Source of the DNA: Longitalea arenae
Lineage (GTDB): Bacteria > Bacteroidota > Bacteroidia > Chitinophagales > Chitinophagaceae
Length of the DNA: 64,000 nt
Assembly (NCBI RefSeq): GCF_016924755.1
Contig: NZ_JAFFJX010000005.1
Span: 62,001 to 126,000 of the forward strand
Direction: 5' to 3'
The notes beneath the pieces are model-generated. The model made no database searches and was not told where the DNA came from. It saw nothing but the letters and a program-made list of their open reading frames with translations. The position numbers were made by a program, and so were the translations under genes. Of the stretch, positions 1 through 64,000 are shown piece after piece (the first letter of the stretch is position 1; each line of letters begins with the position of its first letter).

Positions 1-255
1 CTGTCCCCGCCGGACGAAAGGCAACTGCGGTATCAGGGTGAACAGGAACAAACAGGAGGGCGGAATGGACATGATGAAGTTATAGGAAATGGCCGATGCC
101 CTTTCTGTTAATCCCACCCGGCGCACCTGTTCTTTAAAGAACATCATCACATCATACAGGGGCACACCGTCGAACCCGGGCAAGATGATCTTCTTGCTTT
201 TTTCCGTGAAAAAGCGAATAGGAGGTGAGTTTAATATAATTCGTTCAACGTTCAT
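1..255 (-). CDS. YihY/BrkB-family inner-membrane protein (partial, C-terminus beyond window)
   Basis: I translated this end fragment by hand. It opens with MNVERIILNSPPIRFFTEK and continues through GLTERASAISYNFIMSIPP into a hydrophobic stretch (CLFLFTLIPQLPF). The 'ERASAISYNF' region followed by a first membrane helix is typical of the YihY/BrkB family, polytopic membrane proteins once misnamed ribonuclease BN, whose function is unsettled. Only 85 codons are present and the frame stays open to base 1. Its start codon overlaps the stop of mltG by four bases (ATGA, 252-255), so it is probably translationally coupled to mltG in one operon. Family assignment is fairly sure. The role is unknown. 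Confidence 0.8.
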   Translation of the reverse strand, partial: MNVERIILNSPPIRFFTEKSKKIILPGFDGVPLYDVMMFFKEQVRRVGLTERASAISYNFIMSIPPSCLFLFTLIPQLPFVRRGQ

Positions 256-1310
256 TTAGGGGATTCTATACCGGCTTCCTGGGCGGCTGCTCTTTTCTGT
301 TGTTCAACATCCAATGCCTGCTGAAACTCTTTGGCAACCTTCAGGTGTTGTTCATAGGTTTCGGTATACACATGCCGGCCTGAAAAATCACTTTTGGCTA
401 CAAAATAAAGATAATTTGTTTGTGGTGATTGTAAAACTGCATCCAGGGTTTGCAGCGAGGGCGTGCAAATGGGGCCCGGCGGCAAACCGGTATTCCTGTA
501 TGTATTGTACGGCGATTCTATCGAGAGGTATTTCAGGTAAATACGGCGCAGCGTAAAATCTTTCATCGCAAATTTGATAGTAGGGTCGGCCTGCAACCGC
601 ATGCCTTTGCGTAACCTGTTCAGGTAAACACTGGCAATGGTGTCTTTTTCTTCAAGGTTATTGGTCTCCTCTTCTACAATAGAGGCCAGCGTATACGCCA
701 TAGCGGGTGTAAGACCCAGTTTGCGCGCCTGATCACGCCTGGTATCGGTCCATACCTTTTTATATTCGTTATAGAATTTGTCAAAGATGGTATGAATGGA
801 GGCGTTCCAGAAATAGTTGTAGGAATTGGGATAGATCATGGCCATCACCGTATTGCTATCGAACCCATAAGGCCGCAGGGAGTCGGGGTTCTTCATCCAG
901 GCTATTACATCGGCTGAGTCTACTTCCATTTTACGGCCCAGGAAACCTGCCAACTGTTCCCTGGTGCGTAGTTTGGTAATACTGAGCCTTACCGGGGCCT
1001 GGGTGCCATTGCGCAGCAGCCGGGTTATATCCATCAGGCTCATGCCATTCTTTATTTCATACCGGCCTGCTTTCAGCCTTTCGGGCACATCCATACGGGT
1101 AGCCAGAAGGTCGAGTGCGGCCGGACTTTTTACCAGGTTGCTGTCGCGGAAAGTTTTTAATACTTCGGGCCAGGTCGCATGACCGGTACGTATATAGAGG
1201 TATTTCGATTTTTGCGGGAATGCAGTATTGGCTGTAAAGAATTGCCATCCGGCAAGGGCCGCTGCCAGCACTGCTATAATCAGAACGCTTGTGACCAGTT
1301 TTCTGAACAT
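252..1310 (-). CDS. mltG: Endolytic murein transglycosylase MltG (YceG-like)
   Basis: A 352-residue inner-membrane protein that cuts nascent glycan strands and so sets glycan length during peptidoglycan synthesis. It has one N-terminal membrane helix (about residues 5-22) and then a periplasmic YceG domain. The signature ASIVEEET is present, and its first Glu (about residue 213) aligns with the catalytic Glu of E. coli MltG. This is followed by ASVYLNRL and MRLQADPT. The late YNTYRNTGLPPGPICTPS and YLYFVAK blocks are also family hallmarks. Length is normal. The stop overlaps the next gene's start by ATGA. No clear promoter box was identified upstream. Identification is confident; the catalytic role is taken from the family. 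Confidence 0.95.
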   Translation of the reverse strand: MFRKLVTSVLIIAVLAAALAGWQFFTANTAFPQKSKYLYIRTGHATWPEVLKTFRDSNLVKSPAALDLLATRMDVPERLKAGRYEIKNGMSLMDITRLLRNGTQAPVRLSITKLRTREQLAGFLGRKMEVDSADVIAWMKNPDSLRPYGFDSNTVMAMIYPNSYNYFWNASIHTIFDKFYNEYKKVWTDTRRDQARKLGLTPAMAYTLASIVEEETNNLEEKDTIASVYLNRLRKGMRLQADPTIKFAMKDFTLRRIYLKYLSIESPYNTYRNTGLPPGPICTPSLQTLDAVLQSPQTNYLYFVAKSDFSGRHVYTETYEQHLKVAKEFQQALDVEQQKRAAAQEAGIESPK

Positions 1311-1533
1311 TGGATATAGATTAATTTTTTTTCATCTGTTACAACATTTCCAGCCTCAGGAGTGCAAGAACTATGCTAAGAGTGAATGGTCAATGGTGAA
1401 TAGAACCCCATTGCGAGGCTAATAACGTAATTGGGCCAGTTGAAATTTTATGAGCCCATTGCCCATTGCCCATGCACCAAAATAAAAAAACCCTGCCCAA
1501 AATAGACAGGGTCGAGCTATTTTTTACAATATA
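1311..1533. repeat. Intergenic gap with heptamer word repeats
   Basis: The gap between secG and mltG carries two short runs with a 7-bp period. Around 1386-1405 the word ATGGTCA/ATGGTGA is repeated, and around 1455-1474 the word CCCATTG occurs in near-perfect tandem. The secG terminator follows at 1484-1513. I see no open reading frame with coding character here. Confidence 0.6.
1484..1513 (-). terminator. Rho-independent terminator of secG
   Basis: Read on the minus strand, a stem ACCCTG/CAGGGT with a loop of about ten bases is followed directly by seven T residues. It lies about 20 bases past the secG stop, so it probably ends the secG transcript and separates it from mltG. Confidence 0.8.
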
Positions 1534-1863
1534 TTATTTCGCCGGAGGGGGTGTATTTTGTAAAGGTGAACCACTGGCAGGAGCGGGGGCTGATGTCGCC
1601 GGCCTTGCATTTACCGGTTCGCGGCTGCTGCTTTTACCCTCGGGGATAAAAAATGCCGAAAACAGGCATAACAGGGCAATTGCAATTGCCATAACCCAGG
1701 TACCTTTTTCCAGTACATCGGTTGTTTGTTTTACGCCCATGAACTGGCTATTGAAACCGGCAATATTACCGGCCAATCCGCCGCCTTTGGGGTTTTGGAT
1801 CAGGATAAACAACCCGATGGCCACACTAGCTATAATTATAAGTACCAGGAACAAATAGATCAT
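1534..1863 (-). CDS. secG: Preprotein translocase subunit SecG
   Basis: A 109-residue accessory subunit of the SecYEG channel. It has two membrane helices (about residues 2-21 and 55-73) joined by the conserved loop IQNPKGGGLAG, which is diagnostic of SecG in Bacteroidota. The tail after the second helix is rich in Pro, Ala and Ser and is probably disordered. The gene starts one base after the stop of the upstream 518-residue gene, so the two are almost certainly co-transcribed. A strong terminator follows. Placement next to lptE, a sigma-54 activator and miaB is, to my knowledge, a common gene order in Bacteroidota. Confidence 0.95.
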   Translation of the reverse strand: MIYLFLVLIIIASVAIGLFILIQNPKGGGLAGNIAGFNSQFMGVKQTTDVLEKGTWVMAIAIALLCLFSAFFIPEGKSSSREPVNARPATSAPAPASGSPLQNTPPPAK

Positions 1864-1864
1864 T

Positions 1865-3421
1865 TCACTGTGCTTTTAATTGTTCAATTCTGCCCGCAAA
1901 ATAAGGGCTTTTGGCGGGATTAAGCAAACTTAATTTCTCGTACACCCGGATGGCTTTGGCGGCATTTCCCTGCTTGGCCCAAACTTCGGCCATGGCTTCG
2001 GTGACCACCTCTTTTTCTTCAACCGAATGTTCTGCAATGCGCTGAATACTCTGATTGGTCACTTCGTCGAGCGAAGTGGTGGATTCAATGGGGCCCCCGA
2101 TGCGTTTCATACTGCGCAGCCAGTCGGTAAAACTTTTCATTTTTTTACCCAGCCGGTCTTTCATGTCATCCTGCATCAGTTTAACGCCCTGGGATGCAAA
2201 ATAATCGATGGTATGATAGGATTCAAAGATCGGTTCGCCAAGGTCAACGGTGGTCTGATCAGGCCTTCCGCCAGCGCTTTCGGCTGCCGGTTGTTCCGGA
2301 ACAGCAGCCGGCGGCCGCACGCCTGTATTGTCGATCACAGGCTCTGCTGTGGCAGGCTGCTCTGTTTCTGCTGTAATGGCGGCGGGTTCTTCTGTAACAG
2401 TTTCGTTAAGGGCAGCAACTGGTTGCTCTTCAGGGGCAATGCCCGATGCTGCGCTTTCATCGATGGCGATCTCCGCCGGCGGCATTTCGCTGTTTTCCGG
2501 CGAAACTTCCCCCAGCTTTTGCTCCGTTGCAGTATCGCCGATGGCGGCCATCTCCCCGGGGGCCAGCTCCACAGCCGGCACCACTTCATCCTGTTCCCTC
2601 GCTTTTTCTATGTCCAGGGGTGTGGCTTCTATAGCGGGGATGATCGCATCTTCGGTGCGCGCCTGCTCGAGTTCCAGCGGGGTCACTTCCACGGCGGGAA
2701 CTATTTCATCCTGTTCCCTCGTCTTTTCTATTTCCAGCGGCGTTGCCTCTACGGCGGGAACAATTTCATCAAATTCCGGCGTATCGATACCTGCAGCAGG
2801 GGGCATCGCTTCTTCTGTGATGCTTACTGCATGCAGGGCTGCTTCGTTGATGTTTTCTTCTGCCAGCTCACTGTTCTCTGCAATGGCTACGGCGGAAGCG
2901 GTTGCTATGGTCGCTTCTTCGGTTTGCTCCAGGGCGCCCGGTTCGGTAGCTGTTTCTTCAGCCTGCGCCAACTGTTCCACCAGTGAGCCTTCTTCATTCA
3001 CCTGCAAACTGGTAGCTGCTGCTGGTGATCCAGGAGCGCTCGCTGCGGCTGCTTCTTCCGGCTTTTCTTCGGTGGCAGGCGGGTCTGTATATACCGGCTG
3101 ACCTGTTTTAGGCATTTGTACCACGATCCGGAACCCTGGCTGCTGCATCGGCTCTTCTGCCTTTGTAAGGGCAGGGGCCTCTTCTTTCTGCTCTAATTGC
3201 CAGCGCAGCCATAAGGTATTATGAAAGTATAATGAAGCGTTCTCGCATTGTTCATGATTATTGTAGGAACCACTGTCCTTAAGCTTTTTAGCATACAGGA
3301 ATTGGCCTACGGCTGCATAGGGATATTCTTCAGTGAACTGCTTCAGTTCCTGCACGGTCACCTGCTCAAAGGAGTCTTTATCGAACAGGTGTTTTACCAG
3401 TGTTTGGATGTGATATTGCAT
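1865..3421 (-). CDS. TPR-like protein with a long acidic, repeat-containing linker
   Basis: A 518-residue protein with no signal peptide. The first ~85 residues look globular and helical (KHLFDKDSFEQVTVQELKQF). The last ~90 residues look like TPR helices (AMAEVWAKQGNAAKAIRVYEKL). Between them lies a very Ala/Glu/Pro-rich linker of about 300 residues, probably disordered. Within it, residues 218-291 are a tandem 20-residue repeat starting DEIVPAVE: three full units and one partial, with 60-bp units visible in the DNA. Proteins of this layout often sit between secG and lptE in Bacteroidota. I do not know a demonstrated function. Long reading frames on the opposite strand are composition shadows of the linker. 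Confidence 0.75.
   Translation of the reverse strand: MQYHIQTLVKHLFDKDSFEQVTVQELKQFTEEYPYAAVGQFLYAKKLKDSGSYNNHEQCENASLYFHNTLWLRWQLEQKEEAPALTKAEEPMQQPGFRIVVQMPKTGQPVYTDPPATEEKPEEAAAASAPGSPAAATSLQVNEEGSLVEQLAQAEETATEPGALEQTEEATIATASAVAIAENSELAEENINEAALHAVSITEEAMPPAAGIDTPEFDEIVPAVEATPLEIEKTREQDEIVPAVEVTPLELEQARTEDAIIPAIEATPLDIEKAREQDEVVPAVELAPGEMAAIGDTATEQKLGEVSPENSEMPPAEIAIDESAASGIAPEEQPVAALNETVTEEPAAITAETEQPATAEPVIDNTGVRPPAAVPEQPAAESAGGRPDQTTVDLGEPIFESYHTIDYFASQGVKLMQDDMKDRLGKKMKSFTDWLRSMKRIGGPIESTTSLDEVTNQSIQRIAEHSVEEKEVVTEAMAEVWAKQGNAAKAIRVYEKLSLLNPAKSPYFAGRIEQLKAQ
2549..2770 (-). repeat. In-gene 60-bp tandem repeat (20-residue units)
   Basis: Inside the TPR-like gene, residues 218-237, 238-257, 258-277 and 278-291 repeat the pattern D-E-I-V-P-A-V-E-x-T-P-L-E-I-E-x-x-R-E-Q. 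The units have diverged by point changes but keep their length, which suggests duplication followed by selection for an amphipathic, acidic spacer. Confidence 0.85.
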
Positions 3422-3430
3422 TATACCAGC

Positions 3431-4003
3431 TTACCAGTTTGAAAAAATACGGTTGAAAATTTCGTCCACCACGTTTTTGACGATGGTCTCATTTAACTGG
3501 GCCTCTGCCTGCGTGATCGTCAGGTTGGCCGAATAGTCGAAGTTACGGGAAACATCGGCTTCAAAGTTCTTAGAGGGGTCTAAGTTGTTTTTAAAAACAA
3601 CGTGCACCGTTACGGTAAGGCGTTGCCCGGCGGCCTGCTGGTTCGAGATGGCCGATGTAGTTACATTATAGCCGGTGATGGTGCCCCCGATATCGTAATG
3701 GGCATCATCGGTTTGCACGCCGGTTAAGCGGGTTTGGCCGGTGATCTTCTGCCTTAAGCGGTCGGTTATCTGCGGACTTAAGATGGGGTTCACATACCGG
3801 GCCCTGTTCTCAATTAATTGTACCCGGTAGGTCTTTACATCCTGGGGTATGGAACCAATGTCCTTGAAACTATAACAACCGGCAAACAGCAGGACAATCG
3901 GCAATAGACAATAGACAAGAGTTGCAGGTAATCTCCGCCGCGCCGGACGGGTTTCAGGGTTTTGGTCCCTGTAACCTGTAACTTGCAACCTGTTACCTGC
4001 CAT
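3431..4003 (-). CDS. lptE: LptE-family LPS-assembly lipoprotein
   Basis: LptE plugs the LptD barrel in the outer membrane and helps deliver LPS to the surface. The mature part fits the family: a lipobox LLFAGC, then CYSFKDIGSIP, a 'LSPQITDRLRQKITGQT' helix, and the strand pattern DIGGTITGYNVT. I start it at the ATG at 4003. The longer frame to 4036 would overlap the sigma-54 activator gene. From 4003 the lipobox Cys is residue 43, with an unusually long charged n-region. That n-region and part of the hydrophobic core are encoded by heptamer repeats (3899-3918 and 3968-4001). The family is confident but the start is uncertain. Confidence 0.85.
   Translation of the reverse strand: MAGNRLQVTGYRDQNPETRPARRRLPATLVYCLLPIVLLFAGCYSFKDIGSIPQDVKTYRVQLIENRARYVNPILSPQITDRLRQKITGQTRLTGVQTDDAHYDIGGTITGYNVTTSAISNQQAAGQRLTVTVHVVFKNNLDPSKNFEADVSRNFDYSANLTITQAEAQLNETIVKNVVDEIFNRIFSNW
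3899..4001. repeat. Heptamer word repeats lying inside the 5' end of lptE
   Basis: Two runs are visible. CAATAGA occurs twice in tandem at about 3902-3915. At 3968-4001 there is a series CTGTAAC, CTGTAAC, TTGCAAC, CTGTTAC. They resemble the intergenic word repeats elsewhere in the window, but here they fall inside the reading frame and encode most of the lipoprotein signal region. Confidence 0.75.
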
Positions 4004-4019
4004 TATTGATTTCAATTTC

Positions 4020-5264
4020 TTACTCTTTAATATCATACTCTTTTAGTTTGCGGTACAGTGTTCTTTCACTGATACCGAGATCCAGGGCGGCGTCCTTTCG
4101 TTTGCCTTTATGTTTTTTAAGTGCTTTCTCGATCAGTTCTTTTTCCTTGTCCATAATGTTCAGCGACTCATCTACTTCTTCATGGTGATGAATATCTTCA
4201 TTATCATGGTGGATCATTACCGGTTGCTGTTGAACGGGACCCACCGGTTGCACGTAAGCAGCGGGCAGTAGTTCTTTAGTCTTCAGCTCATTGATCAACG
4301 ATTGATTCTGCGCCGCAGTACCGGGGTTCTGCAAGATATCGACAAACATCTTCTTCAGCTCGGTCACATCTTTTTTCATATCGAAAAAGAGCTTGTACAG
4401 GATCTCACGTTCATTGGCAAATTCGTGGCCATTGGAGACCGGATTACCGGTGGCATGGGCCAGTACCGGCAGGCGGTTGAAATCGCGGTTGGGCAGGAAC
4501 CGTTTCAGCTCATTCGCCGAGATCAGTTTGTCTGAGGCCAGTACCGAGATCTGCTCTGCAATATTCTTCAATTCGCGCACATTACCGGGCCAGGGATAAT
4601 TAATTAACACATCTTTCGCCTCATCATCCAACTGAACCGGTGTGGTCTTATAACGTTCAGCAAAATCAACACTGAAGCGCCTGAACAGGAGCGGTATATC
4701 TTCAGGGCGGTCGCGCAGCGCGGGCACCCTGATAGGAACGGTGCTTAAGCGGTAGTACAGGTCTTCCCTGAACTTACCATTTTGCGTGAAGGTAAGCAGG
4801 TCTTTATTGGTAGCAGCAATTACCCGTACATCTGTTTTTTGCACTTTGGAAGAACCTACCCTGATAAACTCGCCGGTCTCCAGCACGCGCAGCAGGCGGG
4901 CCTGGGTACCGAGCGGCATTTCACCGATCTCGTCGAGGAAAATGGTACCGCCATTCACCGTTTCAAAATAACCCTTGCGCGCATCCACAGCGCCGGTGAA
5001 TGAACCTTTTTCGTGGCCGAAGAGTTCCGAATCGATGGTGCCTTCGGGAATAGCGCCGCAGTTAACGGCAATAAAAGGATTGTGTTTGCGTGCCGATAGT
5101 GCATGAATGATCACTGAGAATGCTTCTTTACCTACGCCACTTTCACCGGTGATCAGCACGGTAAGGTCGGTATTGCTTACCTGTGCAGCTACCTGCAGGG
5201 CAAAGTTCAATGCCGGCGAATTACCGATAATGCTGAACCTGTTTTTGATACTTTGAATATCCAC
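4020..5264 (-). CDS. Sigma-54-dependent transcriptional activator (AAA+ plus Fis HTH, no receiver)
   Basis: A 414-residue enhancer-binding protein that hydrolyses ATP to open sigma-54 promoters. The AAA+ domain begins almost at the N-terminus: Walker A GESGVGKE (residues 40-47), a sigma-54 contact loop reading GSFTGA rather than GAFTGA, Walker B TIFLDE, and the YPWPGNVRELKN segment. A His-rich stretch (HHDNEDIHHHEE) follows the AAA+ region. A Fis-type helix-turn-helix closes the protein (KRKDAALDLGISERTLYRKL). There is no receiver or sensor domain, so its signal is unknown. It sits between miaB and lptE. Family identification is confident; target genes cannot be told from the sequence. Confidence 0.92.
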   Translation of the reverse strand: MDIQSIKNRFSIIGNSPALNFALQVAAQVSNTDLTVLITGESGVGKEAFSVIIHALSARKHNPFIAVNCGAIPEGTIDSELFGHEKGSFTGAVDARKGYFETVNGGTIFLDEIGEMPLGTQARLLRVLETGEFIRVGSSKVQKTDVRVIAATNKDLLTFTQNGKFREDLYYRLSTVPIRVPALRDRPEDIPLLFRRFSVDFAERYKTTPVQLDDEAKDVLINYPWPGNVRELKNIAEQISVLASDKLISANELKRFLPNRDFNRLPVLAHATGNPVSNGHEFANEREILYKLFFDMKKDVTELKKMFVDILQNPGTAAQNQSLINELKTKELLPAAYVQPVGPVQQQPVMIHHDNEDIHHHEEVDESLNIMDKEKELIEKALKKHKGKRKDAALDLGISERTLYRKLKEYDIKE

Positions 5265-5522
5265 TTGACTACTAATTTTTTCAGATACCCCCTGCAGTTA
5301 TCATCAATGATCTTGCATGAAGGTGATCCGGATTATTTTAATCAGGGCCATGCCCTGTATGTATTAATTATAAATGCCCTTTTGTAGTATAGGGCCGGTT
5401 GATCGCAGTTGGCCGTCTGGAGCTGGCAGTTTGCCGTTTATTATTGAACATTAGCAACAAGATTACGGATTGGCGGGTTGTTGCAAACAGCTAATTGCAA
5501 ATTGCCAATTGCTAATTGTTTT
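5265..5522. repeat. miaB-activator gap with heptamer words
   Basis: The gap has no reading frame of interest. At about 5489-5518, next to the miaB stop, the words CTAATTG, CAAATTG, CCAATTG and CTAATTG run with a 7-bp period. This run could also fold weakly and act as the miaB 3' end. Confidence 0.7.
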
Positions 5523-6953
5523 TTAAGCTTCAATTTTCCCAATCAACGTAGCGCCAGTGCAATCATATACCTTAACCATTACATAGTTGCCTTTGTTCAA
5601 CGCGTAATGTTCTTTAGGGAAAACAACTACTTTGTTCTGGCTGTTGCGTCCCATCCAATCCTGGTCGCTGCGTTTACTGTTACCTTCTATTAATACTTTA
5701 AATGTTTTACCAATATCCTGCTGGTTACTTTCACGGCTGAGCGCATTCTGCAGTTTCACGATCTCATCGAGCCGCCTCTTCTTTACTTCTTCGGGCACAT
5801 CGTCTTTATAGCGGCGGGCGGCCAGGGTGCCGGGGCGCTCGCTGTAAAAGAACATATAGCTCATATCGTACCGGCTGTGCTGCATAATGCTCAGCGTATC
5901 CTGGTGGTCTTCTTCCGTTTCTGTACAAAAACCGGCAATGATATCGGAGCTGATGCCGCAATCGGGCATTATTTCCCTGATACGGTCTACTTTGGCCATA
6001 TACCATTCGCGGGTATAGGTTCTGTTCATCAGCTGCAATACGCGGCTTGAACCGCTTTGCACCGGCAGATGAATGTATTTGCAGATATTCTCATACTTCG
6101 CCATCGTGAACAACACGTCATCGGTAATGTCTTTGGGATGCGAAGTAGAGAATCGTACACGTAAAGAGGGATCTATCAGGGCCACTTTTTCGAGCAGGTG
6201 GGCGAAAGTAACAGGTTGCATGTCCTGCGCATTATTTTCCGGCACCCAATAGTAGCTATCTACGTTCTGGCCCAGCAGGGTCACTTCTTTATAACCTGCT
6301 TCGAACAGATCGGTACATTCTTTCAGGATGGAATAGGGGTCGCGGCTGCGTTCCCGGCCGCGGGTAAAAGGCACCACGCAGAAGGAACACATATTATTAC
6401 AGCCCCGCATGATGCTGACAAAACCCGATACGCCATTACTGTCGAGGCGAACAGGGGAGATGTCGGCATAGGTCTCTTCGCGGCTCAGCAGCACGTTCAC
6501 GGCTTTCTGGCCGGTTTCGGCTTCTGTGATAAGGCCAGGCAAACTGCGGTAGGCATCGGGGCCCACCACTATATCTACCAGCTTTTCTTCTTCCAGGAAT
6601 TTTGCCTTCAGACGCTCCGCCATACAGCCCAGTACGCCAATGAGGGCGCCAGGATTGTTCTTCTTGACAATGCGCAGGTCGCTGAGGCGTTTACGCACCG
6701 TTTGTTCGGCTTTTTCGCGAATCGAACAGGTATTGATCAGGATCAAATCGGCTTCCTCAAAATTGCGGGTGGCGCCAAAGCCGTTCTCATTTAAAATGGA
6801 AGCTACGATCTCGCTGTCGGAGAAATTCATTTGACAGCCATAGCTTTCTATATAAAATTTTTTGTTATATGCCGTAGGGTCGTTAACAAAGGGAGCATAA
6901 GCTTCACCCTGCCTGTTTTCTGCGTGCATCGTATGGTTCATCCGCTCTAACAT
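5523..6953 (-). CDS. miaB: tRNA-2-methylthio-N6-dimethylallyladenosine synthase MiaB
   Basis: A radical-SAM methylthiotransferase that converts i6A37 to ms2i6A37 in tRNAs reading UNN codons. The N-terminal UPF0004 domain shows its three cluster cysteines (YGCQMN, NTCSIRE, GCMAER). The radical-SAM motif is CNNMCSFC with the following [13 protein letters not shown]-terminal TRAM domain ends the protein. The frame is open upstream to 7067, but a -7 promoter box lies at 6977-6984, so the extra 38 residues would be upstream of the transcript. I choose the ATG at 6953; ATGs at 6941 and 6929 are also possible. Identification is very sure. Confidence 0.96.
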
Positions 6954-6976
6954 CAACAATTCAGTTTTTGGGATGG

Positions 6977-6984
6977 CAAAGATA
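6977..6984 (-). promoter_or_regulatory. -7 promoter box for miaB
   Basis: On the minus strand the sequence TATCTTTG matches the Bacteroidota primary-sigma -7 consensus TAnnTTTG. It lies 24 bases before the chosen miaB start. I find no perfect -33 TTG partner at the usual distance. Confidence 0.65.
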
Positions 6985-7042
6985 GCCAAAAAAGGGTAAA
7001 AATGACAGGTTGACACGCCGTCCTGCATGGGGAGGCCAGCCG

Positions 7043-7076
7043 GAGTTGACAAGTTGAAATTTGACAAGTTAAACCG
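7043..7076. repeat. Short word repeat (TTGACAAGTT type)
   Basis: Between the methyltransferase gene and miaB the words GTTGACA, AGTTGAA, TTTGACA and AGTTAA follow each other with a spacing of 7-8 bases, in the same style as other gaps in the window. Confidence 0.55.
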
Positions 7077-7134
7077 GGTTGTTCCGGGGCCCTGCCTGAG
7101 TAAGCGCTTAGTTTCCAGCCCCTTTTAAAGCGGG

Positions 7135-7986
7135 TTATTTTCCGAACAGCACATAGCCATAGGTTCTGTTGCCTATTTCGCGGGCCTTTTTAGGGAAGAG
7201 TTTGATGAAGAAACTGAGCGGGAATTTGAATGGCGGCAATTTGCGGCCGATGCGGTCGCCTTCGTCGAGCAGATAAATATTTTCATGCACTTTCCAGCCA
7301 TGGCTGGTAAAAAAGCCGATAGGGTCTTCCACGTCGAATTGCAGCGGTGCATTGGACAGGATCTTTTTAAGGTCGGTGGCCCGGCGGTGGCGGCGCAGGC
7401 CTCCGTGGTAATCCATGATCCAGTAATGAAAATTTGGTACGGCAAAAAGATCTTTTGATAACTGCGCGCCTTGTTCATTGGTTAAGTAACCTACTACTCC
7501 CTCGGTGATCAGCAGCGCTCTCCTGGTTTCGCTGCCCAGTTTGGCAAAGAGGGTCTTTCGTTCCTGGTCGTTTGAGAGGTCGGCTGCCATCCGTTGCAGG
7601 TGGCAGGCCGGTATATCATGCTGCAGCAGTTTGTTCTTGTATTCGATCATATGTGGGAAATCGACTTCCAGCCAGCGCAGGTTCACGGGCAGGGGCATCC
7701 GGTAAGGGCGGGTATCTAAACCGGCGCCCAGGTTAATAACGGAATCGATACCACGTTCAATGGCGATGTTGATGAGCCGGTCGATGCCGGTAGTACGGGT
7801 GACCATGGCAAAGGCCATATGGTCTTTTATGGGGGTGGCTTCTACCATTTGAAAGCCACGATCACCCGCGAGCTTTCGCGCCAGCGGGTCTTTAAAGACG
7901 GCATCTGGGCGTTCTGTTTCCAGGGCTCTGAATGCGGCGATCCAGAGCGCTGTATCGGAAACGTTATTAATAAGCTGGTCTTGCAT
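7135..7986 (-). CDS. Class I SAM-dependent methyltransferase, LCMT/PPM-like
   Basis: A 283-residue protein resembling leucine-carboxyl-methyltransferase-like enzymes. It shows SDTALWIAAFRALETERPDAVF near the start and DPLARKLAG. The SAM-binding motif is VINLGAGLDTRPYR, followed by the acidic WLEVDFPHMIEYK. ITEGVVGYL is the typical post-motif. Bacterial members methylate varied small molecules or proteins, and the substrate here is unknown. I prefer the ATG at 7986 over the GTG at 7995, because a clear GGAGG (7995-7999) sits eight bases upstream of that ATG. It stands alone, facing away from the 1.1-kb repeat-bearing gap. Confidence 0.85.
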   Translation of the reverse strand: MQDQLINNVSDTALWIAAFRALETERPDAVFKDPLARKLAGDRGFQMVEATPIKDHMAFAMVTRTTGIDRLINIAIERGIDSVINLGAGLDTRPYRMPLPVNLRWLEVDFPHMIEYKNKLLQHDIPACHLQRMAADLSNDQERKTLFAKLGSETRRALLITEGVVGYLTNEQGAQLSKDLFAVPNFHYWIMDYHGGLRRHRRATDLKKILSNAPLQFDVEDPIGFFTSHGWKVHENIYLLDEGDRIGRKLPPFKFPLSFFIKLFPKKAREIGNRTYGYVLFGK

Positions 7987-8388
7987 AATGCACACCTCCG
8001 GGATTTGATAACGGATAGTGGTAGCTGTAATTAAAGCTTACCTAAATTTAATTAATTTCCGGGAGCTATGGGTGGCGGAGGCGCTGCGGCATGCGATAAT
8101 TCAATTTTATTGTTAGGGGGAAAATGCGTATATTAAGTATTGTTGCAGCTTTGTTTTCGGAACCATTCCAACAGCTTTTTCTTACTATCGCCTTTCTAAT
8201 TTCTTAATGTCATCTTATCAGGCAAGGAATTTCGGCCTGTTTCTATTCATCAATATTTTCTTAATTCTTCCTCGCATAACCCTTTAAAAATCGACACTAT
8301 TTATTGAAAGATCATAGCTGATTGTTGAATAATTAGTTCCGGGAATGCAATAAACTGAACCAGGTTGTTGAAAAACGGGTGCGATTAA

Positions 8389-8608
8389 TTCAACAAACAA
8401 TGTCAGCTTGTTCAATAAACAATGTCAGTTTGTTCAATAAACAATACCTCTTTATTCAATAAACTGCACCTGATCGTTCAATAAACCATATGTGATCGTT
8501 CAATAAACCATACCTGATCGTTCAATAAACTGTATCTGATCGTTGAATAAACTGTACCTGTTTGTTCAATAAAATGTGTTTGTTTGTTCAATAAAAATAA
8601 GTGCAAGT
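8389..8608. repeat. 22-bp tandem repeat array, ten units
   Basis: Ten consecutive units start at 8389, 8411, 8433 and so on to 8587, each exactly 22 bp. The first ten bases are nearly fixed as TTCAATAAAC. The last six are TGATCG in four central units and drift to TGTTTG or similar at the edges. The centre varies. More degenerate copies can be traced upstream to about 8323. Because 22 is not a multiple of three, it is not a protein repeat. It sits in a divergent promoter region with no replication or CRISPR gene nearby. Confidence 0.9.
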
Positions 8609-8730
8609 AATTCATAATCACAGCTGGTTGCATGGAAAGTGCCTTCTTTCTGCCCTGTTTACTGCTGTTATTCAGCCCCCACTCATCGAATCATCAAAAT
8701 ACCACGACAAAAACGTCAAAAAGGGACTTA

Positions 8731-8775
8731 AGTTAGTCTATGTGAGCATAAGTGAGTCTAAGTGAGTCAACCGGA
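8731..8775. repeat. 10-bp-period word repeat (AAGTGAGTCT)
   Basis: AGTTAGTCT, ATGTGAGCAT, AAGTGAGTCT and AAGTGAGTCA follow in register with a 10-bp spacing in the same gap as the 22-bp array. Confidence 0.65.
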
Positions 8776-9097
8776 AATTGGTCATCTGCAGCCTTCGTAT
8801 GTTTGTTTTGTCAACCGGAACAGGGGATATAACCGATCTGATGCGTACCGGCACAATGAGTTAGCGTGTAGTGAAGACGCACAATAATAAGAGCAGGCTA
8901 CAATCAGTGATTTTTGTAATGCTCACCGGCGAACCGGAAACAGATGCGCTTCTTTTATTACAGGTTGCTATTGTAAACACGGTACAAGGATCCAACAGCA
9001 GGCAGGTTTATAGAGCTGTTTCAGTTTCCTGTCTTTTATTAGTCCGGAGAAACGGGTTTTACTGACAGGTATATTTATCACGCAAAAAACTTTTTTT

Positions 9098-9697
9098 ATG
9101 GGTCTTATTACATTCAAACGCGAACGTGACATCGTATCACTTTGTCAACGCGTAATAGAAAAAATGGAAGAAAACAAGGATGTTTTCGCCAATCCTCCAG
9201 CGGCTTTGGCTGATATCGCCAGAAAGCTGCCTGCATTCCAGGCCTCGCTGGTAAAAGCCAAAAGCCGCGACATGGAAATGGTGGCTGTTAAAAACCAACT
9301 TAAAGCCGAAATAATGGCTTTGCTGGAAGAGGTGGCTGGCTATGTTGCCGTTGTCTGCGATGGCAACCGGGCTATGCTCCTTAGCAGCGGTTTTTATGTT
9401 ACTGAAGAACAAACCGGCTCAAAAGCACCTTCTATTCAATCGATAGAAGTGGAGATTGGCGAACCAGGCGTAGCCACGATCCGGGTAAAGAAACAGTCAG
9501 GCGCAGTTGCTTATGTTCATCAGTATGCCATGGAACCTCCGGGTCCCAATACCGTGTGGCAGGGTGAGGGAAGCACTTTCAACAATCACACGTTTAACGG
9601 GTTGATCTCCGATAAACGGTATTGGTTCCGCATCGTTGCTATTGGCCGCAAAGGGCAAAAAGCATACTCGCCCATCGTTTCCAGAGCTATACAATAG
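9098..9697 (+). CDS. Fibronectin type III domain protein
   Basis: A 199-residue protein without a signal peptide. The first ~105 residues are predicted helical (KMEENKDVFANPPAALADIARKLPAFQASLVKA), and the last ~90 form a fibronectin-III-like beta sandwich ending GLISDKRYWFRIVAIGRKGQKAYSP. Proteins of this two-part layout are frequent in Bacteroidota and are uncharacterised, as far as I know. It is monocistronic, with a strong terminator 26 bases downstream. No RBS-like sequence is visible. The start ATG follows a T-rich run after TATATTTA, a near match to the -7 box. The FN3 call is moderately sure; the function is unknown. Confidence 0.75.
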   Translation: MGLITFKRERDIVSLCQRVIEKMEENKDVFANPPAALADIARKLPAFQASLVKAKSRDMEMVAVKNQLKAEIMALLEEVAGYVAVVCDGNRAMLLSSGFYVTEEQTGSKAPSIQSIEVEIGEPGVATIRVKKQSGAVAYVHQYAMEPPGPNTVWQGEGSTFNNHTFNGLISDKRYWFRIVAIGRKGQKAYSPIVSRAIQ

Positions 9698-9723
9698 TAG
9701 CTCATACATATCTTAATTGTGCG

Positions 9724-9755
9724 CCCCGGCGGTAGATCGCCGGGGTTGTTTTTTC
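9724..9755 (+). terminator. Rho-independent terminator after the FN3 gene
   Basis: A perfect eight-base GC stem CCCCGGCG/CGCCGGGG with a six-base loop is followed by TTGTTTTTT. It is among the clearest terminators in the window. Confidence 0.92.
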
Positions 9756-9790
9756 AGGCCAGGCGCTAAAGCGGGTATCCACTTCAGCCA

Positions 9791-9826
9791 TAAAAAAAGC
9801 CGAAACCCTTTTACAAAGATTTCAGC
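9791..9826 (-). terminator. Terminator downstream of tRNA-Gly
   Basis: On the minus strand the stem GCTGAAA/TTTCGGC (one G-T pair) is followed by seven T residues, starting four bases past the tRNA 3' end. Confidence 0.75.
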
Positions 9827-9829
9827 CTG

Positions 9830-9902
9830 AGCGGAAGACGGGGTTCGAACTCGCGACCCTCACCTTGGGAAGGTGATGCTCTACCAACTGAGCTACTTCC
9901 GC
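9830..9902 (-). tRNA. tRNA-Gly (anticodon CCC)
   Basis: On the minus strand a full cloverleaf is readable. The acceptor stem is GCGGAAG/CTTCCGC and the D arm contains AGCTCAGTTGGTAGAGC. The anticodon arm is TCACC-TTCCCAA-GGTGA, giving anticodon CCC for GGG codons, and the T arm contains GTTCGAACC. The discriminator base is U, usual for bacterial tRNA-Gly. CCA is not encoded (the next bases are CAG), so the 3' end must be added enzymatically. A terminator follows directly. Confidence 0.96.
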
Positions 9903-9943
9903 TTATAACGCTAAGTTAATTAAAAAAAGATAAAAATACCCGT

Positions 9944-11287
9944 TTACCACAAGGGTTTTCCCTGATAATAATCAAGGATCTTGGTGCGAAGCACAAAATC
10001 ATAGCGGGCGATAATGAGGTTTACATTGGCCCGGTCGTAATTGTTCTTGGCAATGAGGAAATCGACTACGGTAGAAGCGCCGGCATAATAGCGGGCTTCA
10101 GCGGCGCGGGACGATTCTGCATAGGCCGTCACCTGGTCAACCAAAGCCTGGTATTTGTTCTTTGCTGCCGTCATATTCACAAAGTCCCTTTCTATGGCCT
10201 GCCTCAATTGTATCTGCCGGGTTTTGGCTACATACTCGGCGCTTTTGAGATCAATTTTGGCCAGGGTAATCTGGTTGCGAAAGCGGAGATTGTTAAATAT
10301 AGGAATGTTGATGCCCAGTCCGACATAGGTGCGGTAATTGTTGCTGAGCTGGTCATAGTATTCAATTTTGTTGGCTGCTGAATCGCGGGCCGCGCTTGAA
10401 TAAGGTGTATAAAAGCCGGCGCCCATGCCCAGGGAAGGGAAGAGGTTTCCCCGGGCCGCCTGTACCGCTTTTTCTGCACTTTTGGTACGCAGGTCGGCTG
10501 CTTTAATAATGGCCAGTTGCTGCAGCGCGATCTGGAAAATACTATCGGGGGTGGTGGCATAGTTCAGTTCCAGCTGGTCGGCCCGCAGGCTTTCCACCTG
10601 CAGATCGCGGTTATAGGGTACATTCATCAGCTGTGACAGCGACAGCCGGGCTGCTTCCAGGTTGTTCTGGTTCGTGATCACGCTTAGTTTGTTGTCGGCC
10701 AATTGTCCCCGCATATCTGTAAGGTCAGAGGGTTTTATGGCGCCTTCCTGGTTCAGGGTTTCCAGTCTTTCTACCTGTTTCTGCGTGAGATCGGTTTGCG
10801 TTTGAGCCTGTTTCAGCAGATCGGCACTGGTGAGTATTTGCAAATAGGCCAGCATTACATTCAGCATCAACTGGTCTTTGAGCTGTTGCAGTTCCATTTT
10901 ACTGGCTTCATATGCATATTGCGTGCTCTTTAAGGTATTCAGTAAACGCAAGCCATTGAAGAGGGTCACGTTGCCTGAGAGTGAATAGCTGCCCGAGGTT
11001 TGCTGCTGGTTCACATAGCTGTTGGTACTGAGGTCAATGCTGCGGCCCTGGTTAAGGGTATGATCGATCTGACCGCTGATATTGGGTAACATGTTGGCTT
11101 TTGACTGGCGCCAGGAAACAGCGGCCCGCTGCATATCGAGGTCACTTTGTTTCACATCGAGGTTATTGGCAAAAGCCGTTTGCACACATTCCTGCAATGA
11201 TAATGGACGGCCGGTAATGCTTTGCGCCCGGACGTCCATATATATCATCATGGCTATACTCCCTAATATGAATATTTGTTTTATCAT
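9944..11287 (-). CDS. TolC-family outer-membrane efflux channel
   Basis: A 447-residue outer-membrane factor with a signal peptide and two long helical-hairpin repeats. Family features include LSLQECVQTAFANNLDVKQSDLD near the start, VSWRQSKANMLPNISG, RLETLNQEGAIKPSDLTDMRGQLA, and in the second half AIERDFVNMTAAKNKYQALVDQV and EARYYAGASTVVDFLIAKNNYDRA. It provides the exit duct for a tripartite exporter. It is the last gene of the minus-strand ABC locus, 172 bases after the nearer ATPase, with its own likely promoter box at 11318-11325. The exported substrate is unknown. Confidence 0.93.
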   Translation of the reverse strand: MIKQIFILGSIAMMIYMDVRAQSITGRPLSLQECVQTAFANNLDVKQSDLDMQRAAVSWRQSKANMLPNISGQIDHTLNQGRSIDLSTNSYVNQQQTSGSYSLSGNVTLFNGLRLLNTLKSTQYAYEASKMELQQLKDQLMLNVMLAYLQILTSADLLKQAQTQTDLTQKQVERLETLNQEGAIKPSDLTDMRGQLADNKLSVITNQNNLEAARLSLSQLMNVPYNRDLQVESLRADQLELNYATTPDSIFQIALQQLAIIKAADLRTKSAEKAVQAARGNLFPSLGMGAGFYTPYSSAARDSAANKIEYYDQLSNNYRTYVGLGINIPIFNNLRFRNQITLAKIDLKSAEYVAKTRQIQLRQAIERDFVNMTAAKNKYQALVDQVTAYAESSRAAEARYYAGASTVVDFLIAKNNYDRANVNLIIARYDFVLRTKILDYYQGKPLW

Positions 11288-11311
11288 TATTGCTTTCGTT
11301 CTTTATTCTTG

Positions 11312-11357
11312 AATGGTCAAAGCTAAATGGTCAATGGTAAATGGTCAATGGTCAATC
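11312..11357. repeat. Heptamer word repeat (ATGGTCA)
   Basis: ATGGTCA, AATGGTCA, ATGGTAA, ATGGTCA and ATGGTCA follow each other upstream of the TolC gene. The same word appears near 1386-1405, some 10 kb away. Confidence 0.75.
11318..11325 (-). promoter_or_regulatory. Candidate -7 box for the TolC gene, inside a word repeat
   Basis: TAGCTTTG on the minus strand matches TAnnTTTG and lies 31 bases before the TolC start. It interrupts a heptamer run (ATGGTCA words, about 11312-11357), so a chance match is possible. Confidence 0.45.
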
Positions 11358-11459
11358 CGCCTGCGCCAGGGCTCACATAAGCCGGCGATCCCGGATCCTG
11401 AGATTTTTCCTACTCCTTACTTCATCCTTTTATTCCTGGATATTATTAAGTTCCGATGC

Positions 11460-12125
11460 TCAATTTGCTTCTATCCGGCCGTCGAGCAGATTGATAATAT
11501 GCGAACCATAACCCGCATTTTTTTCCGAATGGGTCACCTGGATAATGGTTACCCCTTCTTTGTTCAGCTGCCTGAACAGCTCCATGATCTCTTCGCCCTG
11601 TTTTGAATTGAGGTTACCGGTTGGTTCATCGGCCAGCAACAGTTTCGGTTTGGCAATGAGGGCGCGGGCAATACCCACCAGTTGCTGTTGGCCGCCGGAG
11701 AGTTGGGTAGGGAAGAGATCTTTTTTACCTACGATATTGAAGCGGTCGATCATATCGGCCACCATCGCTTTGCGCTCACCGGCCTTGATGTTCTGGTAAA
11801 TCAGCGGCGTTTCAATATTTTCATAGACCGTTAGTTCATCTATCAGGTGATAGGCCTGAAATACAAATCCTATATGTTGTTTATAGATCTGCGACCGTTG
11901 TTTTTCTTTGAGGTTATGTACCGGCTGATCCATAAAATGGTATTCGCCCTCGGAAGCATCGTCGAGCATCCCGAGTATATGCAGCAGGGTTGATTTTCCT
12001 GAACCGGATGGTCCCATAATGGAAACGAATTCTCCCTCATTGATCGTAAGGTTAATGTCTTTCAGAATAAATGTTGGTTTACCGCCTACCTGGTACCATT
12101 TGGAAATATGCTTCAGTTCGATCAT
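11460..12125 (-). CDS. ABC transporter ATP-binding protein (MacB/LolD type)
   Basis: A 221-residue nucleotide-binding subunit that would drive the neighbouring MacB-like permeases. Walker A is GPSGSGKST (residues 38-46), Walker B is LLLADEPTGNLNSKQ, and the switch His lies in VTHSEKNA. The signature is LSGGQQQ followed by LVGIARAL, where most relatives have RVAIARAL. The Arg after the signature is thus replaced by Leu. The gene lies 317 bases downstream of the last permease gene and 172 bases before TolC. This is the second ATPase of the locus; the other is at 24867-25544. Confidence 0.92.
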   Translation of the reverse strand: MIELKHISKWYQVGGKPTFILKDINLTINEGEFVSIMGPSGSGKSTLLHILGMLDDASEGEYHFMDQPVHNLKEKQRSQIYKQHIGFVFQAYHLIDELTVYENIETPLIYQNIKAGERKAMVADMIDRFNIVGKKDLFPTQLSGGQQQLVGIARALIAKPKLLLADEPTGNLNSKQGEEIMELFRQLNKEGVTIIQVTHSEKNAGYGSHIINLLDGRIEAN

Positions 12126-12442
12126 AGTCTTAGATCTGGGTTCTTAGTTTATAGTTGCTGGTTTCAAATTACAGTTTCAGTAAAGTTGGCCAGGTTCTGC
12201 ATTTCATTATCACATTAGCTAATTATCACATTATCACATTAACCACATGCCAGTTTATAGTCTGGTGATTTGCAATATACTATAAGGGATTTGCAGTTAC
12301 ATCCGTTTGTTTTCGATACAGGAACTGTACGGTTTCGATACAGGTGAATGGTCGTTGGTGAACTGCTCGCGAAATTTGAAACCGGTAACCAAATCGAGCC
12401 GCCACCCCGGTTCTATTTGTATTTCATTATCAAATTATCACA
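12126..12442. repeat. 317-bp gap with octamer words
   Basis: The words ATTATCACATT, ATTAGCTA and ATTATCACATT run at about 12203-12243 with a period of 7-8, and a second short run of the same word is at 12423-12445. TTTCGATACAGG occurs twice (12312 and 12334). No gene or clear promoter is seen. Confidence 0.6.
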
Positions 12443-14869
12443 TTACTCCGTACGTAAACTCTTCACCGGGTTCATGATAGCTGCTTTTATCGTTTGGAAG
12501 CTAACAGTAACAATAGCGATGCCGGCGGCCAGCGAACCGGCCATGATGAACACCCACCAACTGATCGGTGCGCGGTAGGCGAAGTCCTGTAGCCAGCTGT
12601 ACATGATCCACCAGGCCAGGGGAAAGGCAATGACAGCTGCAATGATCACCAGTTTCAAAAAGTCTTTCGACAGCATGGCGGTTATATTACTAACAGTAGC
12701 GCCCAGCACTTTTCTGATACCGATCTCTTTCGTGCGTTGCTCTGCCGCATAGGCTGCCAGTCCGAACAAGCCCAGGCAGGCGATCAGGATGGCCAGCACC
12801 GAAAATGTAATGGCTATGGCCCCCATTCGTTGTTCGGTGCGGTACTGGTTATTGAAATCTTCATCCATGAAAGTAAGATCAAAGGGCGCGCCCGGGGCTA
12901 TTGCTTTGTATAAGTGTTCTATCTTGGCGAGCAGGTTAGGGAGGTGTTTCGACTTAATACGCAAGGCAACATTTCCCTGGTTCTCACCCAGCATTAATGC
13001 GAGGGGCGTAACGTGTTGCCGCAAACTGCTGAAGTTAAAATCCTTTACAATACCAACGATATGCAGCGCAGAAACCTCCGCGGGCTTGTTAATATCCCTG
13101 ATGAAATAAAGGGATTTCCCAATGGGATCTGTAAAGCCATACATTTTTGCAGCGGCTTCGTTTATAATGATTGCACTTGAATCGGTCGGGAACTGTTTTG
13201 AGAAATTCCTGCCCGCCACCATTTCCATTCCGAGGGTAGGGATGTACTGATCATCCACATCCCAGGTTTGCATGGATACGGCTCTTCTTCGATCGAGGGT
13301 TGGATCGGCAAATACGGGGTTGTCGTTCCGCCAGCTATTTGTAGGCAGATAGCCCGAGATCGTAGCATTTTCAACGCCTGCTAATTTCACTACTTCCTCA
13401 GTGAACAACCTGGCTTTACTGCCGAGTGGACCGCTGTTGTGGATGATCGCCACCTGATCCCGGTTAAACCCGGGTTTATGTGATTGAATAAAATGAAGCT
13501 GTTTATAAATTACGATGGTGGCAATGATAAGAACAATGGAGATCACAAACTGGAAAACGACCAGGCTGCTGCGTAACCAGCTTCTTTTAAAACCCCCGGC
13601 CAGTTTACCTTTAATGACCTGTATGGGTTTGAAAGAGGAGAGGTAAAAGGCAGGATAACTGCCGGCCAGCATACCGGTGATCAATACCAGCAATAATAGA
13701 ATGGGGATCAGCCAGGGGGTTGCCCGGAAATTTAATGTAATATTTTTTGCTGCCAGATCATTGAAGTAGGGGAGCATGGCAAAGGTAAGCAGCAGGGCCA
13801 GCACCAGGGCCATGCAACTGATGAGCATACTTTCGGTAAGGAATTGCTTTACCAGGTTTGACTTTAATGAACCCAATACCTTGCGCACGCCTACTTCACG
13901 CGCCCGGTTGGCAGAACGGGCCGTTGACAGGTTCATGAAATTTACGCAGGCAATAAGCAAAATAAAAAAAGCGATGGCCGAAAAAATATATACATACTGA
14001 ATGCTGCTGGTGGCGCCCAGTTCGGCAATTTTATCAGAATGCAGGTGAATGCTGGTAAGAGGCGTTAAAGAATGCTTTACATGGCTGCCGCTTTTTTTAA
14101 GATCGTCGAGGCTGGCCGACAAGAACTGCCGCACCTGTGGCCCTAAATACTTTATTACCAGGGCGTCGAATTGCGCTTCGATCTGTTTGGGATTGGCGCC
14201 TTCTTTCAAAACCACATACGTATTGAAGTTGTTGCTTAACCAGTTGTTTCGCCGGCTTTCTTCCAGGGTGGCAAGCGATACGAAAATGTCGAACTTAAAA
14301 TGCGATTGGGAAGGAATGTCCTGAATAACACCGGTAACCTTATAGGTATGCTGATTGTCGACCAGGAAGCTTTTACCCACTGCCTGCGTGGTATTGAAAT
14401 ATTTACGGGCGGTGGTGGCAGTTAGTACGAGGCTGTTCGGCTCCTGTAAGGCTGTTTTGGCATCCCCATCGAGCATGGGTAAGGTGAATACATCGAATAG
14501 CGTGGAATCTGCATAGACCACTCTGTTCTCCTGCACATTTTCATAGTCTTTTTTAAGCAGCAGGCCACCGGCACTTCTGAAACGCACGAACTGCTCTATC
14601 TGCGGAAAATCTTTTTTGAGGGTTGGGCCCATCGGGTCGGGCGTTACGGCAGAAATGAAGTGATTACCGGCAAATTTTATATCGGTATCTACCCGGTAGA
14701 TGCGATCTGCTTTTTTATTATGGCGGTCATAACCCAGCTCATCGAGCACAAACAGCATAATGAGCAAACAGGTTGCCAGTCCAATGGCCAGTCCGATTAT
14801 GTTGATCGCCGAAAAGCCCTTGCTTTTCCAAATTTTGCGGAAGGCGATCTTTAAATAATTTTTTATCAT
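12443..14869 (-). CDS. MacB/FtsX-family ABC permease 1 of the array
   Basis: An 808-residue permease with two FtsX-type halves. It opens MIKNYLKIAFRKIWKSKGFSAIN and a first membrane helix near residues 20-43. A MacB-type periplasmic domain comes next, then three helices. The coupling segment REVGVRKVLGS is near residue 327. A central helix leads to a second periplasmic domain and three last helices, with KEIGIRKVLGA near residue 716. It ends MNPVKSLRTE. Unlike E. coli MacB it has no fused ATPase and carries the FtsX module twice. Such proteins move substrates out of the periplasm by mechanotransmission rather than through a pore. It is nearest to the second ATPase, across a 317-bp gap. Confidence 0.9.
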   Translation of the reverse strand: MIKNYLKIAFRKIWKSKGFSAINIIGLAIGLATCLLIMLFVLDELGYDRHNKKADRIYRVDTDIKFAGNHFISAVTPDPMGPTLKKDFPQIEQFVRFRSAGGLLLKKDYENVQENRVVYADSTLFDVFTLPMLDGDAKTALQEPNSLVLTATTARKYFNTTQAVGKSFLVDNQHTYKVTGVIQDIPSQSHFKFDIFVSLATLEESRRNNWLSNNFNTYVVLKEGANPKQIEAQFDALVIKYLGPQVRQFLSASLDDLKKSGSHVKHSLTPLTSIHLHSDKIAELGATSSIQYVYIFSAIAFFILLIACVNFMNLSTARSANRAREVGVRKVLGSLKSNLVKQFLTESMLISCMALVLALLLTFAMLPYFNDLAAKNITLNFRATPWLIPILLLLVLITGMLAGSYPAFYLSSFKPIQVIKGKLAGGFKRSWLRSSLVVFQFVISIVLIIATIVIYKQLHFIQSHKPGFNRDQVAIIHNSGPLGSKARLFTEEVVKLAGVENATISGYLPTNSWRNDNPVFADPTLDRRRAVSMQTWDVDDQYIPTLGMEMVAGRNFSKQFPTDSSAIIINEAAAKMYGFTDPIGKSLYFIRDINKPAEVSALHIVGIVKDFNFSSLRQHVTPLALMLGENQGNVALRIKSKHLPNLLAKIEHLYKAIAPGAPFDLTFMDEDFNNQYRTEQRMGAIAITFSVLAILIACLGLFGLAAYAAEQRTKEIGIRKVLGATVSNITAMLSKDFLKLVIIAAVIAFPLAWWIMYSWLQDFAYRAPISWWVFIMAGSLAAGIAIVTVSFQTIKAAIMNPVKSLRTE

Positions 14870-14995
14870 GGATAAATCTGGTTTGATCTTTCTTTTTGTG
14901 AATGCTTCGCTTTCACCGGGCGTGTTGCCGGTTTCAGGTTCCAGCTCATTTGTATTTTTACTGCCCTGTAACCTGGAACTTGAACCCTGTAACCC
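14870..14995. repeat. Inverted pair of heptamer words between permeases 1 and 2
   Basis: TTTCAGGTTCCAG (about 14934-14946) is answered by CTGGAACTTGAA (about 14970-14981), a near-perfect inverted pair. CTGTAAC words flank the second arm. If transcribed it could form a hairpin between the two permease genes. Confidence 0.65.
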
Positions 14996-17407
14996 TTATT
15001 CGCTTCTCAATGCTTTCACGGGGTTGGCTACCGCTGCTTTTATCGCTTTATATCCTACCGTTATCCAGGCGATCAGGATAGAACCTGTAATTGCGGTAAT
15101 GAAGAACCAGGCGTTTAAAGGCACACGGTATACAAAATTGTTCAGCCAGTTATGCATCATATACCAGGCAACGGGTACGGCTATAAAGAATGCTACAATG
15201 ATCAGCACGGTAAATTCTTTCGAGAACAACTGCAGGAGGCTGGTAATGGAAGCGCCCAACACTTTGCGAATGCCCACTTCCTTGGTCTTTTGCACGACCA
15301 TAAAAGAAACCAGTCCGTACAAGCCCAGGCAGGAAATGAAAATGGCCAGGCCTGCGAAAATCTTATACAGCAGCGACAGTTGTTCTTCCTGCCGGTAGAA
15401 CCGGGCAATTTGCTCTTCGAAGAAAGAAGGCGCAAAGGCATAGTCGGGGTAGAACTGGTTCCAGCTTTTTTCAATGGCGGCCCTGGTTGCCATCATTTGG
15501 CTGGTGCGCAATTTGATGGCTAAGCGGGTATAAAAATCTTTTTGCGTTGAAATGAACAGTGGTTTGATATCATCCCGCAGGGAATGTGTTTTAAAATCCT
15601 TTACCACGCCTACAATAGGGTACCACTTACCATTGCCGAGTTTAATGGTTTTGCCAATGACCTCATGGGGATTTTTTACACCCAGCTTTCTTACGAGGGT
15701 CTCGTTGATGATCCCTTCGCGTAGGGTATCGCTGGGTTGAATCGGGCGGCCGGCTACCAGCTGCAATCCAAATGTTTTCAGGTAATCGGCATCTGCATAT
15801 TTCAGCGCGAGCTGGTATTTTTCATCTGGTTGGTGATCATATGCGAAATTCGTGGTCCACATATTTTCTGAAGAAGGCTCATCGGTGCTGAAACTTACCG
15901 ATTGCACACCCGGTATTTGTAAGAGCTGCCGTTTAAAAGCATCTTCTTTCGACAGCGAAGCGCTGTCGGCGCTTACATTCATAATTAACACACTTTCTTT
16001 TTGAAAGCCCAGGTCGGCTTTGCTGATGAAATTCATCTGGCTTACCGCAACGGCGGTGGCAATGACCAGGATCTGTGAAATGGTGAACTGCATGACCACC
16101 AGTCCTCTTCGCAGGGAGACGCCGTGAACACTGGCTGATACCATTCTATTCTTCAGGGCCGTGATGGGATTGAACTTTGACATCACGAACGAAGGATACA
16201 AGCCGGCCAGTAAAATGACCACAGCGCCGATGCCGCCTACCATACCCATTGTTGTTGGCGTAAACAGGCTGAGCGGTTCCTCGATAGAAGCTATGTGTTT
16301 TATGTAGGGCAGCACTAAATAAGCGATGCAAAGAGCAACTATAACAGCGATGCATACAATGCCCGTAGTTTCGCTCATGACCTGTTTAAACAATTGCATA
16401 CGGTTGCTGCCCAGTACTTTCCGGATGCCCATTTCTTTTGACCGGTTAACGGCCAGGGCTGTAGACAGGTTTATAAAGTTCACACATGCCATGAGAATAA
16501 TAAATACGCCGATCAGCAATAAAGTGACGAGGGTCGACCTGCTGGTCACATGATCGGCAAAGGATTCGAAACGGCGGTCGAAATGCATCTCCGCCAGGGG
16601 TTGCAGGAAATTTGTCTTTATGGAATTGCCACGCAACGGTTCATAGTGCGTTTTACTGAATTGTAATAAGGCCCTGTTCATATCTGCCGCTTTCATACCT
16701 GGCGGCAGCAATGCAAAGATGTTGAAGTTGCTGGAGGTGTTGTTCCAGCTGTCATAATGGCCATACGCTTCGCCGTATTGTTGCAGGGTAGCAAATGATA
16801 CGAGTACCCGCAAAGGCAGGTTTGAATTGGCCGGCACATTTTGCAGAATGCCGCTTACTTTCAGTGGGATGAAATTGTCGAGCGTTATGGTTTTGCCAAT
16901 GGCCTGCTGCCAGCTGCCAAAATATTTGCCGGCTGTTCTTTCGTCCAGTACCACATGGTTAGGATCCTTCAATGCCGAAGGGCCGCCGGCCAGCCAGTGA
17001 TAGGTAAATACTTCGAAAAGCTGTGGTTCCAGATAGAAGATACCGCTTTCTTCGATGAACTTGTTACCGGCGCCGTTATTGGCGGAAGGCACCGTGATCT
17101 GGCTGCCGTAGATAGAACGCAGGGCCCCAAATTGGATGTTCGGTAATTCCACGCGTAATGCTTTAAGGGCCGGCACCGGAATGCCACTGTTGGTGGTGAT
17201 ATCCTTGTCGAATTTGTCCTGTGTAACTACCCGGTAAATGCGATCGTAATTCGGTTGAAATGTATCATAACTCATTTCATATTGCACTACGATGAACAGG
17301 AGCAAACTTGCGGCAATACCGACGGATAATCCGGTTATATTGATAAAAGAGAACGCCTTGTTGCGGACAATACTGCGCCAGGCCGTCTTTAAATAATTAC
17401 TGAACAT
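14996..17407 (-). CDS. MacB/FtsX-family ABC permease 2 of the array
   Basis: An 803-residue paralogue of its neighbours with the same plan: MFSNYLKTAWRSIVRNKAFSF, first helix, MacB-like periplasmic domain, FtsX module with KEMGIRKVLGS near residue 328, and a second half with KEVGIRKVLGA near residue 711. It ends VANPVKALRSE. The second periplasmic part differs most from its neighbours, which would fit different ligands or partners. It is separated from permease 3 by 71 bases and from permease 1 by 126 bases. Co-transcription is likely but the gaps contain possible hairpins. Substrate unknown. Confidence 0.9.
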   Translation of the reverse strand: MFSNYLKTAWRSIVRNKAFSFINITGLSVGIAASLLLFIVVQYEMSYDTFQPNYDRIYRVVTQDKFDKDITTNSGIPVPALKALRVELPNIQFGALRSIYGSQITVPSANNGAGNKFIEESGIFYLEPQLFEVFTYHWLAGGPSALKDPNHVVLDERTAGKYFGSWQQAIGKTITLDNFIPLKVSGILQNVPANSNLPLRVLVSFATLQQYGEAYGHYDSWNNTSSNFNIFALLPPGMKAADMNRALLQFSKTHYEPLRGNSIKTNFLQPLAEMHFDRRFESFADHVTSRSTLVTLLLIGVFIILMACVNFINLSTALAVNRSKEMGIRKVLGSNRMQLFKQVMSETTGIVCIAVIVALCIAYLVLPYIKHIASIEEPLSLFTPTTMGMVGGIGAVVILLAGLYPSFVMSKFNPITALKNRMVSASVHGVSLRRGLVVMQFTISQILVIATAVAVSQMNFISKADLGFQKESVLIMNVSADSASLSKEDAFKRQLLQIPGVQSVSFSTDEPSSENMWTTNFAYDHQPDEKYQLALKYADADYLKTFGLQLVAGRPIQPSDTLREGIINETLVRKLGVKNPHEVIGKTIKLGNGKWYPIVGVVKDFKTHSLRDDIKPLFISTQKDFYTRLAIKLRTSQMMATRAAIEKSWNQFYPDYAFAPSFFEEQIARFYRQEEQLSLLYKIFAGLAIFISCLGLYGLVSFMVVQKTKEVGIRKVLGASITSLLQLFSKEFTVLIIVAFFIAVPVAWYMMHNWLNNFVYRVPLNAWFFITAITGSILIAWITVGYKAIKAAVANPVKALRSE

Positions 17408-17424
17408 ATTTTTTCCTTTATTTG

Positions 17425-17478
17425 AATCAGCACATCAGCTAATCAGCACATCAGCTAATTAGCACATTAGCTAATTGT
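17425..17478. repeat. Octamer word repeat (TCAGCACA/TCAGCTAA)
   Basis: Six 8-bp words alternate TCAGCACA, TCAGCTAA, TCAGCACA, TCAGCTAA, TTAGCACA, TTAGCTAA in the gap between permeases 2 and 3. The same words in reverse complement recur at 30020-30071 and 33578-33656, and a related GCTGATGT/GCTGATTT run is at 41399-41490. Confidence 0.9.
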
Positions 17479-19878
17479 CTATTCCGTTCTCAATGCTTTC
17501 ACCGGGTTTGACATGGCCGCTTTAAAGGCCTGGAAACTGATGGTGAACACCGCGATCAGCAGCGCCAGGATCCCGGCGGCAGCGAAGATCCACCAGCTGA
17601 TGCTTGTACGGTACGCAAAATCATTTAACCATTTATGCATAAAATACCAGGCAAGCGGCGCTGCAATAAAGAATGAGATGGCAACCAGTTTCAGGAACTC
17701 TTTCGAGAGCAGGTTGATGATATTTGATACGGAAGCACCCATCACTTTCCGGATGCCGATCTCGCGGGTCCTTTGCATGGTGCTGTAGGAAGCCAGTCCC
17801 AATAAACCCAAACAGGAAATGAAGATGGCCAGGATGGCGAAGTTCAGGAAGAGCTTGCCGAAGCGTTCTTCATTCTGGTATTGGCGGTTAAAGTACTCAT
17901 CGAGAAAATAATAACTGAAGGGCCGGTTAGGGATCGCTGTTTTAAATTCTTTTTCGATAGCCGAGATAGTTCTTTTCAGGTTATCCGGACTGATTTTTAC
18001 AGATATTAATTTAAAACGAGGCCATTCCATACGCATTGACAGAGGCTTAATGGGTTGTTGCAGCGATTTATAATGAAAGTCCTTTATTACGCCAATGATC
18101 TTACCCTCATGGCCCCATTGTTTGAAACGTTTGCCTACAGCCTGATCAGGCGAATGGTACCCTAGCATCCGCACAGCCGCTTCATTCAATATCATAGCCT
18201 GACTGGAATCTGTTTTAAATTTAGGGTCGAATGGCCGGCCTGCTGCCATTTGGATATTGTACAGGGGAATATAATCGAAGTCAACAAAGTACAGGTCGAG
18301 GTTGGTGACTTGCAGATCACCTTTTACATTCTCTAATTCAGAGTAGGCGCCCTGGTGTTCGCTGCCGGGTACGCTGCCTGATGAAGAACTGGCTTTTACA
18401 CCTGGTAAATGGGCTATTGTCTCTTGCAATGCTGACGTTTTTTTGTCGCCATCGGTATCTACAACAAGAACCTGATCTTTATTGAACCCAAGGCTACGGT
18501 TACGCATATAACTCATTTGCGTGTATACAATGATGGTACCGATGATCAATGCGGTTGAGATGGCGAATTGGCTTATAACAAGTCCTTTGCGTAAAACACT
18601 GCCTTTGCTTCCGGTTGCAAACCTACCTTTTAATACTTCGATTGGTTTAAATGCAGCAAGTACGAACGCTGGGTAAATGCCGGCGAGCAGCCCGATCACC
18701 ATGCCGGCACCCAACAGCAAGAGCAACAAACTGCTATTTGTGAAAATGCCCTCACTGATGGTTTTGCCGGCAAGATGATTGAAAGAAGGCAGCAACAATG
18801 CGGAAAGCCCTAATGTAAGCAGGAAGGCGATAAAACAGATCACCACGGATTCTCCGATGAACTGCCGCGCCAGTTGCGTTTTTACCGCACCGGCTACTTT
18901 TCGAATGCCCACTTCCCTGGCCCTTTCTGTTGCCCTGGCTGTAGTAAGGTTAACGAAGTTGATACAGGCAATAATGAGAATGAATGCTGCTATGATAGAA
19001 AATATATAAACGTTCCTGATATTCCCTAACTGGCTGCCTTCTGCCAATTGTCCGCGGCTTGAATGCAGGTACACCTCTTTCAGCTGTTCCAGTTTCAGGG
19101 TTACGAACATTTGCGACTGTCTCATTTCTTTACCGGCCCATTTCTCCAGGAAGGCGGGAAATCTCTTTTCCATAGCCTTGGGATCGGCGCCTGGTTTCAA
19201 CAGAATATAGGCGTAGGGCGAATAATTACTCCACTGGTCATCGATCCCCTTTGCCCACTTCAAAGTGATGCTGCTCATTGATAACAGAATATCACCGTTT
19301 ACCTGGGTGTTCTGCGGCATATCCTGCATAACACCGGTAACGATTGCCGGTATAGCTTCGCCGGTTGCCAAAATAGTTTGGCCCATCGGGTCTTCTTTTC
19401 CAAAATATTTTTTGGCAGCAGATTCTGACAGTACTACGCTGAAAGGTTCTCTCAATGCGGTGTGGGGATCACCTTTTAGTAGTTTTAATGAAAAGATGTT
19501 AAAGAATGTGGAGTCGACCCAAAGCGTTTTCAACTCAGTAAACTTAACATCTCCTTTTCTGAAGAGGACATTGTCGGGTAACACGCGGGTAAATGCTTCT
19601 ACTTCCGAAAAATCAAGTTGTACATGAGAAGGTACCGCCCAGGCCGGCCGGTCTGCCGGGATGGTTTCTGTAGGCGTTTTTATATCTGCCACGATCCGAT
19701 AGATCCGATCGGCTTTGGTATGGAACCTGTCGTAACTCCATTCAAACCGTACATACAGGAAGATGAGTAAACAGGCCGTCATACCAACGGTTAATCCCAT
19801 AATATTTATAAAGGAAAAAACGCGGTGCCGCCAAAGATTCCTGAATGCGATCTTGAGATAATTTCGTAGCATATGCAT
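17479..19878 (-). CDS. MacB/FtsX-family ABC permease 3 of the array
   Basis: A 799-residue double-FtsX permease opening MLRNYLKIAFRNLWRHRVFSF after a short MH extension; the ATG at 19872 is an equally good start. The coupling segment REVGIRKVAGA is near residue 323, where the second-last residue pair departs from the usual VLG. The second one, REIGIRKVMGA, is near residue 707. It ends MSNPVKALRTE, a tail shared by all five permeases. It lies 25 bases downstream of permease 4, so the two are probably on one transcript. No ATPase domain is present, so it depends on one of the two separate ATPases. Confidence 0.9.
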   Translation of the reverse strand: MHMLRNYLKIAFRNLWRHRVFSFINIMGLTVGMTACLLIFLYVRFEWSYDRFHTKADRIYRIVADIKTPTETIPADRPAWAVPSHVQLDFSEVEAFTRVLPDNVLFRKGDVKFTELKTLWVDSTFFNIFSLKLLKGDPHTALREPFSVVLSESAAKKYFGKEDPMGQTILATGEAIPAIVTGVMQDMPQNTQVNGDILLSMSSITLKWAKGIDDQWSNYSPYAYILLKPGADPKAMEKRFPAFLEKWAGKEMRQSQMFVTLKLEQLKEVYLHSSRGQLAEGSQLGNIRNVYIFSIIAAFILIIACINFVNLTTARATERAREVGIRKVAGAVKTQLARQFIGESVVICFIAFLLTLGLSALLLPSFNHLAGKTISEGIFTNSSLLLLLLGAGMVIGLLAGIYPAFVLAAFKPIEVLKGRFATGSKGSVLRKGLVISQFAISTALIIGTIIVYTQMSYMRNRSLGFNKDQVLVVDTDGDKKTSALQETIAHLPGVKASSSSGSVPGSEHQGAYSELENVKGDLQVTNLDLYFVDFDYIPLYNIQMAAGRPFDPKFKTDSSQAMILNEAAVRMLGYHSPDQAVGKRFKQWGHEGKIIGVIKDFHYKSLQQPIKPLSMRMEWPRFKLISVKISPDNLKRTISAIEKEFKTAIPNRPFSYYFLDEYFNRQYQNEERFGKLFLNFAILAIFISCLGLLGLASYSTMQRTREIGIRKVMGASVSNIINLLSKEFLKLVAISFFIAAPLAWYFMHKWLNDFAYRTSISWWIFAAAGILALLIAVFTISFQAFKAAMSNPVKALRTE

Positions 19879-19903
19879 GCGTCTTTGATCGTGATTGTAA
19901 ATG

Positions 19904-22267
19904 TTATTCGCTCCGTAATGATTTAACCGGATCGGCCAATGCTGCTTTTATTGCCTGCGTGCTTACGGTGAACAGGGCAATCAGCACGGCCAGAAAACCT
20001 GCCAAAACAAATACCCAACCCTGTATAGAAATACGGTAATTGTATTGTTGCAACCAATCCTGCATTAACCAGAATGCCAATGGGGACGCTATAAGGCCGG
20101 CGATGATCACCAGCAATACAAATTCTCCTGATAACAACAGCCAAAGATTGGCTACTGATGCGCCCAACACTTTACGAATGCCTATTTCTTTGGTGCGCCG
20201 TTCGGCCATAAATGCCGTTAAGCCGAACAAGCCCAGGCAGGAAATGAAAATGGCCAAACCTGCCAATATGCTGGCCAGTTTGCCAACCTGATTTTCTATC
20301 AGGAATTTTTTACCAAATTCTTCATCAACGAATTTGTATTCGAAGGGCAATGCCGGATTGTATTTTTCGGTTATGGGCTGAATTGCTGTCAGTGCTTTTG
20401 CAAGATCTGCTGATGTGGAAAGCCGCACCAACATCTCAGAGGTGTTTGTGTTACTGAAAAGAATGAGGGAAGGGGATACCGGCTTAAAGGGACTGCGCAT
20501 AACCATATCCTGAACAACGCCTATTATAGTAAATTGCTCATCGTTCCAGTTTATGATTTTGCCTAATGGTTCTTTATACCCGATCAGCTTTTCGGCTGCT
20601 TCATTGATCAGGATGGCATTGCTGTCGGTTTTATAAGCTCTTGAAAAACCCCTGCCTTTCGATATTTTTATTCCGGCGGTTTTTTCATAGTCCCAGTCTG
20701 TCATCACTACATCAAACGAGGTAATAGCACCAGGCGTTTTGCCTTGCCAGGTAAAATCACTCCAACTGTTTCTGACCTCTGTCAATGGGCTCGATACCTG
20801 TGCCACCGATTCAACATACCCCGTGTTTAACAAGTCCTGTTTCCAGGCTTCATAATTTTTTTGAAGATCATTGCTCGATGCAATGGTTAACAGATTATTG
20901 GGATTATAGCCCAGATTACGGTCTTTCGCATGTTTGATCTGTTGAAATACGATCACAGTACATACAATTAACCCAATGGAGATGGTGAACTGTAAAACAA
21001 CGAGCGCCTTACGAAATGAAATGGCCGCTACGCCTTGTTTCAATGTGCCCTTTAACACCTTTACAGGTATAAACGATGACAGGTACAAAGCTGGATAACT
21101 GCCTGCTATAAGGCCGGTGATAATACAAACAGTTAATAACGATGCCCATAACGATACATCTCCAAACCGGAAACGAATTTTATCAAAGCCGGAATCGTGC
21201 AGTAAGGGTAAAAACAGTTGTATTAAAAGGATGGACAGTAAGAAGGCTACAAACGTGGTGAAAACAGATTCAATGAGGAACTGGGCTATAAGTTGTATTC
21301 TACGTGACCCTACCGCTTTCCTTATTCCCACTTCTTTCGCACGTTTTTCAGAACGGGCCGTTGATAAATTCATAAAGTTGATACAGGCGATCAGTAATAT
21401 GAAAATGCCGATGATGGAAAACAACCTGATATATTCTATTTTCCCGCCCGTATTTGCCCATTCTTTATACTCATTATATAAATGCCATTGTTGCAATGGC
21501 TGAAGGAACAATAGTTGCGTAATGCCATCTTTGCGTTTTTGCATCACCAGGGGTTCAATCTTTTTGGAAAGGGCCTGCATGGAACTGCCTTCCTTCATTT
21601 CCACGATATACATCAAAAAGTTATTTCCCCATTGCGTTTGTGCATTTTTTATTCTGTTGAACCGGAACTTAAAGGCATAAGGCGCCAGGAAATCGAAAGT
21701 AATGGAAGAATTATCCGGTACATCTTTGGCTACACCGCTAACCTGTACGGTATATTGATTATCTAATTTTATAGTTTTACCAATGGGGTCTTCTTTTCCA
21801 AATAAAGCAATCGCCAGTGATTCTGTCAATACTATACTATTGGGGTCGTTCAGGGCAGTAGCTGCGTTCCCATGTACAAGCGGGAAGGAAAACATTTGCA
21901 GAAAGTCAGCATCAACATACAACCCGGTTTTGCTGAATTTACTATTTCCTGCCATCAGGCTGTAAGTACCATCATCAATGCGGGATAGTCTTTTTATTTC
22001 GGGGTAGTTTCGCTTCAGTTCATCATATAAGGGAAGCGGCTGACTGACGGCGGTATTTTTCTGGTTATTGAATTTGGTGTGTTTGCGGATGATAGCGAGC
22101 CTGTCTTTATTTTTATGAAAAGTGTCGAAGCTGGTTTCATACTGTATCCATAAACCAATCAGCAAGGCAAAGGCCATACCAATGGCCAGTCCAAAAATAT
22201 TTAAAAAGGCCAGCCCTTTGTTTTGCCTCAGGCTACGCCAGGCGGTCTTGAAATAGTTTTTAAGCAT
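19904..22267 (-). CDS. MacB/FtsX-family ABC permease 4 of the array
   Basis: A 787-residue member of the array, the shortest of the five. It starts MLKNYFKTAWRSLRQNKGLAF, with KEVGIRKAVGS near residue 313 and KEIGIRKVLGA near residue 695. It ends LADPVKSLRSE. The domain order is helix, MacB-like periplasmic domain, FtsX, second periplasmic domain, FtsX. The 147-bp gap upstream separates it from permease 5 and holds an inverted word repeat. Family is certain; ligand and physiological role are not visible from sequence. Confidence 0.9.
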   Translation of the reverse strand: MLKNYFKTAWRSLRQNKGLAFLNIFGLAIGMAFALLIGLWIQYETSFDTFHKNKDRLAIIRKHTKFNNQKNTAVSQPLPLYDELKRNYPEIKRLSRIDDGTYSLMAGNSKFSKTGLYVDADFLQMFSFPLVHGNAATALNDPNSIVLTESLAIALFGKEDPIGKTIKLDNQYTVQVSGVAKDVPDNSSITFDFLAPYAFKFRFNRIKNAQTQWGNNFLMYIVEMKEGSSMQALSKKIEPLVMQKRKDGITQLLFLQPLQQWHLYNEYKEWANTGGKIEYIRLFSIIGIFILLIACINFMNLSTARSEKRAKEVGIRKAVGSRRIQLIAQFLIESVFTTFVAFLLSILLIQLFLPLLHDSGFDKIRFRFGDVSLWASLLTVCIITGLIAGSYPALYLSSFIPVKVLKGTLKQGVAAISFRKALVVLQFTISIGLIVCTVIVFQQIKHAKDRNLGYNPNNLLTIASSNDLQKNYEAWKQDLLNTGYVESVAQVSSPLTEVRNSWSDFTWQGKTPGAITSFDVVMTDWDYEKTAGIKISKGRGFSRAYKTDSNAILINEAAEKLIGYKEPLGKIINWNDEQFTIIGVVQDMVMRSPFKPVSPSLILFSNTNTSEMLVRLSTSADLAKALTAIQPITEKYNPALPFEYKFVDEEFGKKFLIENQVGKLASILAGLAIFISCLGLFGLTAFMAERRTKEIGIRKVLGASVANLWLLLSGEFVLLVIIAGLIASPLAFWLMQDWLQQYNYRISIQGWVFVLAGFLAVLIALFTVSTQAIKAALADPVKSLRSE

Positions 22268-22315
22268 AGTCTTGCTTTTTGATTCTTAATCTTGACCTTA
22301 ATCGTTTAAAAGATG

Positions 22316-22410
22316 CTGTTGCCAGTTACCGGTTTCCGGTTACCGCCCTGTTCGGTGAAGGAAGCGGGTGCGGTTTGTATTTCCCGGTAACGGGTAACTG
22401 GTACCCGGTA
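22316..22410. repeat. Inverted heptamer words (GGTTACC type) between permeases 4 and 5
   Basis: CCAGTTACCGGTTTCCGG near 22323 is answered by GGTAACGGGTAACTGG near 22386. CCAGTTACC and GGTAACTGG are perfect nine-base reverse complements. The words belong to the same family as the larger run at 50336-50490. Confidence 0.75.
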
Positions 22411-22414
22411 CCAG

Positions 22415-24850
22415 TTATTCCGTTCTTAAACTTTTCACCGGATTTGTCAAAGCAGCCTTAATGGCCTGAACACTCACCGTAGTAACGGCTACGAGCAGGG
22501 CAAAAAAACCGGTCACTGCAAATACCCACCAGGTAATATTTATCCGCCAGGCATACGCCTGCAGCCAGTCATGCATCACATACCAGGCGAGGGGAGATGC
22601 CACCAGCAATGCTATGGCGATAAGCATTATAAACTCTTTCGACAACAGGGCCACTACATTGGTCACTGTGGCACCCATTACTTTCCTGATGCCTATTTCC
22701 TTTGTGCGGTTCACTGCCGCCAGCGCTGCCAGGCCAAACAAACCCAAACAGGCGAGGAAAATAGAAATGCCGCCGGCCCAGCCTGCAATGGCGCTCCAGC
22801 GTTTTTCGTTCTTATAAAAATTGTCGAATTTTTCATCGAGGAAGTGGTATTCGAAAGGTGCATCGGGCACCAGTTTTTTCCAGTTTGCATCGAGCAGGGC
22901 CAGGTGCCTGCGGGGATCACCTGCCTGCAATCTTACGAAGATGCGGGAAGGTTCCAGGATTGCCGGGCGGTAGAACATTTGCGGTCTTACAGTATGGGTA
23001 AGATCTTCAAAATTGAAGTTGCGGGAAACACCAATGATCTTTTTAGTGGCAGCATCGCCTTTGGCATTCCTGATCTCCATACCCAAGGCTTTTTCATTGG
23101 TTGTACCCAATACCTGCTGTACCAGGGCTTCATTCACTATCACGGCGCCCATGCTGTCTGAGGCGATGGAGGGATTGAAATTCCTTCCGGCAACCAGCTG
23201 TATGCCCATGGCGTTGAGAAAATTATAATCGCCGGGATAGGCAATAACCCCCTTCACCTGGCCAAGATGATCTGTAAAGCCCCAACCCATTTGTCCTTCC
23301 CCTGATCCCAGTCCCATTTCCGATGCTGTTACACTCAGAATGCCGCTTTGGGACTGGATCGCCTCTTTATACAGGGGATAGATCTTTTTTGAATGGATAC
23401 CCTGCGCATTGATCATGACAACGTTCTCTTTATTGAACCCGATATTCTTCGAACGGATGTAGGATAGTTGTTGCAGGATGATGATGGTGGAAATGATCAA
23501 CCCGATGGACAATACGAACTGCAGAGTTACCAGTGAGCGGGTGAACAGGTTGGCGCCCCCCACGCGGATCTTTTGCTTTAATACTAGAATGGGTTTGAAT
23601 GATGATAAGACCAGCGCTGGGTAACTGCCCGCCAGCAAGGCTACCAACAGGGTAAGGCCCACGAGCAACCAGGGCAGTTCGGGAAAACGGCTGAGGGAGA
23701 AGCTCAGCTTCCGGTCGGCCAATTGATTGAACAGGGGCAGCAGGGCATGGGCCAGTATCAATCCGGTTATGGCAGAAGCCACACTGAGCAGCAGGGATTC
23801 TGCCAGGAATTGTCCTATGAGTTGTGTACGCTGGCTGCCCATTACTTTTCTTACGCCGATCTCTTTGGCGCGGCCCGCGGAACGGCCGATGGCCAGGGTG
23901 GTAAAATTGATACAGGCGATGAGTAATACGGCGCCGGCAATAGTGATCAGCAGCCAGATGTTTTTGGGGTCGGTTCCTCCCTCGATCTGCGGGTTCGTGT
24001 GTATATCGCGTATAGGTTGCAGCCGGAAGCTTGTTTGGATCTCCGGTTCTTTTTTCTTTTCGGCCTTCTTCCCTTTTTTGCGCGGTTTCTGCTCCTCGCT
24101 ATAATATTTTTTTCTGAACAGGTCGAGCCGGTTTTGTTCATACGCCAGCCGGCTGCCCGGTTTCAACTGCACAAATGCTTCCAGGCCGATGGTCATATAC
24201 CAATCCTTATTGCTTTTTTGCACCTCGGGATGGTTGATGATGCGCTCAAAACTGCAGAGGAGGTTAAATTTTACGGAAGAATTGGCCGGGATGTTTTCTG
24301 CCACTGCACTGATGGTATAGGGTTCAAAGGCGCTGTCTGTTTTTATTTCGAGGATCCTGCCAACTACATTGGTAGTGCCATACAATTGCAATGCCTTTTC
24401 TTTGGTGATAACAAGCTGGTCGGGTTGCTGCAAAGCTGTTTTGGCATTGCCGTAGATCAGGGGAAACGTAAAAATATTGAAGAAAGAATTGTCGGCATAG
24501 GTTATAGAGGTATTAAAGATCCTGTCACCAGCTTTCATAAAGCAATCAGCGCCCTTTAACCGTACAGCGTATTCCACGTCGGCGAAATCGCGTTTCATGG
24601 CTTCTGCCACGGGCGTGTACATACCGCCGGAGCCGCCGGGTGCCCGGCCTTCGCCCTGCCACCATTCAACAACGCGGTAAATGCGGCCGGCATTTGTATG
24701 GAAGCGATCGTAACTGAATTCATGAACCGCGTATAACAGGAATAAACTGAAGCAGGCAATGCCTACTGATAACCCGAATGCATTGATGCCGGTAAGCACT
24801 TTCTGCTGTGCCAGGTTGCGAAAAGCGATCTTGACATAATGTTTTATCAT
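22415..24850 (-). CDS. MacB/FtsX-family ABC permease 5 of the array
   Basis: An 811-residue permease, the first of the five in transcription order and 16 bases after its ATPase gene. I start it at the ATG at 24850 (MIKHYVKIAFRNLAQQKVL), which matches the starts of its paralogues. The longer frame to 24901 would run into the ATPase gene. KEIGVRKVMGS is near residue 332 and KEIGIRKVMGA near residue 719. A Lys-rich insertion in the first periplasmic domain (EEQKPRKKGKKAEKKKE) is absent from the other four. It ends LTNPVKSLRTE. Substrate unknown. Confidence 0.9.
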   Translation of the reverse strand: MIKHYVKIAFRNLAQQKVLTGINAFGLSVGIACFSLFLLYAVHEFSYDRFHTNAGRIYRVVEWWQGEGRAPGGSGGMYTPVAEAMKRDFADVEYAVRLKGADCFMKAGDRIFNTSITYADNSFFNIFTFPLIYGNAKTALQQPDQLVITKEKALQLYGTTNVVGRILEIKTDSAFEPYTISAVAENIPANSSVKFNLLCSFERIINHPEVQKSNKDWYMTIGLEAFVQLKPGSRLAYEQNRLDLFRKKYYSEEQKPRKKGKKAEKKKEPEIQTSFRLQPIRDIHTNPQIEGGTDPKNIWLLITIAGAVLLIACINFTTLAIGRSAGRAKEIGVRKVMGSQRTQLIGQFLAESLLLSVASAITGLILAHALLPLFNQLADRKLSFSLSRFPELPWLLVGLTLLVALLAGSYPALVLSSFKPILVLKQKIRVGGANLFTRSLVTLQFVLSIGLIISTIIILQQLSYIRSKNIGFNKENVVMINAQGIHSKKIYPLYKEAIQSQSGILSVTASEMGLGSGEGQMGWGFTDHLGQVKGVIAYPGDYNFLNAMGIQLVAGRNFNPSIASDSMGAVIVNEALVQQVLGTTNEKALGMEIRNAKGDAATKKIIGVSRNFNFEDLTHTVRPQMFYRPAILEPSRIFVRLQAGDPRRHLALLDANWKKLVPDAPFEYHFLDEKFDNFYKNEKRWSAIAGWAGGISIFLACLGLFGLAALAAVNRTKEIGIRKVMGATVTNVVALLSKEFIMLIAIALLVASPLAWYVMHDWLQAYAWRINITWWVFAVTGFFALLVAVTTVSVQAIKAALTNPVKSLRTE

Positions 24851-24866
24851 GGCTAATGTTTTGGCC

Positions 24867-25544
24867 TTACACCATAATGTTTTCAAGTACTGTTTGTCCA
24901 TCGAGCATACGTATAATGCGATGGCTGTACCGCGCGTCGTGTTCGCTGTGTGTAACCATTATTATGGTGGTGCCCTGTTCGTTCAGGTCGGTCAGCAGGG
25001 ACATTACTTCATTCCCATTGCTGGAGTCGAGGTTACCGGTAGGCTCATCCGCTAAAATAAGTTTGGGATTATTCACTACGGCACGGGCTACCGCAACGCG
25101 TTGCTGCTGACCACCGCTCAATTGTTGGGGATAGTGATTGCGGCGGTGCATGATCTGCATTTTATCCAGCACTTCTTCGACGCGTTTTTTACGTTCGCCC
25201 GATTTAACGCCCGTATAGATCAGCGGCAGTTCCACATTCTCGAAAACCGTGAGCTCATCGATCAGGTTAAAGCTTTGGAATACGAAGCCGATATTGTGCT
25301 TGCGCAGTTCGGCCCGTTTACGCTCGTTGAAATGGGCTACCTCGATGTTGTTGAACAGGAAGCTGCCGTTATCGGGGTCATCGAGCAAGCCGAGGATGTT
25401 CAACAGGGTCGACTTGCCACAACCCGACGGGCCCATGATGGCTACAAATTCGCCTTCTTTAACATCTATGGAGATTTTATTCAATGCCACCGTTTCAACC
25501 TCTTCAGTACGATAGATTTTTTCGAGATCCCTGATCTTTATCAT
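24867..25544 (-). CDS. ABC transporter ATP-binding protein (MacB/LolD type)
   Basis: A 225-residue ATPase with Walker A GPSGCGKST (residues 38-46), canonical signature LSGGQQQRVAVARAV, Walker B LILADEPTGNLD and switch VTHSEHDARYS. It lies between the HlyD adaptor (87 bases upstream) and permease 5 (16 bases downstream). It is therefore the natural partner of permease 5 and perhaps of the whole array. It differs from the second ATPase of the locus in keeping Arg after the signature motif. Confidence 0.94.
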   Translation of the reverse strand: MIKIRDLEKIYRTEEVETVALNKISIDVKEGEFVAIMGPSGCGKSTLLNILGLLDDPDNGSFLFNNIEVAHFNERKRAELRKHNIGFVFQSFNLIDELTVFENVELPLIYTGVKSGERKKRVEEVLDKMQIMHRRNHYPQQLSGGQQQRVAVARAVVNNPKLILADEPTGNLDSSNGNEVMSLLTDLNEQGTTIIMVTHSEHDARYSHRIIRMLDGQTVLENIMV

Positions 25545-25631
25545 GTGATGGATGATTTGATTGGTTGTTTAAAAATTATTGATGAAATGATGAATGGGCA
25601 ACAGTTCCCTATCATCAATTACCATAATGAG

Positions 25632-26888
25632 TCATTCTTTCTTCAGCACCAGTTCCTGCATGTTACCATAGTTTTCATAAGAGGAGGTAACTACCTTGTC
25701 GCCGGGCTTCAGTCCTTCCAGCACTTCATAATAATCCGGGTTCTGGCGGCCCAGCTGAATATCGGCTTTATAGGCCGTTTTACCATCTTCACTAACCTTG
25801 AAGATCCAGTTGCCACCGGTGGCCTGGTAAAATCCGCCTTTGGATACCAGCACTGCCTGCGTTTCATCGCTCAGCGCCAGCAAGACCTGCAGGGTTTGTC
25901 CGCGCCGGATATTCTGCGGCACTTCGCCTACAAACTCCATATCTACCTGGAACCGGCCGTTTACCACCTGGGTATATACTTTCTTTATCTTGAGTTTATA
26001 GTCTTTGTTCGACAATGTAAACTTAGCGGTTAAGCCGGTAAATACATTGGTGATATAGTGTTCGTCAATATCGGCCCTGATCTTGAAACCGCTGGTGGCG
26101 TCTATTTGTCCGAGCCTGGTACCGGCACTGATGTTCTGGCCGATCTCAGCGTCGAAAGAGGTGAGCTGTCCGGCAATGGGCGACTTCACCACCAGGTCGC
26201 CTACTTTCTTTTTCATCAGGTCCAACGCTTTTTTCATATTCAGGTACGACTGCTCCTGTTGCTGCAGCTGGATCTTATTGGTGGCAGAATCCTGCCGCAT
26301 AATATCTTCCGTTAGTTTTTTTCGGCGCAGCTGGTACTGGTAGGCGTTCTCTGCCTGTTGGTATTCCTGGGTACCGATCACTTTTTGTGCAACCAGTTTC
26401 TTATTCAGGTTATATACCCGTTCTGCCTCTTTGAGCGCATTGTCTACTTCGGCCATCTGGTTCAGGCGCGAGACGGTATTTTGCTGGGCATTGTTGCGGG
26501 CTATCTGCATTTGCGTTAATACGTTGAACACGCTGGTTTCCTGGTTGGCCAGGCTGAGCTCCAGGTCGGGATTGCTTAAACGCAGAATGGGCTGTCCTTC
26601 CTGCATCATGGTGCCATCTTCAACAAATTTCTGTTCTACGCGGCCGCCTTCCTGGGCATCGAGATAAATGGAAGTTTGTGGCAATACGATGCCGTTGATA
26701 GGTATGGTTACCTGGAAGGGACCCTGTTTCACTTCACTGATGGTGATGCGTTCGGTATCTACATTCAGCCGGCTTTTTCCCGACGTAAAATAAAAACTGC
26801 CCAGGATCAGTAATACGATCGCCGATATTCCTGCAATGCTTAAGATGCGTTTTGGGGTCCACGTTTTTTTAGCGATAACTCTATCCAC
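25632..26888 (-). CDS. HlyD/MacA-type periplasmic adaptor subunit
   Basis: A 418-residue membrane-fusion protein that would bridge the MacB-like permeases to TolC. It has one N-terminal membrane helix (about residues 15-32) and then a lipoyl/barrel-sandwich half (ITIPINGIVLPQTSIYLDAQEGGRVEQ). A long coiled-coil hairpin spans about residues 110-230 and is rich in Gln and Asn. The second lipoyl half is VVKSPIAGQLTSFDAEIGQNI, followed by beta-barrel and membrane-proximal domains. It is the first gene of the minus-strand exporter operon and is divergent from the response-regulator gene, which suggests direct control by it. Confidence 0.92.
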   Translation of the reverse strand: MDRVIAKKTWTPKRILSIAGISAIVLLILGSFYFTSGKSRLNVDTERITISEVKQGPFQVTIPINGIVLPQTSIYLDAQEGGRVEQKFVEDGTMMQEGQPILRLSNPDLELSLANQETSVFNVLTQMQIARNNAQQNTVSRLNQMAEVDNALKEAERVYNLNKKLVAQKVIGTQEYQQAENAYQYQLRRKKLTEDIMRQDSATNKIQLQQQEQSYLNMKKALDLMKKKVGDLVVKSPIAGQLTSFDAEIGQNISAGTRLGQIDATSGFKIRADIDEHYITNVFTGLTAKFTLSNKDYKLKIKKVYTQVVNGRFQVDMEFVGEVPQNIRRGQTLQVLLALSDETQAVLVSKGGFYQATGGNWIFKVSEDGKTAYKADIQLGRQNPDYYEVLEGLKPGDKVVTSSYENYGNMQELVLKKE

Positions 26889-27194
26889 TGTATAAGTTTT
26901 TTATGTAATCCGAAGGCCGGTGCCCGATGATCTTCCGGGCAGCCCGGCAACTGTTTGGCTTTCCTGCCATTCCTTACCGTAACAATATGCCAGAATATAA
27001 GTTAGGTGATTTACAGGAAATTAGAGGCCAAATGTATACATGGCTGTTCGCAACCAATACAACCGGTGTTCGCTTTTGATACAATGGTATAAACGCGTGG
27101 TTCTTTCGTAAAAAATTGTTTGCCACGCCTTTGTAATTATGGTATAATTGTAGTGACGAATGTTGCATCTACACTGAAATCTTAATTTAAAATT
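26889..27194. promoter_or_regulatory. Divergent promoter region between exporter operon and response regulator
   Basis: This 306-bp gap must contain the promoters of both the adaptor-led operon (minus) and the regulator-kinase pair (plus). I looked for a sigma-54 promoter with GG and GC ten bases apart and found only near misses with wrong spacing. I also found no TAnnTTTG box close to either start. The role is inferred from position only. Confidence 0.4.
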
Positions 27195-28553
27195 ATGTTA
27201 TTGAAGAATGCTACCATACTTGTGATCGATGATGATGTGGATGTGCTAACGGCTGTGCGGCTGCTGTTGAAAACAGAAGCAAAGGAAGTTGTGACTGAAA
27301 AGAATCCGGAGAATCTTCGCTGGTTATTATCGAAACAAAGCTTTGATGTGATCCTGCTTGATATGAACTTCAATAGTTCGATCAATACCGGTAACGAGGG
27401 TTTGTTCTGGTTGAAGAAGGTGAAAGAGTTTAAATCGGAGGCGGCCGTGATCATGATAACGGCCTATGGCGATATTGACCTGGCGGTGCGTTCGCTGAAA
27501 GAAGGGGCTGCTGATTTTGTAGTAAAGCCCTGGCACAACGAAAAGCTGATCATAACGATAAAGGATGCGCTAAAAAGAAAGGAAAGCAAATCCAGTTCAC
27601 CGCCTGTACGCAGCAGCGATTCCATTATAGGCACCGAGTTGCTGGGTGAGTCAGATATAATGGCCGATATTTTTTACAAGATCGAAAAGATCGCACCTAC
27701 CGATGCCAATATTCTTATTCTTGGCGAGAACGGAACCGGTAAAGACCTGATAGCAAAAGCCATTCACCAGCATTCATTACGCGCCAAAAAAGCCTATGTA
27801 AAAGTGGATGTAGGCGCGCTTACGGAAACCCTCTTCGAAAGTGAGCTGTTTGGTCATAAGAAAGGGGCTTTTACCGATGCGCGGGAAGACCGCGTAGGCC
27901 GTTTTGAAGCGGCCAATGGCGGTACCCTTTTTCTCGATGAGATCGGCAATATCTCGCTGCATCAACAGGCCAAATTATTAAGTGTATTACAAAACCGCCA
28001 GGTGATCAGGCTGGGTACGAACGATCCGGTGCCTGTTGATATCCGGCTTATTTGCGCTACCAATGTGCCGCTGGCAGAACTGGCGAATGAAAGCCGTTTT
28101 CGCAAAGACCTTATTTACCGCATCAATACGGTAGAGATCATGGTGCCGCCCTTACGAAAAAGAGGCAACGATATTATTCTGCTGGCAAAATATTTCAGCC
28201 AGTTGTACAGCAACAAGTACCTGAAGCCGGTAATGGAATTCGATGATAAGGCGATCGAGAAATTGCTGAACTATCATTTTCCCGGTAATATCCGCGAGTT
28301 GCAGTATACGATTGAACGGGCGGTGATCATGTCAGACGGGCATGAGCTGCAGGCGACTGACCTTATCTTTTCACCGATTGAATCTTCCTCTGCCCGCGAA
28401 AAAGAACCCGATGAGCTGAACCTAAGCGCCGTGGAAAAGAATACCATTCTGCATGTTATTGAAAAGCACAATGGCAATATTACGCGCGCTGCGAAGGAAC
28501 TGGGATTAACTCGAACGGCGCTGTACAGACGATTGAGTAAATACGATATCTAA
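27195..28553 (+). CDS. NtrC-type sigma-54-dependent response regulator
   Basis: A 452-residue regulator with three parts. The receiver domain has the acidic pocket DDD at residues 12-14, the phosphorylation site D56 in VILLDMNF, and Lys in FVVKPW. The AAA+ domain has Walker A GENGTGKD, a sigma-54 loop reading GAFTDA instead of GAFTGA, Walker B TLFLDE, and FPGNIRELQ. A Fis-type HTH ends it (ITRAAKELGLTRTALYRRL). It is paired with the histidine kinase gene 122 bases downstream and divergent from the ABC exporter operon. Control of that operon is an inference from this arrangement. Confidence 0.93.
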   Translation: MLLKNATILVIDDDVDVLTAVRLLLKTEAKEVVTEKNPENLRWLLSKQSFDVILLDMNFNSSINTGNEGLFWLKKVKEFKSEAAVIMITAYGDIDLAVRSLKEGAADFVVKPWHNEKLIITIKDALKRKESKSSSPPVRSSDSIIGTELLGESDIMADIFYKIEKIAPTDANILILGENGTGKDLIAKAIHQHSLRAKKAYVKVDVGALTETLFESELFGHKKGAFTDAREDRVGRFEAANGGTLFLDEIGNISLHQQAKLLSVLQNRQVIRLGTNDPVPVDIRLICATNVPLAELANESRFRKDLIYRINTVEIMVPPLRKRGNDIILLAKYFSQLYSNKYLKPVMEFDDKAIEKLLNYHFPGNIRELQYTIERAVIMSDGHELQATDLIFSPIESSSAREKEPDELNLSAVEKNTILHVIEKHNGNITRAAKELGLTRTALYRRLSKYDI

Positions 28554-28672
28554 TGTGATAATTTGATAATGTGATAATGTGATAATTTGATAATGTGATA
28601 ATGGGATAATGAATACGGGGCGAGGGAACCACAAACGACAAACCACAAACCACAAACCACAAACAATAAAAT
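28553..28672. repeat. Octamer then heptamer word repeats between regulator and kinase genes
   Basis: GATAATGT/GATAATTT words run with an 8-bp period at 28556-28610. From about 28628 to 28668 CCACAAA/GACAAAC words run with a 7-bp period, ending four bases before the kinase start codon. Two different words share one gap. Confidence 0.9.
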
Positions 28673-28675
28673 ATC

Positions 28676-30019
28676 TTGTTTTATAAACGTTTTGAATGGC
28701 GGATCATTTTCCAGGTCTTATTTCTTTTTGCAACCCTGGCCATAGCATCATTCCTGCTGGTAAAAGGCTATTATGTATACATGGTGGCCATGGCGCCACT
28801 GATCATCTATGGCATCGTTGAATTATACCGTTTCCAGCGAAAAGCGCATGCCGAGCTCGATCAGTTCGTTGAATCGGTACATTACCGGGATTTCTCGCGC
28901 TATTTCGATGTAAAACATGCCCCCCTTGAACTGCAACCTTTGCGAAAAGGGTTCAACGAGATCAATTCTACGTTTAAGGTAATGAGTAAGGAAAAGGAAA
29001 CGCAGTTCCAATACCTGCAGAAAATACTCGAACTGGTAGATACGGGCATTTTGTCGTACCGCGAGCATAATGGCGAAGTGGTTTGGATGAACGAATCGCT
29101 GAAGCGCATGCTGCAATTGCCTTACCTGAAAACCATTCATTCCCTGTCCCGCCGGGATACGGAACTGTATCGCCAGGTAACTTTACTGAAACCGGGGGAG
29201 ACAAAGATCGCCACTGCGCATTCTGAAAAAACATCGTTCAAATTATTGATGTCGGCTACGGCCTTTCAAACGGAGGGAAGCAAGTTCAAGCTGATCGCTT
29301 TTCAGAATGTTAGTGAGGCGCTGGATGAAACGGAATCAAAAGCCTGGCAAAAGCTGTTGAGCGTAATGACGCATGAGATCATGAATTCCATTGCGCCCAT
29401 TTCCTCATTGGCCGAAACATTGAAATACCGTTTGCAGCAGCTGGCCGAACGGCCGGAGATGGAGTCGGGCTCTATGGATGACCTGGAGCTGGGCATCGAT
29501 ACTATTAAGAGAAGGAGTGAAGGTTTGCTGAAGTTTGCAGAAACCTATCGAAACCTCAATAAGATCACTACGCTCAATTTGAAAAAGATCTATGTGCGCG
29601 ACCTGTTCGAAAATCTGCATCACCTGATGCAGCCCACACTCGATCAAAAGAATATTGAGCTGGAAATTGTATTGAAAGACCCCGACCTGGAACTGGATGC
29701 TGATACCAACCTGCTGGAGCAGGTGCTGATCAACCTGGTGGTGAATGCCATGGAGGCAGTGAAAGAGCGCCCGGCTCCGCGTATTATCTTATCTGCTTAT
29801 TATGCCAATAACCATCGAACGGTGATCAAAGTAGCAGATAATGGAATTGGAATGCCGGAAGAGGTGCTGGACAAAATATTCATTCCTTTTTTCAGTACCA
29901 AGAAAAGCGGCAGCGGTATTGGCCTGAGCCTGTGCAAGCAGATCATGATGCTGCACAAAGGCAATATTCAGGTGCAATCAGTAGAAGGGCATGGGACTGC
30001 CTTTATGATGCAGTTTTAG
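28676..30019 (+). CDS. Sensor histidine kinase (NtrB-like), TTG start
   Basis: A 447-residue membrane kinase. Two helices (about residues 8-25 and 30-48) enclose almost no periplasmic loop, so it probably senses within the membrane or cytoplasm. A PAS-like segment follows, then the H-box [12 protein letters not shown] (His about residue 233), N-box [10 protein letters not shown]1 DNGIGM and G2 GSGIGLSL. The frame is closed upstream by a stop at 28667, and the only start codon before the first helix is the TTG at 28676, directly after a heptamer repeat. It partners the response regulator upstream. Confidence 0.92.
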
Positions 30020-30071
30020 TCAATGTGCTGATGTGCTAATGTGCTGATGTGCTAATGTGCTAATTAGCTAA
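30020..30071. repeat. Octamer word repeat (GCTGATGT/GCTAATGT)
   Basis: Six 8-bp words alternate GCTGATGT and GCTAATGT and end GCTAATTA between the convergent kinase gene and the next minus-strand gene. They are reverse complements of the words at 17425-17478. Confidence 0.88.
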
Positions 30072-30104
30072 ATAACTGCCCCGCTTAAAACTTAGTCATT
30101 TTTT

Positions 30105-30611
30105 TTACGTAGTCAGGGTTACCCGCTTTGCCAGCCAGCTGTCTTTAACGGGGATCAGCCAGTTGTTTTCCAGTTCCTCTTTTGTTTGCACGAGGTTGTT
30201 GAAATAGAGCGTATCAGCGGAAATGAAGTTATTATCAACAGCGTATTGCAATTGGGCGAGCGGCAGCATTTGCACTTTATCTTTTACCTGAAAGGCCAGC
30301 ATCTGCCGGTCGAACATATTCACCTTGAACAACTGTTCTATTTGTTTGATGAGGCGAACGGAGCTGTCGGTACTGCAGCCACTTACGCCGGTAGCGTGTT
30401 CGTCGGCCATGAGCACAATGAACTGGCCAAAGAACAGGTTGGCATATCCTTTTACCGGGGCGCCATGCGATTGCCAGTTGGCGGTAAAGCTACTGAGCAG
30501 TTCCTCAATATGCAATGCTTCGCTCATCATAAACAACCGGCTGCTCTGGTAAACCCAAACCCTCGAATCCGGTGCAAAGTCGGCCGGTATCAGTTCTCTG
30601 TAATCTGTCAT
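30105..30611 (-). CDS. Conserved Bacteroidota protein of unknown function
   Basis: A 168-residue soluble protein with SRVWVYQSSRLF near the start, GQFIVLMADEHATGVSGCSTDSSVRLIKQIEQLF in the middle and FDRQMLAFQ after it. Relatives in this phylum are often labelled 'ABC transporter ATPase', but no Walker motif is present, so I do not repeat that label. The Gly-Cys-Ser-x-Asp core is the most conserved-looking part. The start at 30611 is supported by the family N-terminus. A -7-like box ends only five bases upstream, so the mRNA may be leaderless. Function unknown. Confidence 0.75.
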   Translation of the reverse strand: MTDYRELIPADFAPDSRVWVYQSSRLFMMSEALHIEELLSSFTANWQSHGAPVKGYANLFFGQFIVLMADEHATGVSGCSTDSSVRLIKQIEQLFKVNMFDRQMLAFQVKDKVQMLPLAQLQYAVDNNFISADTLYFNNLVQTKEELENNWLIPVKDSWLAKRVTLTT

Positions 30612-30615
30612 GGTG

Positions 30616-30623
30616 CAAAATTA
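30616..30623 (-). promoter_or_regulatory. -7 box abutting a start codon
   Basis: TAATTTTG on the minus strand matches TAnnTTTG and ends five bases before the ATG at 30611. If it is used, transcription would begin at or next to the start codon. Confidence 0.45.
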
Positions 30624-30813
30624 ATACAAATCGGTTACTTCCTTGTATTACAATGCGAAACAATGAAAGTTTGATATTAAGGGATTTATATAATGCCGGG
30701 GGAAGTGCAGATAATGTGAGAACTTATTTTAAATGAATAGTGGCATATAAGCCCATGATCATTACTACAAGAATTATTAAAGTGCCAAGCAACCATTTTT
30801 GTAATAAATAATG

Positions 30814-30846
30814 AAACAAAAAACGGTCAGGGCACAGCCCCGACCG
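30814..30846 (-). terminator. Rho-independent terminator of ychF
   Basis: On the minus strand CGGTCGGGGC, loop TGT, GCCCTGACCG (one G-T pair) is followed by six T residues, 25 bases past the ychF stop. Confidence 0.92.
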
Positions 30847-30870
30847 CTATAAAAAGTTCCTGTATTGAAT

Positions 30871-31968
30871 TTATACATTAAACCTGAAATGCATCACATC
30901 GCCATCTTTCACCACATAATCCTTACCCTCAATGCGCAATTTACCGGCTTCGCGGCAAGCGGCTTCTGAACCATAAGTGATATAATCGTTATAAGCGATT
31001 ACTTCGGCTTTAATAAAACCTTTTTCAAAATCGGTGTGAATAACGCTGGCGGCCTGCGGGGCTTTCCAGCCTTCGTGGATCGTCCACGCGCGTACTTCCT
31101 GTACACCGGCAGTAAAGTAAGTTTGCAGGTTCAGTAATTTATAAGCTGAATGGATCAGGCGGTCGAGGGCCGGTTCGGTCATTTTGTATTCTTCCATGAA
31201 CATCTGCTTGTCGGCCGGATCTTCCATTTCACTGATCTGGGCTTCAATGCTATTGTTCATGATGATCACCTGTGCATTTTCGCCTTTAACGGCTTCCTGC
31301 AAAGCAGCTGAGAACTTATTACCGGTATGCATACTGGCTTCATCTACATTCGCCACATAAAGCACCGGTTTTTCGGTGAGCAGGAAGAGGTCGGCAATGG
31401 CCAGGCGTTCCTCTTTGGTCAATCCCATTTCGCGGATGCTTTTGCCTTTTTCCAGGTGCTCTTTGCAACGTACCAGTACGTCATATTCCACTTTCAGCTT
31501 GGGATCGAGGCGGGCCTGCTTTTCAATACGGCTCAGTTTCTTGTCAACGCTTTCCAGGTCTTTCAGCTGTAATTCAATATCGATGATCTCTTTATCGCCT
31601 ACAGGATTAATGGCGCCCTCGTCCCGTAAAATGTTCTCGTCCTCAAAACAGCGGATCACGTGAATGATGGCATCCACTTCACGGATATTACCCAGGAATT
31701 TATTACCTAATCCTTCCCCCTTGCTGGCGCCACGCACCAGGCCGGCTATGTCCACAATTTCGATCTGCGTAGGAACAATACGGTCGGGATGCACCAGCTC
31801 TGCCAGCTTTTGCAACCGGGCGTCGGGCACGTCAACCAGTCCAACATTCGGATCGATGGTACAGAAACGATAGTTGCTGGCTTGTGCTTTGGCACTGTTG
31901 CTCACTGCGTTAAATAAAGTCGATTTCCCAACGTTCGGTAATCCTACGATTCCTGCTTGTAAAGCCAT
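30871..31968 (-). CDS. ychF: Ribosome-binding ATPase YchF (Obg family)
   Basis: A 365-residue P-loop protein of the TRAFAC class that prefers ATP over GTP and binds ribosomes. G1 is GLPNVGKST (residues 9-17) and G3 is DIAGLVRGASKGEGLGNKFL. The G4 region is NVDE instead of NKxD, as expected for the ATP-specific YchF branch. A helical insertion follows (LKDLESVDKKLSRIEKQ), and the TGS domain at the C-terminus ends DGDVMHFRFNV. Length is normal. It is monocistronic, with a promoter box at 32099-32106 and a strong terminator. Identification is very sure. Confidence 0.97.
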   Translation of the reverse strand: MALQAGIVGLPNVGKSTLFNAVSNSAKAQASNYRFCTIDPNVGLVDVPDARLQKLAELVHPDRIVPTQIEIVDIAGLVRGASKGEGLGNKFLGNIREVDAIIHVIRCFEDENILRDEGAINPVGDKEIIDIELQLKDLESVDKKLSRIEKQARLDPKLKVEYDVLVRCKEHLEKGKSIREMGLTKEERLAIADLFLLTEKPVLYVANVDEASMHTGNKFSAALQEAVKGENAQVIIMNNSIEAQISEMEDPADKQMFMEEYKMTEPALDRLIHSAYKLLNLQTYFTAGVQEVRAWTIHEGWKAPQAASVIHTDFEKGFIKAEVIAYNDYITYGSEAACREAGKLRIEGKDYVVKDGDVMHFRFNV

Positions 31969-31975
31969 TTTACTA

Positions 31976-32088
31976 GTTTATTGTTTGTGGTTTGTGGTTT
32001 GAGGTTATTGCCGTCTTTCGATCTCACGATCAATGGCCGGCCTAATACGCAACCAGCTCGAAACACAGAACTTAGAACTTAGAACTGT
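31976..32088. repeat. Heptamer words in the ychF leader
   Basis: GTTTGTG words occur at 31982-32001 and AACTTAG words at 32068-32083, both with a 7-bp period. Both would be in the ychF 5' untranslated leader if the box at 32099 is used. The first word is the reverse complement of the CCACAAA word at 28628-28668. Confidence 0.75.
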
Positions 32089-32098
32089 TTTCGGGGCG

Positions 32099-32106
32099 CA
32101 AAGATA
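32099..32106 (-). promoter_or_regulatory. -7 promoter box for ychF
   Basis: TATCTTTG on the minus strand, identical to the miaB and amidase boxes, lies 131 bases before the ychF start. Confidence 0.6.
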
Positions 32107-32172
32107 GGGTATTACGGGGTGATAAAATATGGCCGGATTCCTTTATCTTGAGCGCTTAATCTTATTTCCCTT

Positions 32173-33576
32173 ATGGCATTAAGTCGCATCTGGAGTGCCT
32201 TTATCATTGTTTCCATTTTAGTTGCTGGTATTCAATTTCTCGCCGGTGGTCAAAAGCAGGTTTTCAGTTCCATGGTCGTAGGAAAACGGGGGGATTCTGT
32301 ACAGGTTAAAGAAATGCCTGTGGTTGCGGCTGAACCTTCGCTGGCAGCAGCCCTGGATACCATGGGCCGGGTAAAACAGGGCGACCTGATCTACCGCAAG
32401 GAAGCCGATAAAGTGGTGGCCGTAAGGGTACAATCTGCCAACGGTATTGTAGACACCTGCTGGGATGCGGTAGATCTCTGTTTGAAACTGATCGGCATCC
32501 TGGCCCTCTTCATGGGTTTTATGAGTATTGCGGAAAGGGCCGGGGGTATTAACCTCTTGTCGCGCATTATCGGACCATTCTTCTCAAAACTATTTCCCGA
32601 AGTACCGAAGGGCCATCCGGCCATGGGCCATATGATCATGAATTTTTCAGCCAATCTATTGGGGCTCGATAATGCGGCCACGCCTTTCGGCCTGAAGGCC
32701 ATGCAAAGCCTGCAGGAGCTGAACCCGAAAAAAGAGGTGGCCTCCAATGCCCAGATCATGTTCCTCTGTTTGCATGCCGCGGGCTTTAACCTGATCCCCG
32801 TAAGTGTTATTGCCGTAAGGGCGGCCCAGCATGCGAGTGATCCTACAGATGTATTCCTGCCTTGCATGATCGTGACCTTTGTGGGTACCATGACGGCCAT
32901 GTTCATTGTTTCTTTCCGGCAAAAGATCAATTTGCTGCAGCCGGTTATCATCACGTGGATCGCAGGCATATCTGCGGCGGTGGGCCTGCTCGTCTGGTAC
33001 CTAACGACCCTCGATGCCAATGGCGTGCAGTTCTTTTCGAGCGTGTTGAGCAACGGGCTGATCCTGGTGGTGTTCCTGTTGATCGTGCTGGGGGCGGTAT
33101 ATAAAAAAATTGACGTATTTGACGCTTTTATAGACGGGGCGAAAAATGGTTTTGAAACGGCGATCCGCATCATTCCTTACCTCGTTGGGATCCTGGTGGC
33201 GGTAAGCATGCTGCGCACCAGCGGTACTTTCGATGTGATCATGGAAGGCATCAAGAACTTTTTTGCATTCCTGGGCACCGATACCCGTTTTGTAGATGGA
33301 CTGCCTACCGCGCTGATCCGTCCATTAAGCGGCGGCGCCGCCCGGGGAATGATGGTGAGCACCATGATCGCCAATGGGCCCGATTCCTTCGCAAGCCGCC
33401 TTTCTGGTATCTTCCAGGGCGCCTCGGATACTACTTTCTATGTGGTGGCGGTTTATTTCGGTTCCGTTTCCATCAAAAATACCCGCTATGCCATTGGCTC
33501 CATGTTACTGGCCGACCTGGCGGGCGTTATTACAGCGATCATCTTGGCGTATCTCTTCTTTGGGAATGCCGCTTGA
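32173..33576 (+). CDS. Fused SpmA/SpmB-like nucleoside-recognition (Gate) membrane protein
   Basis: A 467-residue polytopic membrane protein that joins two Gate domains, equivalent to spore maturation proteins SpmA and SpmB of Firmicutes. The first half shows MGFMSIAERAGGINLLSRIIGPFFSKLFPEVPKGHPAMGHM and NLLGLDNAATPFGLKAM. The second half shows FIDGAKNGFETAIRIIPYLVGILVAVSMLR and LIRPLSGGAARGMM. The organism is not a spore former by any sign here. In non-sporing bacteria the role is unknown, with nucleoside or small-molecule transport only suggested. It converges on the first DeoR gene. Confidence 0.9.
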   Translation: MALSRIWSAFIIVSILVAGIQFLAGGQKQVFSSMVVGKRGDSVQVKEMPVVAAEPSLAAALDTMGRVKQGDLIYRKEADKVVAVRVQSANGIVDTCWDAVDLCLKLIGILALFMGFMSIAERAGGINLLSRIIGPFFSKLFPEVPKGHPAMGHMIMNFSANLLGLDNAATPFGLKAMQSLQELNPKKEVASNAQIMFLCLHAAGFNLIPVSVIAVRAAQHASDPTDVFLPCMIVTFVGTMTAMFIVSFRQKINLLQPVIITWIAGISAAVGLLVWYLTTLDANGVQFFSSVLSNGLILVVFLLIVLGAVYKKIDVFDAFIDGAKNGFETAIRIIPYLVGILVAVSMLRTSGTFDVIMEGIKNFFAFLGTDTRFVDGLPTALIRPLSGGAARGMMVSTMIANGPDSFASRLSGIFQGASDTTFYVVAVYFGSVSIKNTRYAIGSMLLADLAGVITAIILAYLFFGNAA

Positions 33577-33577
33577 G

Positions 33578-33656
33578 CGATGTGCTGATTAGCTGATATG
33601 CTGATGTGCTAATTAGCTGATGTGCTGATGTGCTAATTAGCTGATGTGCTAATGGA
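33578..33656. repeat. Octamer word repeat (GCTGATGT/GCTAATTA)
   Basis: At least nine 8-bp words (GATGTGCT, GATTAGCT, GATATGCT, GATGTGCT, AATTAGCT and so on) fill the 85-bp convergent gap almost completely. Confidence 0.92.
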
Positions 33657-33661
33657 ATGCG

Positions 33662-34411
33662 TTACAATACCTGAATGCCTGCGTCTTTATACGGCTTTAA
33701 TTTAGGATCATCGGGTGGTAATTCAGTGATCAGAACGTCTATATGCTGGATGTCGCAAATATGAATGGGCTGCAAGGTGTTGATCTTTTCGGAAATGGTG
33801 AGGCAGACGATTTTTTGGGCCGACTGGATCATGGCTTTTTTCAACTGCACGACTTCCCAATCATTGTCGGTAGTGCCATGTTTGAGGTCGATGGCATTGA
33901 TGCCCAACAGGCAAAGATCGGCATTGATCTGTTTTATTTTGGCAATGGCTTCGGCGCCGATGGTGATCTTGGAACTTTTTGAAATGCGGTCGCCGATCAT
34001 GATCACGTCGATGGTTGGGTGCTGCATATATTCCAGGATTGCCGGTATGCTGCCCGACATGAAGGTGGCTTTTAACTGACGGGGCAGGGCACGCGCCAGC
34101 TCAATAATGGTGGTGCCGCCACTCGTGAGCACAAACATGCCGTTTTGAATGAGGGTAGCTGCTTTGCTGGCAATGATCTTTTTGTGATCCTGTGAGTAAA
34201 CATTTTCAGTGGGATAATAAACTTCGTTGAAGGAGTGGCTGAGCGCGCCCCCATGTACTTTTATGATCTTGCCTTCATCCGCCAGTTCCTGCAGATCCCG
34301 CCGGATCGTGTCTTCAGACACGCGGATCTCCTGGCTTAATAAAGAAGAAAGCACCTTATTGTGCAGGTTAACCTGGTGCAAAATATAGGCCTGACGCTCT
34401 TTTTTTAGCAT
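33662..34411 (-). CDS. DeoR/GlpR-family transcriptional regulator, copy 1
   Basis: A 249-residue repressor-type protein. The N-terminal winged HTH is LSSLLSQEIRVSEDTIRRDLQELADEGKIIKVHGGA. The C-terminal sugar-phosphate-sensing DeoRC domain shows FVLTSGGTTIIELARALP, IGDRISK and LLGINAID. It is about 82% identical, by my ungapped count, to the second DeoR at 40454-41203, with the HTH nearly unchanged. The two probably read the same operators but may sense different ligands. A promoter box is at 34435-34442. The pair brackets a coiled-coil gene and a SusC/SusD pair. Confidence 0.92.
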   Translation of the reverse strand: MLKKERQAYILHQVNLHNKVLSSLLSQEIRVSEDTIRRDLQELADEGKIIKVHGGALSHSFNEVYYPTENVYSQDHKKIIASKAATLIQNGMFVLTSGGTTIIELARALPRQLKATFMSGSIPAILEYMQHPTIDVIMIGDRISKSSKITIGAEAIAKIKQINADLCLLGINAIDLKHGTTDNDWEVVQLKKAMIQSAQKIVCLTISEKINTLQPIHICDIQHIDVLITELPPDDPKLKPYKDAGIQVL

Positions 34412-34434
34412 ATGCAGTGTATGTGGTTACATGT

Positions 34435-34442
34435 CAAATATA
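34435..34442 (-). promoter_or_regulatory. -7 promoter box for DeoR copy 1
   Basis: TATATTTG on the minus strand lies 24 bases before the start. The decamer CGCATAAAAT occurs just upstream (34452-34461) and again upstream of DeoR copy 2, so it may be part of a shared operator. Confidence 0.55.
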
Positions 34443-34583
34443 ACCATTTGCCGCATAAAATTGCATGAAATCGGAAAGAAAACGCGGTTTATGGGGTTCT
34501 TTTTGCCTGTTATGCCGCCGGTTTGCGGTTTTCTGCTGCTTAAAAGCTGCTTTGGCGCATCTGCGGTATGGCCGAAAACCCCA

Positions 34584-35291
34584 TCAATTCGATTCTCCAT
34601 TGATGGCCGCAAAAAGAGCTACAATGTCTTTGTCGAGCCCCACGATCTTGTTGTGTAATTGAATATGTTTATCCAGAAATGCGGCGCGTGTATCATACAA
34701 TTTATCGGCCCGCCCGGTCAGATCACAAAAAGCGCCCCTGAAATCGTCAAAGTTCTCATCAAGACTGCAAATGTCGATCTCCATATTCTTATAATCGCGG
34801 ATGATGGGCGAGAAATAATGCTCATCAAATTCGTCAAATTGCTGTTCCAGTTTTTCCTGCTGTTGTTCGGTAGTCGCATATTCATGCTCGGCAGTCTTCA
34901 ACCCCTCGACATAAATATCAAAGCTGCGATTAAAGTTATGTAACTCGGTAAGCAGGGGCTGGGTGTCGTAACAAACGCGTTCGCTTTCATCAATAGTTTC
35001 TATTTCACTTTCCGACAAGGGGCCGCCTTCTTCCAGATAATGCAACATGGGTGTTAGCAGCAGGTACTCGTTCTGCAGGTTCTCAAAGATCAGCTGGCAT
35101 TGTTGCAAGGGTTTTACCGCCGAGGTATAGTATGTTTCTAACCGTGTTATTACTTGTTTATACGCCTCTGCGCTGTTGTGCAGTTCGACGTATTTTTCAA
35201 TGGCTGTTTGTTCGAGTGCACTCAGGGGCGCTTCGCTCACATAATCCAAACGTATAACGTGGAAAGGGTGGTTAATGATCGTTGGTTTCAT
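34584..35291 (-). CDS. Coiled-coil protein of unknown function beside the SusCD locus
   Basis: A 235-residue, acidic, largely helical protein with no signal peptide or membrane segment. It reads as long amphipathic helices (AIEKYVELHNSAEAYKQVITRLETYY; EYATTEQQQEKLEQQFDEFDEHY) and is likely a coiled coil. I start at the ATG at 35291 (MKPTIINHPFHVIRLD); another ATG lies three codons upstream. I do not recognise a family. It sits between DeoR copy 1 and SusD on the same strand, with two direct repeats (35321-35376) in its upstream region that may be regulator sites. Confidence 0.6.
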   Translation of the reverse strand: MKPTIINHPFHVIRLDYVSEAPLSALEQTAIEKYVELHNSAEAYKQVITRLETYYTSAVKPLQQCQLIFENLQNEYLLLTPMLHYLEEGGPLSESEIETIDESERVCYDTQPLLTELHNFNRSFDIYVEGLKTAEHEYATTEQQQEKLEQQFDEFDEHYFSPIIRDYKNMEIDICSLDENFDDFRGAFCDLTGRADKLYDTRAAFLDKHIQLHNKIVGLDKDIVALFAAINGESN

Positions 35292-35320
35292 AAACACCAT
35301 TTTATATAAAGCTACCGATT

Positions 35321-35376
35321 ATTAACGCAAGATGTAATGCGTGGCGGATTTTTAATTAACACAAGATGTGCTGCGT
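35321..35376. promoter_or_regulatory. Pair of 22-bp direct repeats, candidate operator
   Basis: Positions 35321-35342 and 35355-35376 match in 19 of 22 bases and are spaced 34 bp start to start. The first contains the inverted half-sites ACGCA and TGCGT eight bases apart; the second keeps one half. They lie directly upstream of the coiled-coil gene. ACGCA also occurs twice upstream of DeoR copy 2. The operator role is inference. Confidence 0.45.
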
Positions 35377-35390
35377 ACACCAAATGAAAG

Positions 35391-35427
35391 AAGGCCCCTG
35401 TTCCGGCGCAGCCGGAACAGGGGCCTT
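35391..35427 (-). terminator. Perfect 17-bp hairpin after the SusD gene
   Basis: AAGGCCCCTGTTCCGGC, loop GCA, then the exact reverse complement. On the minus strand it is followed by CTTTCATTT, a weak T-tract. It lies 27 bases past the SusD stop and most likely ends the SusCD transcript. Confidence 0.85.
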
Positions 35428-35453
35428 CAGGCTTGTTACCCTGTGCGTTGGGT

Positions 35454-37109
35454 TTATTTCCAACCCGGGTTCTGCATAGAACTTTGCATGTCTGCCGGGT
35501 ACAAAAGGATCTGGTTCGTAGGCACTGCAGATAAATAATTTTTTGGGTCAATAAATACACGCTGACTGGTAGCGGCATACGGTGTAATATAACCCTGCGC
35601 ATTTCTTTTGATATCCGGATTGGCTGGTACTTTGGCGCCCAGGAAAATATCAGGGTTCAATTTGCTATCCATATAGGGGCCTTTTTTCCAGCGCATGAGG
35701 TCCTGGTAGCGGAAACCATCCATCATCAGTTCTACCCGTCTTTCGCGGCGGATCTCCCAGATAAGGGAGGACAGCTCCGGATCTTTTTTGGTATCGGTAA
35801 ATCCGGGGTTTACTGTCAATGGCGCTACACCTGCTCTTGCTCTCAGCTTATTGATGGTGTTATCGAGGTCGCCCTGGGTAATCGTATATAATCCCATATT
35901 ATCCAGCTCGGCAGCCGCTTCTGCATAATTGAGATAAATTTCCGATAAATAGAACAAGGGTGCATCGGTAACATTGGTGTTGATGCCGGTCTGGATCTGT
36001 TTTAAAGTGGTAGTATCTGGTAAGAACTTGGTCACGCGGTAGCCTGTTGTGGCCGTAAAGCCATTTTTAGTGTGCCCCAGGTAATACAGGTAGGTTGTAT
36101 CTATTGACAAAAGCAATCTTCTGTCGCGGTTCGCCAGCACTTTATTGAGGCCGTCGTCACCGGCATATAATGGGGACACAGAAATCGGTTTTCCATCAGT
36201 GCACAAATACGATTCTACAGCTGATTTGCTTAAGCCACTGATCACGGTACTGCTGTATAAATACGCAATAAGTGAGTGCATGAGATAAGTAGGTTCATAC
36301 CTTTTATACAGGATCACTTCTTTGTTGGGCGCTAAATTATCTGCGTTGTAGATAGAGAGGTAGTTGTTACCAAGTACATATGGGCGGGCCATCAATGCCT
36401 GAGAAGCAGCTTTGGATTCCGTGAGGTATTTGTCTGCATCGGGCAGGCCCAGCTGTGTATGGTATTTGCGATAGGTACCCTCGTATAAGCAAACTCTTGA
36501 TTTCAGGGCGAGGGCTACATCTTTATTTACCGTGTTCGGAAGGTCGGCCTGGCGCAGATTCGCTATTGCGAAATTCAGATCGGCCAGCACACTGTCCATT
36601 ACCTGCTTGCGTGGTGTGCGGGGTTTATACAATTCTTCGGTATCAGTAACTTCATAAGAACGGCTATACCACGGTACATCGCCAAAGCTTTGTACCAGTT
36701 TATAGTATTGCAGGGCCCTGAAGAAGCGGGCTATTCCGCGCCAGTGGTTCTTAGCATCATCACTCATGGCCACCACATCAATACGTTCGAGCATTACGTT
36801 TGCTTTCCTGATATAGGTGAACGTCCAGTCGCCGTTCGTAGCTGGCGTGGTTTGCTGGTATTGTGAAAAACCCGACGGGAGCTGGTCATCGGTAAAGGTG
36901 GTAAAGTAAAAATCGCCATTGGTGCTGGAACCATTCCCAAAACCAGGGAATAAATTATAGAATTCCCAGTTATAGGCCCGCACACTGTTCTCATCTTTCC
37001 AAAACTCCGGATCGGTTAATGTATCGGGATTGTCTTTATCAATGTATTTGCTACAGGATGCGCCTGCCAGCAACATCAATAGGAACAAATAAGCTTTATT
37101 AAATTTCAT
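35454..37109 (-). CDS. SusD/RagB-family nutrient-binding outer-membrane lipoprotein
   Basis: A 551-residue surface lipoprotein that forms the lid of the SusC barrel and captures substrate. The signal ends in lipobox LAGASC (Cys 19). Family features follow: DPEFWKDENSVRAYNWEFYN, the TPR-like RFFRALQYYKLVQSFGDVPW, and in the last third LSEIYLNYAEAAAELDNMG and IRRERRVELMMDGFRYQDLMRWKKG. Its gene is 26 bases after the SusC gene. The ligand cannot be told from sequence, and no glycosidase accompanies the pair in this window. Confidence 0.95.
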   Translation of the reverse strand: MKFNKAYLFLLMLLAGASCSKYIDKDNPDTLTDPEFWKDENSVRAYNWEFYNLFPGFGNGSSTNGDFYFTTFTDDQLPSGFSQYQQTTPATNGDWTFTYIRKANVMLERIDVVAMSDDAKNHWRGIARFFRALQYYKLVQSFGDVPWYSRSYEVTDTEELYKPRTPRKQVMDSVLADLNFAIANLRQADLPNTVNKDVALALKSRVCLYEGTYRKYHTQLGLPDADKYLTESKAASQALMARPYVLGNNYLSIYNADNLAPNKEVILYKRYEPTYLMHSLIAYLYSSTVISGLSKSAVESYLCTDGKPISVSPLYAGDDGLNKVLANRDRRLLLSIDTTYLYYLGHTKNGFTATTGYRVTKFLPDTTTLKQIQTGINTNVTDAPLFYLSEIYLNYAEAAAELDNMGLYTITQGDLDNTINKLRARAGVAPLTVNPGFTDTKKDPELSSLIWEIRRERRVELMMDGFRYQDLMRWKKGPYMDSKLNPDIFLGAKVPANPDIKRNAQGYITPYAATSQRVFIDPKNYLSAVPTNQILLYPADMQSSMQNPGWK

Positions 37110-37135
37110 ATCGTGAAATTGTAAGTGTTGATTGT

Positions 37136-40100
37136 TTAGTAGGTGATCTGGATGCCGAAAGAAAACTGCCGGTTGAAGGGGTATGTTCTACCCGTAAAAT
37201 TCAATCCGCCGTCTGTGATCTCCGGATCGATCGGGGCGCCTACGTTTGAGATCTCGGCCAGGTTTTGTCCGCTCACATAGAACCGCAGCTTCTGGATCTT
37301 ATAGCGGCTTAAGAGGCTGTTGGGCATGCTATAACCGATCGACACGTTCTTTAACCGGCAGTAAGCCAGGTTCAGCAGGTATTTCGATTGTGGGTAAAAG
37401 TTATTGCTGCCGTTCAACAATCCACCGATGGTACCGGTTTGGTTATTGGGGTAAGGTGAAGGATAGCGGGCATCGGTATTATCGGGTGTCCAGAAATCCA
37501 TCTGGTTGGCATATAAGATATCGAGGCTTTGATACATGGGCAGAATGGTATTGCCAATGCCCCACCAGCTGCGTTTACCCACGCCCTGAATAAAGATGTC
37601 GAGATCAAAGTTTTTCCAGCTGCCGCCAATACGCATATTATAAATATAACGGGGCTGGGTATTGCCGATCACTTTGAGGTCGCCATGGTCTTCGAGGGTC
37701 ATTCTGCCGGCGCTAATGGTGTCGTCATTATTCAGGTCCTTGTATTTGATGTCCCCGGGACCGAAATCAAAATTCCCGGTTTCCAGGTTCTTTTGATACG
37801 GTGATTTGGTTACATCTTCTGCAGATTCAAAGAACCGGTCGGTTTCAAAACCCCAGATCTCTCCATAGGTCTTTCCACGATAGTTCAGGCTGCTGTTGAT
37901 AGACATGTTGGGGTTTTCCCATTTTGTGAATACTGTTTTATAGTCGCTGAAACCAAGGGTACCATACAGCACAATGTCTTTTCCAATGGTATAATTCGCG
38001 TCGATGCTGATCTCATAACCACGGGCGCGGAAATTACCTGCATTTACATATGGGCCCGCTACGCCGAAAGATGCGGGTACAGCTACCTGTTGGATCATAC
38101 CCTTGGTATTGCGTTCGAACCAGTCGAAGGTGATACCAATGTGATTATTGAGAATGCGGGCGTCGAGACCGAAGTCAAGCGTGTTCACGCGTTCCCATTT
38201 CAATGATTTGGCTACTGCAGAAGGCTGGCTGATGCTTTGCGCATAAATGCCTGAATTGTTTAACCAGTTAGCCTGGGTGCCTGTCATAATGGTTTGGTAC
38301 AGGCTTCTTCCGTTAGAAGTAATGTCCTGGTTCCCGAGCTCACCATAGGAGGCGCGTAATTTCAGATCACTTACATAAGGTGTGGCGAAGTCCATAAACT
38401 CTTCCTGGCTGATGCGGTAACCGGCCGATACTGAGGGAAAGAAAGCCCAGCGGTCTTGTGGCGGGAACAATGAAGAACCGTCGTAACGGCCATTCAGCTC
38501 TAACAGGTATTTTTCTTTATAGTCATAGTTGATGCGGCCAAAATAACCGGCAAAGGCTTTTAGACCATGTCCGTTCTGGCTCCAGCCCCTGGGAACATTG
38601 GAAGAAGAGGGGCCGCCGCTCCAGTCACCGGCAGCCGTATTGAATTCAGGCTGTGATGGATCCAGCAAGCCTTTACGTGATACGAAGTAGTTGATATTCT
38701 CATTGTCTTCGGCATTGATACCAGCGATCACTTTCAGGTTATGGTCGCCGAATTTATCCTGGTAAGTAGCAAAGGAGTTGAGTGTATTTACCTTTAACCG
38801 GCCGTTTGTATAGAATAATGCATTTTGTGAACTGGCGATATCGCTGAGGGTAAGCGCGCCGGCTGTCCAGTAATCCCAGGCGATTACAGGGCCACTGGCT
38901 TCATTACGCAGGATGTTATCGCGGCCGATGGTGTAATCGGTGCGGATATTTAATTTTTTGCTGATCTTGATGGTAGCGCCGAGGTCGATCCGTTGGTAGT
39001 TGCTTACGACTTTGCTTTTGCTGGCTGCTGCCATATAAGCGGAGTTGGTCCTGAAATATTTACCCTGGTAAGTACCATAGGGGAAATAAGAACCCCAGCG
39101 CCAGAAATAATACCAGTAGTTCTGGTATTCATACGGGTATTCATATTCGAAGTTGCGGAACAGGGTCTTTGCACTAACATCGAGCCAGTCGGTCACCGTA
39201 GCATTAACACCTGCGGTAATATTGTATTTTTTTAGGGCATCGGGGTTCATTTTCATGATACCGCCATCATAGCTGTAGCCTGCGGATAAGTAATAGTTGA
39301 TCTTTTCACTGCCACCGGCGATATTCAGGTTGTGCAGTTGAGAAAAGGTGTATTTATGCAACATTTCTTTTTTCGGATCCCATACTTTATAGAAGTAAGT
39401 ACGGCCATCAGGCAGAATATCCCAGTCTTCCCCTTTCACCATTTCGAGGCCATTCTTGCCGGCATAATTATTTTTCCAGTTAACAATGCCGTCTCTTAAT
39501 TTAAGCAGGCTCATGCCAAACGTCTCCGGCTGCAGTTTGGCCCTGACGGCCGCATCGTGTATTGCCTGCAGTTCATATTCCGGATCGGCAAAGTCGGGCA
39601 TGATGGTGGGTTTGTTCCAGGAGAAGTTATTGGTATAGGAGATAGTAGCTTTTTGATTTTTACGGCCCGATTTTGTTTTGATCAGCACCACGCCAAAAGC
39701 GGCACGCGCTCCATAAATAGAAGCCGAGGCGGCATCTTTCAGTACCGAAATGCTTTCAATATCCTGTGGATTGATGATCGAGAGATCGTCTGTTTGTACA
39801 TTGTCGACCAGGATGAGCGGGCGGGCAGAGCCATTGATAGAACCGACACCACGAATGGATACACTGGCGTCGGAGGTTAATCCACCATTACCATATTGGA
39901 TCGTTAAGCCGGGTACAATACCCTGCAATGCCCTGGTAGGATCGTTGAGGGGTTTGCTGCCAAAGGTTTTGTTTACATCAACGGTGGCAATGGCGCCGGT
40001 AAGATTTACTTTCTTCTGGGTGCCATAGGCTACAACCACCACCTGGTCGAGGGATGAAGTGGCTTCCAGGCTGACCTGGTAAGTAGCAGTGCCGGCAACG

Positions 40101-40354
40101 ATGGGGATCCGTTGTGCTTTGTAACCGGTATGCGATACTTCAATAAATTGATCCGCATCGGTTATTTCCAGGGTGAATTTTCCGTCGATATCGGTAATAA
40201 CGGCTTTTTTGCTTTTACCAGTGATGACATTAGCACCGGGAACAGGGGCGTTCGTTGCTTTGTCGTGAACCTCGCCGCTGATCGATTGGCCAAATGCAGC
40301 GCTGATCAAACAGCTGCATAACGCCATCAGTGCAAGGAAACGGGCTTTTCTCAT
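37136..40354 (-). CDS. SusC/RagA-family TonB-dependent outer-membrane receptor
   Basis: A 1072-residue importer with a signal peptide (MRKARFLALMALCSCLISAAFG) and a carboxypeptidase-regulatory-like domain (about residues 24-110). The TonB box region is QVVVVAYGTQKK. The plug domain contains ALQGIVPGLTIQ, VSIRGVGSING, VDNVQTDD and VLKDAASASIYGARAAFGVV, and a 22-strand barrel ends FNRQFSFGIQITY. Most relatives read YGSRAANGV where this has YGARAAFGV. There is no STN domain, so control by an anti-sigma relay is unlikely. A DeoR gene lies 99 bases upstream on the same strand and probably regulates it. Confidence 0.96.
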   Translation of the reverse strand: MRKARFLALMALCSCLISAAFGQSISGEVHDKATNAPVPGANVITGKSKKAVITDIDGKFTLEITDADQFIEVSHTGYKAQRIPIVAGTATYQVSLEATSSLDQVVVVAYGTQKKVNLTGAIATVDVNKTFGSKPLNDPTRALQGIVPGLTIQYGNGGLTSDASVSIRGVGSINGSARPLILVDNVQTDDLSIINPQDIESISVLKDAASASIYGARAAFGVVLIKTKSGRKNQKATISYTNNFSWNKPTIMPDFADPEYELQAIHDAAVRAKLQPETFGMSLLKLRDGIVNWKNNYAGKNGLEMVKGEDWDILPDGRTYFYKVWDPKKEMLHKYTFSQLHNLNIAGGSEKINYYLSAGYSYDGGIMKMNPDALKKYNITAGVNATVTDWLDVSAKTLFRNFEYEYPYEYQNYWYYFWRWGSYFPYGTYQGKYFRTNSAYMAAASKSKVVSNYQRIDLGATIKISKKLNIRTDYTIGRDNILRNEASGPVIAWDYWTAGALTLSDIASSQNALFYTNGRLKVNTLNSFATYQDKFGDHNLKVIAGINAEDNENINYFVSRKGLLDPSQPEFNTAAGDWSGGPSSSNVPRGWSQNGHGLKAFAGYFGRINYDYKEKYLLELNGRYDGSSLFPPQDRWAFFPSVSAGYRISQEEFMDFATPYVSDLKLRASYGELGNQDITSNGRSLYQTIMTGTQANWLNNSGIYAQSISQPSAVAKSLKWERVNTLDFGLDARILNNHIGITFDWFERNTKGMIQQVAVPASFGVAGPYVNAGNFRARGYEISIDANYTIGKDIVLYGTLGFSDYKTVFTKWENPNMSINSSLNYRGKTYGEIWGFETDRFFESAEDVTKSPYQKNLETGNFDFGPGDIKYKDLNNDDTISAGRMTLEDHGDLKVIGNTQPRYIYNMRIGGSWKNFDLDIFIQGVGKRSWWGIGNTILPMYQSLDILYANQMDFWTPDNTDARYPSPYPNNQTGTIGGLLNGSNNFYPQSKYLLNLAYCRLKNVSIGYSMPNSLLSRYKIQKLRFYVSGQNLAEISNVGAPIDPEITDGGLNFTGRTYPFNRQFSFGIQITY

Positions 40355-40453
40355 AAATTGTTTTTTTTAGTTAGTAGGAAAGTGCTTTCGAACCTGTTGG
40401 TTACAGGCCGGTTTTTACGGTTATTGGAGCTCGTTGTACCTGAGGGTTGCGAG

Positions 40454-41203
40454 TTAGAGCACCTGGATACCGGCATCGATATAAGGCTTCAGGATCGGCG
40501 CATCGGGTGGCAGTTCGGTGATGAGCACGTCGATGTCGGAAATATTGCAAATGTGAATCGGCTGCAGGGTATTGATCTTTTCTGAAATGGTGCAGCACAC
40601 CACTTTGCGGGATGAATCGATCATGATCTTTTTCAGCTGTGCTATTTCCCAATCGTTTTCAGTAGTACCGCGTTTGATGTCGATGGCATTGATGCCGAGG
40701 AAACAGAGGTCGGCATTGATGTTCTTTATTTTGGCAATGGCTTCTGCGCCGATGGTGATCTTGGCATTTTTGGAAACGCGGTCACCGATCATGATCACTT
40801 CAATATTAGGATGCTGCATGTATTCCAGGATGGCCGGAATACTGCCTGAAATAAAGGTGGCTCTTAAGGAGGGCGGTAATGCGCGGGCCATTTCTATAAT
40901 GGTAGTGCCTCCGCTGGTAAGCACGAACATGCCGTTTTCGATCAAAGCGGCTGCTTTTTCAGCAATAATTCTTTTCTGATCCTGCGAATACACGCTGGGA
41001 CCGGCGTAAATAACATCGTTGAATGAATGAGAAAGGGCGCCACCATGCACTTTTATCAGTTTGCCTTCTTCTGAGAGTTCCTGTAGATCGCGGCGGATGG
41101 TATCTTCCGACACACGGATCTCATGGCTAAGCAGGGAGGAAAGTACTTTGTTATGCAGGTTAACCTGGTGCAGGATATATGCCTGACGTTCTTTTTTCAG
41201 CAT
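40454..41203 (-). CDS. DeoR/GlpR-family transcriptional regulator, copy 2
   Basis: A 249-residue paralogue of the regulator at 33662-34411, the same length and about 82% identical. The first 43 residues differ at one position only. Differences concentrate around residues 63-72 and in the sensing domain (for example LKHGTTDNDWEVVQLKKAMIQ against IKRGTTENDWEIAQLKKIMID). It is directly upstream of SusC on the same strand, so it may be autoregulated with the transporter. A promoter box is at 41225-41232. It probably responds to a sugar phosphate, as DeoR-family members do. Confidence 0.92.
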   Translation of the reverse strand: MLKKERQAYILHQVNLHNKVLSSLLSHEIRVSEDTIRRDLQELSEEGKLIKVHGGALSHSFNDVIYAGPSVYSQDQKRIIAEKAAALIENGMFVLTSGGTTIIEMARALPPSLRATFISGSIPAILEYMQHPNIEVIMIGDRVSKNAKITIGAEAIAKIKNINADLCFLGINAIDIKRGTTENDWEIAQLKKIMIDSSRKVVCCTISEKINTLQPIHICNISDIDVLITELPPDAPILKPYIDAGIQVL

Positions 41204-41224
41204 ATGCGTTAGTTGGTTTCAATT

Positions 41225-41232
41225 CAAATATA
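41225..41232 (-). promoter_or_regulatory. -7 promoter box for DeoR copy 2
   Basis: TATATTTG on the minus strand lies 22 bases before the start, the same box and nearly the same spacing as for copy 1. ACGCA occurs upstream near 41257 and 41284, the latter within the shared decamer CGCATAAAAT (41285-41294). Confidence 0.55.
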
Positions 41233-41398
41233 AATTGAAATGCAGCATTAATACGCAGAAAATGGATTAAATCTGTATGAATAACGCATAAAATAGGGAA
41301 TTTGAACCATTCCTTCGTCTATTTGTGCAGGTTTTTGCAGTTATTTATTATGTAGAATGTAAAATGGAGTACTTGATAAGAAAGAAGAAGCATAGCAC

Positions 41399-41490
41399 AA
41401 TTAGCTAATGTGACAAATGGCGATGTGCTGATGTGCTGATTTGCTGATTTGCTGATTTGCTGATGTGCTGATTTGCTGATTTGCTGATGC
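41399..41490. repeat. Octamer word repeat (GCTGATGT/GCTGATTT)
   Basis: About nine consecutive words GATGTGCT or GATTTGCT follow with an 8-bp period, the most regular run of this type in the window. Confidence 0.92.
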
Positions 41491-41606
41491 GGTCATCCCC
41501 CGGCTACAAGCGGGATGTGTTGTCATAATGAATGCAGTTCCGGTGAATAGCTCTGGCTTTTTGCCATTTGCTTTAAGCGTTCAGCCTGGAGTTTTCGCCT
41601 TCCGCT

Positions 41607-42065
41607 TTATTTTATAACGAACCGGATCGTGAACGCAAAGGCATCTGGTACAAAGTTGATATCCGGCAGAAAATCCAGTTCCGGTTTCCAGTCTAATGAT
41701 AGATTCACCGGCGCATTGGTGAATTTGTAATCAAGTCCCACGATACCGGTAGGTCCCAGATAGGTGTCACCATCCTGGAAACCTACATAGGCGCCGGCTC
41801 CATAGAACCAGCTTAATCCCGGCGTATTGAATTTATTATGGATCTCGAGCAATGCACCAATGCCAAAGCGGTTGCCCCAGGCAACGATGCCTTCAATAGC
41901 CGTTTTATCGGTTGCAAAGAATTTACCCGAAATGGCGCTGCTTAAAGTAGGAGAGGAGTTACTAAGGCGTACACCAGCTGCAAACCGGTAATCCTGGGCG
42001 GCAGCCCGCTGGCATACAAACATAAAAAACAGTATAACGGGCAGGGTTATGGAGATCCGCTTCAT
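41607..42065 (-). CDS. Small outer-membrane beta-barrel-like protein
   Basis: A 152-residue exported protein. From the ATG at 42065 it has a clear signal peptide (MKRISITLPVILFFMFVCQRAAAQ). The mature part alternates polar and hydrophobic residues in amphipathic strands with many Gly and aromatic residues (GIGALLEIHNKF; WFYGAGAYVGFQDG; VNLSLDWKPELDF) and ends on a barrel-like FAFTIRFVIK. The length suits an eight-stranded barrel of the OmpA/OmpW sort. The longer frame to 42101 would add twelve residues before the signal. No specific family recognised. Confidence 0.75.
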   Translation of the reverse strand: MKRISITLPVILFFMFVCQRAAAQDYRFAAGVRLSNSSPTLSSAISGKFFATDKTAIEGIVAWGNRFGIGALLEIHNKFNTPGLSWFYGAGAYVGFQDGDTYLGPTGIVGLDYKFTNAPVNLSLDWKPELDFLPDINFVPDAFAFTIRFVIK

Positions 42066-42419
42066 GAAAAACATTTTTTGATTTCCAATGATAAAATACA
42101 ATCTCTACAAACAGCTATGGAATTACCACGATAGCAAACTGCACAACTGAACCCTTACCAGCTGGTGTATTGATCAATGGTTTCACCCGCCGGTCGATCG
42201 GGCGGGTTGTATAATGAAAACGAAAATAGTGCCAAAGGTATTGATTAACTGTCTGTTAAAGTAGTTGACACCTTTTTTAACGTATAATTAGTCCATCGCC
42301 GAAGGCAAGCCTTTACGCTATAATGTTGCCATATACAATGCTGCGTTTTAAAAATAGCTTAACTTCACTACAGTTGCCACCTGAGTGGACGCCATTATGA
42401 ACCTTCAATTCCTGTTACA
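42066..42419. other. 354-bp divergent gap with a GC hairpin
   Basis: The only structure I see is ACCCGCC (42185-42191) with GGCGGGT (42201-42207) in otherwise AT-rich sequence. It has no T-tract on either strand, so it is not an evident terminator. Promoters for both flanking genes must lie here, but no TAnnTTTG match was found. Confidence 0.5.
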
Positions 42420-43520
42420 ATGAACACTATTTCCCGCAGACGTGTAATTAAAACGATTGCTGCTGGCAGCGGCATCCTCTTACTTTCTCCCGATACTTTG
42501 TTCGCCGGTAAACGCCGCTATAAAGATAAACTCGGCGTAGCGCTGGTTGGACTAGGTTATTACAGTACCGATCTACTGGCTCCGGCATTACAGCAAACAA
42601 AACACTGTTACCTGGCTGGTATTGTTACAGGCACGCCTTCCAAAGCCGAAGCCTGGAAACAGAAATACAATATTCCGGATAAAAATATTTACAACTACCA
42701 GAACTTTGATAGCATTGCCAATAACCCGGATATTGATGTGGTATACGTTGTATTGCCTCCTTCTATGCACAAGGAATATGTGATCAGGGCCGCCAATGCC
42801 GGCAAAGAAGTGTGGTGCGAAAAGCCTATGGCTTTAACGGAAGCAGAATGCAGCGCTATGATCAATGCCTGTAAATCAAACAAAAAATCACTGGCTATTG
42901 GTTACCGCCTGCACCACGAGCCCAATACACAAGCCTGGCGTAAGATCGTTAAGGAAAAGCAATTGGGCAAGATCACGAAAGTGAACTGCGCGGCGGGTTA
43001 TCGCGATAACCGCACCGACCATTGGAAACAGAAAAAAGAAATGGGTGGCGGCGTTTTATACGATATGGGCGTATACTCCATACAGGGAGCAAGGCTGGGC
43101 ACCGGTATGGAACCCATTGCCATCGTTTCGGCCCAAACTTCTACCACCCGACCCGAGATCTATAAAAACGGATTGGATGAAACAACCATTGCCACCCTGG
43201 AATTTCCGGGTGGTGTAATGGCCGATATCAAAACCAGCTTTGGAGAAAATGTTAATTTTCTCAATATTACCTGTGAAAAGGGTGAAATTAAAGTACAGCC
43301 TTATTCGGCGTACAATGGACAAAATGCTACCAGTCCACTGGGCACCATCAATCATCCTTACAGCATCCCATTTCAGCAGGCCAAACAAATGGATGATGAT
43401 GCGTTGAGCATTATGCAAAAGAAACCCATGCTGGTACCGGGTGAAGAAGGCTTACGGGATATCAGGATCGTAGAAGCGATCTACAGATCGGCCAATACAA
43501 AACAGCGGGTTACATTATAA
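42420..43520 (+). CDS. Gfo/Idh/MocA-family oxidoreductase with Tat signal
   Basis: A 366-residue NAD(P)-dependent sugar dehydrogenase-like protein. The N-terminus SRRRVIK followed by a hydrophobic core (TIAAGSGILLL) is a twin-arginine export signal, so it folds in the cytoplasm and works in the periplasm. The Rossmann motif is ALVGLGYYS. The family EKP motif is in WCEKPMALTEAE, and GYRLHHEPN and GGGVLYDMGVYSIQGAR follow in the substrate half. It resembles glucose-fructose oxidoreductase-type members. The substrate is unknown. It is single, with a hairpin terminator just after the stop. Confidence 0.92.
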   Translation: MNTISRRRVIKTIAAGSGILLLSPDTLFAGKRRYKDKLGVALVGLGYYSTDLLAPALQQTKHCYLAGIVTGTPSKAEAWKQKYNIPDKNIYNYQNFDSIANNPDIDVVYVVLPPSMHKEYVIRAANAGKEVWCEKPMALTEAECSAMINACKSNKKSLAIGYRLHHEPNTQAWRKIVKEKQLGKITKVNCAAGYRDNRTDHWKQKKEMGGGVLYDMGVYSIQGARLGTGMEPIAIVSAQTSTTRPEIYKNGLDETTIATLEFPGGVMADIKTSFGENVNFLNITCEKGEIKVQPYSAYNGQNATSPLGTINHPYSIPFQQAKQMDDDALSIMQKKPMLVPGEEGLRDIRIVEAIYRSANTKQRVTL

Positions 43521-43537
43521 AGACAGTCATGAAGCTG

Positions 43538-43583
43538 AACCATGTTGTACCTTTCAACAGGCACAACATGGTTATATCTTTTA
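43538..43583 (+). terminator. Terminator between convergent oxidoreductase and TraB genes
   Basis: AACCATGTTGT (43538-43548) and ACAACATGGTT (43563-43573) form a perfect 11-base stem with a 14-base loop, followed by ATATCTTTTATT on the plus strand. The final bases overlap the end of the TraB gene. Confidence 0.8.
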
Positions 43584-46500
43584 TTCAGCGTCGTGGTACT
43601 TTTCCCTGCTTTTCAGAAATGCTTTAAAGTGGGTATTCACCTTAGTGGCGGAGTAGGTTTCGTCCCAGTATAAACCGTTCAAATAAATCGCGGTCTTCAG
43701 GGATGTGCTGCCGGCTGTATAACCACCGGCGATGCCCAGGTAACCAGCCGCTTCGTCATCTTTCAGCACCACCTGGTACAGGTAGAAAGTATAGGGTTTG
43801 CCTTTAAAGCTGGCTGTTCTTTTAGCCAGGAAGCTGATCTTTTTTATCTCATAGTCCTCGGCGGCGAGTGCGTAAATAGCCGATCTGCCGAAAGCCTGCT
43901 GGGTTGCGTATACCGCGGGGAACAAAGCTGTTTTTTTCAGCTCTTTCAGCTCCCTGTAGAATATGGTTCTGGTATTATCATCAGCGGCTAAGGCAAGCAA
44001 AACCTCCGCAGGAACGGTTTGTTTATTCTTTATCAGTTCTATGGCTGCCTGCTTTTTTAAGTCCAGGTCTTTTACAGTTAAATAACTTCTTAAAACAGCG
44101 TTGCCGGCGCTTGTGTTAAAGCTTCCGATCAAAGCCAGCAGGGCTTCGAGTGTATAAGCTTCCACCTTTTCTTTTTTTACGCCCGCCAGTAATTTTTTAG
44201 CCGCATTAATAAAGTCGCTTTGCAGGGATGCCAGCGCTTCCTTTTTTATAAAACCGCTGTCTGCCAGGGTCTGGGTAAGACCAGCTATTTGAGGAGCATG
44301 GGTACTGTCTTTTGCCAGCTGTTGAAGTGTATTGAATATGGAAGCGGTTAATGCCAGGCTGTCTTCCAGTGCGCTCGTAAATTGATATTCAAAGGCGTCT
44401 TTTGGTGCGCCATACTGCTTTATTAAGCTGGCCAGTGTATCGTAGCTGGCCTGGGTAAGCAGGTTAGCCAGGGTAGTGAGTGCCGTATTTCTAAATTTTT
44501 CATTCTCCTGCGAAAGCAATGGATATTTTTCCCTAATGAATGAAATAGTGGAAGCATGGTTCAGTCTGCCCAGCATCATGGCCAGCCGCAAATTCGTATA
44601 CGTAGCTTCATCGTCACTATAAAAGGCAGAATAGCGTTTGAATAAGGCTTCCTGTAAAAGCGGAATATCCTCTTCGTCGAATTCAGTATTGCCAAGGGCT
44701 GCAACCGCTTCCGTTTTAGTGGCTGAATCTTTACTGGCCAGATCATACAGCAACAAGCCCGCTTTGGATCGCGTAATGAAGTCTTTGTTTACCTGCGGGG
44801 TATTAATGCGAAAACTGTTAAAGAAGGTGTCGGCATCGGCATTATATACAAAATTACTATCGCCTACAACGATGAGTGAGATCACTTTATCATCATGCAA
44901 CAGCAGGCGTCCTCTTTTATAGGCGCCGCCCTCGTCTTTGATCAACAGCTCTGCCGCCGGCCGGCCATCATATACAATAGAGGTCTTTTTTATAAGGATA
45001 TCGTTGCTGGTATAGCGCATAACCGTGTTTTCCCAGAAGAGGCTGTCATTTTTAAACCAGGTATATTTCGGCAGGGTCTCGGGTGTTAGAAAGTAAGAGC
45101 TGGCGGTTGTTGTATCGTAAGAATATATAAACCCGTTACTACTTGAATCTTCGTTCCTGAATGCTCCGGGCACACGGGCCGAAAACATTGAATCCCGGGT
45201 TGTATGTATTTCCCAGGTTTTAGCCGGCGCCGGAATGAAGCGCAGGGAATGGAAGATCTTTTGGGTTTCGGGCGTATGCATATTGGCTGAATCGCTGATG
45301 GCCAGCAACACGATGTTCCGGTTGTTCCTGATCAACGATACGGTTTGCATATAAATGCCTTTCTGTTCAATATGTTCACCTTTCAGTACAATTCCCTTGT
45401 AACCCTGCAGCTGAATAGTGTCTACCTGTAAACGGGTGTATTGTGGTTTCATGCTTTCGATCAACCAGTTTTGGACAATGGAATCGCTGCGCAGGAAATG
45501 GCCTGGAAGAATATCTTTCGAAAACAGCATGACATAAGTGCCACCTGAGACATCGGCGCCGGAAAAAGCGCTGATATGCCAGCCGTCGCGGTCGTTGCTG
45601 AGCTTTTTATTGAACGTGAGTTCGGCAGGTGAAATAAAACTAATGCCCATTACCGAATCGACAAATGCAAAAGCGCCGGTTTTGGCCGGTTGTTTTTTGG
45701 TAATGAGGAACGATTTAAAAAAGCGTTCGGCATCTTCAGAGTTGAGCATGTCTTTTTTAACCGCGTTCATAAAGGCAACATACACCAGGTTTTCATGCAC
45801 AAATGCCTGGATCCGCATTTTTTCACCTTTCAGATTATGGATGAATTCCTTGCCTTCAATTCCATTGTTGCTTACATTTTTACCGGCGATCTTTTCTTTG
45901 GTCTGAAACATCCTCTGCGCCAGTTCCTGTAGTGCGCTGTCTTTATTGGTTGGGGTAAACGGTGTAACAAACGACATCGTGCAGTAATTCGACATGGTGA
46001 ATATATCGAACAGGTATTTCATATCGATAAAACCAAACACCTTTACATCGATGACATTACCGGGCATAGATACTTTATAAAAGCCCTGTTTGTCTTCGCT
46101 TTCGCTCCAGGGTAGTTTCACTTCTTTAAATGTGTAATTGGCGGCATCGATCTTTTGGGAAGAGAAGACGGGTTCTACCGTAAAACCCCTTGATTGCAGC
46201 AGGTGTATTACCCCGCTGTCACCTGGTAAATGGGCTGCGCCAACGGCAATGAACATGGTGCGCAGGGTAGTAAGGCTATCGATCCGCCTTGCCATTTTCA
46301 CATTTCGTTTGATCAACAACAGGTCATTTACCCGGGCAGATCCGCCGGCGCCGATGGATTCAATACCTGAAAGGTCCTGGCTGATATACATTTCAACCAT
46401 CCGCTCCATCATGTTGTTGGCGGCTTTTTTCAGGTTCGAAGAATCGCCGGCCAGCAGCATGTCGATATCCGTTTTGTCAACCAGGTCGTCAAGCAGTCCT

Positions 46501-47030
46501 GCCTGATCGGCGATGTCTTCCACGCCGCCCACCCATTTGCCCTGGCGGCGGGCAATATTATACAGGTAGGCATCGAGGAAAGTAGGCATTTCGCCTTTTT
46601 CCAGGTAATCAGACATCCATTTGTTCTTTGCCGCAACAATATCGCCGGTGGTTATTTCAGAAGCCGGTTTTTTAAATTTTTTGGCCAGGGCATTGCTGTA
46701 TTTTTTAAAATCCTTTTCAGACAAAAGCTCCTGCAGTTTGGCGCCTTCCGCTTCATTGATGGCTTTGTTGATATAATAAGCGCCCATTTCATCGGGATTT
46801 ACCTCAATGGCCAGTCCTTCCGTTTTTTCTATGGCGCGGTAAACTGAATCGCCCAGCTTGAATAATCGTTTATCGGTGAGGTGAATGGTGCCGAAGAGGT
46901 AGGAGGGCTGTTTAAGTCCTTTACCGGAGATCCGCCAGAGCAGGCTTTTAGGATAGGGATGCTGTCCGTAGGTACAGGTGGTTACCAGGCATAAAGCCAA
47001 CAGGCAGTATGCGAATCGAATGGGGTACAT
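43581..47030 (-). CDS. TraB/GumN-family protein with long C-terminal extension
   Basis: A 1149-residue exported protein. After a signal peptide (about residues 1-22), the TraB/GumN domain shows SYLFGTIHLTD (GTIH at 47-50), GLAIEVNPDE, and the second histidine motif VGAAHLPGDSGVIHLLQSRGF near residue 265. These are the conserved metal-binding-like residues of the TIKI/TraB metalloprotease-like clan. The remaining ~850 residues are not recognisable in detail. The last 350 are Leu/Ala-rich helical repeats resembling HEAT repeats. It lies 48 bases after the OstA-like gene on the same strand, so may belong to the envelope operon. Activity is untested. Confidence 0.85.
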   Translation of the reverse strand: MYPIRFAYCLLALCLVTTCTYGQHPYPKSLLWRISGKGLKQPSYLFGTIHLTDKRLFKLGDSVYRAIEKTEGLAIEVNPDEMGAYYINKAINEAEGAKLQELLSEKDFKKYSNALAKKFKKPASEITTGDIVAAKNKWMSDYLEKGEMPTFLDAYLYNIARRQGKWVGGVEDIADQAGLLDDLVDKTDIDMLLAGDSSNLKKAANNMMERMVEMYISQDLSGIESIGAGGSARVNDLLLIKRNVKMARRIDSLTTLRTMFIAVGAAHLPGDSGVIHLLQSRGFTVEPVFSSQKIDAANYTFKEVKLPWSESEDKQGFYKVSMPGNVIDVKVFGFIDMKYLFDIFTMSNYCTMSFVTPFTPTNKDSALQELAQRMFQTKEKIAGKNVSNNGIEGKEFIHNLKGEKMRIQAFVHENLVYVAFMNAVKKDMLNSEDAERFFKSFLITKKQPAKTGAFAFVDSVMGISFISPAELTFNKKLSNDRDGWHISAFSGADVSGGTYVMLFSKDILPGHFLRSDSIVQNWLIESMKPQYTRLQVDTIQLQGYKGIVLKGEHIEQKGIYMQTVSLIRNNRNIVLLAISDSANMHTPETQKIFHSLRFIPAPAKTWEIHTTRDSMFSARVPGAFRNEDSSSNGFIYSYDTTTASSYFLTPETLPKYTWFKNDSLFWENTVMRYTSNDILIKKTSIVYDGRPAAELLIKDEGGAYKRGRLLLHDDKVISLIVVGDSNFVYNADADTFFNSFRINTPQVNKDFITRSKAGLLLYDLASKDSATKTEAVAALGNTEFDEEDIPLLQEALFKRYSAFYSDDEATYTNLRLAMMLGRLNHASTISFIREKYPLLSQENEKFRNTALTTLANLLTQASYDTLASLIKQYGAPKDAFEYQFTSALEDSLALTASIFNTLQQLAKDSTHAPQIAGLTQTLADSGFIKKEALASLQSDFINAAKKLLAGVKKEKVEAYTLEALLALIGSFNTSAGNAVLRSYLTVKDLDLKKQAAIELIKNKQTVPAEVLLALAADDNTRTIFYRELKELKKTALFPAVYATQQAFGRSAIYALAAEDYEIKKISFLAKRTASFKGKPYTFYLYQVVLKDDEAAGYLGIAGGYTAGSTSLKTAIYLNGLYWDETYSATKVNTHFKAFLKSREKYHDAE

Positions 47031-47078
47031 AAAGAAGGATTACAAATTTGTTTTGGTTAATTTTTTGATCACCGGTCC

Positions 47079-49148
47079 CTACTGCCTTCCTTTAACGTCC
47101 CGCGGCTGTTGTTTATTTCTGTCTGTTGAAGTATTTCTAAACAGGGGTTTCTCCTTTTGCGGTTCCTTTTTGGGTTCTTGCTGCGATTCACCAGGTACCT
47201 GGCGGGTAGTTGCCCTGGGCGTTACTACAGGAGCTGGCAGCTGCTCATTTTTCAACGTATCTGCGAGCTCCAATGAATCCACCATATCCAGCGAGTCTTT
47301 TATAACCACTGGTTTGATATCTTCATACAATTCAAATTTTGTTTTTGGCCGCCGGTCTTCGAGCCATTTGAAATTGCGGAGTTTTTTGTTCTCTTCGGTT
47401 GCCTGCCTGACCGGGTACATGGTACCGGTCACTTCACTGATGAACACCACCTTGTTCAGTTCTTTATTCTTGAACCGCATATCGATGATGTCGCTGGTGG
47501 CATTGTTGATGCCTACCAGGTAGTTCTTCTCATCTTTTACATAATAAATGCTTTCGCCATTGCCCTGTGCGCGCATATACTCAATTTCCCCGTCCTTGAA
47601 ATAACCGTTCAGGCGGTTGCCCTTGATCTGGTTATACATTTCCTTATCGCTCAGGTTCACGGCAAAGCCGTTCTCGAACACAAATAAGCGGTCGGGTTTC
47701 TTGTTTTTCGTGTACAGGAATATGGTATCACCGGTTATCTGGCTATTGCTGGCCCACATTACCGGATCGCGGAACAATTTGAATATAGAATCCTTGCCTG
47801 AATAAAAGAGACTGTCAGATACCGCCTGCATGGAATCGGAGAAAATACGTACATGATACCATGCCTGGAAGTAGCGGTCGGTACTATCGTTCTTATTCTC
47901 TTTAGCCGGCCTGGCGGGTTTGGCCGGTGTTTTTGCGGCGGCAGCCGGGACTGTTGTTTTAGCCGGCTTTTTCACGACCGGTTTTTGTGCAATAACTGTA
48001 TCGGCCCTGCTTTTAACTACATTACCCGCCAGCGCAGCAGTATCTGTTCGCCGGCTGGCCGAATCTGCAGCCAGGAGTGTGGTATCCCTTACCCTTGTAA
48101 TTGAATCTTTAACCAGGCTGGCTTTAGGTGTAATGCGTCTGGCGGTATCGGTTTGCAGGTTGCTGCTGTCTTTATAACCCGGCAATTTGCTCAGCCGGCC
48201 CGAGTAGAGGGTGTCGGCCGTGATATAGATAGAGTCCTTGTCCTGCTTAATGATCATCAACGGATGCTGTGTGGCACGGAAGGTGCCATCGTCGCGGTTG
48301 GCTTCAATAAAATTGGCCAGCACCGATACGCCCTGGGCAGTATCAACATATACCGCATTACCGCGCAGCAAGCTGAGGCCAAGGCTGTCGTTGCTATCGA
48401 TCGTATTGGCAATAATGGTTACGGCGCCGTCTTTCAGTATGGGCCGTTTGCCGAAAAAAGCCTTCCGGTTGCGGGTATCATAAAATCCATCGCTGGTATT
48501 GATGGTTCGTTTCGAACTGTCGATGATCGTGGTAGGGGCGATAAAAGTGGCTATTTGTGATTCGGTATTGTATAACAAGGAATCGGTCTTCAGGCTGTAT
48601 TGCGGATCTTTGAGGTCTACATTTTTTTTGAAATATACATCCTTCAGCTCCTCGTAATAAATGCCCTCTTTACTGGTCAATACCGATTGTTTATTGATAA
48701 GTTTCCCCCCATTGTGGTATTCGCCGATCTTGGTATTCAGATCGTATTGAAGATCATTGGTGAGCAGGGTGCTTTTGCTGTCAGTTAATGATACGTTGTT
48801 CTTGAGGTAGGCCATTTTTGTGTCAACATAATATTGCAGGTACTGCGATCTGATGTTGACCGTGTCGTTGTCGACGATATGCACATTACCAAACGCTTCC
48901 ACGAAGCGCGTCTTTTTATTTAACACGGCGCTATCGCAGTTGATGAGGGTGTTTTCCTGCCGTAACTGAACATTGCCCGCCAGCATTTGCAGGTCGATCA
49001 ATGAGTCGTGTTTATAGCTGAGCCGGTCGGCGTTTATCAGCGTCACTACTTTCATAGTATCCGCCCCGGGCCGGGTGGTAATTACCTGGGAATGCACTTT
49101 GCCAAAAGATAACAACGCTATCAGCGGCCAAAACACATATCGTATCAT
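47079..49148 (-). CDS. OstA-like (LptA-type) protein
   Basis: A 689-residue exported protein with a signal peptide (ending VHSQ) and repeated beta-jellyroll strands of the OstA/LptA superfamily: LAGNVQLRQENTLINCDSAVLN, VEAFGNVHIVDNDTVNIRSQYLQYY, LTNDLQYDLNTKIGEYHNGGKL. In the Lpt machine such domains carry LPS across the periplasm. A Thr/Asp then Lys/Pro/Ala-rich linker (about residues 345-430, with VVKKPAKTTVPAAAAKTPAK) splits the protein, after which OstA-like strands resume. It lies 17 bases downstream of the MlaD gene and near LptD. A role as the LptA equivalent is likely but inferred. Confidence 0.88.
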   Translation of the reverse strand: MIRYVFWPLIALLSFGKVHSQVITTRPGADTMKVVTLINADRLSYKHDSLIDLQMLAGNVQLRQENTLINCDSAVLNKKTRFVEAFGNVHIVDNDTVNIRSQYLQYYVDTKMAYLKNNVSLTDSKSTLLTNDLQYDLNTKIGEYHNGGKLINKQSVLTSKEGIYYEELKDVYFKKNVDLKDPQYSLKTDSLLYNTESQIATFIAPTTIIDSSKRTINTSDGFYDTRNRKAFFGKRPILKDGAVTIIANTIDSNDSLGLSLLRGNAVYVDTAQGVSVLANFIEANRDDGTFRATQHPLMIIKQDKDSIYITADTLYSGRLSKLPGYKDSSNLQTDTARRITPKASLVKDSITRVRDTTLLAADSASRRTDTAALAGNVVKSRADTVIAQKPVVKKPAKTTVPAAAAKTPAKPARPAKENKNDSTDRYFQAWYHVRIFSDSMQAVSDSLFYSGKDSIFKLFRDPVMWASNSQITGDTIFLYTKNKKPDRLFVFENGFAVNLSDKEMYNQIKGNRLNGYFKDGEIEYMRAQGNGESIYYVKDEKNYLVGINNATSDIIDMRFKNKELNKVVFISEVTGTMYPVRQATEENKKLRNFKWLEDRRPKTKFELYEDIKPVVIKDSLDMVDSLELADTLKNEQLPAPVVTPRATTRQVPGESQQEPKKEPQKEKPLFRNTSTDRNKQQPRDVKGRQ

Positions 49149-49165
49149 TTATAAAGCTTTCCTTG

Positions 49166-50134
49166 TTATTTCAGTGTATCCAGCGGTGCTTTTAATGGCC
49201 CCTTTTTATCTTTTGGTCCGAAAAGGGATATATTAATATATCGTTTGGGATTCATCCGCAGATCGTCGAGCAAGATAGTCAAACTGCGATTGGTGCGCCG
49301 GACCTCCTCATACAATTGGCGATCATTTAACAGCATACCAACCGTGCCTTCCTTACTATCGATCTTGGCGATGCCTGCTTCCAGTCTGGCCATTGTTCTC
49401 TGCATACTTTCAATCGCTTCCGAGATCTTTGCTTTCGACAGTTGACTGGTAGCGGTTTGCAGATTATTGAATGTACTGTCAATTTTCGGACCATTACGCG
49501 CAAAACTGCTGGTGATGGTATTCAGGTTGCCGATCGTTTTGGCCAGCATACCGGATTCTGTATCCAGTAATTGCTGTAATGAATGACTGCTGGATGCCAG
49601 GTTGGCTATAATACCCTGCAGGTTGTTACGGGTATTGGGATCGAGGATGGTATTGAGATTTTGCAATACCAGGTCGAGCGAAGCCAGGGTTTTATTGATA
49701 TTGCTGATAGCCGGATCAAGGGATTTTTGCAATTTATCGGTCAATGCCAGGGAACGCTCGGTGCGTATGGTATCGCCTTCTTTTATAAAGTCGCCGCCAT
49801 TGCCTAAAAAGATATTTACACCGGTGCTTCCCAATAATTCACTGTTCAGGGTAGCAACCGAGTTGCGGGGGATATTTATATCTTTAGTTAAGGTAATGGT
49901 AACCACGATACCACTTAAGTTTTTATCAATTTCCTGCAGGTTGGTGACCTTACCTACCTGCAAACCTTTAATAAAAACGGGGTTGGATACCACCAGCTTC
50001 TCAATATTCGGAAACACAGCATACACTTCTTTGCCACGGGCGCCTTTTCCTTTCAAAAAATTAAAGCCAAGTATAAGCACAGTGATCGCAATTGCGGTTA
50101 GTGCGCCTACTTTAGTTTCATTTGAGATTTTCAT
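49166..50134 (-). CDS. MlaD/MCE-domain lipid-transport protein
   Basis: A 322-residue inner-membrane-anchored protein. It has one N-terminal helix (about residues 11-27), then a single MCE domain (about 36-115) with VFPNIEKLVVSNPVFIKGLQVGKV and NSELLGSTGVNIFLG, followed by a long helical tail that would form a needle or coil. MlaD-type proteins form hexameric rings that shuttle phospholipids between membranes. Partners MlaE and MlaF are not in this window. It is the first gene of an apparent operon with the OstA-like and TraB genes, with a promoter box at 50277-50284. Confidence 0.93.
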   Translation of the reverse strand: MKISNETKVGALTAIAITVLILGFNFLKGKGARGKEVYAVFPNIEKLVVSNPVFIKGLQVGKVTNLQEIDKNLSGIVVTITLTKDINIPRNSVATLNSELLGSTGVNIFLGNGGDFIKEGDTIRTERSLALTDKLQKSLDPAISNINKTLASLDLVLQNLNTILDPNTRNNLQGIIANLASSSHSLQQLLDTESGMLAKTIGNLNTITSSFARNGPKIDSTFNNLQTATSQLSKAKISEAIESMQRTMARLEAGIAKIDSKEGTVGMLLNDRQLYEEVRRTNRSLTILLDDLRMNPKRYINISLFGPKDKKGPLKAPLDTLK

Positions 50135-50276
50135 CTGAATTTGCTATGATGTTTTCAATGGCCAGACAAATCCCTGCCTACAATTGTTCACACCGGGTGA
50201 AAATCTTGTATTGTCCGGGGTTCATCTGAACGGGTTAAGTTTTAAAGGTTGCCCTGTTAAAACGGTCAATTGGTAG

Positions 50277-50284
50277 CAAAAGTA
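50277..50284 (-). promoter_or_regulatory. -7 promoter box for the MlaD gene
   Basis: TACTTTTG on the minus strand matches TAnnTTTG. A TTG lies 15 bases further upstream, slightly closer than usual for the -33 element. The leader would be about 135 bases. Confidence 0.55.
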
Positions 50285-50304
50285 TAAAAAATTGAAATAC
50301 AAGG

Positions 50305-50535
50305 GAGTTGATAAGTTAACTGGTTGAAAAGTTAACAGGTTGCCGGTTGCCGGTTACCGGTCGCCGGTTGCCGGTTACCGGTTACCAGTCGCCGGTTGCC
50401 AGTTGCCGGTTGCCGGTTACCGGTTACCGGTTACGAGTCGCCGGTTGCCAGTTGCCGGTTGCCGGTCTCCAGTCGCCGGTTGCCGCTCAACTGCGAACCA
50501 AGAACTGAGAACTGAGAAATGTGAACTGATAACTG
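50305..50535. repeat. Longest heptamer word-repeat block (GGTTGCC/GGTTACC/GGTCGCC)
   Basis: From about 50336 to 50485 some twenty 7-bp words follow each other, mostly GGTTGCC, GGTTACC and GGTCGCC. The block is preceded by AGTTAAC/GGTTGAA words and followed by GAACTGA/GAACTGT words (50498-50535). Three word types thus abut with the same period. Confidence 0.95.
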
Positions 50536-50536
50536 T

Positions 50537-51499
50537 TTATGATGTCTTAGATGTGCTGCTATTATTGGTAGTCTTTGAAATAGGCTGAGGCGCACTGGTG
50601 CCCTGGTAGCGTTTGACGGCATTTACGATGGCGGCAGCCATATCTTCCTGACCTTTTTTGCTGTTCAGGTAGGCTTCGTCGGCGCTGTGGGTGATATAGC
50701 CGGTCTCTACCAGGATGCTGGGCATGGCCGTCGCCTGTAAAACCCAGATGCCTTTTTCATTGCGTTGTTTCACCCCCCGGTTGAGCCGGCCTTTTTTGGC
50801 CATTTCTTCCTGTACCAGGGTGGCCAGCAAGAGGCTTTTGTTGAAAAAGCGTTTTGTCCATAACAGCGACTTTGCCTTGAACTCAGGATCATTGATATCT
50901 GGAACATATTCCCCATCTTCCACATCTTCTGCCATCCGTTCCCCTACATAATCGCCTTTTATGGTGGAACGGTCGGCCGCCCAGATATATGTTTCGGTGC
51001 CGCGGCTTGGGTTATCGGTGTACCAGGTCTTGTAGTTCTTAACCCGGCGCGTATGTTTAATGCGTTTTTTACCCTTGCGCGTATAGTAAACCTGCGTTTT
51101 ATAACCGAGAAATTTGGTGTGTTTTACCTTGGGCGCGGCATTAGCGTGAATGGAAATGAACAGGTCGCCCTTGTTGCGATTGGCATAATCGGCCCGGGCT
51201 TTTATCTCCGGGTATGTATCACCCATGCGGGTATAATAGATCTTAAGCTCAGGAAATGTTGATTTCAGTTTCGCGCCCAGCTTCAGGGCAATGGCCAGAC
51301 AAACTTTTTTTTCAGTGGAATAATCGCCATGGGCGCCCGGATCGCGGCCTCCATGCCCGGCATCGATGATGATGGTTTTTATGCCCGGCCTTGCGGCAGC
51401 CGGCACGGCGGGGGCTTTGCTGGCAGGGGCTGTGCTATAGGAACACACAACCAGGCAAAGTCCGGTGCCTAACAGGCAATAAAATAATTTTTGCAGCAT
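50537..51499 (-). CDS. N-acetylmuramoyl-L-alanine amidase (Amidase_3), copy 1
   Basis: A 320-residue zinc amidase that removes stem peptides from peptidoglycan. The core motifs are TIIIDAGHGGRDPGA (first metal His), DYSTEKKVCLAIALKL (Glu), FISIHANAAP (second His) and ILVETGYITHSADEAYLNSKKGQ (catalytic Glu region). An insertion of about 80 residues, basic then with GTETYIWAADRS, separates the halves and is shared with copy 2. I start at the ATG at 51499, because a promoter box at 51554-51561 lies within the first codons of the longer frame. The N-terminus is a signal, possibly a lipoprotein one (LVVC). Confidence 0.93.
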   Translation of the reverse strand: MLQKLFYCLLGTGLCLVVCSYSTAPASKAPAVPAAARPGIKTIIIDAGHGGRDPGAHGDYSTEKKVCLAIALKLGAKLKSTFPELKIYYTRMGDTYPEIKARADYANRNKGDLFISIHANAAPKVKHTKFLGYKTQVYYTRKGKKRIKHTRRVKNYKTWYTDNPSRGTETYIWAADRSTIKGDYVGERMAEDVEDGEYVPDINDPEFKAKSLLWTKRFFNKSLLLATLVQEEMAKKGRLNRGVKQRNEKGIWVLQATAMPSILVETGYITHSADEAYLNSKKGQEDMAAAIVNAVKRYQGTSAPQPISKTTNNSSTSKTS

Positions 51500-51553
51500 C
51501 CTTCCGGGATTGGGGATTATAAAAAATTCAAAACGCTTTCCTCCGGTATAACG

Positions 51554-51561
51554 CAAAGATA
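51554..51561 (-). promoter_or_regulatory. -7 promoter box for amidase copy 1
   Basis: TATCTTTG on the minus strand, identical to the miaB and ychF boxes, lies 55 bases before the chosen start. Confidence 0.6.
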
Positions 51562-51650
51562 GTGCTGCTATTGGCTTATCAAATCGTTAATATTCAAAAA
51601 GTACTAAAAACCAATTGAATAATTAGATAATGTGTAAAAAGGCAGGCCGG

Positions 51651-52676
51651 TTAATGAGTACCGGTACTATCGGCCCTGACCGGCTGCACAGGCTCCGGTG
51701 TTGAGTTTACGGAACTTGCCTGTTGCACCGGCGTAATGCCGCCTTCCAGGCTGGCTTTATATCGTTTGATCGCATTCACAATGGCGGTCACAATTTCTTC
51801 CTGTCCCTTTTCGCTGTTGATATATTCTTCTTCTTCTGTTTGGGTAATAAAACCGGTTTCCACCAGGATACTCGGCATGCCGGTAGCCTGCAGCACCCAG
51901 ATCCCTTTTTCATTCCGTTGCTTTACGCCACGACTGACCCTGCCGCCTTTCACAAATTCTTCCTCCACCAGGGTGGCCAGCAGCAGGCTCTTGCCAAAAT
52001 ATTTCTTTTCATAGAGCTGGGCCCGGATCATGGCTTCCGGCGAATTCAGGTCGAGCACATTGGAGCTGTCCTCTACATTTTCACCCGTTTCACCGGTTGA
52101 TTGAATCGCTTCACCTTTATAACCGGTACGATCGGCTGCCCAGATATAGGTCTCGGTGCCGTGCATATTGTTTTTAACCCAATAATTTTCATAGATCGGC
52201 ACCCGCACGGTCTTTTTACGTTTTTTCGACCCTTTGCCCACCCATACAGTGCGGTTTTTATATCCTACTACGCGTTTGGCATACCAGCCACCGGCTCTTG
52301 ATCCGGAAGCATTACAGTGAATGGCAATGAAGAGGTCGCCCTTTGCCTGGTTAGCCAGATCGGCCCGGTACCGCAAAGCGTCATGAATATTGTTCAGCCC
52401 ACCAGGCAGTTCGTCGGTGGTGCGGGTAAAGATAAGTTTGCTTTCGGGCAACTCGGCGGCCAGCGCCTTACCCAGCTTCAGGGAAACGGACAAAGCAACG
52501 GCGGCTTCCGTAGAGAATTGCCCATGCGCGCCGGGGTCGATGCCCCCGTGGCCGGGATCAATGATGATCGTACCAAGTACAGGTTTCTGTTGCGCCCAAA
52601 CGCCGATACCTGTAAAAATGAAAATTCCTGCAATAAAAAAACTTAGAATGCCGCGATATAAATTTTTTTTATTCAT
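51651..52676 (-). CDS. N-acetylmuramoyl-L-alanine amidase (Amidase_3), copy 2
   Basis: A 341-residue tandem paralogue of copy 1, with a signal peptide ending at AQQ (about residue 30). It shares TIIIDPGHGGIDPGAHG, FIAIHCNASG, the GTETYIWAADR insertion, and PSILVETGFITQTEEEEYINSEKGQEEI. The C-terminal tail after about residue 312 is Pro/Val/Ser-rich and different from copy 1. The two genes arose by duplication and point the same way, 151 bases apart. It is divergent from lptD, with which it shares a 79-bp promoter region. Confidence 0.94.
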   Translation of the reverse strand: MNKKNLYRGILSFFIAGIFIFTGIGVWAQQKPVLGTIIIDPGHGGIDPGAHGQFSTEAAVALSVSLKLGKALAAELPESKLIFTRTTDELPGGLNNIHDALRYRADLANQAKGDLFIAIHCNASGSRAGGWYAKRVVGYKNRTVWVGKGSKKRKKTVRVPIYENYWVKNNMHGTETYIWAADRTGYKGEAIQSTGETGENVEDSSNVLDLNSPEAMIRAQLYEKKYFGKSLLLATLVEEEFVKGGRVSRGVKQRNEKGIWVLQATGMPSILVETGFITQTEEEEYINSEKGQEEIVTAIVNAIKRYKASLEGGITPVQQASSVNSTPEPVQPVRADSTGTH

Positions 52677-52734
52677 TTATTGTTCAAGAATTTAGGAGAC
52701 ATTAATCTTCACATATTCTTAATGCATTAATACC

Positions 52735-52742
52735 TATTTTTG
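52735..52742 (+). promoter_or_regulatory. -7 promoter box for the LptD gene
   Basis: TATTTTTG matches TAnnTTTG and lies 13 bases before the LptD ATG, giving a very short leader. Confidence 0.55.
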
Positions 52743-52755
52743 CCACCACCTGCAT

Positions 52756-55518
52756 ATGATGAACGGACGCAAAAATAATTTAAAAGATGGTTCGGCCCTT
52801 GTTTTATCTGTATGGCTTTTGCTATTAACGTCTGATATCTGGGCGAATTATTTTTTCAAACCTGATTTTACCAAATCCTTAACCACCATTGTTCAGGATA
52901 CAACAAAACCTGTACGCGCAGTGGATACGGTTCCCGGAAAAAGGGATTCTTTACTCAGGATAACAGATACCATTCCTTCAGATACCATTCCCTCGAAAGA
53001 TACATTAATAAACAAAACAGACACCTTTAATGTTGCCGTTTCCCAGGATTCACTGGATGCACCGGTTGCATATAAAGCGTCTGACAGTATGGTGCTGATG
53101 GTGCCCGATAAGAGGCTCATCCTGTACAGCAAAGCAAATGTTAAATATAAGGATATGGATCTGTCGGCCGACAGTATTGAAATGGATCAGGGGTCGCAGA
53201 TGGTAACGGCCACATTCCGGAGAGATACTGCAGGTAATATGGTGGGCAAACCGGTGATGGTGCAGGCCGATAGTAAAATGTCGTCGGATATTATCAAGTA
53301 TAATTTTAAGAACCAGAAGGGCATCACCGAAAATACCATTACCCAGCAGGGTGAGATGTATGTGCAGGGTGAAAAGGTAAAGAAGATCAATGAAAGGGAT
53401 TTCTTTGCATACCGGTCGCAGTTCACTACCTGTAACCTCGATACGCCGCACTTTGCTTTCCGGGCCAACAAAATGAAAATGGTAAGCCAGAAGCTGGCGA
53501 TCTCGGGGCCCATTCACCCGGAGTTTGAAGGCGTACCTGTTCCCATATATATTCCCTTTGGTTTCTTTCCCTTATCGCAAGGCCGTCATTCCGGTATCCT
53601 GCCCCCGCAGTTCTCTCAAAGTGAACAATTTGGTTTGGGCCTGGAAGGACTGGGCTATTATAAAGTGATCAATGAATATTTTGACGTGACCCTGCGTTCG
53701 AATTTGTATTCATACGGCGGTTATTCGTTGTTCTTAACACCTACCTACCGTAAACGCTACCGGTACAATGGAACCATGAACCTCTCGTACCAATCCTCAA
53801 GGATTTTATCAAGCGGCTCAAAGAATGAGTTCGACAATACCAAGACCTATAGTGTGAACTGGAGCCATTCGGTTGACAGCCGGGCAAGGCCGGGTCAAAC
53901 TTTTTCGGCGAACGTGAATGTGGCTTCTACCCAATACAACCGGCTTATACCAAACAATCCTTCACTCAATTTTTCCAATACACTCACTTCGTCAATAGCC
54001 TACTCCAAAACCTGGGGTACAAAATATAACCTTACTGCCACCGCGAACCATAGCCAGAATAACCTGACGCGCGATATCAACCTGAGTTTGCCGAATATGT
54101 CCTTTACGGTAAACACTTTTTATCCCTTACAGCCGAAGGAATATGCCGGTGAATCGAAATGGTATCATAAACTGGGTATCGGGTTGAACAGTACCCTGGC
54201 CAACCAGGCAAGTTTTAAAGAGGAGAATTTCAGTTTCAGGACTTTGATCGATTCTTCGCAGTGGGGCGCACAGCACTCTGTGCCCATCCAGTTATCGTTG
54301 CCGCAACTGGGGCCTTTACAAATTGCACCGGGCATCAGTTACCAGGAGAAATGGTATCAGCGAAGAATGAAAAGAGAGTGGAACCCTAATACCTATAAAC
54401 TGGATACCGTTGAAATGACGAAAGGATTATACCGGGCCAGCGATGTGTCATTCAGTTTAGGTATTAATACGGCCATTTTCGGGATGTTTGACAAATTTGG
54501 CAAGAACAGTCCGGTAGCAGCCATCCGCCACGTGATCAGGCCAACGGTTTCAGCCAGCTACCGGCCAGACATGGGCGCCAAGCACTACTATAATGTACAG
54601 GTGGATACTGCATTTGGAAAAAATCCGGGAGAAGGGCATTTCCAGCGCTTCTCGTATTTTGAAGGAAGCATTTATGGTCCGCCCTCCGAAGGAACTTTTG
54701 GCGGTATCAGCTTTGGTATCGATAATAATATAGAAGCCAAGGTGCGCTCGAAAAAAGATACTACGAACGGCGGCATTAAAAAGGTAAGGTTAATAGATGG
54801 TTTCGGTTTTACCAGCAGCTATAACTTTATGGCCGACTCCTTCAAGCTGGCGCCATTCAATCTCTATGTGCGCAGCACCCTGTTCGAAAAGATCAATATT
54901 ACTGCCGGCGCTAACCTGGATCCTTACCAGGTAGATGCATTCGGTTACCGGGTCAATAAATACACCTGGCAAGGGGAGAAGTTCTCATTCAGTAAACTGG
55001 GCCGTATTACGAGTGGTAATATTGCCATTTCAACTTCATTCCAGAGCCAGGCAAAGGATAAAAAAGCAGCGCAGCAAAAAGAAGAGGCCCTGCGGGAACA
55101 GGGTATCATGACACCGGAAGAACAGCAGGCGCAATTGATGTATGCAAGGGCGAACCCGGCTGAATTTGCTGATTTCAATGTGCCCTGGTCGCTGAGCTTA
55201 TCTTATTCCATGACCTTCACCCGGCAATTAAGGCCCGATTATACGGGGTGGGAAACAAATACCTATGCCAACCTCAGCTGGAACGGTGATTTCAACCTGA
55301 CGCCCAAATGGAAGTTCGGCATGAACGGGTATTACGATATCAAGACCTCTGCCATACAAACCTTTACCATGTATATTTCCCGGGAGATGCACTGCTGGCA
55401 GTTAAGCATCAATGTAACCCCCGTAGGTTTATATCGTACCTTCAACTTTACGATCAGCCCGAAATCGGGTATCCTGCGCGACCTGCGGTTAAACAGAACC
55501 AGGTACTTCTATCAATAA
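52756..55518 (+). CDS. LptD-like LPS-assembly outer-membrane protein
   Basis: A 920-residue outer-membrane protein of the Bacteroidota LptD type. After a signal-like helix (about residues 14-31) and a Thr/Asp-rich spacer there is an OstA-like periplasmic part (VMVPDKRLILYSKANVKYKDMDLSADSIEMD; KGITENTITQQGEMYVQGEK). Then comes the large barrel (GPIHPEFEGVPVPIYIPFGFFPLSQGRHSGILPP through LRDLRLNRTRYFYQ). It inserts LPS into the outer leaflet together with LptE, whose likely gene is at 3431-4003. It is divergent from the amidase pair and converges on plsC. Confidence 0.92.
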   Translation: MMNGRKNNLKDGSALVLSVWLLLLTSDIWANYFFKPDFTKSLTTIVQDTTKPVRAVDTVPGKRDSLLRITDTIPSDTIPSKDTLINKTDTFNVAVSQDSLDAPVAYKASDSMVLMVPDKRLILYSKANVKYKDMDLSADSIEMDQGSQMVTATFRRDTAGNMVGKPVMVQADSKMSSDIIKYNFKNQKGITENTITQQGEMYVQGEKVKKINERDFFAYRSQFTTCNLDTPHFAFRANKMKMVSQKLAISGPIHPEFEGVPVPIYIPFGFFPLSQGRHSGILPPQFSQSEQFGLGLEGLGYYKVINEYFDVTLRSNLYSYGGYSLFLTPTYRKRYRYNGTMNLSYQSSRILSSGSKNEFDNTKTYSVNWSHSVDSRARPGQTFSANVNVASTQYNRLIPNNPSLNFSNTLTSSIAYSKTWGTKYNLTATANHSQNNLTRDINLSLPNMSFTVNTFYPLQPKEYAGESKWYHKLGIGLNSTLANQASFKEENFSFRTLIDSSQWGAQHSVPIQLSLPQLGPLQIAPGISYQEKWYQRRMKREWNPNTYKLDTVEMTKGLYRASDVSFSLGINTAIFGMFDKFGKNSPVAAIRHVIRPTVSASYRPDMGAKHYYNVQVDTAFGKNPGEGHFQRFSYFEGSIYGPPSEGTFGGISFGIDNNIEAKVRSKKDTTNGGIKKVRLIDGFGFTSSYNFMADSFKLAPFNLYVRSTLFEKINITAGANLDPYQVDAFGYRVNKYTWQGEKFSFSKLGRITSGNIAISTSFQSQAKDKKAAQQKEEALREQGIMTPEEQQAQLMYARANPAEFADFNVPWSLSLSYSMTFTRQLRPDYTGWETNTYANLSWNGDFNLTPKWKFGMNGYYDIKTSAIQTFTMYISREMHCWQLSINVTPVGLYRTFNFTISPKSGILRDLRLNRTRYFYQ

Positions 55519-55608
55519 GATTTCTGATTTCGAGATTTAGAGATTTTTATATGTTCAGCCCACTAATTAAATCTCAAAATCCCGGAATCGTAAATCTCGA
55601 ATCATTTA
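55519..55608. repeat. Inverted heptamer words (GATTT/AAATC) between lptD and plsC
   Basis: GATTTCTGATTTCGAGATTT words face AAATCTC words. TCGAGATTT near 55530 and AAATCTCGA near 55592 are perfect reverse complements. In this convergent gap the pair could act as a two-way transcript end. Confidence 0.7.
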
Positions 55609-56345
55609 GCATTATTGGTATAATGATCATACATTATTTGATACACTCTCTCTTTAAGCGTCTGCGTGGTGTCTCCTTGTTGAACCACAACTGGCGGCAG
55701 GAAATGCATTTCCATCTTATGCGGCAGCAGGAAGAAAGGTTTGCTGGCGGGTAATACTTTCCGGGTATTGAATATTAAGCTGGGAATAATGGCTTTGCCG
55801 CTGTCGAGCGCGAGGCGAAAAGCGCCATCGTGAAAAGACTTCAGCGGCTGATCGGTAAGGTTACGGGTGCCTTCAGGATACAGGCACATATGCAAACCCA
55901 TATCCAGCACCTTGCGCATCTTCATATAACTTTCCTTGCGGCTCGCTTCGCTTTTTCGGTCTACCAGTACCGACCCGGTTGAATAGATCATCCCAAAGAT
56001 GGGGATCTTCGCCATTTCAATTTTGGCAATGGTTTTATTCCCACCCGGAATAGCGGGATAGGAGATAGGTACGTCCATGAAGGAGTTATGGTTGCTGACG
56101 ACAATATAAGTTTCACCGGGGACAAAATGGTTTCGTCCGCGTACTTTTAGCGGACAACCGATCAATGGCAGATAAATGCCCATCCATATGCGGGAAATAG
56201 CGGCAAAGCGCCGGGTCTTTTTGGGATCGCTGAACGGGTAGCTGAAAATAAGAAAGGGGATCAGCACTATTAATAAGGTAACCACAAATACCAGGGCCGC
56301 CCAGGCCGCACAAATTCTGCCTACTATTTCTTTGATGATTTTCAT
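55602..56345 (-). CDS. 1-acyl-sn-glycerol-3-phosphate acyltransferase (PlsC-like)
   Basis: A 247-residue membrane acyltransferase that makes phosphatidic acid from lysophosphatidic acid. From the ATG at 56345 there is a membrane segment (about residues 12-36), the catalytic HX4D motif in SNHNSFMD, the block NKTIAKIEMAKIPIFGMI, VDRKSEASRKES, and the glycerol-phosphate motif LYPEGTRN. Length fits the family. The frame is open eight codons further, to 56369. It converges on lptD. Substrate preference is unknown, and some family members acylate ornithine or other lipids instead. Confidence 0.92.
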   Translation of the reverse strand: MKIIKEIVGRICAAWAALVFVVTLLIVLIPFLIFSYPFSDPKKTRRFAAISRIWMGIYLPLIGCPLKVRGRNHFVPGETYIVVSNHNSFMDVPISYPAIPGGNKTIAKIEMAKIPIFGMIYSTGSVLVDRKSEASRKESYMKMRKVLDMGLHMCLYPEGTRNLTDQPLKSFHDGAFRLALDSGKAIIPSLIFNTRKVLPASKPFFLLPHKMEMHFLPPVVVQQGDTTQTLKERVYQIMYDHYTNNAK

Positions 56346-56379
56346 TCTAAATATTGCTTCGGTGTTCAAAGCGCAAGTT

Positions 56380-56404
56380 ACAGGTTTCAGGTTACAGGTT
56401 AGAA
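56380..56404. repeat. Heptamer word repeat (GTTACAG)
   Basis: GTTACAG, GTTTCAG, GTTACAG and GTTAGAA follow with a 7-bp period upstream of plsC. The same word in reverse complement occurs in the 5' end of lptE. Confidence 0.75.
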
Positions 56405-56507
56405 GCGGTAAATGACAGCCTTGAGGCTCAACTGAAAGCTGAAAGCCTGGAACACCGCAGAGCGCGGCAAGTGCTGCAACTTTAACCTGAGACTGCCTTC
56501 CATACTT

Positions 56508-57179
56508 TTACAATGCCCAGTTAATTGGATCTATACCGTTTCTAACCAGGTATTCATTGGCTTTTGAAAAATGGCGGCAGCCGAAAAAGCCGGCATGGGC
56601 CGATAGCGGCGAGGGATGTGCCGATTTCAAAACCAGGTGTTTGGTCTCATCGATCAGCACCTGTTTCTCCTGCGCGAATTTTCCCCACAGGATGAAAACT
56701 ACATGCGATTTCAATTCAGAGATCTTTTTAATGACATTATTGGTGAATTCTGCCCAACCGATCTGGGAATGGCTCATCGGTTCGGCAGCGCGTACAGTTA
56801 AGGAAGCATTCAGCAGCATTACGCCCTGTTCGGCCCATTTGGTGAGATTGCCGTGATTGGGAATGGGCACGCCCAGGTCGCACTGCAGTTCTTTAAAGAT
56901 ATTGACGAGAGAAGGAGGGGGCGGCACCCCATCTGCCACGGAGAAACAAAGCCCATGCGCCTGACCGGGCCCGTGATATGGGTCCTGGCCCAGGATCACC
57001 ACTTTTACCTGGTCGAGCGGCGTTGTGTTAAAGGCATTAAAAATTTGAGGGCCCGGCGGGTAAATGGTCTTGCCCGCCATTTTTTCGGTCTTCAAAAAGG
57101 TAACGATATTTTGAAAATAGGATTTCGCAAATTCGGATTTTAACGCTGTCTTCCAGCTTTCCTCAATTTGTACGTCCAT
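56508..57179 (-). CDS. ung: Uracil-DNA glycosylase, family 1
   Basis: A 223-residue base-excision repair enzyme that removes uracil from DNA. The water-activating loop is [22 protein letters not shown] (Asp 66). The uracil-specificity region is [12 protein letters not shown] and the DNA-intercalation loop is [24 protein letters not shown]. Length is that of the bacterial enzyme. It stands alone, with about 160 bases to the divergent sigma-factor gene. Identification is very sure. Confidence 0.97.
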
Positions 57180-57344
57180 ATTACATTTATTATTTGCGAT
57201 AAAAATAAGGAAAGGGAACTTATTTGATATAGATAATTTACCTGTTATGTAACTGATACAGTTACTATAGGCTAATATTTTTTTTGCAAAGAATATCCAG
57301 GATGCCTTAATATTGTAAGCTTTGTAACCTATTCCTTACTGCTG

Positions 57345-57920
57345 ATGTTGAATAATGACACACAGCTGGAAGCCAGCTGGCTGCAACGATTGCAACAAAA
57401 CGATGAGCAGGCATTGGCTGCCATCATGCGAAAATATTATACCGCCCTGTACAATTATGGGGCACGCTTCACCAACGATGAGGCCCTCATAAAAGATTGT
57501 ATCCAGGAGGTGTTTATCAGTTTGTGGCAAAGAAGGGAAAATGCCACTTCCATCTTATCTTCCCGTTATTATCTGCTGCGTGCTGTAAAGAACAGGGTGC
57601 TGAAATCATTGCATCAGCACAACCTGCACACCGGCTCCATGGAAGGAGAAGACGCCTATGATTTCTTACAGGAGTTTTCTGTAGAAAAGCTCATTATCGA
57701 CCGGCAGATGTCGGAAGAACAGGCAACCATCCTGCGCAAGACCATGGCGCAATTATCGAAACGCCAGCATGAGCTCATCTATCTTAAATTTTATCAGCAG
57801 CTCGATCATGCGCAAATAGCCGGATTAATGAACCTGAGCCGGCAATCGGTCTATAATCTCCTGCACGAAACCATTCAGAAATTACGTAATCTGTGGCAGG
57901 CTGAGATCTTCAACCAGTAA
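57345..57920 (+). CDS. ECF-type RNA polymerase sigma-70 factor
   Basis: A 191-residue sigma factor with region 2 at about residues 25-90 (AIMRKYYTALYNYGARFTNDEALIKDCIQEVFISLWQ) and region 4 at about 130-185 (LSKRQHELIYLKFYQQLDHAQIAGLMNLSRQSVYNLLHETIQKLR). It heads the classic Bacteroidota relay: ECF sigma, FecR anti-sigma, then a SusC with an STN domain. Substrate binding at the receptor would release this sigma to transcribe the uptake genes. A heptamer repeat follows the gene. The regulon presumably includes the SusC/SusD pair downstream, by analogy. Confidence 0.94.
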   Translation: MLNNDTQLEASWLQRLQQNDEQALAAIMRKYYTALYNYGARFTNDEALIKDCIQEVFISLWQRRENATSILSSRYYLLRAVKNRVLKSLHQHNLHTGSMEGEDAYDFLQEFSVEKLIIDRQMSEEQATILRKTMAQLSKRQHELIYLKFYQQLDHAQIAGLMNLSRQSVYNLLHETIQKLRNLWQAEIFNQ

Positions 57921-57988
57921 GCCGCTGCCACTGCCATTTGCCAACTGCTGCTGCCATTTGCCAACTGCGAATTGCCAACTGCCGATCT
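57921..57988. repeat. Heptamer word repeat (TGCCAAC/TGCCATT)
   Basis: TGCCATT, TGCCAAC, TGCTGC, TGCCATT, TGCCAAC, TGCGAAT, TGCCAAC and TGCCGAT follow in order between the sigma and FecR genes. Confidence 0.9.
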
Positions 57989-58075
57989 CCGGGTTGTAAA
58001 CTTTTTTTAAAAATTTATCCGATTTATACAGTAGAATTTGCCGGCAACCGGAACTTATAGGTATAACCGAGCTGT

Positions 58076-59179
58076 ATGAAGGACTTCCGGCTTTATGATA
58101 TAGCAGATTTTGTAATAGATGAAGACTTTATCCGCTGGGTACAGGAACAGCGTGAAGAAGATAACCTGTTCTGGAATACCTGGCTGCAACAACATCCCGA
58201 CAAACACCTGGTAATTGCCACTGCCAGGCGTATCGTCAGTTCTATACAGTTCCAGGAGACCCCTATTAGCGCGCCGGAAGTGGAGCAGGAGATCACGCGC
58301 TTATTACATACGATCAATACCCAGCATCCGCAGGTTACACCGCGTACCGGCAGGCTTATTTCCTTTAAATGGTGGTATGCAGCGGCGGTATTGCTATTGA
58401 GTATAACAGGCCTATGGTACTTTTATTTTCGGAATAGCAGTGCCCAGCCTTTCGCATATGCTTCGATGGTGGCTTCCAAACATCTTATTGAGCATACCAA
58501 TACTTCGGATCAGCCATTGGTATTGAGCCTGCCCGATGGGAGCCGCCTTACCCTTGCATCCAGAAGCCGCGTGAGTTATGCGCATACCTTTGGTTCCGAC
58601 GATACCACCCGCTATGGTGCCAGCCGCGATGTGTATTTGCTGGGCGAGGCTTTTTTTGAAGTGACGAAAAACCCGAACAGGCCATTCCGCGTGTTTGCCA
58701 ATGAAATAGTGACCAAGGTATTGGGCACCAGTTTTACGGTGCGGTCCTTTGAAAAAGACACCACCATCCAGGTTACCGTGCGAACGGGGAAAGTGAGTGT
58801 GTATGCTCAATCGGCAACAGTGGCTTCTGCCAAAATGAGTGAGATCATTTTAACGCCGAACCAGCAACTGTTATATGAAAGAACAGCGCAAAAGTTCCAG
58901 AAGGTTTTACTCAATAATCCCACCCCCATTTTACCACCGGGCGCTGGCCACACCCTGATCTATGATGATGCACCGCTCGATAAGGTCTTCAGCGACCTCA
59001 GTAAAGCGTATGGCATCAATATCGTTTTCGACAGTGAGCTATTGAAAAAATGCACGGTGACCGCCGACCTTACGAATGAGTCGTTCTACCAGCAATTGAA
59101 CCTGATCTGCAGCGCCATTGATGCGCAGTATGAACTGATCGATGGGCAGGTGGTGATTGAATCGAACGGATGCCGCTAA
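58076..59179 (+). CDS. FecR-family anti-sigma regulator
   Basis: A 367-residue inner-membrane protein. The N-terminal ~85 residues are cytoplasmic and would hold the ECF sigma (EDFIRWVQEQREEDNLFWNTWLQQHPD). One membrane helix lies at about 101-120 (WWYAAAVLLLSITGLWYFYF). The periplasmic FecR domain follows (VLSLPDGSRLTLASRSRVSYAH; GEAFFEVTKNPNRPFRVFANEIVTKVLGTSFTVRSF). A C-terminal STN-like/DUF4974 domain ends it (APLDKVFSDLSKAYGINIVFDSELL). It would receive the signal from the STN domain of the SusC encoded next. Confidence 0.95.
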   Translation: MKDFRLYDIADFVIDEDFIRWVQEQREEDNLFWNTWLQQHPDKHLVIATARRIVSSIQFQETPISAPEVEQEITRLLHTINTQHPQVTPRTGRLISFKWWYAAAVLLLSITGLWYFYFRNSSAQPFAYASMVASKHLIEHTNTSDQPLVLSLPDGSRLTLASRSRVSYAHTFGSDDTTRYGASRDVYLLGEAFFEVTKNPNRPFRVFANEIVTKVLGTSFTVRSFEKDTTIQVTVRTGKVSVYAQSATVASAKMSEIILTPNQQLLYERTAQKFQKVLLNNPTPILPPGAGHTLIYDDAPLDKVFSDLSKAYGINIVFDSELLKKCTVTADLTNESFYQQLNLICSAIDAQYELIDGQVVIESNGCR

Positions 59180-59251
59180 GAGAAACCTATATAATTATTA
59201 ATGATTGATAAACCCAGCAATATGATCAAGTTACCACCATAAAAGAACAGG

Positions 59252-59293
59252 CAAAAAAAGAGCCCCGATATTGTTCGCACCAATATCAGGGCT
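59252..59293 (-). terminator. Minus-oriented terminator inside a plus-strand operon
   Basis: AGCCCCGATATTG and CAATATCAGGGCT (59261-59293) form a 13-base stem with one mismatch. The T-tract (seven T) follows it only on the minus strand. All genes here read plus, so it may stop antisense transcription or act as an RNA hairpin between fecR and susC. Confidence 0.75.
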
Positions 59294-59378
59294 GCAGATG
59301 ATTTGTCCTGCGGATCTTACGCAGCGGGACAAATATTGATTAAAACTGATTGCTTTAACCAACTAATAGTACAAAACT

Positions 59379-62300
59379 ATGAAAAAAGTACTCGTTAACC
59401 AGTTAATCTACCGGTTTATGAGAATAGGATTGCTGCCATTACTATTGATCACCGGCTTTGCCGGCATGATGTATGCCCGCCCGGTACACGGGCAGGAAGT
59501 TCTGAATCAGCGAATTAACCTGGTTGCAGACAAAAAGGAAATGAAAACTGTACTCAGTGAGATCAGCCAGCTTGCTGATATAAAATTTGTGTACAGTTCG
59601 CAGCGCATACCGGCCAAACAAAAGATCTCCTTTGTAGCCCGGAACCAGCGCCTGGGTGATGTGCTGAACATTTTATTATCGCCTTTGAATATCCTGTATT
59701 TCGTATCAGGCAACCAGATCGTGCTGATGCGAAAGGGGGAGACCTACAATGTGGCGATGTTCCTGACCGATGATCCGCGCCAGCTTTTAATGGAAGAAGA
59801 AGCACCGGCGAAAACCATCACCGGCAAAGTAGTTAACGAAAACGGCGAACCGCTGAACGGTGTTTCCGTGCTGGTGCGGGGTACCAACAGAGGCACCAGC
59901 ACCAATGAAAAAGGTGTTTTCGTGATCACCGCCGAAGTAGGGGAAACCCTCTCTTTCTCGATGGTGGGCTACCGCGAATATGCGGTGAAAGTAGGCGATG
60001 AAGACAATATCACCATCCGCCTGCAGGCCGAACAAACCAACATGAACGAAGTGATCATTGTGGGTTATGGTACGCAACGCCGGAGTACATTGACCGGCGC
60101 CATTGCTTCCGTGAACAACAAAACGATCAACGAACTGCCGGTGGCCAGCGTAGAGCAGGCGCTGCAGGGACGCGTAGCCGGACTTTCTGTAACCAATAAC
60201 GGAACCCCGGGCACTTCACCACTCGTGCGTATCCGCGGCGTAAGTTCTATTAGTTTTGCTTCTGACCCATTGTATGTGATCGACGGATTTCCCACCGGTA
60301 ATCTCATCCATTTCGACAGCCGCGATATTGAAACGGTAGAAGTATTGAAAGATGCCAGTGCTGCAGCGATCTATGGTTCAAGAGCTACCAATGGCGTCAT
60401 CATCATCACTACCAAAAAAGGAAAGAAAGACAACAAACTGAAAGTACAGCTCGATTCATATATTGGCACCCAAAAGGCATGGAATACCCTTGACCTGCTG
60501 AATACAGAACAATACCTTCGGTATGAAAGAGCCCTGAACGGTGCTGCCAATATCGATCTTCCGCCTCGTTTGGAACCGGCTAATTTCAATCAGCCGATCT
60601 ATAACGGCACTACACAAACCTATGCGCAAACGAATACCGACTGGCAGGATGCTTATTTTAAAAGCGGTATAATTACCCAGCATAACCTGGCTGTAAGCGG
60701 TGGCAATGACCTCTCGCGTTTTTATTCTTCAGCCGGTTATTTCAAACAGGATGGCATTGCGCAGGGCGTGTATTATGAAAGAGGCAATTTCAGGATCAAT
60801 TCGGAGCACAGGATCAGCAAGGTATTCAGCTTTGGGGAGAATCTGTACACTGCTTATTCAAAGCAACGTTATGATGCTACAACCGATAACAGAACGCGAC
60901 TGATGAATGTTATTCGCCAGTTGCCTTACATGCCCGTTTATGATCCTACCACACAAGGCGGTTTCAGAGACGCCGAGAACAGTGTAGATGGCGCCGACCC
61001 CACCAACCCGGTGATGGATGCAATACTACTAGGCAACTCCTATCGTAAGAACCTGAAGATCCTGGGTACTGCCTATGCCGAAGTGAATTTTACGCCCTGG
61101 CTTAAATTCAAATCCACTTTCGGGGTAGATCATGTGGCTCTTAACCAGCATAATTACGATCCCATTTTTAACAGTAAAGGAAGGTCGGCATCACTGGCTA
61201 CGATAGCTGATGTGCGCACCAATTTCACTACATTATTATTTACCGAACAGCTTACGTTCGATAAGACCTTTGGCGACCACCATCTGGCGCTTACTGCCGT
61301 GTACGAACAGCAAACGACAAAGGCGTCTGGTTCACAGCAGGGCGGTAATCAAACTTCCAATGGTATTGAAACGCTGGTGGGTGCTATCAATGCATCGAGC
61401 TTTTCTACCCAAAGCGAAAATGAGCTGATCTCTTATGTAGGCCGCGTGAACTACGAGTTTGCCGGAAAATACCTGCTCAGTGCAGCCATCCGCCGCGATG
61501 GTTTAAGTGTTTGGGCGCCTGGTAATAAATTCGCAAATTTCCCATCGGCCTCTGTAGGCTGGCGGGTGAACCAGGAATCCTTCATGCAGGGTGTAAAGAA
61601 TATCTCTGAACTGAAGATCAGGGCGGGCTATGGCGAAACCGGTTTAAATGGTATTGGCATCTTTGCCGCCTTGCCGAATTCGCAATTGCCCAACGATTAT
61701 CCATGGCAGGCCGTGGTACTCCAGAATGGTGCTTTGTATCCATTCAATAATACCATCCCTACCGGCGGTAACGCTTCTTTTTATAATGCATTGGCTAACC
61801 CCGACCTGGAATGGGAAAAAACAAAACAATTGAATATAGGGGTAGATCTGGGATTGCTGGGTAACCGCATCAGTTTATCGGCCGATTATTATCGCCGGAA
61901 GACAGACAACCTGATGCTGAGCGTGCCAACACCTACTTCTTTCGGATTTGGCGGTGGTGGCGTACTGGCCAATGTAGGCTCTATGGAAAATAACGGCCTG
62001 GACCTGCAACTGACCTATAGCCAGAAGCAGCGCGAATTTAAATGGGATATCACCGGTAATATCAGTTTCATCAGTAACAAAGTGATCCATCTGAATACAC
62101 CCAATGCTACTATCGATCAGGGTGGCGACCAGGATTTTGGCGGCGGGGCGCCCATAACCAGAACCATGGCGGGCCAACCGATCCAGTCTTACCTGGGTTA
62201 TATAGTGGAAGGCATTTTCCAGACACAGGCAGAAGTAGATGCCAGTCCTTTCCAAACTACGGGTACCCGGCCTGGTGACCTGCGGTTCAAAGATATCAGC

Positions 62301-62873
62301 GGGCCCGATGGAAAACCCGATGGATTGATCACAGCTGACGACAGAACCTTTATTGGTAATTATCTGCCTGATTTTACCTACTCCGTAAACTTTTCGGGCA
62401 CCTATAAGAACTTTGATGCATCCCTGTTCTTCCAGGGTGTACAGGGGAACAAGATCTTTAATGCCACCCGCATCATCACCGAAGGGATGGCCCGTTTATT
62501 CGGGGCTGGTACCGAAGTGTTGAATGCCTGGACGCCTTCCAACACCAATACCAATATTCCGAGGGCGATCAGCGGCGATCCGAACCAGAATGTTCGTCCA
62601 TCTACACGATGGATCGAAGACGGATCCTATCTGCGGTTGAAGAATATTGTTATAGGATATACCGTTCCCGGTACTTTCCTGCAATCGGTGACCAAAGGAG
62701 CTGTAAGCAATATAAGAGTGTACATTTCATCACAGAACCTGTTAACCTTTACCAAATATAAAGGATGGGATCCTGAGATCGGGACAAAGAATACCACGCT
62801 TACCAATGGGATAGACTATGGACAGTATCCGGCTGCCCGTTCTTTCCAATTCGGTATCCAGGCAGGTTTTTAG
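59379..62873 (+). CDS. SusC/RagA-family TonB-dependent receptor with STN signalling domain
   Basis: A 1164-residue receptor-importer. After the signal peptide (to about residue 38) an STN domain spans about 50-115 (DKKEMKTVLSEISQLADIKFVYSSQRIP). This is the part that talks to FecR. A carboxypeptidase-regulatory-like domain follows (ITGKVVNENGEPLNGVSVLVRGTNRGTSTNEKGVF), then the TonB box region EVIIVGYGTQRR. The plug reads ALQGRVAGLSV, VRIRGVSSISF, VIDGFPTGN and VLKDASAAAIYGSRATNGVI, and a long barrel ends SFQFGIQAGF. Together with the sigma/FecR pair it forms a substrate-induced uptake system. The ligand is unknown. Confidence 0.96.
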   Translation: MKKVLVNQLIYRFMRIGLLPLLLITGFAGMMYARPVHGQEVLNQRINLVADKKEMKTVLSEISQLADIKFVYSSQRIPAKQKISFVARNQRLGDVLNILLSPLNILYFVSGNQIVLMRKGETYNVAMFLTDDPRQLLMEEEAPAKTITGKVVNENGEPLNGVSVLVRGTNRGTSTNEKGVFVITAEVGETLSFSMVGYREYAVKVGDEDNITIRLQAEQTNMNEVIIVGYGTQRRSTLTGAIASVNNKTINELPVASVEQALQGRVAGLSVTNNGTPGTSPLVRIRGVSSISFASDPLYVIDGFPTGNLIHFDSRDIETVEVLKDASAAAIYGSRATNGVIIITTKKGKKDNKLKVQLDSYIGTQKAWNTLDLLNTEQYLRYERALNGAANIDLPPRLEPANFNQPIYNGTTQTYAQTNTDWQDAYFKSGIITQHNLAVSGGNDLSRFYSSAGYFKQDGIAQGVYYERGNFRINSEHRISKVFSFGENLYTAYSKQRYDATTDNRTRLMNVIRQLPYMPVYDPTTQGGFRDAENSVDGADPTNPVMDAILLGNSYRKNLKILGTAYAEVNFTPWLKFKSTFGVDHVALNQHNYDPIFNSKGRSASLATIADVRTNFTTLLFTEQLTFDKTFGDHHLALTAVYEQQTTKASGSQQGGNQTSNGIETLVGAINASSFSTQSENELISYVGRVNYEFAGKYLLSAAIRRDGLSVWAPGNKFANFPSASVGWRVNQESFMQGVKNISELKIRAGYGETGLNGIGIFAALPNSQLPNDYPWQAVVLQNGALYPFNNTIPTGGNASFYNALANPDLEWEKTKQLNIGVDLGLLGNRISLSADYYRRKTDNLMLSVPTPTSFGFGGGGVLANVGSMENNGLDLQLTYSQKQREFKWDITGNISFISNKVIHLNTPNATIDQGGDQDFGGGAPITRTMAGQPIQSYLGYIVEGIFQTQAEVDASPFQTTGTRPGDLRFKDISGPDGKPDGLITADDRTFIGNYLPDFTYSVNFSGTYKNFDASLFFQGVQGNKIFNATRIITEGMARLFGAGTEVLNAWTPSNTNTNIPRAISGDPNQNVRPSTRWIEDGSYLRLKNIVIGYTVPGTFLQSVTKGAVSNIRVYISSQNLLTFTKYKGWDPEIGTKNTTLTNGIDYGQYPAARSFQFGIQAGF

Positions 62874-62877
62874 GTCA

Positions 62878-62952
62878 ATAGTGAATGACTCATTTGACTG
62901 ATATGACCAATTTGACTTCTTTGACCGATTTGACTTCTTTGACTCATTTCAA
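62878..62952. repeat. 9-bp word repeat (TTTGACTNN) between SusC and SusD
   Basis: TTTGACTGA, TATGACCAA, TTTGACTTC, TTTGACCGA, TTTGACTTC and TTTGACTCA follow with a 9-bp period. The words carry TTGAC, which could be mistaken for promoter elements. Confidence 0.88.
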
Positions 62953-62964
62953 CAATTGCTTATT

Positions 62965-64000
62965 ATGAAACGAACTACTTTTTATAAATACAGTGTTGCT
63001 ATTGTACTGGTTTTACTGGGCATTATTGTAGCCTGTGAAAAAAGATTGGATAAGACCAATCCCAGTTATCCCGACCTGGGCAGCTATTTCAAGAACAGCG
63101 AAGAGCTGTTGCGCGGCACCAATTCCGTGTATTCCATTTATCATGGCGGATGGCTGGTAGGCCGCGAATGGTTCTTTGTAGAAGACCTGCGAAGCGATGA
63201 ATTCGCAGCCGGTGGCGGTCAACTGGAAGTGCCCCGGGCGCAGATCCTGAACGGGAATACCACACCCGACAATGCGGTTATGGGTGATGTATGGAGAGGC
63301 TGGTATACCGTTATTCACCGGGCGAATACCGTTATAGCCAATGGTCCCAATGTAACCGATAATGCAGCCCTGCGCGACCGCTGTCTGGCCGAAGCCAAAT
63401 TCTTCCGGGGCGTGGCCTATTTTGAATTATTGTATAAATGGGGACCCGTTCCCCTGTACCTGCAACCGGTTACTGCCGCCAACCAGTTTCAGCCAAGGGC
63501 ACCCGAAGCAGAAGTATATAACCAGATCATCAGGGACCTGAAAGAGGCGGCAGCCGTTTTGCCATTATCATATGGTACAGAAGACCGCGGCAGGGCCACC
63601 AAAGGAGCAGCCAATGCCATGTTGGGCAGGGTATACATGCAGAAAGGAGATTATGACAGCGCCAAAACCGCCTTGCTGGCCGTGGTGAACTCCAATCAAT
63701 ACTCGATCAATATTCCTTATTTGAACAATTTCCTGGAAGAAACGGAATTCAATCCCGAATCGATCTTTGAAGCCGTGTATTTTCAGAATATTCCCAACCA
63801 GTTTAACTGGGGCGGAACCGGTGATGACCCCAGCCAGTCGCAGGGAACCGTGCGCAACCAGGAGTATTCGCCCATTGCCTGGCGTAATTTGATCCCCAGC
63901 AACAAATACCTGGAAGAGTTTGAAAAGACCAGCCAGGGCGCAGCCAAGACCGATCCGCGATTTAAAATGTCGGTCTATGAGACCGGCGACTTATTCAATA
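62965..64000 (+). CDS. SusD/RagB-family outer-membrane lipoprotein (partial, 3' end beyond window)
   Basis: I translated this from the ATG at 62965; the frame is open to base 64000 (345 codons). It begins MKRTTFYKYSVAIVLVLLGI with lipobox IIVAC. The SusD features are SYFKNSEELLRGTNSVYSIYHGGW, WRGWYTVIHRANTVI, AEAKFFRGVAYFELLYKWGPVPLY, and NAMLGRVYMQKGDYDSAKTALL (TPR-like). It is the partner of the STN-type SusC upstream, 91 bases away. The C-terminal third is missing, so nothing can be said about its ligand-binding end. Confidence 0.94.
   Translation, partial: MKRTTFYKYSVAIVLVLLGIIVACEKRLDKTNPSYPDLGSYFKNSEELLRGTNSVYSIYHGGWLVGREWFFVEDLRSDEFAAGGGQLEVPRAQILNGNTTPDNAVMGDVWRGWYTVIHRANTVIANGPNVTDNAALRDRCLAEAKFFRGVAYFELLYKWGPVPLYLQPVTAANQFQPRAPEAEVYNQIIRDLKEAAAVLPLSYGTEDRGRATKGAANAMLGRVYMQKGDYDSAKTALLAVVNSNQYSINIPYLNNFLEETEFNPESIFEAVYFQNIPNQFNWGGTGDDPSQSQGTVRNQEYSPIAWRNLIPSNKYLEEFEKTSQGAAKTDPRFKMSVYETGDLFN

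Follow-up and report, generated by a model that had tools for sequence, protein, structure and literature searches.

Tandem 7-8 bp words between genes of Longitalea arenae as candidate arms of gene-end hairpins

Short words repeated in tandem occur between many genes in the 64,000-nucleotide stretch of DNA analysed here (the window), and the question they raise is what such runs are and how they arise. The sequence comes from Longitalea arenae, a member of the Niastella/Longitalea clade of the Chitinophagaceae, and the hosts of these runs are soil bacteria. We consider it about an even chance that the runs are arms of hairpins at gene ends, or single such arms, grown by slippage, matched to each other by template switching and perhaps acting as bidirectional terminators.

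Arrays were scored with +1 per match and -2 per mismatch over periods 5-13, with a cut-off of at least 10 in the window. Genes were called with a home-made caller, whose starts are approximate, and all counts concern gaps of at least 20 bp. The window presents 20 arrays in 16 of its 36 called gaps (7,189 bp of gap in total), of which twelve have period 7, seven period 8 and one period 10, versus a mean of 0.3 arrays in 100 dinucleotide shuffles and a maximum of 2 in a second 100. Hence, the tandem words of 7-10 bp reported by the initial annotation are real, but its statement that they fill nearly every gap was too strong. Tandem Repeats Finder places arrays at or beside the positions it quoted (3893, 5481, 8729, 11312, 17425, 28551, 28627, 30022, 31983, 33579, 41422, 50338, 56377, 57931 and 62886), while the quoted position 1386 holds no array itself, only the inverted partner of the array at 1454. 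The features are presented in Table 1.

Table 1. Arrays and inverted pairs of the window, with observations on individual sites (G codes denote other genomes).
Positions	Words and copies	Period	Gene context	Further observations
1385..1473	Inverted pair AATGGTCAATGG (1385-1396) and GCCCATT x2.9 (1454-1473)	7		Inverted score 10, under the counting cut-off of 12
3893..3918	GACAATA x3.7	7	At 5' end of - gene 3431-3904 as called	
3968..3999	CCTGTAA x4.6	7		
5481..5518	TTGCAAA-type	7	4 nt from stop, - gene ending 5523	
8729..8768	TAAGTGAGTC x4	10		
11312..11356	AATGGTC x6.4	7/14	About 25 bp upstream of - gene 9944-11287	
12205..12241	CATTATCA x4.6	8		
12426..12445	ATTATCAA x2.5	8	At stop of - gene 12443-14869	Preceded by TGTATTTC (AATACA motif, other strand)
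14964..14996	CCCTGTAA-type	7, with indels	At stop of - gene 14996-17407	
17425..17475	ATCAGCAC/ATCAGCTA	8/16	3 nt from stop, - gene ending 17479	RNA fold z of gap -5.29
22322..22412	Inverted pair GTTACCG (22322-22344) and GGTAACG (22386-22412)	7	Right arm 2 nt from stop, - gene ending 22415	Inverted score 13; RNA fold z of whole gap only -1.65
28551..28611	TAATGTGA x7.6	8/24	Starts at stop codon, + gene 27195-28553	Without inverted partner
28627..28664	AACCACA x5.4	7	11 nt ahead of + gene called at 28676	
30022..30071	AATGTGCT x6.2	8/16	Directly 3' of stop 30019	Without inverted partner
31976..32006	GTTTGTG	7	Directly upstream of ychF-like - gene 30871-31968	Corresponding site in six further genomes of the genus: AACTTAG-type words, partly degenerate
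32067..32086	AGAACTT x2.9	7	Same gap as the GTTTGTG array	
33579..33654	GATGTGCT/AATTAGCT x9.5	8/24	Directly 3' of stop 33576	By eye: G007 expanded, G006 with a different 8-mer variant, G003 very short, no array in the remaining six genomes of the genus
41422..41488	GATTTGCT x8.4	8		Same gap: 8- and 7-mers in G007, GCTGCAA (7) in G003, GTTGATAAA (9) in G005
50338..50485	GGTTGCC/GGTTACC x21	7/49		Gap in G007 shorter, without scored array
50489..50535	AACTGAG x6.7	7	1 nt from stop, - gene ending 50537	
55519..55601	GATTTAGA arm (55526-55546) and AAATCTC arm (55569-55589)		Convergent gap	RNA hairpin -22.8 kcal/mol, z -4.65
56377..56453	Inverted pair GTTACAG (56377-56401) and CTGAAAG (56432-56453)	7		Inverted score 13
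57921..57968	CTGCCATTTGCCAACTGCTG x1.9 (7-like subunits)		Directly 3' of stop 57920	By eye: other words in G007, G003 and G005
62886..62949	TTTGACTTC-type	9	Gap after stop 62873; genes here presumably a SusC/SusD-like pair	

When the cut-off was set at a score of at least 12 for positions 1-400,000 of the contig that contains the window (C35), 73 intergenic arrays were found, compared with 0.05 in 20 shuffles, so the enrichment over shuffled intergenic DNA proposed earlier as a check is clear. Their periods are 7 (31 arrays), 14 (14), 8 (24), 9 (3) and 11 (1), i.e., 69 of the 73 have period 7, 14 or 8, and none of these intergenic arrays has period 5, 6, 10, 12, 13 or 15. Coding sequence of the same 400 kb holds 6 arrays versus 0.33 in 3 shuffles. 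Arrays are likewise found in G005, a genome in a single contig, as well as in other genomes and additional genera (e.g., G018), with wide differences in abundance from genus to genus. The array and shuffle counts refute an origin in sequencing or assembly errors, or in chance within low-complexity intergenic DNA, and we give such an origin practically no weight: shuffles yield almost no arrays, the single-contig genome and other genera carry them as well, and no point was found in its favour.

The arrays favour the ends of genes. Fifty-eight of 350 arrays lie 0-3 nt from a stop codon versus 12.1 expected, and 5 of 350 lie 0-3 nt from a start versus 6.9 expected, where the expectations presume uniform placement within the array's own gap. 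Among gaps of at least 50 bp, the share with arrays is 0.26-0.42 for convergent, 0.12-0.29 for tandem and 0.08-0.15 for divergent gaps, an order found in all five data sets. When counted per kb of gap, arrays are equally frequent in convergent and tandem gaps of G003 (0.57 and 0.58). Ten proteins of the window, scanned against Pfam, proved to belong to ordinary, unrelated genes, and these neighbours hint at no function. All-frame stop cassettes were rejected as an explanation: three-frame stops are present on the sense strand in 52 of 126 stop-edge arrays and on the antisense strand in 25, and given that 32 of the 126 have no sense-strand stop at all, such stops are at most a by-product.

Hairpin counts were restricted to 228 of the 261 array gaps, namely those of up to 700 bp with arrays of period 7-9 and enough sequence beside the array. 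The word recurs inverted in its own gap in 112 of the 228, in comparison with 19.2 when the sequence of other gaps is used (at most 29 gaps in 30 draws) and 7.2 when it is shuffled; with palindrome-like words left out, the values are 101 of 199 gaps and 17. For the 66 of the 112 hairpins whose word has at least two family members elsewhere, the local partner is a better match for the arm than partners of the same word at other loci in 55 cases and a worse one in 8, with 3 ties. The loop measures about 50 nt, and both arms lie at most 40 nt from the gap edges in 48 of the 112. Two values count against the hairpin reading: 116 of the 228 gaps have no inverted partner at the cut-off, and the word recurs in direct orientation, too, more often than expected (45 versus 18.4). 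Within the window, an inverted partner scoring at least 12 was found for only 5 of the 20 arrays, two of which (41422 and 50338) pair with neighbouring array-like sequence. In terms of RNA folding, the median z ranges from -2.3 to -3.5 for gaps with arrays versus -1.0 to -1.8 for gaps without them in four sets, the array-free gaps being likewise more structured than shuffles. At Rfam gathering scores, the only known RNA family found in the window is a tRNA.

Comparison between species indicates how the runs change. Several window arrays contain multi-unit blocks (16, 24 and 49 bp) whose identity is above that of single units, and copy number differs by at least 0.5 unit in 15 of 18 same-word comparisons between our genome and G007, which agrees with the earlier proposal of a repeat-forming process with a preferred step of 7-8 bp. 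Considering orthologous gaps of at least 40 bp in one or both species, array sites persist between these two genomes with an odds ratio of 8.5 (p 8e-6; 9.2 when stratified by gap length; counts 18/9/16/68, or 19/9/17/73 with other cut-offs and short gaps kept). Persistence is borderline for our genome and G005 (p 0.05) and for G007 and G005 (p 0.06), and not significant for our genome and G003 (odds ratio 1.4, p 0.6; stratified 2.1). At shared sites the word is kept, with at most one mismatch, in 14 of 18 cases in the close pair with G007, and in 13 of 61 over five more distant pairs that have genomes in common (3/9, 1/11, 3/18, 4/11 and 2/12); 38 of the 61 show at least three mismatches or another period. 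Conservation base for base between species, named earlier as the outcome expected of ordinary regulatory sequence, was not seen among the gaps listed.

These results are consistent with arrays that would grow by replication slippage or unequal exchange in steps of 7-8 bp, the second arm being presumably written and corrected by template switching inside the inverted repeat, a process that makes inverted-repeat arms more alike (PMC8604942, as excerpted). Gain or loss of whole hairpins as blocks may occur now and then. With less certainty, the hairpin, once transcribed, may end transcripts in both directions or stabilise their 3' ends, in which case selection would keep its fold rather than its sequence. 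The initial annotation had suggested templated or slippage-driven growth; the 7-8 bp step fits this, yet simple slippage leaves the inverted arm, the start at stop codons, the shared words and the AATACA motif unaccounted for.

Intrinsic terminators consist of a GC-rich stem followed by a T run, and convergent hairpin gaps mostly differ: a canonical terminator is present in 8 of 33, versus 59 of 106 array-free convergent gaps (p 0.0024). Where the array of a convergent gap is unpaired, the count is 12 of 25, and tandem gaps present no substitution (11 of 69 versus 105 of 539, p 0.63). The scarcity in convergent hairpin gaps argues against a reading that we hold possible yet doubtful, namely that the arrays are a functionless mutational by-product of 7-8 bp slippage and template switching in unconstrained DNA, the spot after the stop being merely where nothing else is needed. 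Free word turnover, the many arrays without partner and the wide variation in abundance among genera suit such a by-product, as do the divergent, promoter-bearing gaps, whose low share of arrays would be expected if arrays are tolerated only where harmless. It is nonetheless at odds with the persistence of sites in three of six species pairs (p<0.02), with a 5' arm that is usually G/T-rich (78 versus 23 of 112 hairpins), and with words common to separate loci.

As to the words themselves, 293 of 6,329 pairs from different gaps are identical, compared with 16.2 for letter-shuffled words, and GATGTGCTGATGTGCT yields 263 partly overlapping genome matches with at most one mismatch versus 0 for its reversed control. 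The observation that words differ yet recur between loci is thus borne out, whereas the claim that each gap has its own word was overstated, as different gaps have words in common. Outside the words, gaps of our genome share 21 13-mers in 11 gap pairs, versus 4.6 in 3.7 pairs after shuffling. One longer common stretch is among these; the others are mostly word remnants.

On their loop side, 33 of 350 arrays carry the hexamer AATACA, versus 3.7 in shuffles and 2.1% for windows drawn at random from array-free gaps, and the motif adjoins arrays of different words in four genomes. On the outer side it is found in 6 versus 2.6, where 20 nt were reached by 201 of 350 outer and 347 of 350 inner flanks. 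Arrays with the motif number 8 of 212 at period 7 and 24 of 126 at period 8. The complement, too, is more frequent on the loop side than expected (15 versus 3.7). Shared words and the motif are not accounted for by template switching alone. Mobile, REP-like tagged palindromes would supply both, if an enzyme recognised AATACA plus hairpin and spread the arms to the ends of genes, with words as subfamilies; gaps filled or empty in block-like fashion (own-contig 119180 and 121180) would also fit. We regard this as unlikely, given that the rest of the gaps in our genome shares little beyond word remnants, that the motif is found in a minority of arrays and its complement is in excess too, and that a changing recognition sequence is ill-suited to a known transposase. 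Y1 (IS200-like) transposases, counted without regard to flanks, number 1-3 matches in each of ten genomes of the genus despite very different word counts; on these counts and the little shared outside the words, RAYT-driven spread appears unlikely.

It appears very improbable that the arrays bind a protein or an RNA chaperone whose footprint spans 7-8 nt, an idea offered for TAACTGA repeats (PMC4679880, as excerpted). The fixed step of 7-8 and, by eye, AAC in phase across species in the ychF-like leader suit such binding, but the words have little in common, word and period change at orthologous sites, and no inverted arm would be needed. Loss of SbcCD was rejected as the cause. SbcD exceeds the cut-off, with weak partial matches uncounted, in none of 10 genomes of the genus, one of 14 further members of the family and five of 15 further members of the order; of five sampled SbcD-less family members, three have almost no arrays, G012 has some and G018 many. 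As array counts vary in this way, SbcCD loss is at most permissive.

Filamentous cyanobacteria carry short tandemly repeated repetitive (STRR) sequences, which are strictly heptameric tandem repeats of fixed words between genes, and we know of no inverted gene-end architecture among them. The likeness to STRR drawn earlier holds for intergenic tandem heptamers only (period 7 or 14 in 45 of the 73 arrays of the 400 kb): here 24 of the 73 have period 8, the words are many, and the geometry is closer to that of the GGGAATC heptamers of Xanthomonas, which are the closest known system. In the available portions of PMC4692102, these repeats (GGGGA(C/T)T in Nostoc) are intergenic, vary in length and sequence by species, are under-represented between divergent genes, lie mostly 0-50 bp from the stop on the coding strand when downstream, and form 70 and 75 convergent pairs with inverted-repeat potential in two Xanthomonas genomes. 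Nearness to stop codons and inverted pairs are thus common to both systems. Whereas Xanthomonas is described there as having a single G-rich, quadruplex-forming word with variants, many 7 and 8 bp words coexist here, the common ones (e.g., AATGTGCT, AACCACA and AACTTAG) lack three-G runs, and locus-matched arms, word replacement at kept sites and the AATACA motif set our arrays apart.

The TAACTGA direct repeats of Beggiatoaceae, Cyanobacteria and some Bacteroidetes resemble ours as gap heptamers, several per gap, missing from close relatives; stops in all three frames are mentioned for them (PMC4679880, in part). According to that text, however, they consist of a single word, mostly upstream of starts; related words are seldom seen, and a single indirect repeat is reported for the main genome. 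Here the words are many, and TAACTGA doublets number 0 on either strand of five data sets (about 2.37 Mb). For long simple sequence repeats (Mrazek 2007, via PMC4692102 and PMC4679880), units of 5-11 with 7 the most frequent and polymerase-linked slippage were proposed; inverted pairing and word replacement at fixed sites are absent from that second-hand description. REP/RAYT elements, in the excerpts of PMC3733652, are GTAG-tagged intergenic palindromes of fixed families with a terminal tag, often touching stops. Ours are likewise intergenic palindromes with a short fixed motif, often at stops, but the word is free, differing between and within genomes, and the motif is on the loop side. Also in Bacteroidota, the BrickBuilt MITE of Porphyromonas gingivalis combines tandem repeats with inverted ends between genes, as one family with a 23-bp unit in 19 copies, 49-591 nt from genes (PMC4596501, in part), unlike the many 7-8 bp words here. 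The literature searched, partly by titles and abstracts, yielded no account of inverted arrays with multiple words in Chitinophagaceae.

A more general proposal is tentative and somewhat improbable: genome-wide gene-end hairpins may inherit their fold alone, with a word that would be exchangeable, even in length, if both arms are rewritten together, coupled slippage and template switching doing the writing and the hairpins replacing canonical terminators between convergent genes. Given that the clade combines many loci and words, fast turnover and close relatives, the growth step, arm correction and word replacement should be readable from strains, and the prevalence of 7-bp repeats in bacteria, left unexplained in the parts of PMC4692102 and PMC4679880 available, becomes testable here. 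Should transcripts end at the hairpins, these would be terminators with a conserved fold but no conserved sequence, of a kind that homology-based annotation would overlook. The clade is hence a good case for studying repeat growth and a possible role of such repeats in ending transcripts.

Arrays, i.e., tandem runs of short words between genes, were scored (threshold at least 10) in stretches of two contigs of the 7.28 Mb Longitalea arenae genome that contains the window, C35 (400 kb, with the window) and C11 (800 kb), and in 370-400 kb from each of three other genomes of the Niastella/Longitalea clade: G007 (taken to be L. luteola), G005 (a single contig of 9,033,684 bases) and G003 (taken to be N. 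caeni). By Gate-domain protein, the nearest named relatives are Niastella populi, Longitalea luteola and Niastella caeni, in a comparison that may omit the L. arenae genome itself and very near ones. The initial annotation proposed a repeat-forming process that should exceed shuffled intergenic DNA, and this held in every data set, with 42-105 arrays against 1.2-3.6 in shuffled gaps (C35, 90 vs 1.8; C11, 100 vs 3.6; G007, 105 vs 2.0; G005, 42 vs 3.2; G003, 46 vs 1.2). Coding sequence has few tandem words (6 vs 0.33 shuffled), in contrast to their abundance between genes. Periods cluster sharply at 7, 8 and multiples of both, and a scan of periods 2-24 at a score of at least 12 gave no arrays with periods 2 to 6 in the gaps of any of the five data sets. 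Arrays are roughly twice as dense in C35:1-400,000 (1.55 per kb of gap) as in C11:1-800,000 (0.73). A separate array at 8389-8595, within a 1.1-kb gap that precedes the gene at 9098, has about nine 22-bp units (TTCAATAAAC...) and differs from the 7/8-mer arrays in both period and word.

Arrays adjoin stop codons: among 350, 58 lie 0-3 nt from a stop (12.1 expected) and 43 lie 4-10 nt away (21.1 expected), while the corresponding counts from a start are 5 (6.9 expected) and 19 (12.1 expected). In all five data sets, array frequency is highest in convergent and lowest in divergent gaps; in G003, the densities per kb of convergent and tandem gaps are equal. The sense strand is G/T-rich in 81 vs 33 stop-edge arrays and A/C-rich in 36 vs 13 start-edge arrays. 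On the minus strand of the window, 12443-24901 holds five genes in a row of about 790-830 aa each, and of the four intervening gaps three have word arrays; the two proteins scanned, from 12443-14869 and 17479-19878, match MacB_PCD and FtsX.

The strongest array of each of 228 gaps was searched for matches within its gap, with other gaps of the same species as control. Inverted matches were found in 112 gaps (19.2 expected), or in 101 of 199 vs 17 without words resembling their own complement, and direct matches in 45 (18.4 expected). Across the 112 hairpins the median loop is 51 nt, the 5' arms comprise 78 rich in G/T and 23 rich in A/C, and 48 hairpins have both arms no more than 40 nt from the gap edges. 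The clearest pairs in the window are listed in the table. The 17425 array folds by itself as RNA (z -5.29) because the palindromic unit AATTAGCT is mixed with GATGTGCT. Two results count against the hairpin reading: the fold of the full gap 22268-22414 has only a weak advantage over shuffles (z -1.65), and 15 of 20 window arrays are without a partner scoring at least 12.

Arm pairs and arrays compared between genomes
Feature	Window position	Genome(s)	Words or arms	RNA fold z
Clear pair	55519-55601			-4.65
Clear pair	22322-22412		inverted arms	
Clear pair	56377-56453		inverted arms	
Upstream of ychF-like gene		L. arenae, G006, G007, G003	AACCACA-type words	
Upstream of ychF-like gene		G001, G002, G004, G005, G008, G009	AACTTAG-type words, some degenerate	
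Gap	41204-41606	L. arenae	GATTTGCT, period 8	
Gap	41204-41606	G007	8- and 7-mers	
Gap	41204-41606	G003	GCTGCAA, period 7	
Gap	41204-41606	G005	GTTGATAAA, period 9	

Arms are matched locally: for the 66 hairpins whose family has two or more other hairpins elsewhere, the partner from the same locus was the better fit in 55, the poorer in 8 and an equal one in 3. Read from array to motif, AATACA flanks 33 of 350 arrays on the loop side (shuffles give 3.7; among random windows of array-free gaps, 2.1% have it), and its complement flanks 15 there (3.7 from shuffles). On the outer side, where flanks are shorter, each occurs 6 times (2.6 and 1.3 expected, respectively). The words that precede the motif are 8-mers and, mainly in G003, the 7-mer AAGC words. 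Counting both orientations, 44 of 112 hairpin gaps have it, vs 24.7 (95% range 17-32) for array-free gaps of matched length. The main rival explanation is that arms disperse between loci, yet the remaining gap sequence has little in common between gaps. In G007, a locus downstream of the Gate gene (L011) has several blocks of about 58 bp, with 8-mers ending in AATACA; this is an expanded version of the counterpart gap in the window, which has a single GATGTGCT array.

Between L. arenae and G007, arrays are present in both gaps in 18 cases, in the former only in 9, in the latter only in 16 and in neither in 68, i.e., an odds ratio for site persistence of 8.5 (9.2 when stratified by gap length). 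The word is kept in 14 of the 18 shared sites, and in 3/9, 1/11, 3/18, 4/11 and 2/12 for five more distant pairs, two of which show significant site persistence. Copy number turns over, differing by at least half a unit in 15 of 18 comparisons of same-word arrays between L. arenae and G007. Upstream of the ychF-like gene, AAC recurs in phase every 7 nt across both word types, as judged by eye. No array was scored in the N. yeongjuensis equivalent of gap 41204-41606. Some hairpins appear to be blocks present in one species and absent from the other, e.g., about 180 bp directly after the stop in G007, missing from L. arenae at contig gap 121180; other differences are patchy rewrites.

Arrays may grow by slippage or unequal exchange: in several arrays of the window, repeated blocks of 16, 24 and 49 bp show higher identity to one another than single units do. 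Arm agreement would be kept by template switching, described for imperfect inverted repeats in the portions consulted of PMC8604942 and PMC7202029. This hairpin model leaves the shared words and the AATACA motif unexplained. The SbcD nuclease attacks hairpins; SbcD scored above the family cut-off in none of ten genomes of the genus and in one of 14 other family genomes searched.

Vocabularies are unlike from lineage to lineage. Doublets of GATGTGCT match 263 times in L. arenae, 38 in G007, 15 in G006 and 0-4 in the remaining seven genomes of the genus. Those of AACCTGT match 24-187 times in each of the ten and 0-3 in 29 others searched (at most 4 for the reversed control). Around one gene, arrays per kb of gap number 1.44 in Niastella/Longitalea (8 named loci, two from G007 and G003), 0.15 in Pedobacter (25 arrays at 39 loci, compared with 7.7 after shuffling) and 1.63 in Pinibacter (1 locus). 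For five further genera of the family (80 kb each), values are 1.55 in G018, 0.55 in G012 and 0-0.13 in the other three. By eye, G018 gaps likewise have inverted arms at their edges, with distinct words. Some Pedobacter and a Sphingobacteriaceae MAG (L102, L123, L124, L092, L137, L128) carry rare heptamer arrays (TAGTCCA, TAGTCCG, GTTTAGG) that are long and nearly pure, whereas Niastella arrays are short and mixed.

The heptamer step is already covered by TAACTGA repeats, according to the part consulted of PMC4679880, and by long simple repeats. Xanthomonas GGGAATC repeats have the same geometry but one word, as far as the part consulted of PMC4692102 describes them. No description of multi-word, locus-matched, word-exchanging arrays was found in the literature searched.

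In tandem gaps, canonical terminators number 11/69 vs 105/539, and a terminator role is unsupported there. In convergent gaps, they are found in 8 of 33 with a hairpin, 12 of 25 with an unpaired array and 59 of 106 without arrays. Together with position and folding, these fewer canonical terminators point, less firmly, to a putative role of the hairpins as two-sided terminators.
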